A stretch of 64,000 nt of DNA, taken from the NCBI RefSeq assembly GCF_036785885.1, contig NC_092312.1, forward strand, positions 11,426,001-11,490,000, given 5' to 3'. This document shows, one piece after another, positions 1 to 64,000 of the stretch; positions within the stretch are counted from its first letter, which is position 1, and every line of letters starts with the position of its first letter. The notes under the pieces are model-generated. The model saw nothing but the letters and a program-made list of their open reading frames with translations. It was not told where the DNA came from and searched no databases. The DNA is from Coffea arabica (Eukaryota > Streptophyta > Magnoliopsida > Gentianales > Rubiaceae). A program made the position numbers and the translations under genes.

Positions 1-2244
1 CAGCGTACAGAAAATTAATCCAAATAAATTACCCTCACCTGAAATGAGATTAATTTGTGTTTCAATACATCATTCCATCTACTTTTTCCAATCCTAAGTT
101 GTATTGATATTTTTCCTTGTTCAGCATGGTTATCTGATATATCAATATCAATAAGAAAATGACATACGTAAAATGAGTAGTTTGGTTGGATTGTGATGTA
201 TCTAGAAGTAGGATGAAGGGTGTACTTATACCAAGTCTGCATCCAGAGACCTCTTCTCGTACGCATCAATTTATACATTTATATTTTTTCTAAAGTAAGA
301 CTTCATGTCTTGCAAGGAAAAAGAAACACTAATAATGTTTTTATCACATAGCTAGGGTGAGTCTTAAGAACCAAGCACATCATCTTTACAGGCCATGCCA
401 CATATTCCGAAGCAACAACCGTCAAATCATTAAAAATCCAGTGGTAAAGCTCATTTTGATGAAATAAAATTTAAGGTGGAGTTTTTCTCAATGAGATTAT
501 GGTAATTATGTGAAGTGTAGGTTAAGGCGGGGGAAAAAAATTGGTTACGTACATACACTACTGTTATTTCAGAACATGAGGAAATTAAAATAACCCTCAG
601 CTTCTCCAACATTACATTAACGGAAAACTTGGGTGAATAATGTATAAAATACGTACCTCGGTGAAGTTTAATATACTTTACTTTCAAGGGTATTTGAGGT
701 CACAACATGCACTTTTACGAGCATCCAGATAATTAGTTAATGGCCAAATTAGTGACCTGTGGCGACATTCAAAAAATATATATATATCGAGAATTTAAGG
801 GGCAAATGTTTAACCGATGACCTCGAATCAAAATCCAACAATTACCTCAAATTTTGCAAGTTAATACTACTATACTTTTGCAAATAGCATCGTTTTAATT
901 TGTAATTTTGCAAGTTGATATATATACTTTTGCATGGTTCTAGGAATGCTTAATTCCTTGTGTATATGCATGGGGGACGTAGACAATAATGTATAGGATA
1001 GGATAACAAGAACTGGAGTTTTTTCATTTCCCTATCCTGCTTGCTTACTGTCTCTTTTTTTTTTGGACTCTAACCTTCAAACTCATGTTCCTCCTTTGAC
1101 CAGGCGTCTCAAAATCTGCAAGCCATCTTCCTCATTTGACTAGCCATCTCTATCCCATCATATATAATCTTAAATGAATTTCTTGAATATGATCTAATCA
1201 CACTCGTGTCAAAAAAGAAAAAAATAATAATAATAATAAAATAGCAACAAAAAAAGAAAGAGATCAAGAAGGGAGAGGTTTTTTTGTAAAAAAAAAAAAA
1301 AAAGATAAAAATGTTATATTTTGTGAGTTTGAGGAGAAAAGGCTTGCACAACGAAATCTGGAACGGAAAACGGGATTTAAAAAAAAAAAGGAAGAAAAAG
1401 TTGCACAGGAAGAAAAGGTCGAAGCAGGAGAAGAATAAAAGAGAGTCAGAGGACGCAATGTGAGTGCTCTAGCGTCAAAGGAGAAATACGAGGAAATTTT
1501 AATTTGGTTTCAAAGTTTTAACAATTTTATATTTCGGCCCCCAGAGTATCTCAAAACTGTTGACATACCTAGAAATATTTTACAGTTTATCGATAGTCCT
1601 AAATTTTAGTGCTGTATTTCAAATAAATCTCCAAAATTAATTCTAAACTATGGAATAGACATTAAATCATATGAAATACTAGTTGATTATTCCAATGCTA
1701 TTAGTATTTTCTTATTAAATTACTTTGAAACATCAAGCATGTACTAGCATACCTTACTTGATGTTAACCTATTGTTGGACATTTTACATAATATTTTAAT
1801 TTTTAATTAAATTATATTAACCACATCATACTAACATCATCCAAATTTTGACACCAAATGAACCCATTAACACGCTGATCCCTGAACTCTACTGACTCAT
1901 TGTTCGATTCGAGTTTCAAAACACAAAATACCGGTAACAAGTGTTCTGTTACACAATGGGGGTGTACCTTCATGCTACACGCTTTAATATGCTAACAACT
2001 ATTCTCTTTAAGTCATTCAATCATACCGTGATTAAGTTGAACTCTTAAGATGGACATATATCAATGCATGAGCATATGACGTTTGTGTTAGCGTATTAGC
2101 GTGTAATAGAAAACCCATACCCCGCAAAATAGGCAATGGTCTGCGTGGTCTTTTTGTCAACGGATTGGATAGACATCATTTGTGCGGAACATTTGTCGCA
2201 TCAAATTGATGGATGCAAATTCACCTAAAACAAGGAAAGATAGA
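1..2244. other. AT-rich spacer, no gene seen
   Basis: I see no open frame with family-like sequence here. Short frames on both strands are low-complexity, for example the phenylalanine- and lysine-rich frames over the poly-A and poly-T tracts at 1200-1400. Nothing resembles an RNA gene or a long terminal repeat. Confidence 0.6.
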
Positions 2245-2527
2245 CCCCTCGGGGTTGGCTCGGATGGTGCTGGGGTGCCTTCTTAGGTCCTGGCACCGTG
2301 TGGTCACGGTTCGATTCCTGTTATCGTCTTGTATCTTTTGGGGGTGGGGGCACAAGCGAAGTGGGAATAGTCGGGTCCGGAAAATAATCCGTCGAATCTC
2401 GGATACCCATTACGTCAGAAAAAAAAAGAAAGATAGAGTAGACAATGGCGGGCCCGAAAATATAATCCGTCGAATCTCAGATACCCATTACATTAGAAAA
2501 AAAAAAGAAAGATAGAGTAGACAATGG
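2245..2527 (+). mobile_element. tRNA-derived SINE with a duplicated 3' tail
   Basis: The head carries a polymerase III A-box-like stretch at about 2253-2273 and a B box (GGTTCGATTCC) at 2308-2318, spaced as in a tRNA-derived SINE. The body runs into an A-rich tail. The last 77-79 bp, with the tail and the following GAAAGATAGAGTAGACAATGG-type flank, occur twice in tandem (about 2372-2447 and 2448-2527) with a few mismatches. A similar GAAAGATAGA sits just before the head at about 2235-2244, so it may be the target-site duplication. Family assignment would need a repeat library. Confidence 0.6.
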
Positions 2528-5500
2528 ACCGAATATAACGTTAAGAGTTAATGTCCTTTTATCGATTTGTTACCATCAAATTTTTCATTGAAAGAGAAGT
2601 CTTTGTAACCCAAAATCCAACAGGAAAATGGAAAATATAAAAACAAAGCAGGAATCTGACCGTTCAGAGGGGAAAACTTTGAATTTTTGACTTGGTAAAG
2701 GAGGAAAGAATTGTCATCTTCTTCTTCCTTACCTTCCGAAAACCAGTAAAAAGATGAGCACGCGAGACTTTCATTAGGGACAACTGGAACCACGTGGAGA
2801 TTTTGGTCGTCTCGTGGGGTGACAATTCTGGAGCTGCATTTCGCGGCTATTGCGCTTGTCTCGTGGGAATAGTTACAAATTGTAAATCACGGCGTTTAAA
2901 CAACGTTAGACAACTCAACATCTCTTATCTCTTGATTGCCAAGACAAGAAAATTCATCTATTGTTATTTTTAAAATGGTACACTCTTAGTGCGCACTTGG
3001 AAATTGCAATTCTTGACAAATTCAATTCTCACGAGGTCCGCCTACGCAAGCATCCACTTGTCGTCATTGATTGCCTCAAAAATATCACTTTTTTTTTTAA
3101 TTTTATTTTAGGCTGTTAGCCAAAACTCTCACTGGCCTTTCCAAAATCAGTTGGTTGCCTTGTTTGGAAAGGGATTTTCTATCAAAACATCTCTACGTTT
3201 TTCGTGAATACATTTTTCAATCACTTTGTTTTTATTTTATATAAATTAAATTGCTACAGTATATTTTCTACAAAAACTTCAAAAAATTGCAATCCAAACA
3301 CAACCAAAAAGGTTGACCGTGAATTCTTTGGATGACGCAGCCCCAACTAAATTTGAATAATTCTTATGTTTTTTTTTTTTTTTTGTGGTTGTAGTGGTTT
3401 TTCAATTTTCTTTCTCTGTTGTTTCTTATCCCAATTGAATTCAGAGTTGATTTTTGGAGATGAAAATGCCAATCAAGCCTTATAAGCTGATTTACCTCAC
3501 CCCTCATGTCACCCCGCTTCCATTTGTTAGCCAAATTCGCCAGACACGCAAGTAGTTATAGATGAGCCCTTCTTTCAAGTCATCTTCGAAGTTTGAACAT
3601 GGTTTGGTTCCCCTTATCTGCAGAAAATACACAAATAAAGTTAAGGCCCGTTCATGCCCCTCTGCTCGAATTTAGCTAGATTCTGTGTAACTGCAGAAAA
3701 AAAGCTTTAAAGAATTTAACGGTCGAGATCGGTCCAGTTGACCTTGAGCTGATCTCAGCCGTTAACCTAAAATTCAAATGAATGATCAGTCAAGGTGAAC
3801 TTCAGGTCAACGGTCGAGATCAATCCAACCTGGACTGGACCAATCTCAATCTCAGCCATCATATGCTCTCTGCAGTTGCAGGAGACAATTCGGACCCCCT
3901 TTACCCTATTTATTGTTCTTTAGCTAGTTCGGTTGTTGAAGGTGTCCATGCCATACTCTCACAACGGGGTGATTCAAAATTTAATTTTCCTTCAAGAGAA
4001 AATTTGTTGTTCTTATCGATTACTGAATAAGGTAGTCCCATTTTAGTGTGAACTTATTTTCTAAAGAATCACCAAAACTTATTAAGATAAGACCAAGATA
4101 TCATGCACATAGAAGTTGACATCACATGTACTAGGAGTGATTGCATGATAGACAACTTATGATGGCAACTTGTCCGTTCTAAAAGCTGATTTAGCACAAG
4201 GCTCTCAAATCACAGATGAGGGTGGATGCAAGTCACACCATACAATTAATGATTTAGATCAGGTCACACTAACTCCATACAATTAATGATACAATTAATG
4301 ATTTAGATCAGGTCACACTAACTCCAATCAAATTCAACTATTCATTTCAAAGTAAAATAATAGATATATATATATATATATATATATGTACGTCTGTCTG
4401 TATACATGGAATGAAAGTCTTAATTCAAACCGTGTAAATATAGTCCAATCTAAACTATTGAATTTCTCGAATTCCACTCGAAAGAAAAAAGACTTGTGGC
4501 ATTGCATTTTGAACCTTAATTGATAACAAATTTATATGTTAACCTGGCCAAACCCCATTAACGTTAATTGCAAATGTTTTTCACCTGCATTGAGATAATC
4601 GATCATTTGCAAGTGCGCATTACGAAATTGGATAGAATTTACATCAAAACACTCTCATGCAACTATTAGCACTTTAGAATAGTTCAACGTTCGCTATATT
4701 GAAATCACACATTATGACACTCCCAAGTAAGTATATTTTGCCAAGCTTTCCCTTGGTTGATTCATGGATGTTACACGAAAGTCAATGTCTTCAATTAGCG
4801 AGTAGCAATTAAAAGAAGGGGCACACGTCATTAATTTAGCTCTATTCCACCATTCAAGTTTGAGCTATGTGGATAAGATAAGGATTACACCATATGTCAA
4901 ACCCATATGCATGCTGTGGACTTGCGAAGCATAAACATGGTGTCGATCGGTTTCTAATTTAACGCATTATAACTCGGATAGATTTTGACCCTCACAAAAG
5001 CATTAAATGCAGGTCCACGATCGTGATTTTAGAGGATTATATTATAGTTTTGCACGTCCTATTTTCTTCTGGCCCAAGGTTGGTGTATAGTTGTTGCGCG
5101 TATAGATGGACTCGTTCTTGAATGAAGGCACCAGCGTTTATCATAACAGAGAAAAATAATTAATGGTCTTTGATTTTGAGTAATGACTTGGTGGGGCTTT
5201 CAGGGTTGTATGGTCGGATCCGAAGTAGATTATTTGACTAATTTGGCGCCCACCTGATCAGAACGTACTGTGGGAAAGAGTAAAATAGAAATTTTCTCTC
5301 TCCTTTAAGTGTTAAATTTGATTAATCCGGTCAAGACCTTAATCATTCTGAAATTCATCCGTACATGTCTTCTTCGAGCCAGAAGATACTAAGATGAAAC
5401 TCATTTTGGTACAGAAAACGTGCCAGCCAAATGCCAGTTTGCTCCAGTTTGTTAATTCCGATCATCATCACGGGTCAGGATATGTTCACGAGATCGCTTA

Positions 5501-6272
5501 TAAGAGTTCATACAAATCATCTACTAATATAAATTTCACATCAACAACAGAATTCAAATCCACTATATTTTGTGAAGAAGCAACTCATTCTTGCTAAATG
5601 AATCAATTTCTGTTGGCCAGGAGACCAACTTAGTTGCTAAAATGTTAATTAGATATTGTTTCTTTCATTTAAGCCTTCTCTTTTCTCCTCCTCCTTTCTT
5701 AGAAGGCTTAGATTCTCCTTTAAAAAAAAAAATAGTACATGAAATTTAGTTGTCATATATGTTACTTGTCCAAAATATGAGCTATAAAATATTCAATCTC
5801 TAGCATTAAGAAGACTGATCCAGTTATTGAGTTTGGCTTTTTCATAAGAGAGCTCGTATTGAATCAGTAATTAATAGATACAAGTTTAAATTGAAAATTA
5901 CTGGTATTTATGGATAGGATACGTATTCTTGCATGCGATATTCATTGTAAATTAATCCATGAATAATCGTGTTATTGCAAATACCAGTTCAGAAGAATCA
6001 ATCATCCGATGTATTTATATGATGAGTACTTTCTGAATAATGCAGTTGTATAGGTAATTCATCCATGCAATGACAGTTCTACATAAGCGTGGGTTATTCA
6101 CGCACGTTTTATTGAAATTTTCGACCAAAATTACTTGAAGCTGAAGTTTCCTTACGGGAGCCTTTGTTGATTTCCAAACATTTTCGACCAACCACGAGTA
6201 GAGGTTCTGGTTAACATCGGCGGACTCTACAGAAATCAAATTTGTCTTCTCTTTATCTTTACAGAAAATACG
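2528..6272. other. Spacer with small repeats
   Basis: No gene is recognised. About 3150-3310 is a possible small MITE: the left end reads TTGTTTGGAAAGGG-like and the right end ATTGCAATCCAAACACAACC, which are imperfect inverted partners. At about 4231-4326 a stretch containing CATACAATTAATGAT is partly duplicated in tandem. A (TA)n microsatellite lies at about 4364-4387. Confidence 0.45.
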
Positions 6273-6408
6273 ATGGGAACAGAGGCTGCTTCCACATTGC
6301 CAGCCATTCTCCGCGACGACGAAGAGGTTTTCCAGCAGCTTAGCACGAAGCATCCACCCGACGGCCGGTTCCACATTTCAATTTCCAATAGAAATACGTG
6401 TTTTTTTT
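6273..6408 (+). other. Possible 5' coding fragment, unidentified
   Basis: An ATG at 6273 opens a frame starting MGTEAASTLPAIL and running through DDEEVFQQL and HPPDGRFH, which looks more protein-like than its surroundings. It is preceded by a pyrimidine-rich stretch ending in CAG, like a splice acceptor. It then runs into a poly-T tract at about 6400 and no continuation is seen. I do not recognise the family with confidence. It could be a truncated relic or chance. Confidence 0.2.
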
Positions 6409-8387
6409 TTTTAAGAGACGTTATTTATGCTTTATTCTTATATGATGTCTGAGGTGTGAATCTTTTATTTTTTTTTTAAATCTATTTTGTGTTATTCTTA
6501 ATTGCTTTTGATATTTTGATTTTTAAAAATCTACTTTTAATTTTTTTTTTTTCCGATAACGTGCTTAATTACCTTTAGAAATCAGCTACTTAGGTAAGCC
6601 AAGGTTATCAAGTACTGTAGTATGAAACCGCGGAAGGGAACGGTCCTGATGCATGTGTTTGAACTTCAAGAACTGATTTTTTCTATTACTGTTTCCTTCA
6701 CCAACCAAATCTATAGCAAATGTATTTGTGTGTGTCAGTGTCTGAACAATGCTTTCATGTTTTTCTTAATGGGTTTTTCCTCATTGTTTCTGGGGCAATC
6801 CGAACTCAAAAGGATCTAGCAAAGAAATTAGAAACATTCCAAGCAAAGAAATTATTTGGTTGTAGACCTGTACGTATTACCGCCGTTCTTTTGAGTATAA
6901 TATCCTTCTATAACAAAGTTTGAGCTCCGGCCAAGCACCAAGAAGTTACACTAATTTTTGGGATACACTGAGATTTCTGGTTATTTTATTTAGTTCTCTT
7001 GAAGTTTCAAAAACTACGAGTTGGCTGCCCAATTTTTTTTATTTGAATCAATTCACTTTCTTGATTATCCTTTTTTCGATTCTTTTAATTAGAAACGTCC
7101 TTATTGGTCATCTTGGGTGCATTTGATAAAATTGATATTTGAAATTTGAATCCAGTAAATTATTGAATTATTAAGTACTAAATTTAATACATTTGACTGC
7201 ACATCACATTATGTGATAAATGAATAATAACTTATCACTTATTTTTAGAGCAAATTTTGCCTAGAAAATTCAATACGACTTAATTAATTCAGATGTTCAA
7301 TTTTTAGTTATCAAACGCATCTGAACATATTAAGATCTGAATCCATTAAATTTAAGTGCTGAATGAAATTATCAAACAGGACTTAGTGTTGAAGAATTAG
7401 AAGTATAAGCATGATAATTCAGTGACATACTATTTCAGTCATTTTTCAAAGATTTGCCTCTTTAAATAGGAAATATTTTGTGACAACCACCCTCTTGGAC
7501 ATGTAGAAACCACCATAATCTCCTCCTTCGCCTCCCCCACCCCAACCCAAAAAAAAAAACTCCAAAAAAAAAAATAAATAAAGCTACATGTAAAGGTAGA
7601 AGACTCCAGACCCCAACCCAAAAGTTATTTCCAGAAAAGGGCACGCACTCTCAGTGCAGAAATGATAAGAAACCCAAAGTCACATGAAATTAAGACGATG
7701 AGGTGTTATGTCCCTCAGTGTCCATCATGTTACAATCACAAATATTCCTCCTTTTCCGTAAATTTAATTAGTTATTAGTTGTTAAAACCCCATGCCAAAT
7801 ATTGGAAACAAAAAAAGGAAAATTTATTCTTCCAGACAATTTAAAGCATGCTGAAACATAAATGGTACTAACATAGCTTGATTATGATTATCCAAACAAA
7901 GAAAAGAAGAAAAATGGACCGCAAAAAGTACGGATTAAACGCGGATTTCCCCTAAAATACTCGAAGATTCTCTTGTCGCAAATTGACTCTCATTTTCTCT
8001 CTTGTGGAAACAAGGAGAGAAAAAGTCACGTCCATGCGCACATTCAAGACCCAACCCTGCAACATTGGATGCACGTTTGATAATATCATTATTATATCTC
8101 TTAATATCTTACGGAATCTGAATACTCTTCTGGTTAAGAAGCAGTAAACTGTTGAATGTTCTCCCTTTTTGGTATTTGTTTTTTTTTTGCCACTTGTTTA
8201 TGTCCTGCATTTGTTTCTTGTTGATTAAGGAAATCTTGGTTTTGTTTTCAAACCCCAGGTGGATGACCTTGTATAGTAACCTTAAAGTGATCACCTGAAT
8301 ATTGTAGATAACGACTACCACCATTACAATAATTGGTTTCCTGTCCCTGAAGAAGAAAACTAATACAAAAGCTGCCTTTTGCCGTTC
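6409..8387. other. Spacer upstream of the proline-rich protein gene
   Basis: AT-rich sequence with no recognisable coding frame. It must hold the promoter and 5' leader of the gene starting at 8388. I could not settle on a TATA box. Confidence 0.5.
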
Positions 8388-11300
8388 ATGGCATCAGGGG
8401 CCTGGTGCGGCGTGGCACCCTTCCTTTTCCGTAAAAAGCTTCCAGGATTTGAGGTGTGTTTCTTTATGCCTAAGCTAATTCTTGTTTACGCATTCTCCTT
8501 TTCAGCCTCTTTTTCTTTTTCATGCATGCGGAGGTTTGCGGTTGGTTTTCGTCATGTTTAATTCCATTGGGGCTTTCTCATGGTTAACCATCATCTGTCA
8601 ACGATATATCTGCAAATGACATTCTGGGTTCATGATTAGCTGTTGATTGTGATATATCATCTTTAGGTGCATAGCATATCAATTTCTGGTCAGATCTCAT
8701 CTTTCAGTGATAATTGGTTATGAGACATCTCCACACATAATTAGTTTCCAACTAAGCAATTCACGATAACTAGCTGTATGGCATCTTCTTCTTCTTCTTT
8801 TTTGGGTGTAGCAATCCCATTATTGTGAGACAAATTAGAATATCATGCCTGAATTATGTTTTGATCACGTTGAACTCCAATCTTCTTCTCTTTTGAAAGT
8901 ACTTTAGTCTGTCTAATGCAATTTCTTGAGCAAACTCTTAAGTTTATCAACTCAACAAAAGGTTTATGGCCGTGAAAGTTGACGTGGTGCAAAAAAGAAT
9001 GCAGCCCTGGTTACTTCCAAATTTTCAAATATAGACATAAACCATGCTAAACAAATTATAAAGCAACAATAGATTATGAGAAATTGCGAAGAAAATATGT
9101 TTTGAGGTTTACTTTATTTGGCACGAAATTTGATAACGTTTCAATGATCTTAGTCATATGAAGTAAACAACAATAAGAAGGCAGATCTGCAAAATGGAGG
9201 AAAGTAACAAGTATATGCCTGGAATGTTTACAGGGTAAAGAACAAGCAAGTAAAAGCTCTAAAGCATCAAAAAATCAAAAACAAATGAAGAATACTGCAG
9301 TTGTCAAGTCACGCGGGGTTGCAGGGAACTTTGTAAAGATGACAGATATTCGGACGAAGGTTCTGACCTTCAGGGACTTGCTTGACTTATCTCCCTGCAT
9401 TGGCTCTGCTTCTGTGAATGAGGTAATCTTTGATTACGGGTTTCGTAATTGTCTTTCTTCATAGAGCTCCAGGTGTCCATGACAAGATCAGCGTTTGCAA
9501 GTTGACTTCTGAATTCTTCTCATGTCTCCTGATTTTCTCTGCAGCTACTGATATGGACACTGCAGGATCTCCATAGACTATATCCTTCCCTTAAACCAAG
9601 CATTCCAGTATCAGAAATCGAAAGAGCATCAACAGATCAGGTCATCTTTCTGCTCGTTTTTGTGGGGTGTTTTTGCTACCTTATCAATCACAAATTCTGG
9701 ATTCAAATGGTTCACTTGGCAGACGTTTAGTGTACAATAGAAAATTAAGATTACCTAATGAAACAGGTACTACGCTGCTTCTGCGATTTCCTGAAATCAC
9801 TTGGAGACTCGTGGATTAACAATGGTGAATGGATGGTTAAATGCAAGTATGATGCCTCTATTAAGCTGAACCAAAATGATCTGGAAGATATTGGTATGTT
9901 GTACATAAGATATATTTGGGAAATATTTCTTACCTGATCAGCATTGACAACAATTTGCATTTGCTGGAATTGAAACAGCACAGTCCATGCTTGAAGACAT
10001 GAACAAGCTAGCAAGAGAAAGGATGTTTGATATGATGGATGAGGATGAGCAGATGAATGGATATAGTCCCTCCGAGACTGCATTTGGGAAAGCCTTGTCA
10101 GAGTCCTATTCAGACAGTAAAAATTCCCTTTCCAGTTCTCCAGCTACTCCAACTTCAGTCCTTCAAGATATGACCAATATGTTATCCAAGGGCACAAAGC
10201 AATCCTATACTCCACCTCTTCTGCTTCAACTTAGAGTTCAAGCAGTTGAAAAACTGAACCCCATAGATATAAAGCGCCTGTCATTCCACATGCTTCCTCA
10301 TGCAGCAGCTCCAGATCCTAATTACCCACTCCAGAAATGTGAAACATTTGAGGGACGACGGCTGGAGCTGGAAGCAAAACATGAATCTGTATCAAAAGCA
10401 GCAGGCACCAATGAGGTTAACCAAGATTTTGAAATGGAAGAGGACACTTTCGACGTAGTAATGACCAATTCAGATGAGTCGGCAATTGAAGCTGGAAAAA
10501 CTAGGACTACTAATGAAAATTTGGTAACTGGGCCAGTCCCTTGCACCCCAGCAAAAGGAGATATTGATGTGGTTCCACCACCTACTTCACTCCCTAAACT
10601 GAGATCAAATGTCTCTGAAAAGGAAAATACTCCACAAATTCCAGTAGAATACAAATTACCCCTAGATAAAATAGCCTCACAAGGATCAGCAGCACCACCA
10701 CCCCCACCTCCTCCTCCACCACAGATGTTTCCCAAAAATGAAGTACTATTGGCACGACAATGTCAAACTCAATTATTGGAAACAACATGTCCAACACCAC
10801 CACCACCTCCACCTATACCGTCGCCAATTGCTGAGGGAAGCATAGCCATCACACCACCTCCACCACCACCTCCACCTCTACCACCAGTGACTTCAATGAG
10901 CACAACTTTCTTTCCTCCTCCTCCTCCTCCTCCTCCACCTCCATCAACTTCCAACATACCGGGAAGTATAGCACCACCTCCTCCACCTTCATCTATGGCA
11001 TCAGGAAATTTCACATTTCATCCACCACCACCCCCTCCACCCATGGGATCAGGAAAAATAGCTCCACCACCTCCACCTCCTCCTATGGGAGCATCCAATG
11101 GAGGAGTGCCAGCACCGCCACCCCCCATGCAGCCAGGAATGCGAGGTCCTCCACCTCCTCCTCCAGGGCTTGGAGGTGCCAAAGACCCGCGTCTCAGGAA
11201 AGCAGCAACCAAATTGAAGAGGTCATCCCAAATGGGAAATCTGTATCGGCTTCTCAAATTAAAGGTGGAAGGTGGGTCTAACTTAGATGCAAAATCATCA

Positions 11301-12466
11301 AGGAAAGGTAAAATTTCTTCCACAAGTGGAGGACAACAGGGAATGGCTGATGCACTTGCAGAAATGACAAAGAGGTAAGGCCACAGCAATTTCCAATCCA
11401 AAGGTGTAAGGAGGTCAAGATACCTTCCTCCCAATGAATGGAACATGAGTAATGATTTATGGTTTGGCTACATCTCAGGTCAGCATACTTCCAACAGATT
11501 GAAGAGGATTTCAAAAATCATGAAAAGTCTATCAGGGAGTTGAAAGTTTCCATCAACTCTTTCCAGTGTTCGGACATGACTGAACTCCATAAGTTCCACA
11601 AGCATGTGGAGTCCATCCTTGAGAAGTTAACTGATGAGACACAGGTTCTTTTCCTGATATTTTCAGCGACAAGGTATAACATGTAATTCACTAATTGATC
11701 ACAATATGAGTAATTCTGTATTGTGTAGGTGCTAGCAAGATTTGAAGATTTTCCAACAAAAAAATTGGAAGCACTGAGGATGGCAGCAGCATTGTACTCC
11801 AAATTAGATACTATAATCACAACCCTTAAGAACTGGCAGATTGAGTCTCCTGTTGGCCCAGTTATTGATAAAATTGAGAAATACTTTAGCAAGGTATTTC
11901 CTCAAAGTCATATGGCTTATTTTACTGCTGTTTTTCCCACAATAAATGCTACAGCACTCGCTTGCGATATTAATAAGACAATGCTAACTAAAAGCACCGT
12001 ATTTAGATCAAACAAGAACTGGATGCTTTGGAAAGGACTAAAGATGAAGAGTCTAAGAAATTTCAGAGTCACAAAATCAATTTCGACTTTGGCATCCTTG
12101 TACGCATTAAGGAATTGATGGTGGATGTTTCTTCAAGCTGTATGGAGCAGGCACTGAAGGTAAGTTTATTAACAATTTGCTTCTAATCTGGGAAACTTTT
12201 ATATATGACTACAAGTGCAAGGTTTGGTTTGAACACGCCTGAAACTATTATACGATATGATCCAGGAAAGAAGAGATGCAAAGGCAATGGAGAATGCACA
12301 AAAAGGACCTAAAACCGAATGTCCTAAAAAGAGATCTGGTAAAATGCTTTGGAAGGCCTTTCAGTTTGCATACCGGGTTTATACTTTTGCAGGTGGACAT
12401 GATGACCGTGCTGATCAGCTGACAAGAGAACTGGCTTCTGAAATCCAGACTGATCCGAATCATTAG
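8388..12466 (+). CDS. Proline-rich (hydroxyproline-rich-like) protein, At4g04980 type
   Basis: I assemble nine exons: 8388-8453, 9234-9422, 9545-9640, 9767-9893, 9979-11374, 11479-11644, 11729-11893, 12007-12159 and 12266-12466. All introns are GT-AG, the phases agree and the sum is 852 codons plus TAG. The start is the ATG at 8388 (MASGAWCGVAPFL). The N-terminal part holds LTFRDLLDLSPC and LQDLHRLYP, which I recognise from the family of the uncharacterised Arabidopsis protein At4g04980. Residues of about 400-560 are runs of proline broken by short spacers. The C-terminal part is helical and charged (FEDFPTKKLEALRMAAALY). Formins and CHUP1-type actin-binding proteins have similar proline tracts, but I see no FH2 domain. 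No signal peptide is evident, so the old 'glycoprotein' label may be wrong. Function is unknown. The exon chain is well supported; the family name rests on recognition. Confidence 0.85.
10690..11180 (+). repeat. Proline-codon-rich low-complexity tract inside exon 5
   Basis: CCA/CCT/CCC codon runs of six to eleven prolines alternate with short spacers such as PMGSGKIAPP. The tract makes long glycine- and valine-rich frames on the opposite strand, which are artefacts. Such tracts vary in length easily and typically bind profilin, SH3 or WW domains; binding here is inference. Confidence 0.8.
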
Positions 12467-15225
12467 TCATACCATACAAAAAGAATTTTAGTGACATCAA
12501 ACAAAAGAAAAAAAATAACTGACAAACATGCAATAAAATGCATAGCAGCATCCTAAGCCATAAATGCACTCAATCAGATTTAAGCTTTTCTTGGCAAGGG
12601 CCGTATAGCTGGTTCTTAAGTTGTGATATTCACATGCATTTTGTTGTCTTGATTTTTACAAGTAAGCTAGGAATATTATTACCATACAGATAGGATTATT
12701 TGATTAGACATTGCAGAACATTAAGCTGAACTCTAGCTTTCTTCTGCCACTACATATACACATATTCCCTAAGTGATTGGTGTTGTAGTCTCAGAATTTT
12801 TTTCTATACTTTTGAAATGTGAAACAGCATGGCTATCTGCGTGAGTAATTTCTCCATCTCAAAAAACAGTTTCAACTAGAATAAATTCTGCATCCTTCTA
12901 CTCAGCTTTCTTCATGATTGCTAATACGAGTTCTCTTGAGCTCTCTTTTCCAAATATTGATCTTCTCAAGAAAACATGAGAGAAAGCCAAATGGGGACTG
13001 CCAATTCTCAACAAACGTGCAGCTAAATTCTATGCGTGAAATAGTTGAGACATAACATGAAAGTAATTCAAAGTACAAACCAGATGTTGACAAGTTATAA
13101 ATTAGATTTCGTATTTCCATATAGAGGGATGTTTTCATGAATGATTATGCAGGTTTGCAAATTCGTAATTATCTTATTAAACCAAATACAGCTTATAACA
13201 ACCAAAGAAACAAGAAAATGAACCCAAATGCATTTATACCAAAACAAAAACAAAAAAGTAAGCACAGAATGGTAAATGCGCCTTATTCTTTGCGACATAA
13301 AGCAAAACAGCTAGTGGGCTTTGCTTTTTTCGAATAAATGACTCTTAAAGCAGCTGACTCACTTTCAAGTGGCCTTAATTTCCAGATATCCACATAATGT
13401 GGAACCTGCAGGGACCAAGAAAATGAGGATTCTACAATTTTGAAGGCGTGAATTTGCTGAGCAACCTCTGGGGTAGCCATGACAGCAACCTAACGTACTC
13501 AGAACTGATGTAACATACATCTATTGAAAGAATTCCAGCATATCAGGTTCAAAGCATTTAGACAAACTCAAGCCCAATAAAAATCAAAAAATTAAAAAAA
13601 AAATGTTCGAGTAAATCATCATAAGATGATGATCTCGTGGTGAAAGTCTCTTCAAAATCTTGGAAGTCTCCTGCGTGCGAATTTGCACACAAGCAGAAAA
13701 TACTCCAGTCTCTGCAGTTGATTCGAATGCACATGCAGGTGCACCTAAACGACGTAGTTCAACAAAGACTTTTCCTTTCCTTTTTTTTCCCAAACAATCT
13801 ATGGTGGGTATGAAAAAGAAATTGTGATTACAAAATAGCTTTTTAAAATTAAAATACATGAATTCCGCATCTATTAAATTAATTATTTGTTATCTGTATT
13901 TGATTTCTGGGAAAGAAGAGGAATGACTTTCAGTTCTTGTTGTATACGACCAACTGGTTCCCGTTCATGAAATGGCGGCGTGCTTAAATAGCAAATCATT
14001 TATTCTTTTTAATTAACTTTTTATCTTGTATACATTAACTTTTGTAATATAATATTACTCTAAATGTTTCTAAATGATAAGTATTCATTTCAGTTTGGCT
14101 AACGAGAAAAGAAGGTAAAACTTTTATTTATCCCTTGCTCCCTTTTGCTTCTTTAGTCCCACCCTTTCATAGTTACAACAAAAAAAAAATTAATTTGAAT
14201 CTTAATTAGAAGTGCTTCTTGTTTAAACAGAATTTAGTGAAATGATTTGAAGGCAAAAACTAGTATGCGGATCCTTCCTCTAAATATAAATCTACTAGAA
14301 ATGGAGATTTTTAGATTGAAATTAGGCATAGAATATTTATTTAACAAGTCCGTTTTGATTTTTTTTTTTTGGAAAGTTCATTTTGATTTTTGATACTACA
14401 AAGTAAAATGGACTTTCCAAAAGTCTGACTTCCTTGAAAAGCTCATTTCAGTGGGAACTTAATCGTTCATTTTCAAGCTGAACTGTACTGTAAGTCTATA
14501 ACACCTCGATTCAGCAAAGTTGAGTTATTTCAATTTAGTCGATATCGAAATCGAAACCGTTGGTCTTTGGTCCAAAAGAGGATCTCGTGTGCACTAGGTC
14601 AGGGATCCAAATCCCGCCTAATGTATTACTAACGTGAATACTCGTGCTACGCACAGTGTTGACGTTATTAAAAAAATGAAAATAAAAGGGTGAATTAAAA
14701 AAGATTAAAAAATTGTACCAACACAATTAAAATGTAATATCTGTCAAACAGTAGTTTGAAATATGATAGAATATGTATATCATTCAAAAATTGTATTTTT
14801 TCGAAAGATAGATTTCGAAAAAAAATAGAAATTTATATTAAAAAATGAATGATATATGAATAAAAAGGAATGTAATTAAATGTTGTTAAAATAAAATATT
14901 TACAAATATTATGCATTCGATTTGATAATCTTGCATGAATGTACGAACACTTTTCACATCAATCAATTTTTAGTAAGAAAGTCAAAATTGGTGATTTAAT
15001 TAATTCGGTTGAATTTTGTGGAATGCGTACTACAAATGAAAATGCATGATCTTTGCATGAATTGATTCGTTGAATGAACAACCTATTACCATTGCCCTGA
15101 GAATTAAGTACGTGCAAAATTCAAAATTAGCGAATCAACCTACCATCGTTGTTAACAAAAAAATGATAGTGGCAACAAATGGACAAAATAAGAACAAATC
15201 TTTTAAATATTCAGTATTTTGATGT
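12467..15225. other. Spacer, one weak minus-strand frame
   Basis: Mostly AT-rich sequence. A minus-strand frame at 13283-13480 starts MATPEVAQQIHAFKIVESS and looks more protein-like than the rest. It is short and unrecognised, and I cannot support it as a gene. No RNA gene is seen. Confidence 0.4.
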
Positions 15226-15570
15226 GTTATTATTCTTTTGTATTCGTGATTTTTTAGAATTGTAAGATTAAATAATATTATTGATTCGGAAATGTTGTAT
15301 TGTTCGATTTGCAAGTCTATTTTGTATTCAAGATATTTTAGAGTTGTAAAATTAAACAATACTATTGATTTGAAAAATATTATAATTTATGTTTTGCAAG
15401 TCTATTTTATATTAATACTTTTTTAGATTCGTAAGATTAAATGATATTATTGATTTGATAAATTTTTTATTTTTTGATTTGCAAGTCTATTTCGTATTAA
15501 TGATTTTGTAGAGTTGTAAAATTAAATAAAATTATTCAATTTAAAACTATTGTTTTTTGGATTTGTTAAT
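15226..15570. repeat. 85-bp tandem repeat, about four copies
   Basis: The marker GCAAGTCTATTTTGTATT recurs at 15311, 15396 and 15481, exactly 85 bp apart, with a diverged first unit starting near 15226. Each unit also holds a variant of TTGTAAGATTAAATAATATTATTGATT. The unit is AT-rich and the copies differ at many bases, so the array is not very recent. Confidence 0.8.
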
Positions 15571-15597
15571 CTAAATATTTTTCTTTTTCTTTTTCTT

Positions 15598-16537
15598 GGA
15601 AGAAGGATATATTACCTTGTAAATCTGACCCTGTGTTATAGATTAACCGGTCACTAAGTAACCATTCGAATTGAGGATGGGTATGGTTAGCTAAATTAGA
15701 AATGAATTGATTATTTGATCCATGAGCACCCTTAATTTGTGTACTTAAGATCATATTTAAAAAAATATTAAATATAATTACATGAGAAAGGTATGAGAAC
15801 ATTACCAATTTGTTATGCTGTAACTATGTTAGCAGGCATAACATCGTGCGTACCAATTTATTCTGTTGTAACTATGTTAACAGGCACAACGTCTTGCATA
15901 ACAGGAACAAAGTCTTCAGATGAGTCTACATAATTTTAATAATTCATAAACATTATATCATGAACAGTAAATATAGAAATAAGGTGTATAAGTTACATTC
16001 ATAGAGTTGAAAATGCAATGGTAATGGTTAATTATGTGTTAAAAATAAGCGAGAAACCTAGATCTTACCATCGTTATGGCCATCACATGGCGACGTTGGT
16101 GTGAGGGGAGCTTCAATAATTGCTGAGTCATTATGTATTCCATCTAATATTATGTCATGTAAACAGTTGATTTAGCAAGATAATGCAGCAAAAAGTGTAA
16201 TTACGAAATGAGTTTGATGATATAAGAAACTTTATATTTACCATGATCACGCTGGATCACTGGTGATATCGATGGCTGTTGAGTTTGAGGAGAGGTAGAA
16301 TTTTCATTTCTTTGATCTAGAAATGCATTAAAATATATATTAAACTAACAATCAATAGTTTTTGTATTTGTTTTAAATGTAATGATGTGATACATTATAT
16401 GAGAATTGTTAACCAAAGAAATACAATCGTTAAAGAAAAAATAGCATCAATGATCAAATATACAATTGTATTCTAATCAAAAGAAAATTAAGTACCAATA
16501 GAATTGTTGTTAACACCCACAGTTAATACAGTAATCC
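15598..16537 (-). pseudogene. Cluster of predicted minus-strand exons, unidentified
   Basis: Reading the minus strand, four exon-like blocks have canonical splice ends: 16537-16496 (42 nt), 16316-16242 (75 nt), 16143-16069 (75 nt) and about 15925-15854. Their phases match (each junction splits a codon as G|A, usually aspartate), and donors such as ATG|GTAAAT and ATG|GTAAGA fit consensus. Peptides include QTQQPSISPVIQRDH, then EAPLTPTSPCDGHND, then SSEDFVPVMQDVVPVN. The last block meets an in-frame TAA. A further block near 15630-15745 (FEWLLSDRLIYNTGSD) may belong. The two 75-nt blocks have the same length and phase and similar ends, as in exon duplication. I do not recognise the product; it may be a decayed gene or part of a transposon. 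Confidence 0.35.
15803..15898. repeat. 48-bp tandem duplication
   Basis: Two units, 15803-15850 and 15851-15898, both start TACCAATTT and share CTGTAACTATGTTA or its close variant. They overlap the 3' end of the predicted minus-strand exon cluster. Confidence 0.65.
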
Positions 16538-16734
16538 CTATATAAATATATTTTGGTAGATGTAGTAATTTGAAATACATGGCTAAAAGCACTAACATGC
16601 ATGTGGCTAGTAGTTTGTTTTTGTATATTATTGTCGGGGTATATTTTTGAAAAAATTAAATTTGAAAGGTTAAAAAATAAATTATGAAGGTTAACTAATA
16701 TATTTCTTTTATTCCGTGCGTTGGAAATGAATTA

Positions 16735-16865
16735 GGCTTGGTCTGGCGGTTGAGATTACTGAAGATGGAACCTTAGGTCCTTGGTTCGAACCTTGCTTCC
16801 AACAAGTTGTGGAGAATGGGGAATGATCTGTGGGGTCTACTCCCTATTGGACACCAAAAAAAAAA
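16735..16865 (+). mobile_element. tRNA-derived SINE
   Basis: An A-box-like TTGGTCTGGCGGTTGAG lies at about 16738-16754 and a B box GGTTCGAACCT at 16783-16793. The element ends in a run of A at about 16856-16865 and is about 130 bp long. Clear target-site duplications were not found. This is not a tRNA gene: there is no cloverleaf or 3' acceptor arm. Confidence 0.6.
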
Positions 16866-17945
16866 GTTATATTAATTACATGGAAAAAGGTTAAAAATTT
16901 TAAAAGTACTATTTTAGTATCTAATCTATATTGTATTTATGTACCTTATCTAAACCCTTAACATATATTAAAAAATTTGAACAAAACTCCAAAAAAAATA
17001 TCTAAAGAAATACTAAAAGCACAGCAAGCATCAAATGTTACCCTTCCCTACCTTTCGTGCAATACAGATAGATGTAAAAATATATTTCATTAATTTTTTA
17101 TCCGGATAAAAACTATTCATTAATGTTTATGCTTAGACTTCAAGGACATATTCTTAACTATCGTTGAAATTATATGTTACATAAGAATATAGGTTTGATA
17201 GTTTTGAAAACTAAATATTGCAGCCTTAGGTGTAGAAGATATAAACACCAAGCAACGATTTAATCTTTAATTAAAATGAAAAAGTTTTACTTGGTTGTAG
17301 TGTTTTAAAGGAGGGATTGGTGTCTTCATAATCTGAGCTGAAGCGTCTTCTCGCTTCCCGAAGTGATAGGTAATAGGAAAGAAGTATGTATGTACCCTCC
17401 TCGTAAAGTTGAACTATAACTATAAATAACATAATTAAATTTGGACGAAAATGCACTTAAAAATTCTGAATTTGTTACATATTCTTTTTCTTTTCTTCAT
17501 ATGCATTTTAAGATGCTAATATTTCCAATCATTGTGTTTGCAACCATGCGTCAACCATTTTAAGTTATAAAAGTCGTTTGTTGCGTCATCCATGCATTTT
17601 CCTTTTTTAATGTTTTTCTTACTGTCTCGTTAGTTTCTATAGTTTCCTTATTAGATGATCAAGAAACGTGGGGGAAATATGGGGAAAATGTAAGTATGAT
17701 TATAGAATTTGTAATATAGACAATAACTTGATACTCAAATCACTGATGAGATAACGTTTACCTAAATAAGCTTTACAGTGCTCTAATTCCTTGCAAAAAA
17801 AAAAAAAAAAGCTAAATAGTCCTAATTGGCATCGCCAGTTATGGCAACGTGCCAGTGGTATCTAGGCATATTTTTTTTTTTGGTCAAAATCTAGTCCTAA
17901 TTGATTTTGCTGTTTCTTAATCATGTTGTATGCTCCCGAATTAAA

Positions 17946-18577
17946 ATTGTATTAAAATAGCATGTGAATGAGCATTTGTCTTTAATTAAGGAGTACAAAG
18001 GATTTAAAGTATAAATAAATACAAAAGTATAAAAAGGATTTAAAGTATAAATATATTTAATGATTTATGAAGTAGATTATGGGAAAGTTTTAAATTTTAA
18101 ATTTGACTGGTGATAGGGTTGGTTATAACCCACTACTTTTTATGTATTAAAATAAATACAAAAATCTATAACCCACTAATTGTCCCATTCTTGGGATTTT
18201 TTTTAGAGTTAAATATAGTAAATCTCTTAACTTTACATTTAGCTGCACTTTATCCTCTCAACTTTACATTTAGTTGCACATTTGTGATTTTTTTAAAACG
18301 TGATTGTAATTTGCAAAACTCATTTGTAGGGGTGGTTATAGGGTTAGGTTGGCGATAAATATTTCTTAATTATAAAAATATAACATTGTATTAAAATAGC
18401 ATACGAATGAGCATTTGTCTTTAATTAAGGAGTAAAAAGGATTTAAAGTATAAATAACAAACTATAAACGGTTTACGAAATAGATAGTAGGAATGTTTTA
18501 AATTTTAAATTTGATTGGTGATAGGGTGGGTTATAACCACTACTTTTTATGTATTAAAATAAATACAAAAAATCTAG
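17946..18577. repeat. Local direct duplication, copies about 430 bp apart
   Basis: The block from ATTAAAATAGCAT through TTTATGTATTAAAATAAATA occurs at about 17946-18170 and again at about 18387-18577. The copies share several long runs (GAGCATTTGTCTTTAATTAA; TTTTAAATTTTAAATTTGA) but differ by small indels. The spacer at 18180-18380 is unrelated to either copy. Confidence 0.65.
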
Positions 18578-18589
18578 AAAAAAGAATGA

Positions 18590-18890
18590 GAAATTTGGAA
18601 GCCATTGAGAGGGTCTCTGCTAAAAACCCCTTCTGTAGGACAAGGAGCACAAACGATTGCATGCGCAACCGTTTCTGTCGGTTGTGTGCATTTTTCACTG
18701 TGCGTAACGTTGATTGCACACAGTGTAACTTTCTTTGCACACGACGTAACTTTAGAACAAATTTTTGTGAGTCCCACACACTACGTGAAAATCGAGTTAC
18801 AAGATGTGATCTGAGCCACACAAAATTTTTTGGCCAAATCATGGCCGTCACCTGCCCCATTTCCCTTCTGTAATACATATAGATATAGAT
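18590..18890. repeat. GC-richer patch, probably a transposon relic
   Basis: This stretch stands out from its AT-rich surroundings and carries recurring CGTAAC and TGCACAC motifs. Open frames on both strands overlap here with no family-like peptide. It directly follows the second copy of the local duplication. I suspect a non-coding mobile element fragment but cannot name it. Confidence 0.3.
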
Positions 18891-19375
18891 AAGGATGCAT
18901 TGTGTTTCTTTTTTCCAAAAAAATCAAAAAGTGTAGTAGTACAGTACACTTTGTTTGGTCTAAAAGTTCACATTCCAATCCCGTCCAGTTGGACTTCCCT
19001 TCCCCATAGTATAAAAGTAGCGTAGATTGTTGTGACTTGATAAAAAATTGAATTTTGGATTAAAACCACACATTTTACCAATGAAAGCTAATTGAGTCAA
19101 GTTAACTGTACTTCTATTAATATTTGAGTAAAGTTCCTTAAACTTCTTAATTTCATAAACTTATTTATCATCGATTAAGTGAAATTTGTAAGCTGGGAAA
19201 GATTCCTCTTGTTAGACCCTAACGTATAATACTATGTTACACTCTATTCTGATGACAAGTTTCCTCCCTTAACCATTATAATAACACTCCTGGTTACATT
19301 TGACTATAGTGTAATCAAGTAATCCAAATATTAATGGAGTAGGTTAACTGATTACTTAAACAAAATAATCAATCT

Positions 19376-19396
19376 CCTCTCTCTCTCTCTCTCTCT
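19376..19396. repeat. (CT)n microsatellite
   Basis: A CT dinucleotide run of about ten units in spacer DNA. Confidence 0.8.
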
Positions 19397-19820
19397 GAGG
19401 ACGTTTCCCTTCCCTGATTGCTTCCAAAATCTTCTCATCAAAAAAGCTTCAAAAAAACTTCCGTTTAGTGTGATGCAGGGACATAGATAAGTTGGAAAAA
19501 GAATATTATGCTTTTGGTTAGATGAGTTGGAAAAAGAATATTATACTTTTGGCTCCTTTGTTCTTTAAACATTTTATGCCAACACATTTTGTGCCTACTA
19601 GATGTTCTACAAAATGTCTAATTCAGAAAAGTTTGAAGAAGCAAAGACAACCCGCAAAGACTTGAAAGTTTTTTTTTTTTTTTTTCAAAGTCTTGAACTA
19701 TTAAACGACTAACTTTACATTGCATTTTGGAAGTTGTCCTATTTACTCATTTTTACTGTGAATTTTAATTTTAGACACTTTACACTTTAAACTCTTAATT
19801 TTGAATATTTTACAACCTAA

Positions 19821-20617
19821 GGGTCTGTTTGGTTGGAAGTAAAATGTTTTCCTTGGAAAAATATTTTTCGTGGCAGTAATTTTTCATGAAAATCATTTCC
19901 CTTTCATCATTTTCAAGTGTTTGGTTAGCTTATTGAAAATATTTTCTTACTTCATTTTTCTGGTGTTTGTTTAACTTTTGAAATATTTTCACTTTTATCT
20001 CTATTTTTACTTTCTACACATTATAACTACATACTTCTTCTCATGCAAAATAAGAAAAATTATCTCATTGTTTAACTTTAAAAATCTTGGAGAAATGTAT
20101 ATATGAATAAAAAATATCTCCTTAAGCAATAAACAAATTGCTGGCCATTTAGTGTCAAATATCAATCACATGCAATGCTTATTGTGACATATATCTTGCA
20201 CTCTCACTGGTGAAAGTTTCTCTAGAAAAGAATATCCCTATTATACATAATTAATTACTAGCATAGGATGAGTAGAATGAGATTTTTTTTTTAATTTTGA
20301 ATATACTAGGGGGAGGGTTGGGTGGTACGGGGGAGGGAGTGTAAGGAAAAGGTCTTGGGTTCGAATCCTCCTGTTTACACTAAAAAAAAAAAAGAACATA
20401 CTACAAGATGTTTTCAGTAAGTTTGAAACATACTATAGGCGGGATGCATGCATTTCGGAAAACAACTTCAGTAAGTTTGGAAGGGAAGTTGTTTTCCATA
20501 AGATGAGTGAAAATATTTTACATAGAAAAATGTTTTCAGTAACTTTTGTGCAACCAAACACGGGAAATTAGGAAAATATTTTCATGGAAAACATTTTTAC
20601 CCGAAACAAACGGACCC
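19821..20617. mobile_element. Tourist-like MITE (PIF/Harbinger type), 797 bp
   Basis: The left end is GGGTCTGTTTGGTTGG and the right end, read on the other strand, is GGGTCCGTTTGTTTCGGG. The inverted similarity continues for about 45 bp through AAAATGTTTTCC. The element is flanked on both sides by TAA, the three-base target duplication typical of PIF/Harbinger elements. It has no coding capacity. A SINE sits inside it. Confidence 0.7.
20309..20392 (+). mobile_element. Short SINE nested in the Tourist-like MITE
   Basis: It has an A-box-like GGTTGGGTGGTACGGGGG, a B-box-like GGGTTCGAATCCTCC at about 20357-20371 and an A-rich 3' tail. It is flanked by imperfect target duplications, GAATATACTA before and GAACATACTA after. 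The insertion postdates the host MITE. Confidence 0.6.
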
Positions 20618-21060
20618 TAAAAGTCAAGTTTGTGCCATTTGAATTTAATCAATGATAACATAAACAAAATTAATTAGATAAAGGACAGTGCAAGCAAACA
20701 ACAATGTAACATTTTATTCTAGTTGTGATTTCTTGGCTTCTTCGGATCGCTTTCAACATATTGTCATTGATTTGTATGATTTGAATCATTAATATTGTTT
20801 GTAAAATTAATAAGATAAAGGAAGGTATAAATTAATAATATTAATGTATAGTATTGTTCTAACAGTGATCTCTTGCTTCTTTTTTACCACTTTTAGCATA
20901 TTATTATTGATTTGTAGGATCCTTTATTCCGTTAATTTTGCTACTGTTGTCATTGATTGATTTACAGGGAAAAACTTGAGAGTTTAGGATACAAAGTATC
21001 CCAAATTGAAAGTTTAGATTACAAAGTGTCTAAAACTGAATTTTAAGTTTACAGGATAAG

Positions 21061-24000
21061 CAAGAATCTCTCACATTCTGATTTATTGCAGTTTTTTGGG
21101 TCTATTGCAATTTATGGACTAATGAGCCAAATGGAATTAGAAGACTGTCAGAGGCATTGCAACTTGAGCCATGAAGTTTGCTCAAAGAGAATGAGAGAGA
21201 GAGAGTAAAGAATCGAGGACGTGCATTTCAAAAAATTCAATAGATAGCTAAATTAATCTCGCAACTTGATGGATTCTTTTAAATTATCTTGAATTAGAAT
21301 CAAATATACTCTTCGGGCAAGAAGGGGGGAGAAAAAGGGAGAGAGATTCTTGCAATTTGAAACAAAATTTTCACATATCAAAACTCGTAAAAAAAACATG
21401 GTGCAGGTTGAGCAAAATCTCATGAAGGATCCCAGTTTAAGAATTGAGAAGACAAACAGCTCAAGGAGTAAAGCTAATACCCTTTGTTTATTCTCCACGA
21501 TGGGAAGTACCTTTCGAAGTTACAATATATGGTTTCGATGAAGAGATAAAGAAAAGGAGAATATCCCACAAAAAGGGAAAAAAGGGGCCGGCAGGGGTTT
21601 TCTTTGGGGGCAGGGGTGATGAAGAATAGGAAACTCCCATGCCTAAAGCAGCTAATCGGTGGCCAAGTTGTGAACTATCGAATTGAAAACAACCGGGAGG
21701 TGCAGGTGGAGGGTGGAGACCATGCACAGCGCTTCTATAGTCGACAAGTCGTACAGATTATTGCAGTAAGATATGATAATCAATTCTTGACAATTGCGTA
21801 CCTACTCAATAATAATGCTGTATAAAGTTCTTTATGCCAAGAGTTGGAGACTGACCCTTCAAAAAAAAAAACGTATATTAATACTTCAATAACTGTATCC
21901 CAACAGCTACACTAGATTATTTACTCCCTCGATATGCTAGATAAAAACTGCTACCGGATAGTACACGGCATCTTCCTTTTGCCAGGAAAAAAAGTGTATA
22001 AAGTTCGAATCTTTCGAGAGCATATATAAAATCCCAAAACTACCTCAGCTCTTCTGTATCTTACTATTTAAAGTTTAATAAAGTTTGAAGCATCATCTAC
22101 CACAAGGGTTTCTTTTCTTTTCTTTTCTTTTCTTTTGGTAGGATAGGATCACAAGGGTTGACTTGGAAAATATTCTTAAATCTCATTATTATCTCATCAT
22201 TAGTCGTTAGAAAGTATAGTTACTTCCACTGTCTTCAACATGTAAGAGCTTATAATCTACAGCTACATTCATCTGTAAAAACTACACAAATTTGGGTAAT
22301 TATGTGGACAAAAAGTTAGGCTAGTAGTTAAATTACTTGTATGTGATGACATGACCTACTACATTATGGACAGCCTCCATGTTTAGACTTTAGGGCATGC
22401 AGTCGAGGATAATGCCTGGCTTTTGACCTCTTCTTGTACCTACTATAGCGGAGAAATTATGGACGTTAACTTTGAATTCTAGAAGGAAATAATTGACTTA
22501 ATCTCTTGATTTAGTATCCAATCCTGCAATGCTAAAAAGCTACCAACAACAACAACACCAACATTTTCGTCAATTCTTTTGTCTAATTTTTGGAATCTCT
22601 ACTTACTATTTCCTTGGAATCCACAAAGACCCCAAAAAAAACACACACACACACACGTTAATTGTGATTTGTGCAGTACATGTATAGATAGCCATGCAGT
22701 ACAAACAACAAAAGTACAACCAATCCTGTATAAATTAGAGTGATTCTGCAGAAAAGACTAAAGAGAAGACGAGGGCAGGGAGCATCATACTTTTCTTTTC
22801 ACGGTAGGCGATTAGAACTTTTTTCCACCTTCCATCTCAGATGCAGTTGGCACGACTTGTATCAATTGTTAGAGCCACTTACAGGGTAAGACAGAAGATT
22901 CTTATTTGTGGGTTTTTTTTTTCCCTTGTTTTTTCATCTTTTCCATTTCTTTAGGTATTTGTTCACTTTGTTCTAAATCTTACGATCACTTTGTCTGTGA
23001 AAAAAAGTCATTAACGTATCGGGAACGGAGTTACTTTACTTTACTTGGATTAATTAACGATAGAATGTCCTTATGTTTGACTTTATCAGTAGCTCGTCAA
23101 GACACGATGCCTAGACTCCTTGATTTTCGCCATAGAATTTCTTCTCTTTCACGTGGCATGTTCTTAGCATCTAAATCCCCCAAAGCTTTATAAATTAGAA
23201 CTAGTACAAAAGATTAACTGGAGGTAGGACAATTCTATTAATGCACGTAAAATATGCATGTTTGAAAGGTCGTAGATGCCTTGCAAATTGCAAATTGCAA
23301 ATTTCTATATTTTCAGCGTGGACCAATGACCACGAATGGACGGGAGAGTGGGAGAAAAAAAAAAAAAAAAGCAAAAAAGGAAACTTGAAAGTTGGAATCA
23401 ATACCAAAAGTGCATGCTTGAAACTTGAAAGGTATCCAATCGTACGTGTTTCCTTTGCATCAAGTAAGTAGTCTTGCAATATTAATGAATTGTTAACACG
23501 CTTAAATTATTATATTTATAAGTATATAAGTACTAATAATTATTATCTTATTTTATAATTATATATCTTTTCTAGTTAATTGTATTTTTTTAAAGTATTA
23601 ATAGTACTTGAAATCAATTTTAACGTGTTTCATTTGAGCGCTCGTTAAACATATCCAAGATTATATGCTGACATGCTTAATGCATCACGTGGTGTCTTTT
23701 GCTTATATAGGGATGAGGCGGGCGCAGCCTATGGTTAAGCCATTCCAGCTCTTGCCAAAGCTGTGCAATAGCTCAAGTGTTTTGCTATAATATAAAAAAA
23801 GGTAACTTATACGGATGCAAAGTTTTTAGAATTAATTTCACTTTGCATTTCTAAATTTATATCATCTTTTTAATTTGCATTTTAAACTTTGATTTTGAAC
23901 ACTTTGCATTGTAAACTCTTAATTTTACATACTTTATACCGTAAATTCTCCGGTTTATCCCATTTAAATTCAATCAATGATTACATTTTTCAAAATTAAT

Positions 24001-24762
24001 GAGATAAAGAACAGTAAAAATCAATGACAATGAACCATTTTGTTCCAACTACGATCCCTTAATTTTTTGACCATTTTTAGCACATTATCATTCATTTAAA
24101 TGGTCTCAATTACTAATAGATTTTTGACATTTTTTTAATATTATAACTAGTTCACTATGATGGATTTTAAACTAACTGATTAAAAAGAACATAAATTATT
24201 AGATCGATGAACAGCACTAACCAATCATTTGATCAAGCTCACAAGTCACAACTGTGATATTTTGAACAAATTAAGAACTCGCTGATTATTTCTGGTCTTA
24301 ATGCTTCACCACTATACTAAAGCTTCATTTACAAAGATTTATTGTATGTTTTGGTGCTTCATAATACATAGCCTTGTAGAAATTCATTTGTTCAAAAAAA
24401 GGTAAAGGAAAAAGGGTTAATTAGAAGCTAGTTATCCCTTGCCAATCCGTTAATTTCTGTCACAAAGAATGAAAAATTAGGTATCCAAATGGTAACGATC
24501 AGATAAAAAATCGGCAAACATTTGTGAGTTTACTTCCATGAACGGCCTCAGATAGGTTTATTCGTTATTACCTGGAATAGTGCCAAAAACAAGCACAAAA
24601 AGGAAAAACAAAGTCCAACTATTACATGAAGGATATATCGACGAATCTGCAGAAATCAAAAGCCAAGCCAGGGCAACGATTAAGAAAATCTTGAAAAAAA
24701 AAAAAAAAAACTTCAGCTTTTATTGGCTCCTGGCTGAGCCATGAGCTCCGTGATTAATCAAA
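21061..24762. other. Spacer downstream of the polyphenol oxidase genes
   Basis: No gene recognised. A TTTTC pentamer run lies at about 22108-22137, and the second copy of the dispersed repeat of 19715-21060 lies at about 23820-24120. Frames at 21350-21830 and 22906-23193 have no family-like features. Confidence 0.45.
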
Positions 24763-26505
24763 TCAATCAAGAATAATCTTGATTCCACCAATGGTCACAG
24801 CATCACATCCAACTCGTGGAACCAAAGTCACCATCACATGTTCATCATCTTCAGCATCCAAATCTTCCAAAATCTCAGTCAATGACAGATTCAGATGAGT
24901 CTTGATCTTCTTCCCATGCTTATGCTTATGAGGAACATTCACAAAACTTCCAGCAAACTCGGTATTCTCCGGCGTGCTCTTCGGATCATCTTCATCATTA
25001 ATGTATATGTCAAATTTGGCAAATGCATCTCTCTCCACTTCAATCTTTTCAATCACCAAAATTTCTTCCTTTTCATCTTTCTCCTTCTTGCTTCTCTTCT
25101 TCTTCGGCCTCTTAACCATGACTTTGATTATCTTGTCCAGCTTTGCTGGGAAGATATCTGTAGGTGAATGGCTATGGTCAGCAGCATTTGCCACCACAAG
25201 TTTCTTGATTTTCCTCGCTACCTTTGTCAGGCGGGGGGTTGGACGAGAATTCAACCACGGAGTATCCACAGTTTGATAGCTATACCCAAGCTTGGTTGTG
25301 TCCAAACAATCTCGGACTCGTACACGAACCATTTGAGCATTTTCATCATAGAACACGAATGAAGCGTTTAGCCAATCAGTATCAGTGATATCCTGACGCC
25401 TTCCACCCAAAGTTTTCCACAAAGTCCACATTCTATCAATGTTGGAATGATGAGCATAGAAAATAGGGTCTCTACCGGCCGAGTAAAAGTTGCCCATGTC
25501 CTCTAGATTAGGCTGAGTTCTGTCACCTGTCCACACGTGAACTGGTCCATGAGGGATGTTTTCAAGTTGACCAGCTCCTGGATCAGGATCATCACCGGCG
25601 CGATATGGGCTGCCAAAGAATAGCCGGGGAGTCCTGGAATTCGATACCATTTGGCGGTACATGATAGTGTAATTTTGGGACAATTGCTGGCTATCAGAGA
25701 TGTTGGAATCGGTTCCATTGAAATCCAAGTCTATCATTGTTGGAGGCTGGTGGCTGCCGTCGCGAAGAGTATCATAGAGTGGAGAAGTAGGGTCAGTGTA
25801 TATATCAGGGAGACGCATTCCACCTTGAGCATCCCAGTTCCAAAATGGCATGGCAAAAGTTGGATCATTGATCAACTTTCCCAAGATTCTCTCGTAGAAG
25901 TACAAATAGTACCGATGAAATGGAAGGAAAAGCCAAGAGTTGTGAACTTGAAGCTCAAGATTTGGAAATCCAACTTGATCATAGGCTCCATCACAATAAG
26001 CACAGTGAACATTAGCCTGTTGTTTGAAACTTCTTGGATCATCATCAGGAAGGGCTTTCATGAGTTGTACTGCCCTCTGAAACTTTGCTATGTATGCTTC
26101 ATCAACAAGATGAGCAGCTGGTCTAACGCGTAGAGTATTAGATGGTGCAGGAAGCTTGAAATCCACAATGGTGGTTGCCGGCGGAGGGCAGCAATTGGTT
26201 GGTGTAGCGCCGGAGGGCAAGTCGGCTGGGCCGCATGTCGAGACATCAGGGGCTTGTATTGGGGCTGCGAGGGCAAAGGGATCAGCTGCAAGACTAGCTG
26301 CACCATATAGCCCACCTAAACCGATGAGTACATTTCTCCTAGATGCATTTCTTTCTCCATTTGTGGCTTGGCAAGAAACCTTGAAATGATGGTTACGCTT
26401 TTTGGTCGTGGAAATGTGAAAGGTCTTGGCTAGGAAAGGAGAGTAGTGCAAACTGGAAAGGGTGGTGGCAGAAGTGCAGGCAGTGGAAGTTGAAAGAGAT
26501 GCCAT
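24763..26505 (-). CDS. PPO: Polyphenol oxidase (catechol oxidase), chloroplast type, copy 1
   Basis: Intronless, 580 residues, usual length for plant polyphenol oxidase, a dicopper enzyme that oxidises o-diphenols to quinones in the thylakoid lumen. Residues 1-50 are a serine/threonine-rich stromal transit peptide. A twin-arginine thylakoid signal follows (SRRNVLIGLGGLYGAA, about 55-70), with likely cleavage near ALA-AP at 80. CuA ligands are H167, H188 and H197, with C171 placed for the Cys-His thioether. CuB ligands are H319, H323 and H352/353 (HHSNIDRMW). C91, C105, C106 and C168 fit the two conserved disulfides. The DWL region starts near 378, and the C-terminal shielding domain contains FAKFDIYINDED. 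All key residues are present, so the enzyme should be active. A second copy lies upstream on the same strand. The family shows wound- and pest-related expression; that is not readable here. Confidence 0.96.
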   Translation of the reverse strand: MASLSTSTACTSATTLSSLHYSPFLAKTFHISTTKKRNHHFKVSCQATNGERNASRRNVLIGLGGLYGAASLAADPFALAAPIQAPDVSTCGPADLPSGATPTNCCPPPATTIVDFKLPAPSNTLRVRPAAHLVDEAYIAKFQRAVQLMKALPDDDPRSFKQQANVHCAYCDGAYDQVGFPNLELQVHNSWLFLPFHRYYLYFYERILGKLINDPTFAMPFWNWDAQGGMRLPDIYTDPTSPLYDTLRDGSHQPPTMIDLDFNGTDSNISDSQQLSQNYTIMYRQMVSNSRTPRLFFGSPYRAGDDPDPGAGQLENIPHGPVHVWTGDRTQPNLEDMGNFYSAGRDPIFYAHHSNIDRMWTLWKTLGGRRQDITDTDWLNASFVFYDENAQMVRVRVRDCLDTTKLGYSYQTVDTPWLNSRPTPRLTKVARKIKKLVVANAADHSHSPTDIFPAKLDKIIKVMVKRPKKKRSKKEKDEKEEILVIEKIEVERDAFAKFDIYINDEDDPKSTPENTEFAGSFVNVPHKHKHGKKIKTHLNLSLTEILEDLDAEDDEHVMVTLVPRVGCDAVTIGGIKIILD

Positions 26506-26543
26506 GGTTCCAACTGAGGTGTAATCTTATGGTCATTCTACCC

Positions 26544-26553
26544 ATATTTATAG
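26544..26553 (-). promoter_or_regulatory. TATA box of polyphenol oxidase copy 1
   Basis: On the minus strand the sequence reads CTATAAATAT about 40-48 bases before the start codon at 26505, which fits a TATA box with a very short leader. Confidence 0.6.
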
Positions 26554-28466
26554 CACATTAGTGTAGCAATACTGGTTCGTTCATGCATAGCCTGTAATGG
26601 GACTTTTCTCCTCGGGCTGGTTTCCCTAGTTGACAAAGATAAACAAGTAATCTATAAAATCACGTGGGATGAACTAACTTAGCAAAGGAAGTTTCCTAAG
26701 CCAATTTTTCCAATTTTCTATGTATCTGGGAAAAGAAGAAAAACAAAAGAAATAAAAGTGAGAAAATCAGGGTACATGTTCACAAAGAAACTTCTGGCTT
26801 TAGAATTTAGATCTTACTTTAACTAGTTGTTGACCGACAACGGATTTGGTACAAATCTGATTCATACAAAATGTGAATACTCCATTTTTAATTTTTTTTT
26901 TTTTTTTGGATTCCTGTCTAATTTCTTGGAATAGAAGTAGAAAGTGGACACATATAGGCTCTTTTAATTTGACTATTATTGCGTATAAGCATAGTATTTT
27001 AATTAGTGATCAAGCAGCCCGGGCTGTTAGTGCTTGCACTTGCAGAGTATGCTGCTATATATGACCATAAAGAAAGAAAAAAATCAACGCACGCAAGAGA
27101 TATTATAATAACATAACTGTGGTGATTGACGTAAGGACTACCAAAACCTCTAGTTATTTATTTAGTGATATCAAAGCCAAAGGTCCGTTTGGATTGGTCA
27201 TTTTTTTAAAAAATTTCAAATACAATGTTACAATAATACACAAATAAAAATAACACAAAAAACATTTCATCCATACAATATGTCAAATGTTTCAAAAAAT
27301 TTTATAGTAAAAATTTTTCATGTACACTGTTACAGTTTAATTTTTCAAAAATACCCCTAAAAACAACTAATCTAAATGGCGGTCTGATAATATCAATTTT
27401 AAACAGTTAATGACAAGAAAAATTTTTTTGTCGTCATCCATCTTTCTCTGATGAAGATGTGGTACTAAGTGGAACTATGACAATTAATTGTGTAATGCGT
27501 CAGTATCTCATATCTAAGGGCTTTGATTTAATTATGTATTTTTATAAATTTATTCTTGGGATAGAATCGCCTTTGACTGATTATTTTTGGTTTAATAATT
27601 AATGCACAAAGGGAAAAACTTCCACAGCCAGCAGTGACCACCTACCCCAGTTTTCTGTCTATTCAGATCTTACAAGTTGTAGTCAATGAGAATTACTATA
27701 TGTTATATTATCTTTTAATAGATAAATTAAGTAATTTATTGGATGCGCATTGAACTTAGTGACACTACTTGTTTAATTTATAGTATTCTCCAGTCAACAT
27801 CTGATCTGAATTGCAGTACTAAAACTAATCCTTTGGGTTTTTTTTTCTTTTCTTTTCCACCCTTAATTCAAATGAGTCGGATCAGACTCACCTTCACGAC
27901 TATCATTGTTATCAATTTATTTTGCATTCGCACGTTAGCTTCCTCCGGCCATTCACAATTTGAATCTCAATACGGTGCCATGCAAGTTTTTTCAATTAGG
28001 TGGAGGGCAAATATAAAGATCCTCAAAAACTGAATGTAGTTCTTTTTTCTTGTTTTTTGGGAAGTATTATGACAGCGTAAAAAACAAAAAACTGATGTCA
28101 GAATTATTCTTGGCAATATTCGGCTTGTTTATGATTTTTTTTTAAAAAAATTTTTAGAATTGGAGCTTAGTTGTTTGTAGAAAGAGCTGAAAAGAGAATC
28201 GCTTTCTCAAAGCAGTAAAATGCTGACAACATTTTCTAATTTCGTGATGTTTAAGTATACTCTTTTCTCAAAATTCATATCCGTCACTTGTTGCTTACGA
28301 AAAGGAGAAAAAATGCCCTTTGACTACGTGAAAGTAAAGGCGCAATTTCAACTCCATTAAAGAAAAAATACTCACGGAACGAGGCTGGTCAGAAACGTGT
28401 TATTCAATTCAATAGAATCACATAATTCAGACTATTAATAGACATTTCTTCGCAGCTATTAATTAT
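26554..28466. other. Spacer between the two polyphenol oxidase genes
   Basis: AT-rich, no gene seen. About 27183-27384 may be a small MITE: the left end GGTCCGTTTGGATTGGT and the right end read inversely (GACCGCCATTTAGATTAGT) are similar. The remainder holds the promoter of copy 1 and the 3' flank of copy 2. Confidence 0.45.
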
Positions 28467-30068
28467 TCAAAGCACAACAATCTTGATACCACCTATTGTC
28501 AAAGCATCACAACCGCTACGTGGAATTAAAGTTACCAACACATGATCATCTTCTTCAGCATCCAAATCTTCCAAAATCTCTGTTATGACCAACTTCACTT
28601 CAGTCTTGATCTTCTTCCCATGATTATGCCTATGTGGAACGTTCAAAAAGCTCCCGGCAAATTCAGTCTTGTCCGGCCCGCTCTTGGGGGCGTCCTCGTC
28701 ATTAACAAACACGTCAAACTTGGCAAATACATCCCTCTCCACTTCAATCTTTTCAATAATCAAAACTTCCTCTTTTTCCTCTTTCACCTTCTTTATCCTC
28801 TTCGTCTTTGGCCTCTTAACCATAACCTTCACTGCCTTCTCTAGCCTTATTGGGAAGACATCTTTATCCATTTGCGTGTCCGCTGCATTTGCCACCCCAA
28901 GCTTCTTTATCTTCCTCGAAACTCTGGTTAGACGAGGGGTGGGAAGAGAATTCAGCCATGGATTATCCACGGCTTGATATGTATAACCAAGCTTGGTGGT
29001 GTCCAAACAGTCGCGAACTTTTACGCGGACCATTTCAGCATTTTCATCGTAGAAGAGAAATGATGCATCAAGCCAATCAGGATCTGTGATATCTTGCCGC
29101 CTTCCTCCAAGAGTTTTCCATACATTCCATAGCCTATCCAAATTGGAGTGATGAGCATAGAACATGGGGTCTCGAGCAGCCGAATAAAAGTTCCCCATAT
29201 CCTCCCCATTAGGTTGATTTCTGTCGCCAGTCCATACATGAACTGATCCATGAGGGATGTTCTCAAGCGAACCGGCTCCGGGGTCAGGATCATCACCAGC
29301 CCGATAAGGGCTGCCAAAAAAGAGCCTGGCAGTCCTGGAATTCACCATCATTTGTCTGTACATGGTTATCAAGTTTTGAGACACTTGTAATTGATCATCA
29401 ATAGAAGTGTCAAAGCCATTGTAGTCCAAGTCAATTATTGTTGGTGGCTGATGATTGGTGTCGCGAAGACTATCATAGAGTGGAGAATCAGGGTCAGAAT
29501 AGAATCCAGGTAATTGCATCCCATCAGAATTGTCCCAGTTCCAAAATGGTATGGCGAAATTTGGATCATTAATGAGGCTTCCCAAGATTTTCTCGAAGAA
29601 GTATAAGTAACACCGATGAAATGGGAAGAAGAGCCATGAGTTGTGTACTTGAAGTTCAAGATTTGGAAATCCAACTTGATTATAAGCACCATCACAGTAG
29701 GCACAATGTACCTTGGCTTGTTGATTGAAACTTCTTGGATCATCGTCAGGAAGGGCTTTCATCCGTTGTATGGCGTCTGCAAACTTCGCAATGTATTCGC
29801 CGTCGACTAGGTGAGCAGCAGGCCTAACACACAGGTTAGTAGATGTTGGAGGAAGCTTGAAATCGACTATGTTTGTGGGGAGTGGAGGGCAACAATTGGT
29901 TGGTGTGGCTCCACTGGGCAATTTTGCTGCACCGCATTGTGTAATATCAGGTGCTGATATCGGTGCCGCATAGACAAAAGGTTTAGTAACAAAAGTACAG
30001 GCTGCACCATATAGTCCTCCTAAACCAATAAGAACATTTCTACGATCGAACTTCCCAAGGCCATGCAT
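28467..30068 (-). CDS. PPO: Polyphenol oxidase copy 2, lacking the stromal transit peptide
   Basis: Intronless, 533 residues from the first ATG (30068). The frame is open a few codons further, to an upstream TAG. The protein parallels copy 1 from the twin-arginine thylakoid signal (DRRNVLIGLGGLYGAA) onward. It keeps the HCAYCDGAYNQ, VHNSWLFFPFHR, HGSVHVW and HHSNLDRLW copper motifs, the DWL region and the FAKFDVFVNDED shielding domain. It starts 47 residues later than copy 1, so the stroma-targeting part is missing. Either an upstream exon exists that I could not find, or the 5' end is lost and the enzyme would stay in the cytosol. FHRCY replaces FHRYY after the third CuA histidine. The gene is a tandem duplicate of the neighbour, same strand, about 2 kb apart. 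The body is intact, so recent loss is likely if it is a pseudogene. Confidence 0.9.
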   Translation of the reverse strand: MHGLGKFDRRNVLIGLGGLYGAACTFVTKPFVYAAPISAPDITQCGAAKLPSGATPTNCCPPLPTNIVDFKLPPTSTNLCVRPAAHLVDGEYIAKFADAIQRMKALPDDDPRSFNQQAKVHCAYCDGAYNQVGFPNLELQVHNSWLFFPFHRCYLYFFEKILGSLINDPNFAIPFWNWDNSDGMQLPGFYSDPDSPLYDSLRDTNHQPPTIIDLDYNGFDTSIDDQLQVSQNLITMYRQMMVNSRTARLFFGSPYRAGDDPDPGAGSLENIPHGSVHVWTGDRNQPNGEDMGNFYSAARDPMFYAHHSNLDRLWNVWKTLGGRRQDITDPDWLDASFLFYDENAEMVRVKVRDCLDTTKLGYTYQAVDNPWLNSLPTPRLTRVSRKIKKLGVANAADTQMDKDVFPIRLEKAVKVMVKRPKTKRIKKVKEEKEEVLIIEKIEVERDVFAKFDVFVNDEDAPKSGPDKTEFAGSFLNVPHRHNHGKKIKTEVKLVITEILEDLDAEEDDHVLVTLIPRSGCDALTIGGIKIVVL

Positions 30069-32284
30069 GGCGGGAACATGCACGCTAGTATGCTACGTTG
30101 CTGTGACCTTAGTTTACAAGTCATAACCTCCAAAAATCCAGGAAAGTAACTTGATCAGCTTGTTATTGCTTATTCAAAATTCCTTGCTGAGATGTGTAAT
30201 ATGTTGTCACCCATGCTATATCAATACAAAAGAGTAAATTGTCTAGTCAACCCGTATACTTTTGTATATTTTTAGAATTAATTTTCTATACACTGATAGT
30301 ATATATACTTTAATCATTAGATACATAACACATAATTTAAATTTGAATTTGAAATTCAAGTTTTGTAAATGTGTCATACATCTAACCATAATAGTGTATA
30401 CACTATTAATATATATAAAATTTACTTATACTTTTAACCCTCACACTATATTATATATCATTTAAGCTCTTAAACAAGCTAATCTTTAAGTTTTTGACTA
30501 TTTTGTCAATTTTTACTATTTGACCTAATGAAATGCAGGGAAAAAATTGTCCCTTCGCGAAAAACAAACTACGAGAAGAAGATGAGTAAAAGGATTGTCC
30601 TACCATATTTCTTGTCATTCTTACTAAATCTTATAAAAGTTAAGGCTAAAGGGTAGGAGAACCCACAAGAAAGAAAAGGAAAAGGAGCCAAAAGCTCACC
30701 GTCCCATCAGTTTTTTATGGAGGGACTGTCCTTCCATTCCATTAGCTCAAAAAATAGAAATTGATAGCAAAGCCGAAAGCTTGCACATTAACTTGTCTAA
30801 GAGTTTAATCAATACATAGTAGTTTAGTGGTCAAAACTATATAAAAGTAATAGTTTAGGAGTCAGTTGTGCAATTTACTGATTACAATAGGCAAATGTTC
30901 TCATATAAAAATATAAAATATAGTAAGTGTGGGTGAACCTTAATTTATCAGAATTCAAGGGTACATATTGAGGAAGGCCTCCCTCCAAAAATTTAGAAAC
31001 TATGGCATGGTCCAATTCTCAAATGATTTTGAATAACAATCTGGTTTTCTGATTCCAAAATATTGCATTAATTTTTCTGTTCTCAATTGTTTCTCATTTT
31101 CAAAAACAAAATCAGAGGCTAAAACTATCCATTTTGCTGCCTAGTTTTCATTTTTCAACATTTCTGCTGGCAGGATGGAGAAAGCGAAGAGGGACAAGAA
31201 TAGCAATGATGACGACTGTATATTAAGTTTGGAGCTAATATATTTGGTTGTCTAATTCCTAGGCTGAGACTTTGAGAGTACTTGAAAAAATTCCAGATGA
31301 AGCTTTCCTTCTTCAGTTTCATGCTTCTCAAATTTCAAGATCTTCATACCACATTCATGCATGGCCAGAGTACAAGGCTTCAATCTGAACGATTACAAGC
31401 TAGCCATAACCTCCATAGATCCACCCTACAAGTTGATCAGCTGGTAAAGAAGTACCCAGCTTCCCTGATTCCTTGGCACGTTGTATATTGCGTGCAATAT
31501 ATACCGAACGTACCTTCGGCAGCTTCACAGATCTGCGACATTAACAAGAAGATCCAACAGTTGATTAGTTTTCACTCATGTGTTCTCCCCACTTGTTCCA
31601 AAGAGCTAAGTACTTTGAATAAATATTTGATTAATATAGTATCTTGCAGCAAGTCTTGAAATTAAGCCTTCACAGGTGCAGTTTATATGTTGGTTGGCAA
31701 GCAGCTTTCAATCAACAAGCTAGAGGGAGAACAAGTTTCTTTAATTCCCATTTTTTATCCTATTTTAGGTGATTTGTATCTTTAATCCCCATTTGATTTT
31801 TAATTTATTTAAGATTTTCTTTTAACCGAGTTCTTTTCCTGAGTAATGAGCATGTATTCAAGAACTTACTTGGCCATGCATCTTTTTCATGTGTCTTTTC
31901 CACATCCTAAACCACTTGTCCCCTAAACCTTAATTACTGATGATTTTGAATATTCTTGTGGAGCTCAAGTAATTCAGAAATAGAGATAAGCAACTGTAAG
32001 TATTCGTGTGTTTGGAATTTGAAAGTAAATTTTAGAAGTTTGATCGAGTCTTAAGCGACTTCGTTGAACAAGAGTATTGAACCTGTCATAGCTATTTGGA
32101 AAAAAAAAAAATTTTTTTGTGGATGTAAGTGCAATGAAGTTTGTACAAGTGGAAAAAAGAAAGAAAAAACCTCATTTACATAAATAAAAAAAAACCACCA
32201 ACTATTTACGCAGCTAAAGCATTGAAATAATAATTCCCATTCCAAAGCTAGGTTGCAACTCTGCTTAGTCACAGAGAGGGCTAC

Positions 32285-32560
32285 AAACGAGCCGAGTCGA
32301 GTCGAGTTTTGGTCTTGATTTAATTTCATCGAACTCGAACTCGAGCTCGAACTCGACGAGCTGGCAATTTTTAAACTCGAGCTCGAGTTCAAGCTCGAAA
32401 AAAATAAAAATAATTATTTATTTTTAAAAAAATAAATAAAATAATATTTTTTCTTAATAAATAATAAAATATTAAGGATATTTATGTAATTTTACTATTA
32501 AAATAAAAATAATAAAAAAATATATATATATTCGAGCTCGCGAGCCGGCTCGAAGTTTTG
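32285..32560. repeat. GAGCTCGA-rich palindromic repeat
   Basis: Multiple GAGCTCGA/ACTCGAGC units lie at 32290-32400 and again at 32532-32555, on either side of an A/T-only core. The outer parts CGAGTCGAGTTTTGG and GGCTCGAAGTTTTGG resemble each other. This type of repeat is common in plant spacers and is probably a small mobile element; the family is not assigned. Confidence 0.45.
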
Positions 32561-33502
32561 GCTTGTCACCAATCCTCATAACATTAGTTAAGTAAGACAT
32601 GAGTAATTGTTCTTTTGGAAACGTAAAATTAAATTAACTTACTGTCTAAATGCAAGAAAGCATAATAAAAGTATGTGTGCTAACCACACATGATACCCAT
32701 AATGAAATGCTTTAAATTTCATTACTTGGTGAAAGAAAACACAAACAAGAACTTAGAAACAATGGACGAAAGTACTAAATGGACAACTAAGGGAAATAAA
32801 TGAAAGAAAATGCACAAATAGTCCCCTATATTGCACTTTTTTTTAGTTGCTCACAGATTTTTCATCTATCTTCACCCTCAAAATGTTCAATACACAAGCT
32901 AGGCACCGTTGTGATGGTTGCTTCTGGAGTTGATTTCAAACAAGTTTCATTGTCAATGTATTTTAATATAAGTTACTTGAAAACTCACAATGTCCAAACA
33001 CAGCATAAGTTGTTTGTTCAAATTTAGTTTAGAACCACATTTTTTTTTTTTCTTGCCTGAATTGGTCCCACTCCCATCACAGGCTAGTAAGTTGAGGTCT
33101 AATAATGAAAATGTACCTCTTCTTCTCCAACAAAGATATGTATGCATATCATTCAGGACCAAATTGTTTCTCTTCAAATATGCGAGGATCAATTGCATGA
33201 AAATTTTGCATGTGAGGTGCTAAAAAATAATGCGAGGACAAATGTGCAAGCATTCCCAACGTAAATTCTATTCATAAGAAATTTATTGTGAGTAACTGAA
33301 GAAAAAAACATTTAATAGCTCATTAAACAGCATAACGTATATCCACATCTCATAAAAACCATCCATTAATACTCAATTTTCTCAAGTGCTGTTTAATGTG
33401 GATTTTTAACTCAACCCCGTCTAGATACGTTAAATTAAAGGCGTATATTGGCTTACAAGTACCAGATTATAAAGGTCAGCACAAACCTTCATTTGCAGAC
33501 AT

Positions 33503-33510
33503 CCTATAAA
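33503..33510 (+). promoter_or_regulatory. TATA box of the cystatin-like gene
   Basis: CTATAAAA about 50 bases before the ATG at 33557 fits a plant TATA box and implies a leader of some 20-25 bases. Confidence 0.55.
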
Positions 33511-33556
33511 ATTGGAACATAATTCTCTTACCACATATCCAGAAAACACACCAAAA

Positions 33557-33961
33557 ATGGCTCTTAATCTTCACCCTCTGCTCCTCACAATCCTAGTGTC
33601 ACCGGTGGTCTTCCCTTTCTCAGAAGCCTACAGACCAGTCGAAGCAGGCAGGAACCCGATTAATGTAAACGACCCTCATGTAATAGAGATTGCAAAATTT
33701 GCAATGAGTTGGCGCAATGCTGTATCCACTACCGGTTTCCAGTTTCTAAAAGTGATCAAAGGAGAGCGACAAGTTGCTCCAAGAGTTACGGGCGTTAACT
33801 ACAATCTTGTTATCTTGGCGAAGGCAGCAGATGCTCCCCTTTACTGTGAGGTTGCTGTTTTTGACAGAGAATGGGAGAATCTTAGGATACTCACTTCCTT
33901 CAGAGAAATCCCTGCTGGTGATGCGTTGGCGCCCGCATTGGCACCCGCGGGAAGTTGGTGA
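33557..33961 (+). CDS. Secreted cystatin-like cysteine proteinase inhibitor
   Basis: Single exon, 134 residues, the size of plant phytocystatins, which block papain-type proteases. Residues 1-24 form a signal peptide (LLLTILVSPVVFPFSEA). The cystatin fold is recognisable: N-terminal G31; an alpha-helix motif IEIAKFAMSWRN in place of the LARFAV-type signature; FLKVIKGERQV, the strand before the first loop; and REWENLR, with W106 of the second loop. The QVVAG inhibitory loop is replaced by QVAPRVTG (residues 72-79), as if three residues were inserted, so inhibition may be weak or changed in target. The tail ALAPALAPAGSW is an unusual short extension. The ATG at 33557 is chosen because the signal peptide starts there. 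A polyadenylation-like AATAAA lies near 34058. The family is clear; activity is uncertain. Confidence 0.85.
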   Translation: MALNLHPLLLTILVSPVVFPFSEAYRPVEAGRNPINVNDPHVIEIAKFAMSWRNAVSTTGFQFLKVIKGERQVAPRVTGVNYNLVILAKAADAPLYCEVAVFDREWENLRILTSFREIPAGDALAPALAPAGSW

Positions 33962-36958
33962 ATGGAGAGATATATGATGGGGAGAAAATTACTATACAAG
34001 GAATGGAAATGACTTGTACATCAGGATACTTGTATGCATGGTAATTTCTAAGAAAAAAATAAACTTAGATATGGATTTCTCTACATTATAGTAAAGCAGT
34101 CTAGCAATGCTTCAATTTTATATTGACCATATTGTTACAATCTTTATAAAAAAAAAAAAAAAAAAAATTTCTTAAGGTGCATTTTGTAAATGGTGGTAAG
34201 CAAATTTTCATGACAATCTAGAGAAAACGAGAAACTGCAAACAATTCAAGAAATCGAAGAAATTATCTGCAAAAGTACGTTAATCCGTTTGTTGGGAAAA
34301 GAAACCGGTTGGAAAGAAAAAAAAAAGGTTATTTAATTCTGTGAGTAAAGCTTAGGGTTATAAGTTTTTCGACATAAGGTACAAGCTTTATCTGACAAAA
34401 TGTATGCTCAAATTTTGAGCCCTATAGAGAAATAAGGAAAATTAATGGTGACAAATTCTAAAGTTAAAAGGGAAACTTGTCAAACTGATCAGGCTTTTAT
34501 TTTTCTAACCTTTTGTTCAACCATCCCAACCCTCTCTGTACCCTTCTTATCTCCGATTGTTAGGCACAATATTCGAATCTTGAGTCTAATAGTGAAGAAA
34601 TCTCAAATTGAGTAGCTTGATTTATCATGACAATGAAAATGTTACAATTTATTTGTGCATTCTTTTTTGGAAATTATAGCTACGCATAGTTGATTTTGGC
34701 CATTGTTATTGTTGGATTTCTATCAATTGTTGTCTTAAAATAAAAAATTTTGAAAACAACTTTTATTCATTAGGGACTATTATGACGCATAGGTTAAATA
34801 TTAGGGACTGAAATTGTACGTATCTTCCAAATAGAATTACTCCAAAAACTGATTTGGAGAAGGAAAAACAGAAACAAATGCTTTTTCACTTTCTAATATT
34901 CTCAATACTTGCTTTAGTTGCCAATTTCTAGATAGATTATGCTTCGCCAGAAGGCTAGATGGGTTTCAAATGATAGAGCAAATCTTTATGAACTCCTATT
35001 TAATTGGGTTTCATTGAGCTCTAATAAGAACACCAAAATTTGTTGGCACCGAAACCTTTAGAATTTGACATTTGATTCCCTTGTCTCCATGGATTAAAGG
35101 GTATCCGTTCTTTTCTCCTTAGTGATATAAAGTATTATTTGGATAACGTATTGACAATTACCTCTTTTATTTTTTCATGACATAAATTTGAATTTTTTCG
35201 TTGCGTCATTGAATAAATTAAATTTGTGTTGCTCTATTGCAATGATTAGGAAAGCTGGTATAATTCTAGAATATACAATATTCTCTGAAAATTGAAATTT
35301 TATTTAAGTATAAAAAAGACTTTAAAACTTTCGAAACACAAGACATGTAGTTAATTGTGCTAGTTTTTTTTTTTTTTTTTTTTTGGAAATTATCGAGTAA
35401 CTTATTGAGATTTGAGAATCTAGTGACTATGGTGAAGAACAAATTTATTCTTTCTTTAAAAGAGAGCTATTAAAACAATGTTGAGCTCGTTAATCTTGAA
35501 TCTCGTGTTTAGTTTCATCCCCCTATTTCAAATTCTTGACTCCACCACAAACTAGTTATTAGAAGAATAAAGAGATATTGGTATGAAGGTGAGATTGAAG
35601 AGGTAGGTCAATTAAAAAACTTAAAATAATTTTTTGCGTTATTATATGTTGCATTCTTCATTATAGATATAACATATAATTTTATTTATGTACAAAATTA
35701 TTCAGGGCAAGCTTTAATTCAACCGAGGCTAATGAAGTCCGAGGACAGCTTAGAATTTAATCAGTCCTCATTTTTATTTTATGCCCAAATTGTACCCATG
35801 CAGTTATATATGAGGTTCGGCCTAATTTTTTCGGCCCATCTGGCCCACTGACCATTCTACTTGTAGAGGACTAAGGAGCGTTCTGTCTCTGGGTTGCCAA
35901 ATACGCGCGCTGATCCAAAAACTCGTAGTATCCCATCTAATTTGGTATAAAGGTATGGTGTCTTATATGTATTATTTGATTGGATTAAAAGATGATCGTG
36001 GATATCTACTTATATGCGAAATTGGTAAGGGTTACAAGATTAAAAACTTGCATCTATTCGCCCCACATATATATACATATATATAATTTTTTTTAAAATT
36101 TTTATACATATATTACAAAATTATATTTTTAGTGTTAATTAAGTAATTTTATTGAATAAATTCTGCTACAAATATGAGAAGTTATTGTTTGTTTCTAAAA
36201 TTCATTTGTAAAAATTATATGATTTTGTATTTTTAAAAAAAGATTTTAATTAAGGTATAAGGTGTGAGTCTAATTGGTCAATTGAGGTATGAGACGGATA
36301 TCCGATTCGTGTCCACCTTAGTCTCCCAAGGTTGATTTGTAGAGAAGTGTAGGCCCACCAATATTGGACATGTAGCCGTTTTAATCATCCATGACTACAA
36401 AGCCTGCCGGCAACGTAACGATTAAGACCTTAATGATAGATTCCCTGCACTCACCCGCATCAGTCTCCCAACTGCTCGCGAATCATAAACCAATCAATGT
36501 TCTCTCCCGTGGCAAACCCCCAGCAACTTTCTTCAAATCGAAACATTCCCAAATCGGCCATACAGGTTCCTACGCTGGATTACAGGACACCTGATCGCTA
36601 CCTACTTAATTAACTACTCTTTTAATTTTGAATTCCAAATTCTTTACAAGTACTCTGTCTTCTCTCCGCTCCCCCTTCTGGACCCCACATTAGTCCCCTC
36701 CTTCAAATTGCACCGCTCAACCCCAACAGACTCAAATTAATCTCCCCACGCTTCTCCACCCTTCACAAACCTCCACGCCGCCAAAATCCCAGTACAACAA
36801 TTCCACTCGTCGAACGCAAGTTGGTGCGTGCAATCACCTGCTTTTATGAGATTGGTATTTGTTCCTCCCAAAGCGTAAAACTCAAAATTAGCCCACTGTC
36901 TCTCTGTTCTTTTGAAACGTGAAAGATAAAAGAGAGATCACAGACACTGTGACACACA

Positions 36959-36991
<33 letters not shown>

Positions 36992-37296
36992 TCTCAAACC
37001 ATATTTCTGCCCTCGCCGGCCCTTTCGGCTGAGAAGAAAACAAAGAAAGGAAAAAAGAGACGATAACAAAAAAAAAATTCAAATTTACACCTAAACACGG
37101 GAAAAACGACGCCGTCTCCGGCATTTTCGATTCTGTTCTGTTCTTCAGTCGTCGGAAAAAGCTTTATTGGCTGCCCGATACAGGGATAGAGTTGTAGATG
37201 TTTTTGTATGTATAGTCCGATACGCTCGTAGGAGAACACAGTGTATGGTGTGTGTTGTTGGTGGTGGAGATAGATAGATAGATACAAATAGGAGCA
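33962..37296. other. Spacer and MOR1 upstream region
   Basis: AT-rich to about 36300, then a pyrimidine-rich zone typical of a promoter and leader. A CT/CA microsatellite lies at about 36951-36992. No other gene is recognised; a frame at 36391-36594 is unsupported. Confidence 0.5.
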
Positions 37297-37957
37297 ATGT
37301 CGGAGGATGAGAAGTTGTTGAAGGAGGCGAAGAAACTGCCATGGGAAGATAGGTTAATGCATAAGAATTGGAAGGTGAGGAACGATGCTAACATCGACTT
37401 GGCTGCCGTCTGCGACTCCATTTCCGATCCTAAGGACCCGCGCCTCCGGGAATTCGGTGAGTTAGGGCTTTCATTTCATTTTCCCAGATCTGATTTGTTG
37501 TTGTGCGATCTTAGCTTCGTCCATCCCTGTTTGAATATGTGTAATGTGGGTGATTATTCTTCAGCTGGATCTCACTTTTGCTGAATTGTTGCGAAGTAAT
37601 TCGATTTTGTGTTTGGGCATTTTTATAGGACCATTTTTTAAAAAGACTCTTGCGGACTCGAATGCGCCGGTACAAGAGAAGGCGTTAGATGCCCTAATTG
37701 CCTTCTTAAAAGCTGCTGATGCTGATGCTGCGAGGTAATTTTAATTTTATTTCCCTGAATTTTAGTTCTGGTTGTAACAAGCTTAATTCTGTTATCTTGA
37801 ATGTTGTGTGTATGCGTATGTATTTTCTGGTAGATATGCAAAAGAAGTATGTGACGTGATAGTGGCAAAATGCATGACGGGAAGGCCAAAGACGGTGGAG
37901 AAGTCACAAACGGCATTTATGCTGTGGATGGAGTTGGAAGCTGTTGAGCAATTCTTG
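37297..37957 (+). CDS. MOR1: MOR1 (XMAP215/CKAP5 family) exons 1-3, 5' part of a broken gene
   Basis: Exons 37297-37456, 37629-37734 and 37834-37957, all GT-AG, encode 130 residues beginning MSEDEKLLKEAKKLPWEDRL. This is the N-terminus of MOR1/GEM1, the plant microtubule polymerase that adds tubulin at plus ends through arrayed TOG domains. The segment is the first half of TOG1 (KNWKVRNDANIDLAA; ADSNAPVQEKALDALIAFL). It ends in phase 0 at LEAVEQFL. The next exons expected from Arabidopsis (about residues 131-238) are not found downstream on + or in the inverted block. The gene resumes on the opposite strand at 50083. The identification is certain. Whether the break is real or an assembly error cannot be told from sequence. 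Confidence 0.95.
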
Positions 37958-40900
37958 GTATTCATTCTGATTTCCTGTTTAATTTATTTTATTAGTGTTT
38001 TTATCTTTTACTTTAAATAGTATGTGTTTGAGAATACAACGTGTGATGTTCATTGTGCTTGTGCTTGTGCTGTGCTAAAGTGAACTTACTAGTCATGGAA
38101 CATTCATCATATCTTAATGCTTGGTTGATCCTTAGCTGGTATATATGCTTCATAGATGTCATTTTAGGGAGTTTCCTGATTCATAATTTGTTTTGATTTC
38201 TGTAACGTGGGTTAGAGGCTTGCAGCTGGCAAAAGCTATAATTTTCAACATTGCTGTCTATGTAAATTGTTTTTCACATTATGGGTGTTTTTGATTTAGT
38301 TGTAGTGTGTTCGACTATCTTTGACCTGGGAATCAGCACTCAAGTTTTTATATATATGCTCTCCTTTTCCTGAAATCCTTTCTGTCATGCAAATTTTGGA
38401 CCAACTTATATGAATAAGCATACAAACTGAACCTACTCAGCAGTGTTGATATTTGCAAAAAACTGCAGTAGAACCTTCAAACATGTGCTACAGAGCTGTA
38501 ATTGTTATATATATTCTACTCAGTGTGAATCACTGAGTAGAATAGCACTGAGTAGAATAGCTGAATTTTAGAGTGGATGAATAGCGTTTTGCCAATTCAT
38601 CTTCTCTGAATTAGTGATAAAGAAGAATCCCATGCATGACATGCCATGTTGGCATGTTATTTCGTAAAATTATGAGTCCTTCTATATTATAAATGTTAAT
38701 TCAGGCCGTTATGAGTAGATATTTTGGTGATGCACAGATTGATAATATCTCTGTGGTTTAACAGTAACATGAATAGAGGCAAGGCAGACTTGTGTATGCC
38801 AAAGAATTTCCTTGGCTTCTTTGTTTCATTGTGGTCCATATGTTGATCTTCCACTCTTTTGCTGGTTACTGTTATTGATTTTGTATTTTGATATCATAAT
38901 TATATACTAGGTTCTGTATTGTGAGTATTCAAGTTAAGTAAACGATAGTGCCTTGCATTGTCAAATTCAAGATATGAAGAGCTTACTATTCATAAACTGG
39001 AAGTATGGACATTATGTCATGGAATATTTTGGCAAATGAAAGAAAGCAATAACTTAATCCATCGTTGGTCCCTTCACAGAGGGATTCACTTGCATTATTT
39101 CCACAATGATCAGCACATTTGTGAATATGAATAAGCTTGTGTTTGTAGCATTACTTTTTGCACTTTCCTTGAAATCTTTTGTCAACTGGAAAAGAAGAAA
39201 TATTGTATAAGCGTTGTATTGGCCTACTTTGGGTAGATAGAAATGAAATTAAGTTCAGGACTGATTGGAATATGCCCTTGGATTATGGATTTGGTTCTGA
39301 TGAAGCAACAATTTTTGAATGGATGCGGGACTGACTGAGATTTATCTGGCCTTTGTGAGAGAAGTCAATGGCCCATTGGGCGCACTCACAGTTGCTAGTT
39401 GATAGTTACAGTTGTTTTATCTACACTTTTTGCTGGTCAATCAGTTGTTGCAGGCGTGTTTAGTCTGACGTCAAAACTTACATATAGATATTCTCTTTCA
39501 GTGAATAGGAATAGTTACATCCAAATGCTTACACCAGATATTCCTCAAATCTGGCTTTCACCACACTCTACTTCAACTACATTGTTGTGGAATTAGAGAA
39601 AGAGATGTTCTTGATTTTTGAAGGTATGGCTGGAGCAAAGAGGTTGTACTGATGGGTATGTGCTTGGTGTTGGTAGTAGTGGTTGGGCATCTTAGTCGCT
39701 GCTTTGTCGAGAAGCTGAAACATTTGAATGATGAAGTCAAAAGGAGAAAGTTGTTGGAATTTGAGAATGGACATGGTAAGGGTTGGACAGACAAGTTGGA
39801 AGCAAGATCTAGAGTGCTAAGGCTAATCGAAGGAGAATGAGAAAACAGTTTTCCTGGTAGATGTATAATGCTCAAAGAGGGAAGTGCTATGACAGAAAAC
39901 CTGGATGCTATTACAAGGATGAAATATGAAGGGTGAATCTTTGCAATAGTTTGTGCTTTGAACTGCTGGTTTAATTAAGGTTATGCAGAATGCAAATTTT
40001 AAATCTTTGGATAAGAAGAGCATTCAGCTATATTGCTATGAAGGAAGAAAGATTCTAGGCAAGGTGGATAGATATTATCTTTCTTTTGGAAAGAGAAGTA
40101 CATCCATTGTCAATAGCCAGTAGACACTCTGAACTGGGTCAATATACCAATTTAAGACGCAAAGCAGCAAACGAGTTGTTATGTAAGCTGATATAGGACA
40201 CTATTGCATCTAGTAGAGTAATTAACTTTCCCATAAAGGCATCCTAACTGGTAGGAACTTAATTAAGAGCTGAGAATAAGAGCTGACTCCCTGGAAATGG
40301 CTACTAACTAGGTTGAACAATGAAGATATCCCATTTGGATACTTAGGTGGTTGTTGAGTTGTGGGAAACTTTCTAGGTATTTGTGGAGTGTAATGGGCTG
40401 TGTGATGGAATTTGACAAGATGTGCTGGATCCTCTACGGTCGAAAGAAGAAGTCTGAAATTGAAGACACTCTGCAGCTGTGATTTTGTATTTTCTGGAGA
40501 GAGTAAAAAGAGGACCTTCAACAGAATGGGCAAGGACATCGAAAAGCTAGAAGCTGCTTTCTGGAATATACCATGTCTTTGATAAATCCTAGTTATCTAG
40601 TCACACTTCATCAATTGCATGGTCATTGGATGGAACATATTGTTGGTGCTGAAATAGGTTTCAAAGTAACTTTAGCTGCATTCTTTAGGTTTATTGTTTT
40701 GTAACTAAAGCTTTACCATCTTGTTAATTCATTAAAAAGTGGTTTCAGGGTACAAATACTGTAAACTTGTGAATTTTGGTGCACGTACAAAGGCGATGCA
40801 AGAGTTTGAAACTCAGTAGATAAGTTGAAAAGGCAAAGTGCTTTCTGAAGGGTCTGAAAGAGTAAAACTTAAATGTAACTTTAACACTAATTAACTATTG

Positions 40901-41725
40901 GAACAAAGTTCGAGAAGGATGGTGAGAGAGTTCGTTTAACCTTGACACAGAAGGCTTATGATGATGTATTGATGGTCCTTTTTTTTGGAATTAAGGGCAG
41001 GGAGGGGCCTCAAGATAGAGGTACAAATCGGGGATATGTTCCTGTTTTCTTGCAGTATTTATCACCATCCAAGTGATTGGAGTTGCTCTTTTTTTTTTGG
41101 ATCTGATGAAGAGCTAAGCCATGAAAGTACTCTGTAGAGATTGAGCCTTGGAAACTTAATTTCTGTGTATTGCAACTAATCCATCTTTTGTTGCTTGAAG
41201 AATTGAAATAATTATGGAGGGACTTATGCTGGGAATATGTGAACAGGGATAGCGTATTTCCAGTGGATTGGAAGACATTATTGACACCTCCAAGGAAGCA
41301 GATTTATTATAAAAAATAATAATTTTTTTGTAAGGATTAGGAGAAATGGATATATGGATTTGCTGGTCATTTGAGATGTTTAAGAAAATGAATTTGCAGA
41401 TCTGCTGATAATCATATGGCAAATAGGGTAGTCTGTTCAAGGAGCATTATGGTTGATGGTTGTAATAAAAAACAATTTGAAGGTCAAAGGTACTCAGTGA
41501 TCTTGTTTTGAGCTTTCTCATTTGGAATAGAATTCAGAAACACTGGTCAGTTCGAGTTTGCTGTTTTGGAAAACTAATCGAGTCTTATGGATCATTTAAG
41601 CGATTTGATGGCAGTAATTGGAACATGGCTTTTGTTGGATCTTTCTACATTTTTGTTGTTTTGTTTAGATATCATTTTTCCTGGGTAATAACATGGAGTT
41701 CATGTGAGGGAAGTCGCTGGTTTGG
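37958..41725 (+). other. Interval after MOR1 exon 3, no exon found
   Basis: I searched by eye for the missing TOG1 exons and saw none. The sequence looks like ordinary intron to about 39200. Further on, fragments such as LEARSRVLRLIEGE (39780-39840) and IPFGYLGG (about 40328) faintly recall LINE reverse transcriptase, but too decayed to claim. Near 38514-38561 a 13-base inverted repeat (ATTCTACTCAGTG) forms a short hairpin followed by a third copy. The interval ends abruptly where the inverted arm begins. Confidence 0.45.
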
Positions 41726-44187
41726 TGACGAATAAACCCAACTGTCAAAAAATGAGTGCTAAACAGAACAGAAAGACAATTAATAGAAGGTAAAATCTAA
41801 GAATAGAGTCTTCCCAACTTGCAAGATCAACCAGAGAACTTCACAGAAAGTAAATGATAAGTTGTGAAAGTGCTGTAGGAAAAAAATTTTCTGGCAAATC
41901 CTGTTAGATTTACTGGACAGAATAAAAGGCTTCCTACAACAAAATGCAGATTGAGAAGAACATCACCAGCTCTCATTTGTCCCTTACCATACCAATTATC
42001 ATAATATACAATACATTCAAAGTCTGAAACCAGTTATGGAAACAGGGCTTACTCTCTGGAAAACAAAGCCCGGACCAACAGCTTCACAAAAAGTAGAAAG
42101 ACACTTCATTGCATGAGCTCTTGTCTTTATATCAGCAACTCTTTCACTAATACCTGTCAGCCAAAAATACATTTCGCATAACAAAACCAGATGCCAAGTG
42201 TGCACGTGTGTGTATTAGAGACTAAAATTAATTAAAAAAAGCAACTCACCTAGAAGGCATAGCACGACACATTTTTTTGGAAACTTTGAAGCAGTTGAAG
42301 CAATATGAGTAATAACCTCAATAACCTGCTGCTGAACCTGCAGTTGTCAGAGGGAAACAAGGTATCAGCTTATCGATCCGGATGGAACTCACAATAAACT
42401 TTACATTCTTATGAGACTATAAAGAGCATAGAATAGGAGTACCTGAACATTTTTCTCACCCCAGCCTGGAACAGCACAAAGCAAACGGACCAAAATCTCC
42501 ACTGATGGATCAAGTTCTTGTATTGCTTCAACCTGTTCCTTGAAAGAGCCAATAGCTGCAATGGGAAGGGAAAAAAAAATTTAACTGGGTAACATCATAA
42601 ATGAAGCACCATAAGCACATACCACTACTTTTAGTTCCTAACTACTAAAAAAAACTAAATGCACTGTAACAAGTTCATAAGTTTTGACTAGAACAAGTAT
42701 GAGCTTGATAGACAGGGATCAGAAAGAAACTGAAAAGCACATACTATTAAACCACTCAACTCTTAAAGTTATGGTCATCATGGTCTCTATGAATATCCAG
42801 TCATCGTTGTTAGGATTTGCCCAATATTCTAAGCTCAACAAGTAAACACCATCCATAGTCACAGTGGCGGATCGGGTACCTCGCAACTACACAAACCTAG
42901 CACAAATAATGTATGACAACAGTAAATGGAGCATGGACTGTCTCTCTCTCACTCACACTCTCTCTCTCATCAATCATTAAACGATTTTACATCACAAGGT
43001 GAAAAACCTCCAAGATTGTATACTGTGAAGTACACTCACTTCCCCTCGTTTCCAAATAACTTTCATTGTCTTAAATTCAGACATGGCAGGTCAATATATT
43101 GACAGAAGGTACAATATCTGTTCCCAGCCACTGCTCACAAGATGCTTGGTATGAAAATGAGCAATCTAAATAGACAATGGCACTGGTGACAATGGCCATT
43201 AGTAGATGAAGAATTACCAATAACTATTACAGATGCAAGTATCATTCGCTTTTGTTCTCCAAACCTCAAATATTAAACACTGCTTTCTGCTATATGAACG
43301 AACTTCAAGAATTGATTTCAAAGGGGAAACTATGTTCTTTAGTTTTTGAAGGAAAAAATAAAAAGTACCTTCCAGCCGCTCTTTCCACACAGTACTTTTC
43401 AATTGAGATATAGTATCTGCTTGAATTAGGGAACCCAATTTCTCTTCAACTTCTTCAAGACTCATTTCAGCTGGCTGAGAATGCAACACAAGAAATTCAA
43501 CAACTTTGTACAGCAATGCCAAAAAGAAACACCAGTTATGCATTCCAATTATCAAATTGCTAAAAAATAACTAGACCTCAACATCTTCAGTTTCTGCAGG
43601 CTTTGAAACTTTTGCATGCCCAGATCCATCCCCCTTTTTGTTAACACCCAATTTAGTTGATGCTGCTTTCTTATTAGCAGGCTGAAACATTGAACTTCAA
43701 GTCAAAAAATGTGCCGGAAGCAAGATAAATTTGCCAAAGGAAAAAGTAAAAACAATGCACAGTGTGTAAATACAGGATTGCAGCATACAATACTTACAGC
43801 TGCCTGAACAGGTTTCTTCCCACTCAGCATGCTTGCTGCAGATTTCCGAGCAAATGATCCGTCTGAAACCTGCAAGAGACCATAAACTTACAACTGCAAA
43901 TATGTATATAAATATAAATATAAATACACACACACAAATATATATACGTGTGTATACATTAAGTACATACATACATACATATATATACATATATGTATGT
44001 ACGTGTGTGTGTGGGGGGGGGGGATACTGTCCATGAGTGACTGCCAAATATGGTCTAACAGCCAAAAAGCATGCCCATGTACAAATATCCAAGTCAACTA
44101 TACACGAACAGTAACAAATCTGTTTGAAACAAATGTCAACAAAAATAAAAGCTAAAAGAATTTTTGTTAAAATAAACATTATCAATT
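41726..44187 (-). repeat. Left arm of a 2462-bp inverted repeat within MOR1
   Basis: Every base position x here pairs with 94422 - x in 50235-52696. This constant sum holds for all shared frames and for spot-checked introns, so there is no net indel. A run of eleven G (eleven C in the other arm) and the TA/CA microsatellites match in length. The arm carries MOR1 exons on minus at 43869-43798, 43681-43577, 43474-43369, 42555-42443, 42337-42250 and 42153-42053. The loop between the arms is 44188-50234 (6047 bp). Confidence 0.93.
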
Positions 44188-45889
44188 CCCTGGCTGGAAC
44201 TACCCATGGTCATTTAAACTCAGAATCTTTTGTAGTTTGATTGGCTTTCCACTATCCAAAGAACTCATTCCAAAGCCTCCCAAAGGCTTCAGGTGAGTCA
44301 TTAACTACCCCTATAAAACCATCTCCTTCCCAATGAGAACATATCCTATTTCTAAACTATCCGACCAAGATGTATCAAATTACAATGACAGCCTAAATAG
44401 GAGAGTTTAATAGCAAGAAGCATTCCAAGGCAAGAAATTCCACAATTTGAATAAATCACGACTCAGTAGGCAAGAGAAGCCTGATTTGATGAACCAAAAT
44501 TGGAGCTCCCAAGCAGAATACATATCACATCATTAATTTCAAAAAATTTGCATATATTCGTTCTTATACATTCATACTATTTATCTCATATAGATAGATC
44601 CTAAATGATAAAAACAACCAAGAACATCCAACAACATCAACAAAAGGACAAAATATTCACCTCCAAGGAAGACGAACTGCCTACTGAAGCTTGAATTGCA
44701 CCTGTCATAAATACATGTTAAGACACATAACAAAGAAAAGAACTTCTGAGTGGTTTAGAACAAACACCTTATAAACAAATGCATACAAATCAAAACAATC
44801 ACTTCATACTTGAACTGGAAACTACTGCTGGACCACCTCCAGAGCCACCAATCATTTCTGTAAGCTTCTTTTTCCTGACATCATCAAGTTTTTCGAGCGA
44901 CTTTTCCAACGGTCTCATGCCCACAGACTATAAAAGAAATAATGAGAAGAGACAAATGACCGTGGCCACATTCATAGTAAACAAGCATCAAGCAGTCAAT
45001 TAGCTTAACATAAAGGAATTGAATGGAACAGGAAAAATTACCTTAGCTATCGCCGTCAAAGCTGAGAAAGCGGCATCTCTAACTTCAGGTGTCCCATCAT
45101 TTAGTGACTGCAACAGCCAAATCATTTTCCAAAGGGATGGATTACAAGATATTATTGATCAAATCATCAGACAATAGCACAGGAAAGGAAAAGATGCCAG
45201 CATCATAGAAAAACCATCATTGTGGAAATGGTAACACACTGCAACAGCATGATTAAAATCTGAAAACCATTTAATTACATACTAATATGCATGAAAAATT
45301 TACACCCCAAAAAAATAAAGATCAACATGTTATTATGGTACAGTAACCTAAAGAATGAAATTCCAGAAATAAAGTATAACAACATCGCTCCTCGCATCAA
45401 CTTGATTTTCCTTTCTTCAAGTTTTAGAAAATCTAATATTCACTTTAAAATGCAAGTCTCCAACTTGTGCCAAAAAGTCAAATAGGGAAATGTAATCAAA
45501 GCATCCAGATTATTTCACAAAGCACAAAGATGCACGAAACATTTTTCTAAAGTAAATATATACGAGAAGTGACACAAAACAACATCATATATATGGTGGT
45601 ATGTTGATCAAACTGTATGCTTACCTCCATGCATATTGGCACATACTCCTTGTGTACTTTGAGGATGACAGCTTTATTGCTTGTCTCAATGCAAAATGTA
45701 ACCCAGTTCAAAGTCAAAGATCGCACAAGGGGTACTTTATTCTTAACAGCAACCTTAACATCTGCAACAACAATGGTCTTTGATCAGGATAAGCCTTCAG
45801 AAGCACCAGAAAATGAAACCAAGTATAAAAAACAGAGGATGAAAAAGTAAATCTGATCTTCATATTTCTGCTCAGTATTTCAGCAAAGG

Positions 45890-45942
<53 letters not shown>

Positions 45943-48900
45943 AAATGATAATCCAAAATTGTATACTTGTTCAGTTGGAGTTAAATCACATCTTTCTGCA
46001 ACTGATAACCAACATAAAAAAAGGGCTACCTGCACTTGCTGAGCCCACAAAAATATAAAACTTGAGTGCAGTGCCCTTTTCCGTGCCAAGAACGAGTTCT
46101 ATTCAACCCATTCAATAGTATAGGCCAATATTAATGCGTTCAAGTAATAGGTTATCCAACAGCAAGGTATGAACTTGCTTGTCTAAACTACTCATAAAGA
46201 CAATCACTCATGTGACAAACATTTGCAATTCCACAAAAGAAGAAAAAGAAATCCAAGCAAAACAAGATAAGTATACATAAGCTGCACATAAAAAATCAAA
46301 ATCATCATGAAAACAAGCTTTCAATATTATATCAAATATTGTGGAACATATCATACACAAACATTAAATAACCCCTCGTATAGAAACAAAACCTGCCTTC
46401 AACAATATCAGCAAGATTTAAGCACCCTGATTTGTGCATTGCCTGGAGTGTTTGAGTAAGAGACTCTGCCAAAGCAGGTTTTTTTTCCTTCAGTTTTTCC
46501 TGGAAAACAAATAATGCACAAGATTAGTAATATTAAAGTCAAAACCCCAGGCCATGGTATGGACCAAATAGACAAGAAGTTCACTCGCACGAGTGGAGAC
46601 CAAAAAGACAAAACAACTTTTCCGACTAAAACTGCAATGTTTATGGTGTATTTATAAGACTGCAACCTTGCAGAAATTTTTGCTGTCCCAACATTCATTT
46701 TAATTGTCTAACACAATATTTCAAAACTCAAGTTGTAAACACCATCCTTACATGGTACTTCAACAGCAAAGTACTTTTGTGCACAGGATATGACATGGGT
46801 GCTGTTATTTAAAAAGTATTGGGCCTGGTAAAATGTTAGTTGGGTAGATTTACTTTGATGGAGCTCTTGCACCTTACTAGTCCTAACAGAAACCCACTTT
46901 ACAACATAGGATTAATGAGCATAAACATAGGAACTGTGATAGCGTAACTGTCAAGTATGGCAGGCTAACTCCCAGGTATTTTAGCCTCGGTTAATCAAAT
47001 ACCTATTTCAGCTATATAAACCAAAAAAGAGATTCTTCTATTATATAACTTCAACAAAATAAACAGACATACTTTAATATGTGTACCTAAACATTTGGCT
47101 GCATTCCCATACCAGATGCAAGACCATCTATTTCAGGATCAATTTATCCAGACAAAAAGGACTATAATAAAAATGTTGTAACATAAGAACATTTTTCTCC
47201 TAAAACTACAAAGGTTGCTTAGACGATTGAGCAAGCAAACCCTGACATTTCACCATGCAAGTTCTAGTATCATAGGATGAAAATTACCAGCAAAACAGGC
47301 AAAAGAAGGCGAGAGCTCCCTGAAAAATGTGTTCTTAATCCACTTGCAAGATTTCCAATTGCTTGGACAGCTTCCACTGCAACAGCTATGTTTACATCTG
47401 TAATGAGCTGCAAAGTCCCCAATAAAAGTCACTACTCCAACTATAAGAAGAAAAGAAGGTTAGCCTTGGAATTTATAATACAAAAAGCAAGTAAAATGCA
47501 CCCACCCATCCTTTTATTTCAGTTAGACTAAAATAGATGCCCTTAATATTCACATAAGAACTTGAGCTACCCATAAATTGTCAAATTTACAGAAAAGAAT
47601 TAACTATATTCTTCTTTTGACAAGTATATGTGGCAGAGGAAGCTGAAGAACCAGAAACCAGTAAGTAACATAATGGATGCTCCACCATACAATTATTAAC
47701 TCCCTGCCACCAACTCGCTCTTATGAGGCTAGAATGAGTCTAATTTTAATGCTCTCACCACATGCGGAACCAAAATGAATTTTTAATCTCACAGTGAACA
47801 ACTATCAGACTGGTAACCTATGTAATTTGCCAAAGAAAATCAATATCATTCCTCCTCTGCATGGCAAGAGCATTAATGGTTACATGGCTGAGTTTAGAAG
47901 CCAGGCACAAGTTTTTATTACAAAAAGTCCAGTAAAGTCTTAAGGGTCTAGTCCAAAGAATACATGTACAGCTTCATATCGCAACCACAGGGCACGTTAA
48001 CATCCGCCCATTTTTGGTTCTAAAACTCAGTTATAAGGCAACACAGTGCACCAGAAAATTAAAACTGAAGCAAATTAACCAGATTGCTATATCCTAAACT
48101 CTCGACTCAACTTGAAAGCCAATGCTACAAAAAATACAACACCTTCAAAGCAATGGATTTTTCAAATAGATAACCAATAAGAATCATGAAAAATTGCTAA
48201 ACTTGATGATTACACAACTTACATGGACAACAACAGGTATTTGTTTTGTCATTCGCCTGTCAGTTAATAAACTGTAACTAGATAAATCAAAACAGCAATC
48301 TACAATTGCAAATCAACAAGCTACTCCATTCCTGTATGTTGAATGACAACCAGCTAATAACTCACATCTCAACACCTTTTCACCATTGTCAGTCACATTA
48401 ACTCGTGTTCCACATTCAATAGTCCTTTTCCTCAATCAGCCACTTTCAGAATGCTACACCTTCCTATTACTAACCGAACACCCCAAATTTCTGAACCATG
48501 TTTGACATGAAAGTAATCATTAGGTCCCCATAATGTTCGACATTTTGGGAAGTCCAACCTCTAAACCACAGAAAAGAAAGTGGTTGAATGGATGACTTTG
48601 CAATTCTATCATAACAAATTTAACCACATGTGCATGTGGATGCTTAGAACAACAATACAAACTTTGTGACCAGACAAGTGGGACCAATGTGAATTGAAAT
48701 TTAAAAATAACTCTAGAGTGTGCTTTGCACACATGAGCAGCCAGTGTGCTTCGCTTTCCTATTAAGTACTGTTTGAATATCTTATCAGTATAAAGTTGAT
48801 AACTTTCCAACAGTAAAACAAAAATTTGAATAACGCTATAAGTTGGAAAGTGAAAAAAGGTTAAAACTTGTGGTAAGATGACTAAACAACCAAAAGAGGA

Positions 48901-50083
48901 AAGTAGGGCTATATCGATGTGGCCAAGGGGGACTAACCAATTCTACCTCTTTCTAATTGCGTCATACCCTTCAATCAATTCCAAAGAGTCCTACAGCCAA
49001 TTTCAAACAACTGGAGGTAAAAAAGTGACCGTTGGTTGCATAACTAATACACCACCTAGTCAACTTCAACTAGAGGTTTTAGCAGTCTAGTACCCTTTCT
49101 TTCAAGGATTATAGCAGGCTAAAATTACAAAGCCAGAACGGACCAAGCAAAAACTAGACACAAACCAAGGGCAGAGGCAGCTGTTTATAGCAATTCACCC
49201 TGATAACTAATATAATGAAAACATTGCAGTTGCAGCACAAGTACGAGTTAACATGACGAGATAAGACAAATTCAAGCTTCTGATTGTTCATTAGGAGAAC
49301 ACCAGAACTTCAGGTGTCCAGATTTCAACAACTAAACAGAAAGGCACCGAATAAATAAAACAAGGCAGGAAAAATCTCTCAAAAAGGACAGCAGACAGGT
49401 GAGGAATTGGAGCTTTTTGTCTCCAGCAAAATGGTGTATAAACCAATTAGAAGACTTGCAAACCTTCTTAAGTGTCCGGCATATCTCTGTGAAATCACCA
49501 GGAGCTATCCTTTTGGTAGATGCAAGCTTGGTTAACTCTGCAACAGCTTCTTTCCGCTCTGACCACTTTGCAGCTTTCTGAAATATCAAGACGGACAAAC
49601 AAAAAGTTACCTTCCATCCTACATAAATTAGCCCAATAATGAGATGATAAAAGATGCTTAAGTAAAAATCACAACAGTAATAACGATTTGTGTGTTTATA
49701 TGAGAGAGTGAGTGAAGCACTAACCACTCCATCCCAAAAACCAGACTTCTCCAGAGGCGTCAATATATCAACAGGATCAACAAGTTCATACTCATCTATC
49801 TCCTGATGAACTGACAAGAAAAGATTTGTCAGGCCCAGGCAGGGAGGTCAAAGGATATATAACTATATTTGAGCATGCCTTGAAAGACAAATCACCATTT
49901 TAATGCCAGTTCAAGCCATTGCTTTTCTTCAAATTCAGCACCAATAATTAATGTGACAAAAAACAGAAGAAGAATCCATTTGGCAGGGTTAGTCGCATAC
50001 CTTCAGCTGCAGCTTCTTCAGATGGCCCAGAAATCACAGCCTCAGAAGCAGCTTCATGTTCTGGCTCCTTGTCTTGCTCAGAT
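42053..50083 (-). CDS. MOR1: MOR1 internal exons in inverted orientation
   Basis: On the minus strand fifteen MOR1 exons follow in correct order. Nine are single copy: 50083-50001, 49810-49725, 49577-49464, 47407-47288, 46499-46397, 45761-45625, 45107-45042, 44927-44810 and 44701-44661. Six more lie in the left repeat arm. The single-copy set encodes about 290 residues: the linker EQDKEPEHEAASEA, the TOG2 start QEIDEYELVDPVDILTPLEK, then WSERKEAVAELTKLAS through VRKKKLTEMIGGSGGG. Phases fit throughout. One intron uses a GC donor after 46397. No promoter or start codon belongs to this strand, so it is not an independent gene. The first exon begins in phase 2 at (R)SEQDKEPE, which fits a missing upstream exon. 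After 42053 the coding order should continue with LYKIMKEHK, which is only present at 52729 (+). Confidence 0.92.
43905..44023. repeat. TA/CA microsatellite and G11 run in the left arm
   Basis: Alternating TATA, CACA and TACA units end in eleven G. The inverted copy at 50399-50517 matches in length. It lies in a MOR1 intron, and the 162- to 170-residue frames over it are intron read-through, not genes. Confidence 0.8.
45890..45938. repeat. (TA)n(TG)n microsatellite in a MOR1 intron
   Basis: About ten TA followed by about fifteen GT units, within the intron between the minus-strand exons at 46397 and 45761. Confidence 0.8.
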
Positions 50084-50234
50084 CTGACAAATGTCAATCA
50101 AAAAGTTACCATCAGAAAAGGAAAAACCACTCATCCTATGCAAATTGAATAGTCATCAGCATGCACAGCCTTCATTCACAGACTACAGCAAAATAAACTT
50201 CAAAAAAGTAATGTGCTAAAATCGTGTGGTTTGA

Positions 50235-52696
50235 AATTGATAATGTTTATTTTAACAAAAATTCTTTTAGCTTTTATTTTTGTTGACATTTGTTTCAAAC
50301 AGATTTGTTACTGTTCGTGTATAGTTGACTTGGATATTTGTACATGGGCATGCTTTTTGGCTGTTAGACCATATTTGGCAGTCACTCATGGACAGTATCC
50401 CCCCCCCCCACACACACACGTACATACATATATGTATATATATGTATGTATGTATGTACTTAATGTATACACACGTATATATATTTGTGTGTGTGTATTT
50501 ATATTTATATTTATATACATATTTGCAGTTGTAAGTTTATGGTCTCTTGCAGGTTTCAGACGGATCATTTGCTCGGAAATCTGCAGCAAGCATGCTGAGT
50601 GGGAAGAAACCTGTTCAGGCAGCTGTAAGTATTGTATGCTGCAATCCTGTATTTACACACTGTGCATTGTTTTTACTTTTTCCTTTGGCAAATTTATCTT
50701 GCTTCCGGCACATTTTTTGACTTGAAGTTCAATGTTTCAGCCTGCTAATAAGAAAGCAGCATCAACTAAATTGGGTGTTAACAAAAAGGGGGATGGATCT
50801 GGGCATGCAAAAGTTTCAAAGCCTGCAGAAACTGAAGATGTTGAGGTCTAGTTATTTTTTAGCAATTTGATAATTGGAATGCATAACTGGTGTTTCTTTT
50901 TGGCATTGCTGTACAAAGTTGTTGAATTTCTTGTGTTGCATTCTCAGCCAGCTGAAATGAGTCTTGAAGAAGTTGAAGAGAAATTGGGTTCCCTAATTCA
51001 AGCAGATACTATATCTCAATTGAAAAGTACTGTGTGGAAAGAGCGGCTGGAAGGTACTTTTTATTTTTTCCTTCAAAAACTAAAGAACATAGTTTCCCCT
51101 TTGAAATCAATTCTTGAAGTTCGTTCATATAGCAGAAAGCAGTGTTTAATATTTGAGGTTTGGAGAACAAAAGCGAATGATACTTGCATCTGTAATAGTT
51201 ATTGGTAATTCTTCATCTACTAATGGCCATTGTCACCAGTGCCATTGTCTATTTAGATTGCTCATTTTCATACCAAGCATCTTGTGAGCAGTGGCTGGGA
51301 ACAGATATTGTACCTTCTGTCAATATATTGACCTGCCATGTCTGAATTTAAGACAATGAAAGTTATTTGGAAACGAGGGGAAGTGAGTGTACTTCACAGT
51401 ATACAATCTTGGAGGTTTTTCACCTTGTGATGTAAAATCGTTTAATGATTGATGAGAGAGAGAGTGTGAGTGAGAGAGAGACAGTCCATGCTCCATTTAC
51501 TGTTGTCATACATTATTTGTGCTAGGTTTGTGTAGTTGCGAGGTACCCGATCCGCCACTGTGACTATGGATGGTGTTTACTTGTTGAGCTTAGAATATTG
51601 GGCAAATCCTAACAACGATGACTGGATATTCATAGAGACCATGATGACCATAACTTTAAGAGTTGAGTGGTTTAATAGTATGTGCTTTTCAGTTTCTTTC
51701 TGATCCCTGTCTATCAAGCTCATACTTGTTCTAGTCAAAACTTATGAACTTGTTACAGTGCATTTAGTTTTTTTTAGTAGTTAGGAACTAAAAGTAGTGG
51801 TATGTGCTTATGGTGCTTCATTTATGATGTTACCCAGTTAAATTTTTTTTTCCCTTCCCATTGCAGCTATTGGCTCTTTCAAGGAACAGGTTGAAGCAAT
51901 ACAAGAACTTGATCCATCAGTGGAGATTTTGGTCCGTTTGCTTTGTGCTGTTCCAGGCTGGGGTGAGAAAAATGTTCAGGTACTCCTATTCTATGCTCTT
52001 TATAGTCTCATAAGAATGTAAAGTTTATTGTGAGTTCCATCCGGATCGATAAGCTGATACCTTGTTTCCCTCTGACAACTGCAGGTTCAGCAGCAGGTTA
52101 TTGAGGTTATTACTCATATTGCTTCAACTGCTTCAAAGTTTCCAAAAAAATGTGTCGTGCTATGCCTTCTAGGTGAGTTGCTTTTTTTAATTAATTTTAG
52201 TCTCTAATACACACACGTGCACACTTGGCATCTGGTTTTGTTATGCGAAATGTATTTTTGGCTGACAGGTATTAGTGAAAGAGTTGCTGATATAAAGACA
52301 AGAGCTCATGCAATGAAGTGTCTTTCTACTTTTTGTGAAGCTGTTGGTCCGGGCTTTGTTTTCCAGAGAGTAAGCCCTGTTTCCATAACTGGTTTCAGAC
52401 TTTGAATGTATTGTATATTATGATAATTGGTATGGTAAGGGACAAATGAGAGCTGGTGATGTTCTTCTCAATCTGCATTTTGTTGTAGGAAGCCTTTTAT
52501 TCTGTCCAGTAAATCTAACAGGATTTGCCAGAAAATTTTTTTCCTACAGCACTTTCACAACTTATCATTTACTTTCTGTGAAGTTCTCTGGTTGATCTTG
52601 CAAGTTGGGAAGACTCTATTCTTAGATTTTACCTTCTATTAATTGTCTTTCTGTTCTGTTTAGCACTCATTTTTTGACAGTTGGGTTTATTCGTCA
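50235..52696 (+). repeat. Right arm of the 2462-bp inverted repeat within MOR1
   Basis: Exact inverted partner of 41726-44187. This copy continues into the rest of the gene at 52697, so its orientation agrees with the 3' part of MOR1. At the inner edge the two copies diverge after AATTGATAATG. At the outer edge they diverge beyond TGACGAATAAA, read from the left arm. No target-site duplication or terminal repeat marks either edge. Confidence 0.93.
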
Positions 52697-55600
52697 TCTG
52701 ATACTGTTGGCATTTGTTTTTTTTTCAGCTATACAAGATCATGAAAGAGCATAAGAATCCTAAAGTTCTTAGCGAAGGGATTCTGTGGATGGTTTCTGCA
52801 GTTGATGACTTTGGAACCTCACATTTGGTTCTGAAGGTCTGTAGTGCTTTTTGGAAGTTGTCTACTTTCTAATGATTTTTGGTCTTATCCTTAGTATAGA
52901 AATGAAGTTCCTTTATTTTGGTTACCTAAAGTTACTTTTTATGTTCTTCATCTTTTGCAGGATCTAATAGATTTCTGTAAAGATATTGGGTTACAATCTA
53001 GTACTGCTGCCACTAGAAATTCAACTATTAAACTCATTGGTACATTGCACAAGTATGTCGGTCCAGGTAAATTTTCTGCTTTCTGAAGTTATTGAAACTT
53101 TTTAATGTTTGCAGAAGATATAATGCACCTTCCATGCAGGTATTAAAGGATTTCTATCGGATGTAAAACCTGCTCTTCTCACTGCACTTGATGCAGAGTA
53201 TGAAAAAAATCCATATGAGGTACAGTTGGCTCGGGGATGGTTCTCTTTCATGTTACATTCATTCCCTTATTTTATCTTTTAGTTATACTCTTCAGGAGTC
53301 TAATCTGCAGCACCTATAAGAACCGTTAATCTTTGAGTTCTAATTTGTAGGAGTCTGCAGCACCTAAAAGAACTGTTAAGGCAGCAGAGTCCATGTCATC
53401 GTCCTCAGGTGGTGGGCTAGATAGCCTTCCACGAGAAGATATTAGTGGTAAGATCACACCTGTTCTGCTCAAGGGCTTGGAAAGTACAGATTGGAAGGTA
53501 TGACATATACACCTTAAGTTCTGTCTTGAACCATTTTTTGGAATATGCAATTTAGTAGTAATTGATTTATTCGAATTCCAGATACGACTTGAATCTATCG
53601 AAACTGTGAATAAAATCATTGAAGAGGCTAATAAGCGTATTCAACCAACTGGAACTGGTAATCATTTTCCGTGTACAGTGAGGTGGGGTTGATTTGCACT
53701 TTAGCAGCTCATTTTATTTTATAACTTTTTCCTTGGCATTTTTGATAGGGGAGCTATTTGGTGCTCTTAGAGGCCGGCTATATGATAGCAACAAGAATCT
53801 AATAATAGCAACTTTGTCTACTATTGGCGGTGTTGCATCTGCTATGGGAGCAGCTGTGGACAAGTCAAGCAAGGTTAGGGTTGTGTCCTATTTTGATTTT
53901 CACACAAGCTCGCTTTTTTGATGATCATATCGTGAAGACATTGTTTTTTGCAGGGGATTCTGTCAGATGTTTTGAAATGCCTGGGTGACAATAAAAAGCA
54001 CACACGGGAATGCACTTTGAGCACTTTAGATTCTTGGCTAGCTGCTGTTCATCTTGAGAAAATGGTTCTTCCCTTTTGCTTCCTATGATATTTCTGTTGC
54101 CAAAATTGTTTCTAGGTTCTTGATGTGTTGCTTCTTCAGATTCCTTATATTACAACTGCAATAACGGACGCTAAACTTGGTGCGGAAGGTCGCAAGGATC
54201 TTTTTGATTGGTTATCCAAACAACTGAATGTGTTAGTTAACTTCCCTGATGCCACACAGCTGCTAAAGCCTGTGGCCTCTTCTATGACGGTATTTTCTTA
54301 ATGGCATTTCACATTTACCTTAATATACTTGTATGTTTTCATTTTAGAAAATTAAGTCTGCGTGCAACTGCAATGAAAATTTGTTTCTGTTGGCGTAGGA
54401 TAAATCAGCTGATGTTCGACATTCAGCAGAAGCGTGCTTTGCTGAAATTCTCAGGATCTGTGGGCATGAAGTGGTTGGTATTGCAAATCTTGTCTGCTCT
54501 TTCGGGTTATTGATATTTATTTATCCACTTAGACCTTTCCTACATTATCCCATTTAGGTGAGCAAGAATTTGAGAGATATACAAGGACCTGCTTTAGCAA
54601 TTGTTTTGGAAAGGTTGAAGCCATATGGAGGTCTTCATGGTATTCTCCAATACAATGGCTTTAATATTTTTCCTGCTGATTTGTGGATTCCCCAGTTACC
54701 TCTTTCCTTGTGAGGGTTATTCTTGTTTGCTTAGAATCTGTTGATATTTGCGTTTTTAAGCTAAAAGCTTTTTAAGGTGCCTTTTGTTTGGTTGTGTTCT
54801 CCTTCAAGCTTATTTCTACTTCAAAATGTTGATTTGGGAAAGAATTCTTGGTTCCTTTTGCATTATAGCTTTTATTTTTCTGAATTTTCAAGACAAAAGT
54901 ACATTTTACTTTTATTTTGTTTTTAAGAAATTTGAAGAAATTTTGGAAAATTTTAAGCAAAGATATATCTTTTACTTCTGTTGTTGATTTTTAATTCCCA
55001 GAAACGTTTGAATCTGGAAGAGTTTCTGCTGCATCAAAAGGCAGCTCAAAGATTGGAAAGTCAAACGGCTATGGTGATCGTCCAACTAGACATGGAAGCA
55101 AAGCTAATTCTTCAGTATGTTTTCTGCATAGTTGAATTGCATAATAGGGTGGAATATATAAATTTAATTAACCGTTTCTCGGTTTCCTTAGAGAGCTATC
55201 CCAGCAAAAGGCCCAAGGCAAGAGTCCCTTATGTCTGTTCAAGACATTGGTGTCCAGTCACAGGCTTTGCTTAATGTCAAGGATTCAAACAAGGTATCTC
55301 TCAATTCATTTTTGAAGTCTAAATTTTTAGAGTTAGCTGCTCTTGACATCAATATTTGCACAGGATGATAGAGAGAGAATAGTTGTCCGCAGATATAAGT
55401 TTGAGGAGATTCGGTCAGAACAGATACAAGATCTTGAGGTTTGTTGTAGTCAAACATTTACTGACTGTAACAAGAGTTTTTTCTTCAGTATTGTCTATCT
55501 GTCATCAAGGTGCTTGCACTCACTAGTATTCCTATTCAACAGAATGACCTTATGAGGTTCTTTAGAGAGGATTTGCACAGGAGGCTTCTAAGTACAGACT

Positions 55601-58600
55601 TTAAGAAGCAAGTTGATGGGATTGAGATGCTGCAGAAGGTGCATTACTTGTCAGACCTTCTGGTATGTAGTGTTTGGATTGCCTTCTTACTGTTTGTCTT
55701 TTAAACTTTCAGGTGCTCCCATCCATTGCAAAAGATATAATAGAAGTTTTAGATGTGCTCTTGAAGTGGTTTGTTATGAGAATATGCGAGTCAAACACTT
55801 CATGCCTGCTCAAGGTGTTTTTTCACCCATTTCCTGCCAATTAAAGCATATTGCCATAACATTATTGATTTTTGCTTTTTCCTACCTCCTGGGACTCACT
55901 TTTGAAGAATTATTCAATAGGTGCTGGAATTTCTTCATGAACTTTTTGACATGTTGAAGAGTGAGGGGTACATCATGACTGAAGCAGAGGCTGCAATTTT
56001 TCTTCCCTGTTTGATTGAAAAGGTTTTGCCACATGACCTGCTATGTTTAAATTATGATGTTTGCCTGTCTTGTGGTGGTGCCAACAAGCTTTTCTGCCTA
56101 TCAAATGGTAAAAAAATTTATATCTATATTTTTTTGAAAAGAGGCTACTAATATTGATTGTAAAAGTAACTTTTGGCTGCTTAACTGCATTTGGAGTTAG
56201 GTGCGCTTTGTTTTGGTATATTTGACCTGTGGAATTTAGTCCTTGCCATTTAGCAACTTTGTGGTGTATGCTGTGAGCTTTATATTCTGCGAGTTTATTT
56301 CTGCCTACCAAGTGGTGTTTCTAGATACATTATTCGTTATTCATTCCCTGGAAGATACATGTTCTCAGATAGATTTGTGTTTTCTGCAGTCTGGACATAA
56401 CATAGCACAAGTACGAGAAAAGATGCGGGAGTTAATTAAGCAAATAATCCTTACATACTCTGCAGCAAAAACATTTCCATATATTCAGGAGGGCTTACGG
56501 TCTAGGAATAATCGAACTCGAATAGAGTGTGTTGATCTTGTTGGTTTCTTACTTGAAAACCATGTTTCAGAGGTAAAGTCATTATATATCTTAAGCTTCT
56601 GTTCCTTTGGTTTTACTTTCAAGAATGCTTAGTCCTTTCTTCTTTTTCTTCCAGATTTGGGGACATCTGAAGTCGTTGCAATCAGTTGCAAGCTTAACAT
56701 CGGAACGAGATGGTGATATTAGGAATGCTGCTTTAATTACTTTGGCTACTGGATACAAGATTCTTGGTGAGTTTTTATATGCTTCTGCTGATTAATTAGA
56801 TGGACATCTATACACTTGCGACTTTTGTGCTGATTATTCTTCATTATTTTTTTTATTTTAAACTTTGAGGTTGTATATTTTCTGGGTAGGCTGCAAGAAC
56901 GGGATTAACCTTGAGCTTGTCATTATGTTATGCATTATGTATCTACACACTTCTTATTTATACTGGTTGATTTCTTTAGGTGATGACATATGGAAATTCG
57001 TCGGAAAGTTGACAGAGGCTCAAAGGAGCATGTTAGATGAAAGATTCAAGCGGAAGGTGGCAACCTTTTCTCCTTTTCTCTTGGTGGTATTGGAATTTCC
57101 TATCTTGCAGGAGCCCCTTAAAAGCTATTCATATTCAATTTTGGCAGGCACGGGAGATGGACAAAAGAAAGGAGGGAAAACCCGGTGAGATTAGGGCAGT
57201 ATTAAGGCGCTCCGTGAGGGATAATGGGTATTTCCAGTCTCTTATTCGTGTGCCTTTGTTTTGTTCTTCGTACTGAGGGGCTTTTGTTAAATTATTTTCT
57301 TGGAGCAATTTCCTTTAGTGTAGATTGTAGTCTGGCTCCTTATGACCATTCTTTTACGAGTTTGATGTGCTACCTACTGATAATATGCTCTTGTACTATG
57401 ATAACTCATAGCAAGTACAAAAAAACTCATCCTGTCAACTAAAATTTCAGTTGCTTTTTAGCTTTGTGGCTTTGATTCTTTCTGCAGTCAAGAATTGTTG
57501 AACAAGTGTTGTTTATTGGGGTTGTATATATTGTGTGTTAATGCCAAAGTTTAGAATCTATTTCCATTGAATAATAGGTGAAGAAATTAGGCTGTTATAA
57601 GTTCCAGTGGTTCTATATATACTAGCACATGAACGTATAACGCATTCATTTATGTACAGTCTGACAAATGTTTCTTATTTTACTTACAATAAAGCCTGAT
57701 CTGGATTGTCAGCTATCTTTTTTCTGGTGTTCTGTGGATTAGGTGCCTCTCCAGTTGAATTTCTGTTCAGTTCCATCCAGTTCTGTAAAATAGTACCACT
57801 TTGGTGTAAACCGGTACAACTTTGGTGTAATTGTGAGTTCTGCATCAACTTAGTACAAAATTCACAGTTACACCAAAGTTGTACACATGTACACCGAATG
57901 TTGGACCCATTACATAACTGGACAGAACTGGGACTGGAAAGGCCCCATATGGGTGCTCTGGTTCTGTTGTTTACCTAGAGGGGAAAGTTCCTTCTATAAA
58001 TGCCGACTCTCCAATTGAATGTGTGAATGGTTGTTGGCTGGCCTGCGGTGAATGACATGTAAAAATCAATATCACAATTTAATCCTTTTTTTAATAGATC
58101 TGGTCTATCTTGCATGCTTGCATGTAAAATGTTGTGGATGGATGGTTTTGTTCTCTTCTTGTTTGCATGTTAACCATCCTACCTATTTAACAGGAGTAAG
58201 AGATGATTTTCTTCCTTCATGGACAGAAACTTGTACCATTATTCCTTCTCTGTTTCTTCCTCATTATTTGCAACAGCTTTCTAGTTCTATTTCCCACTTT
58301 TACGGTTGCAAAACTATTGGAGTCTGACGATACTTTAGCCAATTTTATAGTATTCTGTTTTCTATAGTTCCTTTTATCCCGCTTTTCTGTAAATTTTTTC
58401 TGCTTCTTTTCTTTTACGTTTACCTTGTACAAGCTCCATACCATATGTATTCTCGTCATCATCCTTTGTTAACAAAACTCTTGTGTTCCTGGCGTTAGTT
58501 TGTATTGGTATTCCAGCCTTGCTCTTTCCTAGTTTCTGCAAATGTCCCTTTTAGACCTCTCAACTTGTTTGCTGCTTTATACAGATTGGATCTAGCAGAA

Positions 58601-61600
58601 CAAAGCGGTGAAGTTTCCAGGTCTACTGTTGGCCCATTATCCAATAGGTACTTAACTACTTCGTTATAATTGCCATTATAGTTACATCATTGTCAATGTC
58701 TTTTTGTGATTAATTCTGTACAAGTTGCAGCTTTTTATCGATTTCTGGTTTTGTTGAAGTTGCTGTTCATCTTAATATGCAAGGTGAGGTTATTAACCGT
58801 ATTTTGTTCTAGGGACAGTTATAGTCATCCAGAGTTTCAAATGGATAGAGCTCCAATCCCTCGGACTGTTCCTGGCACAGTTGGTCCTACGGACTGGAAT
58901 GAAGCTCTGGATATAATATCATATGGTTCCCCAGAACAGGTTTTCTTTTGTTCTCTTTTGTTTAGCCTACTATGTTAGGTTAATGTTGCAGCTTCTGGAT
59001 TGTTGTTGTCTTGCTGGGTGATACTCCAATGTGGATTCTTTTATTCGCTGTTTTTTTTTCTAAGCTAATGTATTTGTGACTTATGATATAGCTCTCGACT
59101 TGCATACTATGGTAATTAATAAGAGGGTTATAGCAAACAGCTGGACCACTGAGAAATTGACAAGACTTTGATGGGGTGGAAATTTGATCTCTCTTTGAAT
59201 GGAGGTTTTAGTTTCAAGTGACAAGTGGGCTAGCTGATAAAAGTATTTTTCCTATGGTCGGTTTGTGGTATGGAATTGATTAATCAAATCCTGTTGTTAG
59301 GTGTGTTGTGGATTCTTGGTAAAAATAATAAATTAATTTTGACTAGCACCAAAGAGAAAATGTGATATTTTTCCTGGTATAAAGATGCAAGCCGCTATTC
59401 TTGGGCGTGTTGTGCATTCTTGTAAAAACTGTTAGTAATTGGTTATTCATTTGCTGCCAAGAGCAAATATGATATGTGGGTGGGAATTGCGCATTACCTT
59501 TTTGTGATTTACTGGATAATTTGCGTTATTTCTTGCAGTCCGTTGAAGGAATGAAAGTTGTGTGCCATGAGTTGGCCCAGGCCACTAGTGATCCCGAAGG
59601 CAGTGCTATGGATGATGTGGTTAAAGATGCAGATAGACTTGTTTCATGCTTAGCAAACAAGGCAACACTTAAATGCTTTCGTTTACAATGTTGGTCCCTT
59701 TTTGTTGTTTTAAATTGGTTCAAAATGCTCACACTATTTGATCTTAGCAGGTAGCTAAAACTTTCGACTTTAGTCTAACGGGCGCCTCCTCAAGATCTTG
59801 TAAATATGTCCTGAACACGCTCATGCAGGTTGGTGCTTATCACTATTGATTGTTAGTTGACCATTTTGGTACTAATAAATGAAGAAGAGATGGTGGACAT
59901 TTACTTTTCCCAGCTGTCATTGGGTTTAATAATTTTAATTTTGGTCCAATCAAGCAATCTATCAACCATAAATGTAATTTCAATACTTTTTTTTTTAACA
60001 GACATTTCAAAACAGAAGACTTGCCCATGCCGTCAAGGAGAGCACTCTTGATAGCCTAATTACTGAGCTTTTGCTTTGGCTCTTGGATGAAAGGGTTCCT
60101 CGGATGGATGATGGCAGTCAACTTTTGAAAGCTTTGAATGTCTTGATGCTAAAAATATTGGTACGCTAATAACTTCGTAATCGATTAGCATTGTTACAAA
60201 ATTCAAATTGTTCTTGTATATTCTGGAGATAATGTCCTTGCTCACTCCTATGTTTGACTAATGGTTGTGCTTCCAGGATAATGCTAACAGAACATCATCC
60301 TTTGTTGTGCTCATTAATCTCTTGCGGCCTCTTGACCCATCAAGGTGGCCATCTCCGGCAATAAACGAGTCTCTTGCTATAAGAAATCAGAAATTTTCAG
60401 ATTTGGTTGTCAAATGTCTGATCAAACTGACGAAGGTGATTCTTGTGGTTGTCTTATTTCCCTACTTATCAGTGGTAGCTATAGAGATAAGTGTATATGT
60501 CTGACTTACTAAATTGTGATACATGATGTGCAAGTGCACACATATGGCCAACTTAAGCCACAAGTAAAAGTTGCTTCAGCTAGAATATGACTAGGAAATT
60601 TACATTTTCTTTTATTCATTTCCCAGTACATCTGCTTTAAACATTTCCTACTGCAGCTTGACACGTTATTATCTCAAAATGATAAGAGTTAAAAGTTAGC
60701 ATCTGTGTGTCAGAAATTATTCCATCTTTTGTCGATCTGGTTTAGCAATTAGCATCGGCTTTGTATGTTTAAGAGCTTTTCACTGATACAGGTTTTGCAA
60801 AGTACTATTTATGAGGTTGACCTTGATCGCATTCTCCAAAGCATTCACATATACCTTCAAGAGCTAGGAATGGAAGAAATTCGCAAAAGGTATCTACTTG
60901 ATTGCTTAGTTGAGTCCTCTATTTGATTGCTTTGTCTGAATAGATCAAGTGGCTACTATCCTTGCATGCTATTGAGTAGATGTAGATGAATCACATGTTA
61001 TTTTAAACTTTTGGTGGTTCTACTTTATAAACAAGGGCGGGAGCTGATGACAAACCGTTGCGCATGGTCAAAACTGTCTTGCATGAACTTGTGAAGCTTC
61101 GTGGAACTGCCATAAAGGGTCACCTTTCAATGGTTCCAATAGATATGGAACCCCAACCAATTATACTTGCCTACATAGATCTTAACCTTCAGGTACTGCA
61201 AGATTTCACATTTGATACTTGATCTTGTTCCTGTGTGCTTTATTCAAAATTGAGATAAATATATTTTGGGAATTGCTAGACCTTGGCTGCAGCCAGAATG
61301 TTATCTCCATCTGGGCCTGTCGGCCAAACTCATTGGGGAGATTCCACGGCCAATAATCCAGCTCCTGCAACCCATTCTGCAGATGCACAATTGAAGGTAT
61401 TGAATCCTTGTTTGAGTCATGTGACTCATCTCTGTCATTGTAGACTATACATTCTCTCCTTTTCATCATTTGCATTTCTTCTTGCAGCAAGAACTTGCTG
61501 CAATATTCAAGAAAATTGGTGACAAGCAAACTTGCACCATCGGCCTTTATGAGCTGTACAGGATTACCCAATTATACCCCAAGGTTAGCAAAAAATAACA

Positions 61601-62511
61601 TCTAGATACTTGAAGTAATCTCTTTTATACATGGACAATATTTACCGTTTTTATGCATCAACTTCTCATTCCTGCTCATTTCAGGTTGATATATTTGCTC
61701 AACTGCAAAATGCTAGTGAAGCATTTCGAACTTACATTAGAGATGGTTTAGCACAGGTATCTACTGAACTGTTTCTAGTGAAGTGCGTATCTATGTGGTA
61801 TGTATGTTAATCAGAGATTTCCCCTTCCTTCTGTTAAACTCCTCTTTCAGATGGAGAAGACTACGGCTGCAGGAAGGACGCCTTCAAGCGTACCCTTGTC
61901 GACCCCTCCTCCAGCTGCACTTAACCTATCTTCCCCAAAATTTGGTGCTTTGTCACCAGTAAATACTAATCCGCTTAGTGAAGCAAAATCGATGAACACT
62001 AAATTAGAACCTACAAACTTCAATTTGCCACCATCATATGCTGAAGATGATCGAGGCAGTGATCCTGCCCTTTCAAGGGGCCCCAGGTTTGATCAGTCAG
62101 ATTCAAGGCATCAATCTGGGGACCAAAGAAACGACAGATTACCATCTGGAGGTTAAATTACTGCATCTTTATATCTCTTCTGCTTGTCTTTTACTGAACT
62201 CTGGAGTAAAATATGGCTGAAATATCATGGTTACTGCAGTTACAAGTGGAGCATTAGATGCAATAAGGGAAAGAATGAAGAGCATTCAATTAGCTGCAGC
62301 TGCAGGAAATCAGGAGCCTGCAAACAAGCCCGTGATAGCTGTGAATGGGAATTTAGGTCATCCCCTGCCAAATCAGTTTCCCCTCGCCACTGAGCATGCG
62401 AGTATTGAAAATTCAATGCCGGGAGGGGTTCTTCCTATGGATGAGAAAGCATTATCCGGGCTTCAGGCACGAATGGAGAGGCTAAAAAGTGGGTCCATTG
62501 AACCTTTATAG
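50553..62511 (+). CDS. MOR1: MOR1 3' part, TOG3 to C-terminus
   Basis: I trace 39 exons encoding about 1,500 residues. They run from 50553-50624 (SDGSFARKSAASMLSGKK) through 52269-52369, 52729-52836, 53351-53497, 53749-53873, 54140-54289, 55543-55638, 56390-56572, 58813-58939, 60002-60160, 60277-60435 and 61036-61192 to 61851-62151 and 62240-62511. Phases agree throughout. Landmarks are the TOG3 motif AVPGWGEKNVQVQQQVIE, later TOG repeats (ESTDWKIRLESIETVNKI; DDRERIVVRRYKFEE), the helical region NRKFSDL-type NQKFSDLVVKCLIKLTK, and the C-terminal MDEKALSGLQARMERLK. Intron 59662-59750 uses a GC donor. Together with the other segments about 1,920 residues are present, against 1,978 in Arabidopsis, with about 107 missing from TOG1. 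The 3' exons look fully functional. Confidence 0.94.
53293..53384 (+). repeat. Tandem duplication of a splice acceptor and exon start
   Basis: CAGGAGTCTAATCTGCAGC at about 53293 is an imperfect copy, about 54 bp upstream, of the true acceptor and exon start TAGGAGTCTGCAGCACC at 53348. Use of the upstream acceptor would meet a TAA after seven codons, so it is a decoy or relic. Confidence 0.6.
57765..57939. repeat. Palindromic MITE-like element in a MOR1 intron
   Basis: GTACAACTTTGGTGTAATTG at 57814 and its inverted partner at 57862-57884 match at 22 of 23 bases. Outer ends (TTCCATCCAGTTCTGT and ACAGAACTGGGACTGG) are also inverted partners. The element lies in the 1.36-kb intron 57228-58584, one of the longest in the 3' part. 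Confidence 0.5.
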
Positions 62512-64000
62512 GGAGAGCAATCACTTCTGGGAAAATCATCAATTCTTTTAAGCATCTAGGTGTCATTGTGCCAAAAAGATGCTGATTTTGTAAATGAAGA
62601 GCTTGTATCCTGGTGTAATTATAGGGCTGCCTTGAGTACGCATCCATCTTTGCTGATGGAAAAGACTCGTCAAGATTTATTAAAGGTTGCTTTTACAGCT
62701 GAGATTGTCCTGTAAGAATTTGGCAACTGGATTATTCTGATTTACTCTTTCTTTGTATATTGTAGGTTGTTCCTTTGTCATGTTTGGCATTTGATAAATG
62801 TTTAATGAAAAGTTTTTGATGTGTCAATACAACCAAATTTTGATACCAAGTGTATGTTTGATGATTGATTTCTCCGATTGGAGGTGGTATATTTGGATAT
62901 TTAGACTCCATATTTTGCAAAAAGATGGTTGCGATTACGTTTAATCAAATCTTTTAAACAATTGTGATGGGAGGTTAATTCAAAATAACAGCTGTCAATC
63001 TAGTCCTGATGGTTTGTTTTCATTAATCTGAGGAAGATGGATGTTGCGGAATCGCAACTTGTATTACAGCGGAGGACACTGTCAATATAGCGCCTTTGTT
63101 GGACCCCTGTAGGCTGTACTCGCGAGTCACAAATTTTTTTCTCGGACATGATAGCTTTTCTATTCTACTCTTATTCTTACTCTATATTATAGATAGCAAA
63201 CAAATTTATTTAGTTAAATTTATTCATACCTGCATATGAATAGTAGAATATGGATATCTTAAGTTTTTATCCATATAAATTGGTTATCCAATAATATTCA
63301 TTTAATAAATTGATATAATTGAGTAACCAATCAAATTCAATTAGTTCATTTAAAATTGTCTTTCCCAAACCTCCTCTCTTTTCTCATCCATTTAGAAGAA
63401 ATTTGAGCCCTGCATTTGATTATTAAATTCATTGTCGGAAACTTTCATGCATTAATATTGTTGAAACTTTGTAAATAGTGGAATGTTTTATTTTTCAGTC
63501 TTAACAAATATTTGATGCATTTTTTTATGCAAATAGATATCCTACTTGATTTTTTTTTTTAGATTCGTCATTTTGTCATGATGTTGACTACTTTTGTTTT
63601 ATTTAATATTATTATTTTTAAATTTTATCTTATCATTTATTTTCTCGTAGTTTGTTAACCTACTCATTTTTCAGCATTATCAATTTATGACAAGCTTTAA
63701 TCTCCTTTCGTACTTTTCCAAAATGAAATTTTAAATTTGCACATGAAAAAAATGATAGGGGTTCAAAATTTTTGAATTAAGTTTTTATGTTAACTTTCAT
63801 AGTACTTAGTTCAAATTTTTATATTTTTATTGTTCAATTATTAAATAGTATGTAATTTTGAGACCTAGAGCGCGGATGAAAAAAAATTGGTAATTAGACT
63901 TATTGAGTATTATAAGTAAATATTTTAAACTAGTAATGGGGTACAAAGAGTGGTAGTTTGCAAAATGAATTTAATTGAGTTTACAAAAAGTTAAAATAAA
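62512..64000. other. MOR1 3' flank and spacer
   Basis: The 3' untranslated region should occupy the first few hundred bases; I could not fix the polyadenylation site. Beyond about 63100 the sequence is very AT-rich with no coding frame. Confidence 0.5.

Follow-up and report, generated by a model that had tools for sequence, protein, structure and literature searches.

The window, by which we mean the whole stretch of DNA analysed, comprises 64,000 nt of Coffea arabica chromosome C3 (NC_092312.1:11,426,001-11,490,000, forward strand; assembly GCF_036785885.1), contains no N letters, and carries a scrambled copy of MOR1. MOR1/GEM1 is the plant microtubule polymerase of the XMAP215/Dis1 family, encoded by an essential gene. 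An intact version of the locus lies inverted on the same chromosome, 1.28 Mb from the window copy (C3:12732349-12771720; 39,372 bp), and its MOR1 gene has 53 exons encoding 2,006 aa with one terminal stop. A scan covering two N-terminal pieces of this protein found three stretches of the TOG domain PF21041 in the first 833 residues (E 8.1e-85) and a further match in the following 580 residues (E 4.7e-11). The unpruned gene model was 65% identical to the N-terminal 820 residues of the Arabidopsis protein. With several N-terminal TOG domains and a length of about 2,000 aa, the gene belongs to the MOR1/XMAP215 family; the intact copy resembles MOR1/GEM1 in length, domains and Arabidopsis identity, whereas the window copy departs from it in having exons 4-6 missing and exons 7-15 inverted.

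A second intact MOR1 resides on the homeologous chromosome C4 and differs from the C3 gene at 22 of 918 four-fold sites. The idea that C3 and C4 are two haplotypes was set aside because the genome has the character of allotetraploid C. arabica: a coffee DXMT protein matches three exons on C17 at 94-99% and three on C18 at 91-96%. In an allotetraploid the original prediction that MOR1 is usually single-copy does not hold. With the intact version and the homeolog to maintain its function, the gene does not seem lost. A literature search on MOR1 in C. arabica returned work on Arabidopsis.

To map the window copy, the gene model made on the intact copy (53 coding exons, 2,006 aa) was placed back on the window.

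Features of the rearranged MOR1 locus, in window positions
Feature	Position	Strand	Remarks
Segment A, including MOR1 exons 1-3	26077..41725	+	letter-identical to intact copy C3:12756072-12771720
MOR1 exons 1-3, residues 1-130	37297-37456, 37629-37734, 37834-37957	+	
Join A|C', novel	41725..41726	.	0 bp microhomology; 1,262 bp with exons 4-6 gone here
Inverted block C'B' (8,509 bp)	41726..50234	-	equals C3:12746301-12754809, + strand
Arm C' of perfect 2,462-nt inverted duplication	41726..44187	-	
MOR1 exons 16-21, extra inverted copy	42053..43869	-	gene-model mapping
MOR1 exons 7-15, sole window copy, inverted	44661..50083	-	gene-model mapping
Join B'|C, novel	50234..50235	.	0 bp microhomology
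Segment C+D	50235..64000	+	letter-identical to intact copy; extends past window to 66648 (C3:11492648)
Arm C of perfect 2,462-nt inverted duplication	50235..52696	+	
MOR1 exons 16-21, forward copy	50553..52369	+	gene-model mapping
MOR1 exons 22-53 and stop codon	52729..62511	+	gene-model mapping

The two arms C' and C are 100% complementary, lie 6,047 nt apart, and are the only exact inverted repeats of at least 31 nt within the window. Segment C occurs once in the intact copy, and once in the compared stretch of C4, but is doubled and inverted in the window. Between the intact copy and the window copy the order changes from A X B C D to A C' B' C D. In place of the 7,309 bp separating exon 3 from exon 16 (X, 1,262 bp, plus B, 6,047 bp), the window carries the adjoining B and C as an inverted copy of 8,509 bp. 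In net terms this is an inversion in which one break has lost 1,262 bp and the other has gained an inverted duplication of 2,462 bp. Apart from this order and the missing 1,262 bp, the two C3 copies show no differences in 38,110 shared bp. A search of Rfam returned no match at gathering thresholds.

Exons 4-6 (323 nt, residues 131-237) were looked for in the window and are absent; they are located in X, for which blastn likewise gave no match in the window. The arms and the exon map bear out the earlier observation that the middle exons are inverted and that six exons, now recognized as exons 16-21, occur in both orientations. That account was correct for the inverted and duplicated exons and for the final segment order, but it overlooked the absence of exons 4-6 and started from A B C D rather than A X B C D. 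Its conclusion that no normal full-length transcript can be made holds: with exons 4-6 missing and exons 7-15 present on the opposite strand only, the window copy cannot encode MOR1. A join of reversed 44188 to 52697, proposed as the mark of a misassembly, does not involve the right junctions, because the intact order is diagnosed by A|X, X|B and B|C, and the rearranged order by 41725/41726 and 50234/50235.

Of the two C3 copies, the one in the window is in syntenic context, being colinear with C4 on both sides. When the intact copy was compared with 100 kb of C4, colinearity was found only inside its 39,372 bp. One of its ends cuts a polyphenol oxidase gene, and it sits between copia-gag tandem arrays with repeats of 3,055 bp and about 1,992 bp at its sides; at the matching place of C4, the repeats in the 30 kb examined are related but not identical. 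The last 15,000 bp ahead of the intact copy recur at 100% on its far side, and the stretches that the array pieces have in common, up to or beyond their point of difference, measure 15,000 and 18,807 bp, the latter value depending on the register picked in a nearly uniform array. To the right of the array the flank matches C4:12.52 Mb without a change of orientation, which rules out a large inversion between the C3 copies. Nor was the 39-kb segment simply inserted into the array, as the end of the left array and the start of the right one are not neighbours in the array. The original prediction had offered an intact allele or a wrong reference: the intact copy exists, and a wrong reference looks partly true as well, because the site of the intact copy bears marks of a scaffolding error.

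We tentatively favour the reading that the window holds the rearranged MOR1 locus of one subgenome at its proper place, and that the intact twin is a misplaced alternate contig. From the sequences and their exact relation, which were observed directly, we infer three steps: an assembly bubble, the presence of both versions in the DNA, and a mechanism of breakage. The intact version at C3:12.73-12.77 Mb would be the alternate branch of the same bubble; it would have survived as a 39-kb contig of its own, which scaffolding then put into the copia-gag array 1.28 Mb away. A bubble branch is suggested by the finding that A+X+B+C+D equals the intact copy exactly, so that letter identity holds everywhere outside the differing core. 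Misplacement is suggested by the loss of colinearity outside the 39,372 bp, the cut polyphenol oxidase gene and the array pieces repeated at the sides; these non-syntenic repeat flanks resemble contig ends. The absence of N gaps counts against such a contig: none was seen at the ends of the intact copy or elsewhere in the 292,472 nt examined.

The arms common to the two copies measure 15,649 and 16,414 bp. Together with the array overlaps they resemble HiFi reads from a library of DNA sheared to 20 kb, the shear size given for the likely source, very probably the ET-39 HiFi assembly (PMC11018527); arms about one read long would fit an alternate contig. That another redundant contig was kept in the assembly (C47, 25,971 bp, with both ends near-identical to C21) also speaks for an alternate contig. 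If this is correct, both versions would be present in the sequenced DNA, the plant carrying a very recent event in the heterozygous or mosaic state. In favour of a real rearranged version, the inverted block has 0 base differences over 8,509 bp and occupies precisely its own locus, an outcome hardly to be expected if a short contig had been mis-scaffolded. The likely source line, however, is described as di-haploid (PMC11018527); heterozygosity is unexpected in such a line, so that a mutation after doubling, or mosaicism, would be needed.

The window version may be either a recent heterozygous or mosaic mutation in the DNA or an assembly error only. A pure artefact, a lesser but quite conceivable alternative, would mean that the chromosome has a single intact MOR1, in the syntenic position, the scramble having arisen from the joining of pieces or gap filling and the intact contig having been left over and misplaced. 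The letter-identical intact version, the redundant C47 contig and the di-haploid line all fit this, as does the site of the intact copy, which resembles a stack of contig ends without N. If these putative seams are real, false joins lacking N may occur, and the window joins could be of that kind. The likely source also describes scaffolding by ALLHiC, manual adjustment and a count of 238 contigs "after gap filling", and its section 13 does not state how gaps in the HiFi assembly were filled (PMC11018527). Against an artefact stand the inverted block, which fits its own gap exactly and without a base difference, and the perfect overlaps of the intact contig with the window copy by 15.6 and 16.4 kb; as hifiasm joins overlapping reads, these make a contig break hard to see. 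Two specific artefacts are ruled out: a gap filled in the wrong orientation would measure 7,309 bp rather than 8,509 and would hold X, and a fold-back read is incompatible with the structure, in which B' separates C' from C.

A real dispersed duplication appears unlikely. Here an inverted copy of the 39-kb segment with intact MOR1 would have entered the copia-gag array 1.28 Mb off in one recent complex, chromoanasynthesis-like event, with the donor locus scrambled in the same event or later. Both copies are on one chromosome with no N seen at their ends, the array block beside the insert is also doubled at 100%, as one event of the same age would give, and zero differences, at an assumed plant mutation rate, would make the event no older than about 5,600 generations. 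Yet the explanation requires that some 32-34 kb of array were duplicated in tandem with the insert lying between the two copies, and that the insert arms equal a HiFi read by accident; if arm lengths were spread evenly between 0 and 20 kb, only about 0.6% of cases would have both arms in a given 1.5-kb range. Replication-based switching is, moreover, generally described with microhomology at its joins, unlike the 0 bp at four of five joins and 1 bp at the fifth found here. We consider it quite improbable that one recent replication or breakage event copied intact MOR1 away while scrambling the donor, in effect relocating the gene within the haplotype.

In the reading we favour, the DNA would have broken and been rejoined by blunt end joining, either after a staggered break around C had been filled in on both sides or with the backward capture of a B+C fragment from a sister or homologous chromatid. 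The 0 bp at both window joins is consistent with end joining without homology; an artificial join predicts the same, and microhomology of 0-1 bp is what plain concatenation would give, which counts against this reading. A 7-bp inverted repeat in register flanks the lost segment X (post hoc P about 0.007; P 0.0375 with small offsets allowed) and is suggestive of a real rearranged version.

Redundant alternate contigs (haplotigs, bubble branches) can persist in long-read assemblies. The present case resembles them in comprising apparently about two read lengths plus a differing core, in being letter-identical to the main path, and in lying beside a repeat array. It differs in that the branches are distinguished by an inversion and a duplication rather than small variants, and in that the leftover branch has the normal gene and is placed inside a chromosome without N. 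A biological parallel is provided by the Drosophila mojavensis inversions 2q and 2h, whose breakpoint inverted duplications are attributed to staggered single-strand breaks and end joining (PMC3355041). There too, a formerly single-copy segment lies inverted on both sides of the inverted piece, the duplicated segments being about 1, 4.3 and 7.1 kb as against 2,462 bp in coffee (PMC3355041). Unlike those inversions, the coffee inversion is known here from one assembly alone; it is also small (8.5 kb), lies inside one gene, has lost 1,262 bp at its other break and shows no differences between the copies.

If only an artefact is involved, the assembly presents the essential gene broken where it belongs and whole where it seemingly does not, which would mislead annotation as well as studies of MOR1 copy number and selection. 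Should the rearranged version exist in the DNA, it would represent a fresh, letter-perfect inversion with breakpoint duplication in an essential plant gene, tolerated because the intact version and the homeolog remain. Judged from exon lengths, splicing of exon 3 to exon 16 in such a version would stay in frame, and might yield a predicted protein of 1,609 aa without residues 131-527.

Exon strands in the window, placed by tblastn with the N-terminal half of Arabidopsis MOR1 as the query, and a perfect inverted repeat of 2,462 nt (arms 41726-44187 and 50235-52696, spacer 6,047 nt) bear out the original prediction that MOR1 is split here, with its middle exons inverted and six exons present twice in opposite orientation. 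No other exact inverted repeat of 31 nt or longer occurs in the window, and the 64 kb scanned are free of N. MOR1 residues 132-237 had no tblastn match anywhere in the window with the same query. Read from its own start, with exon 3 not spliced on, the window copy would meet a stop after 150 codons. By the exon lengths of our model, an in-frame splice from exon 3 to exon 16 is conceivable; it would yield a 1,609-aa protein lacking residues 131-527, a stretch running from the final part of the first TOG domain to exon 16.

MOR1 exons in the window and segments of the intact copy on the same chromosome
Feature	Window position	Strand	Length in intact copy	Method
MOR1 exons 1-3	37.3-38.0 kb	+		tblastn
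Run of later MOR1 exons	between 50.1 and 42.0 kb	-		tblastn
Second copy of six of the minus-strand exons	50.6-52.4 kb	+		tblastn
MOR1 exons after the six duplicated	downstream of 52.4 kb	+		tblastn
Segment A	26077-41725		15,649 bp	
Segment X	no match in window		1,262 bp	
Segment B	50234 down to 44188		6,047 bp	
Segments C and D	50235 on to 66648		16,414 bp	

MOR1 is described as an essential gene in Arabidopsis (PMC9891169), and the original prediction allowed for either an intact allele elsewhere or a faulty reference at this place. Our search of the whole assembly (1,197,963,845 bases in 131 contigs), in which the window is C3:11426001-11490000, found an intact version at C3:12732349-12771720 and a second on C4; since the genome is that of C. 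arabica, C3 and C4 are homeologs. A 1.5-kb probe from the inverted block hit three loci, namely the window, C3:12749075-12750575 (100%) and C4, where the match was split into 1,363 bases at 96% and the last 141 at 80%. Among the matches listed, a probe from the 3' end of MOR1 was whole at the same three loci (C3 100%, C4 95%), the others reflecting a dispersed repeat within the probe. The intact copy on C3 spans 39,372 bp in the orientation opposite to the window and agrees with the window copy letter for letter, with 0 differences over 38,110 shared bp. Exons 4-6 sit within X, the stretch lost from the window copy. Hand pruning and extension gave a gene model of the intact copy with 53 coding exons (6,021 nt; 2,006 residues), a single terminal stop, two GC-AG introns, and TOG domains recognized by Pfam (PF21041). 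Lifted over to C4, it retains its exon lengths and splice sites and has no early stop, with 52 nucleotide and 17 residue differences from the intact C3 gene. The assembly thus contains one scrambled MOR1 gene besides two that are intact. In the gene model, GC replaces GT at the start of the introns after exons 11 (window 46397, -) and 43 (window 59661, +), and the C4 homeolog shares these sites.

Colinearity between C4 and the window copy carries on across both ends of the shared segment, past 26077 to the left and 66648 to the right; for the intact copy, against the 100 kb of C4 compared, it is confined to its own 39,372 bp. Beyond the intact copy lie tandem arrays of two kinds. The units of one are 3,055 bp long, 99-100% alike and contain a copia gag frame (PF14223); those of the other are ~1,992 bp long and 95-98% alike. 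The 15,000 bp immediately preceding the intact copy are repeated, at 100% identity, in the array beyond its other side, to 12806293, in contrast to the ~1,992-bp units in general, which are 2-5% different. To the right of the array, C3 again matches C4 at 12.52 Mb with its orientation unchanged. These arrays (C3:12.70-12.73 and 12.77-12.81 Mb) may mark a spot of unreliable assembly. A real dispersed duplication of the 39-kb segment into this place is, in our estimate, unlikely, at about one seventh. The left end of the segment (26077) falls inside the first of two tandem polyphenol oxidase genes (24763-26505 and 28467-30083, both on the minus strand), which carry tyrosinase, PPO1_DWL and PPO1_KFDV domains and are 78% alike at the DNA level. 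Further left, some 4.9 kb of the window (13986-18888) had no megablast match of at least 400 bases in the colinear C4 stretch, which may reflect sequence inserted in C3 or lost from C4.

We infer that the likely source is the C. arabica ET-39 HiFi assembly, described as the product of hifiasm, ALLHiC, 3d-DNA and Juicebox (1,198 Mb in 132 scaffolds, one more than here, and 238 contigs once gaps had been filled), with DNA sheared to 20 kb from a line described as di-haploid (PMC11018527). The species fits a match of a coffee DXMT (caffeine synthase) protein to three exons on C17 at 94-99%, and the long sequences with matches are numbered up to C22. Together, the intact and scrambled versions form a simple bubble: a common A, then either X and B (7,309 bp) or inverted B and C (8,509 bp), then common C and D. 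The common arms on the intact copy measure 15,649 and 16,414 bp; the array piece to its left is shared for 15,000 bp past its last difference, and that to its right for 18,807 bp before its difference, a value that hinges on which register is taken in the nearly uniform array. Such lengths are plausible for HiFi reads. The intact copy would be the alternate branch of the bubble, retained as a separate contig that scaffolding then put between contig ends within the array, and a misplaced alternate contig is its simplest reading. At least one further redundant contig appears to be present, the unplaced C47 (25,971 bp), whose two ends, the parts compared, are near-identical to C21:38755403-38781377 (span 25,975 bp); it was the one contig tested, chosen for two look-alike matches in an earlier search. 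Its first 2,000 bp differ from C21 at 37 positions, the first 20 of them at bases 47-76. Against the misplaced-contig reading, there is no N at the supposed seams around the intact copy.

The string-graph assembler hifiasm joins reads by overlap. If the window stretch is one hifiasm contig, reads must therefore span its joins; the inverted block, with 0 base differences and exactly at its own locus, likewise counts toward a version that is real. In the intact copy, the lost 1,262 bp are bounded by a 7-bp inverted repeat, TGGTTTG / CAAACCA, in register at the cut points of X; such a match among the four cut points arose in 0.7% of random trials, or 3.8% with small offsets. Doubt arises from the described di-haploidy of the line, from the gap filling, and from microhomology of 0-1 bp at the five joins, which is also what blind concatenation would yield. 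We put a real, recent rearranged version of the MOR1 locus in the DNA at somewhat under an even chance, and give a pure assembly artefact about a third of the weight. TGGTTTG plus one base also precedes both novel joins (41718-41724 and 50227-50233).

If the rearrangement is real, a staggered break around C, with both strands filled in, and a deletion of 1,262 bp at the second break, followed by inversion and end joining, would produce exactly A C' B' C D (primes denoting inverted segments). Capture of a B and C fragment from a sister or homologous chromatid would give the same product, and the two routes would be indistinguishable by sequence alone. In Drosophila, inversions accompanied by inverted duplications some 1 to 7 kb long are described and attributed to staggered breaks (PMC3355041); the arms in coffee MOR1 measure 2,462 nt.
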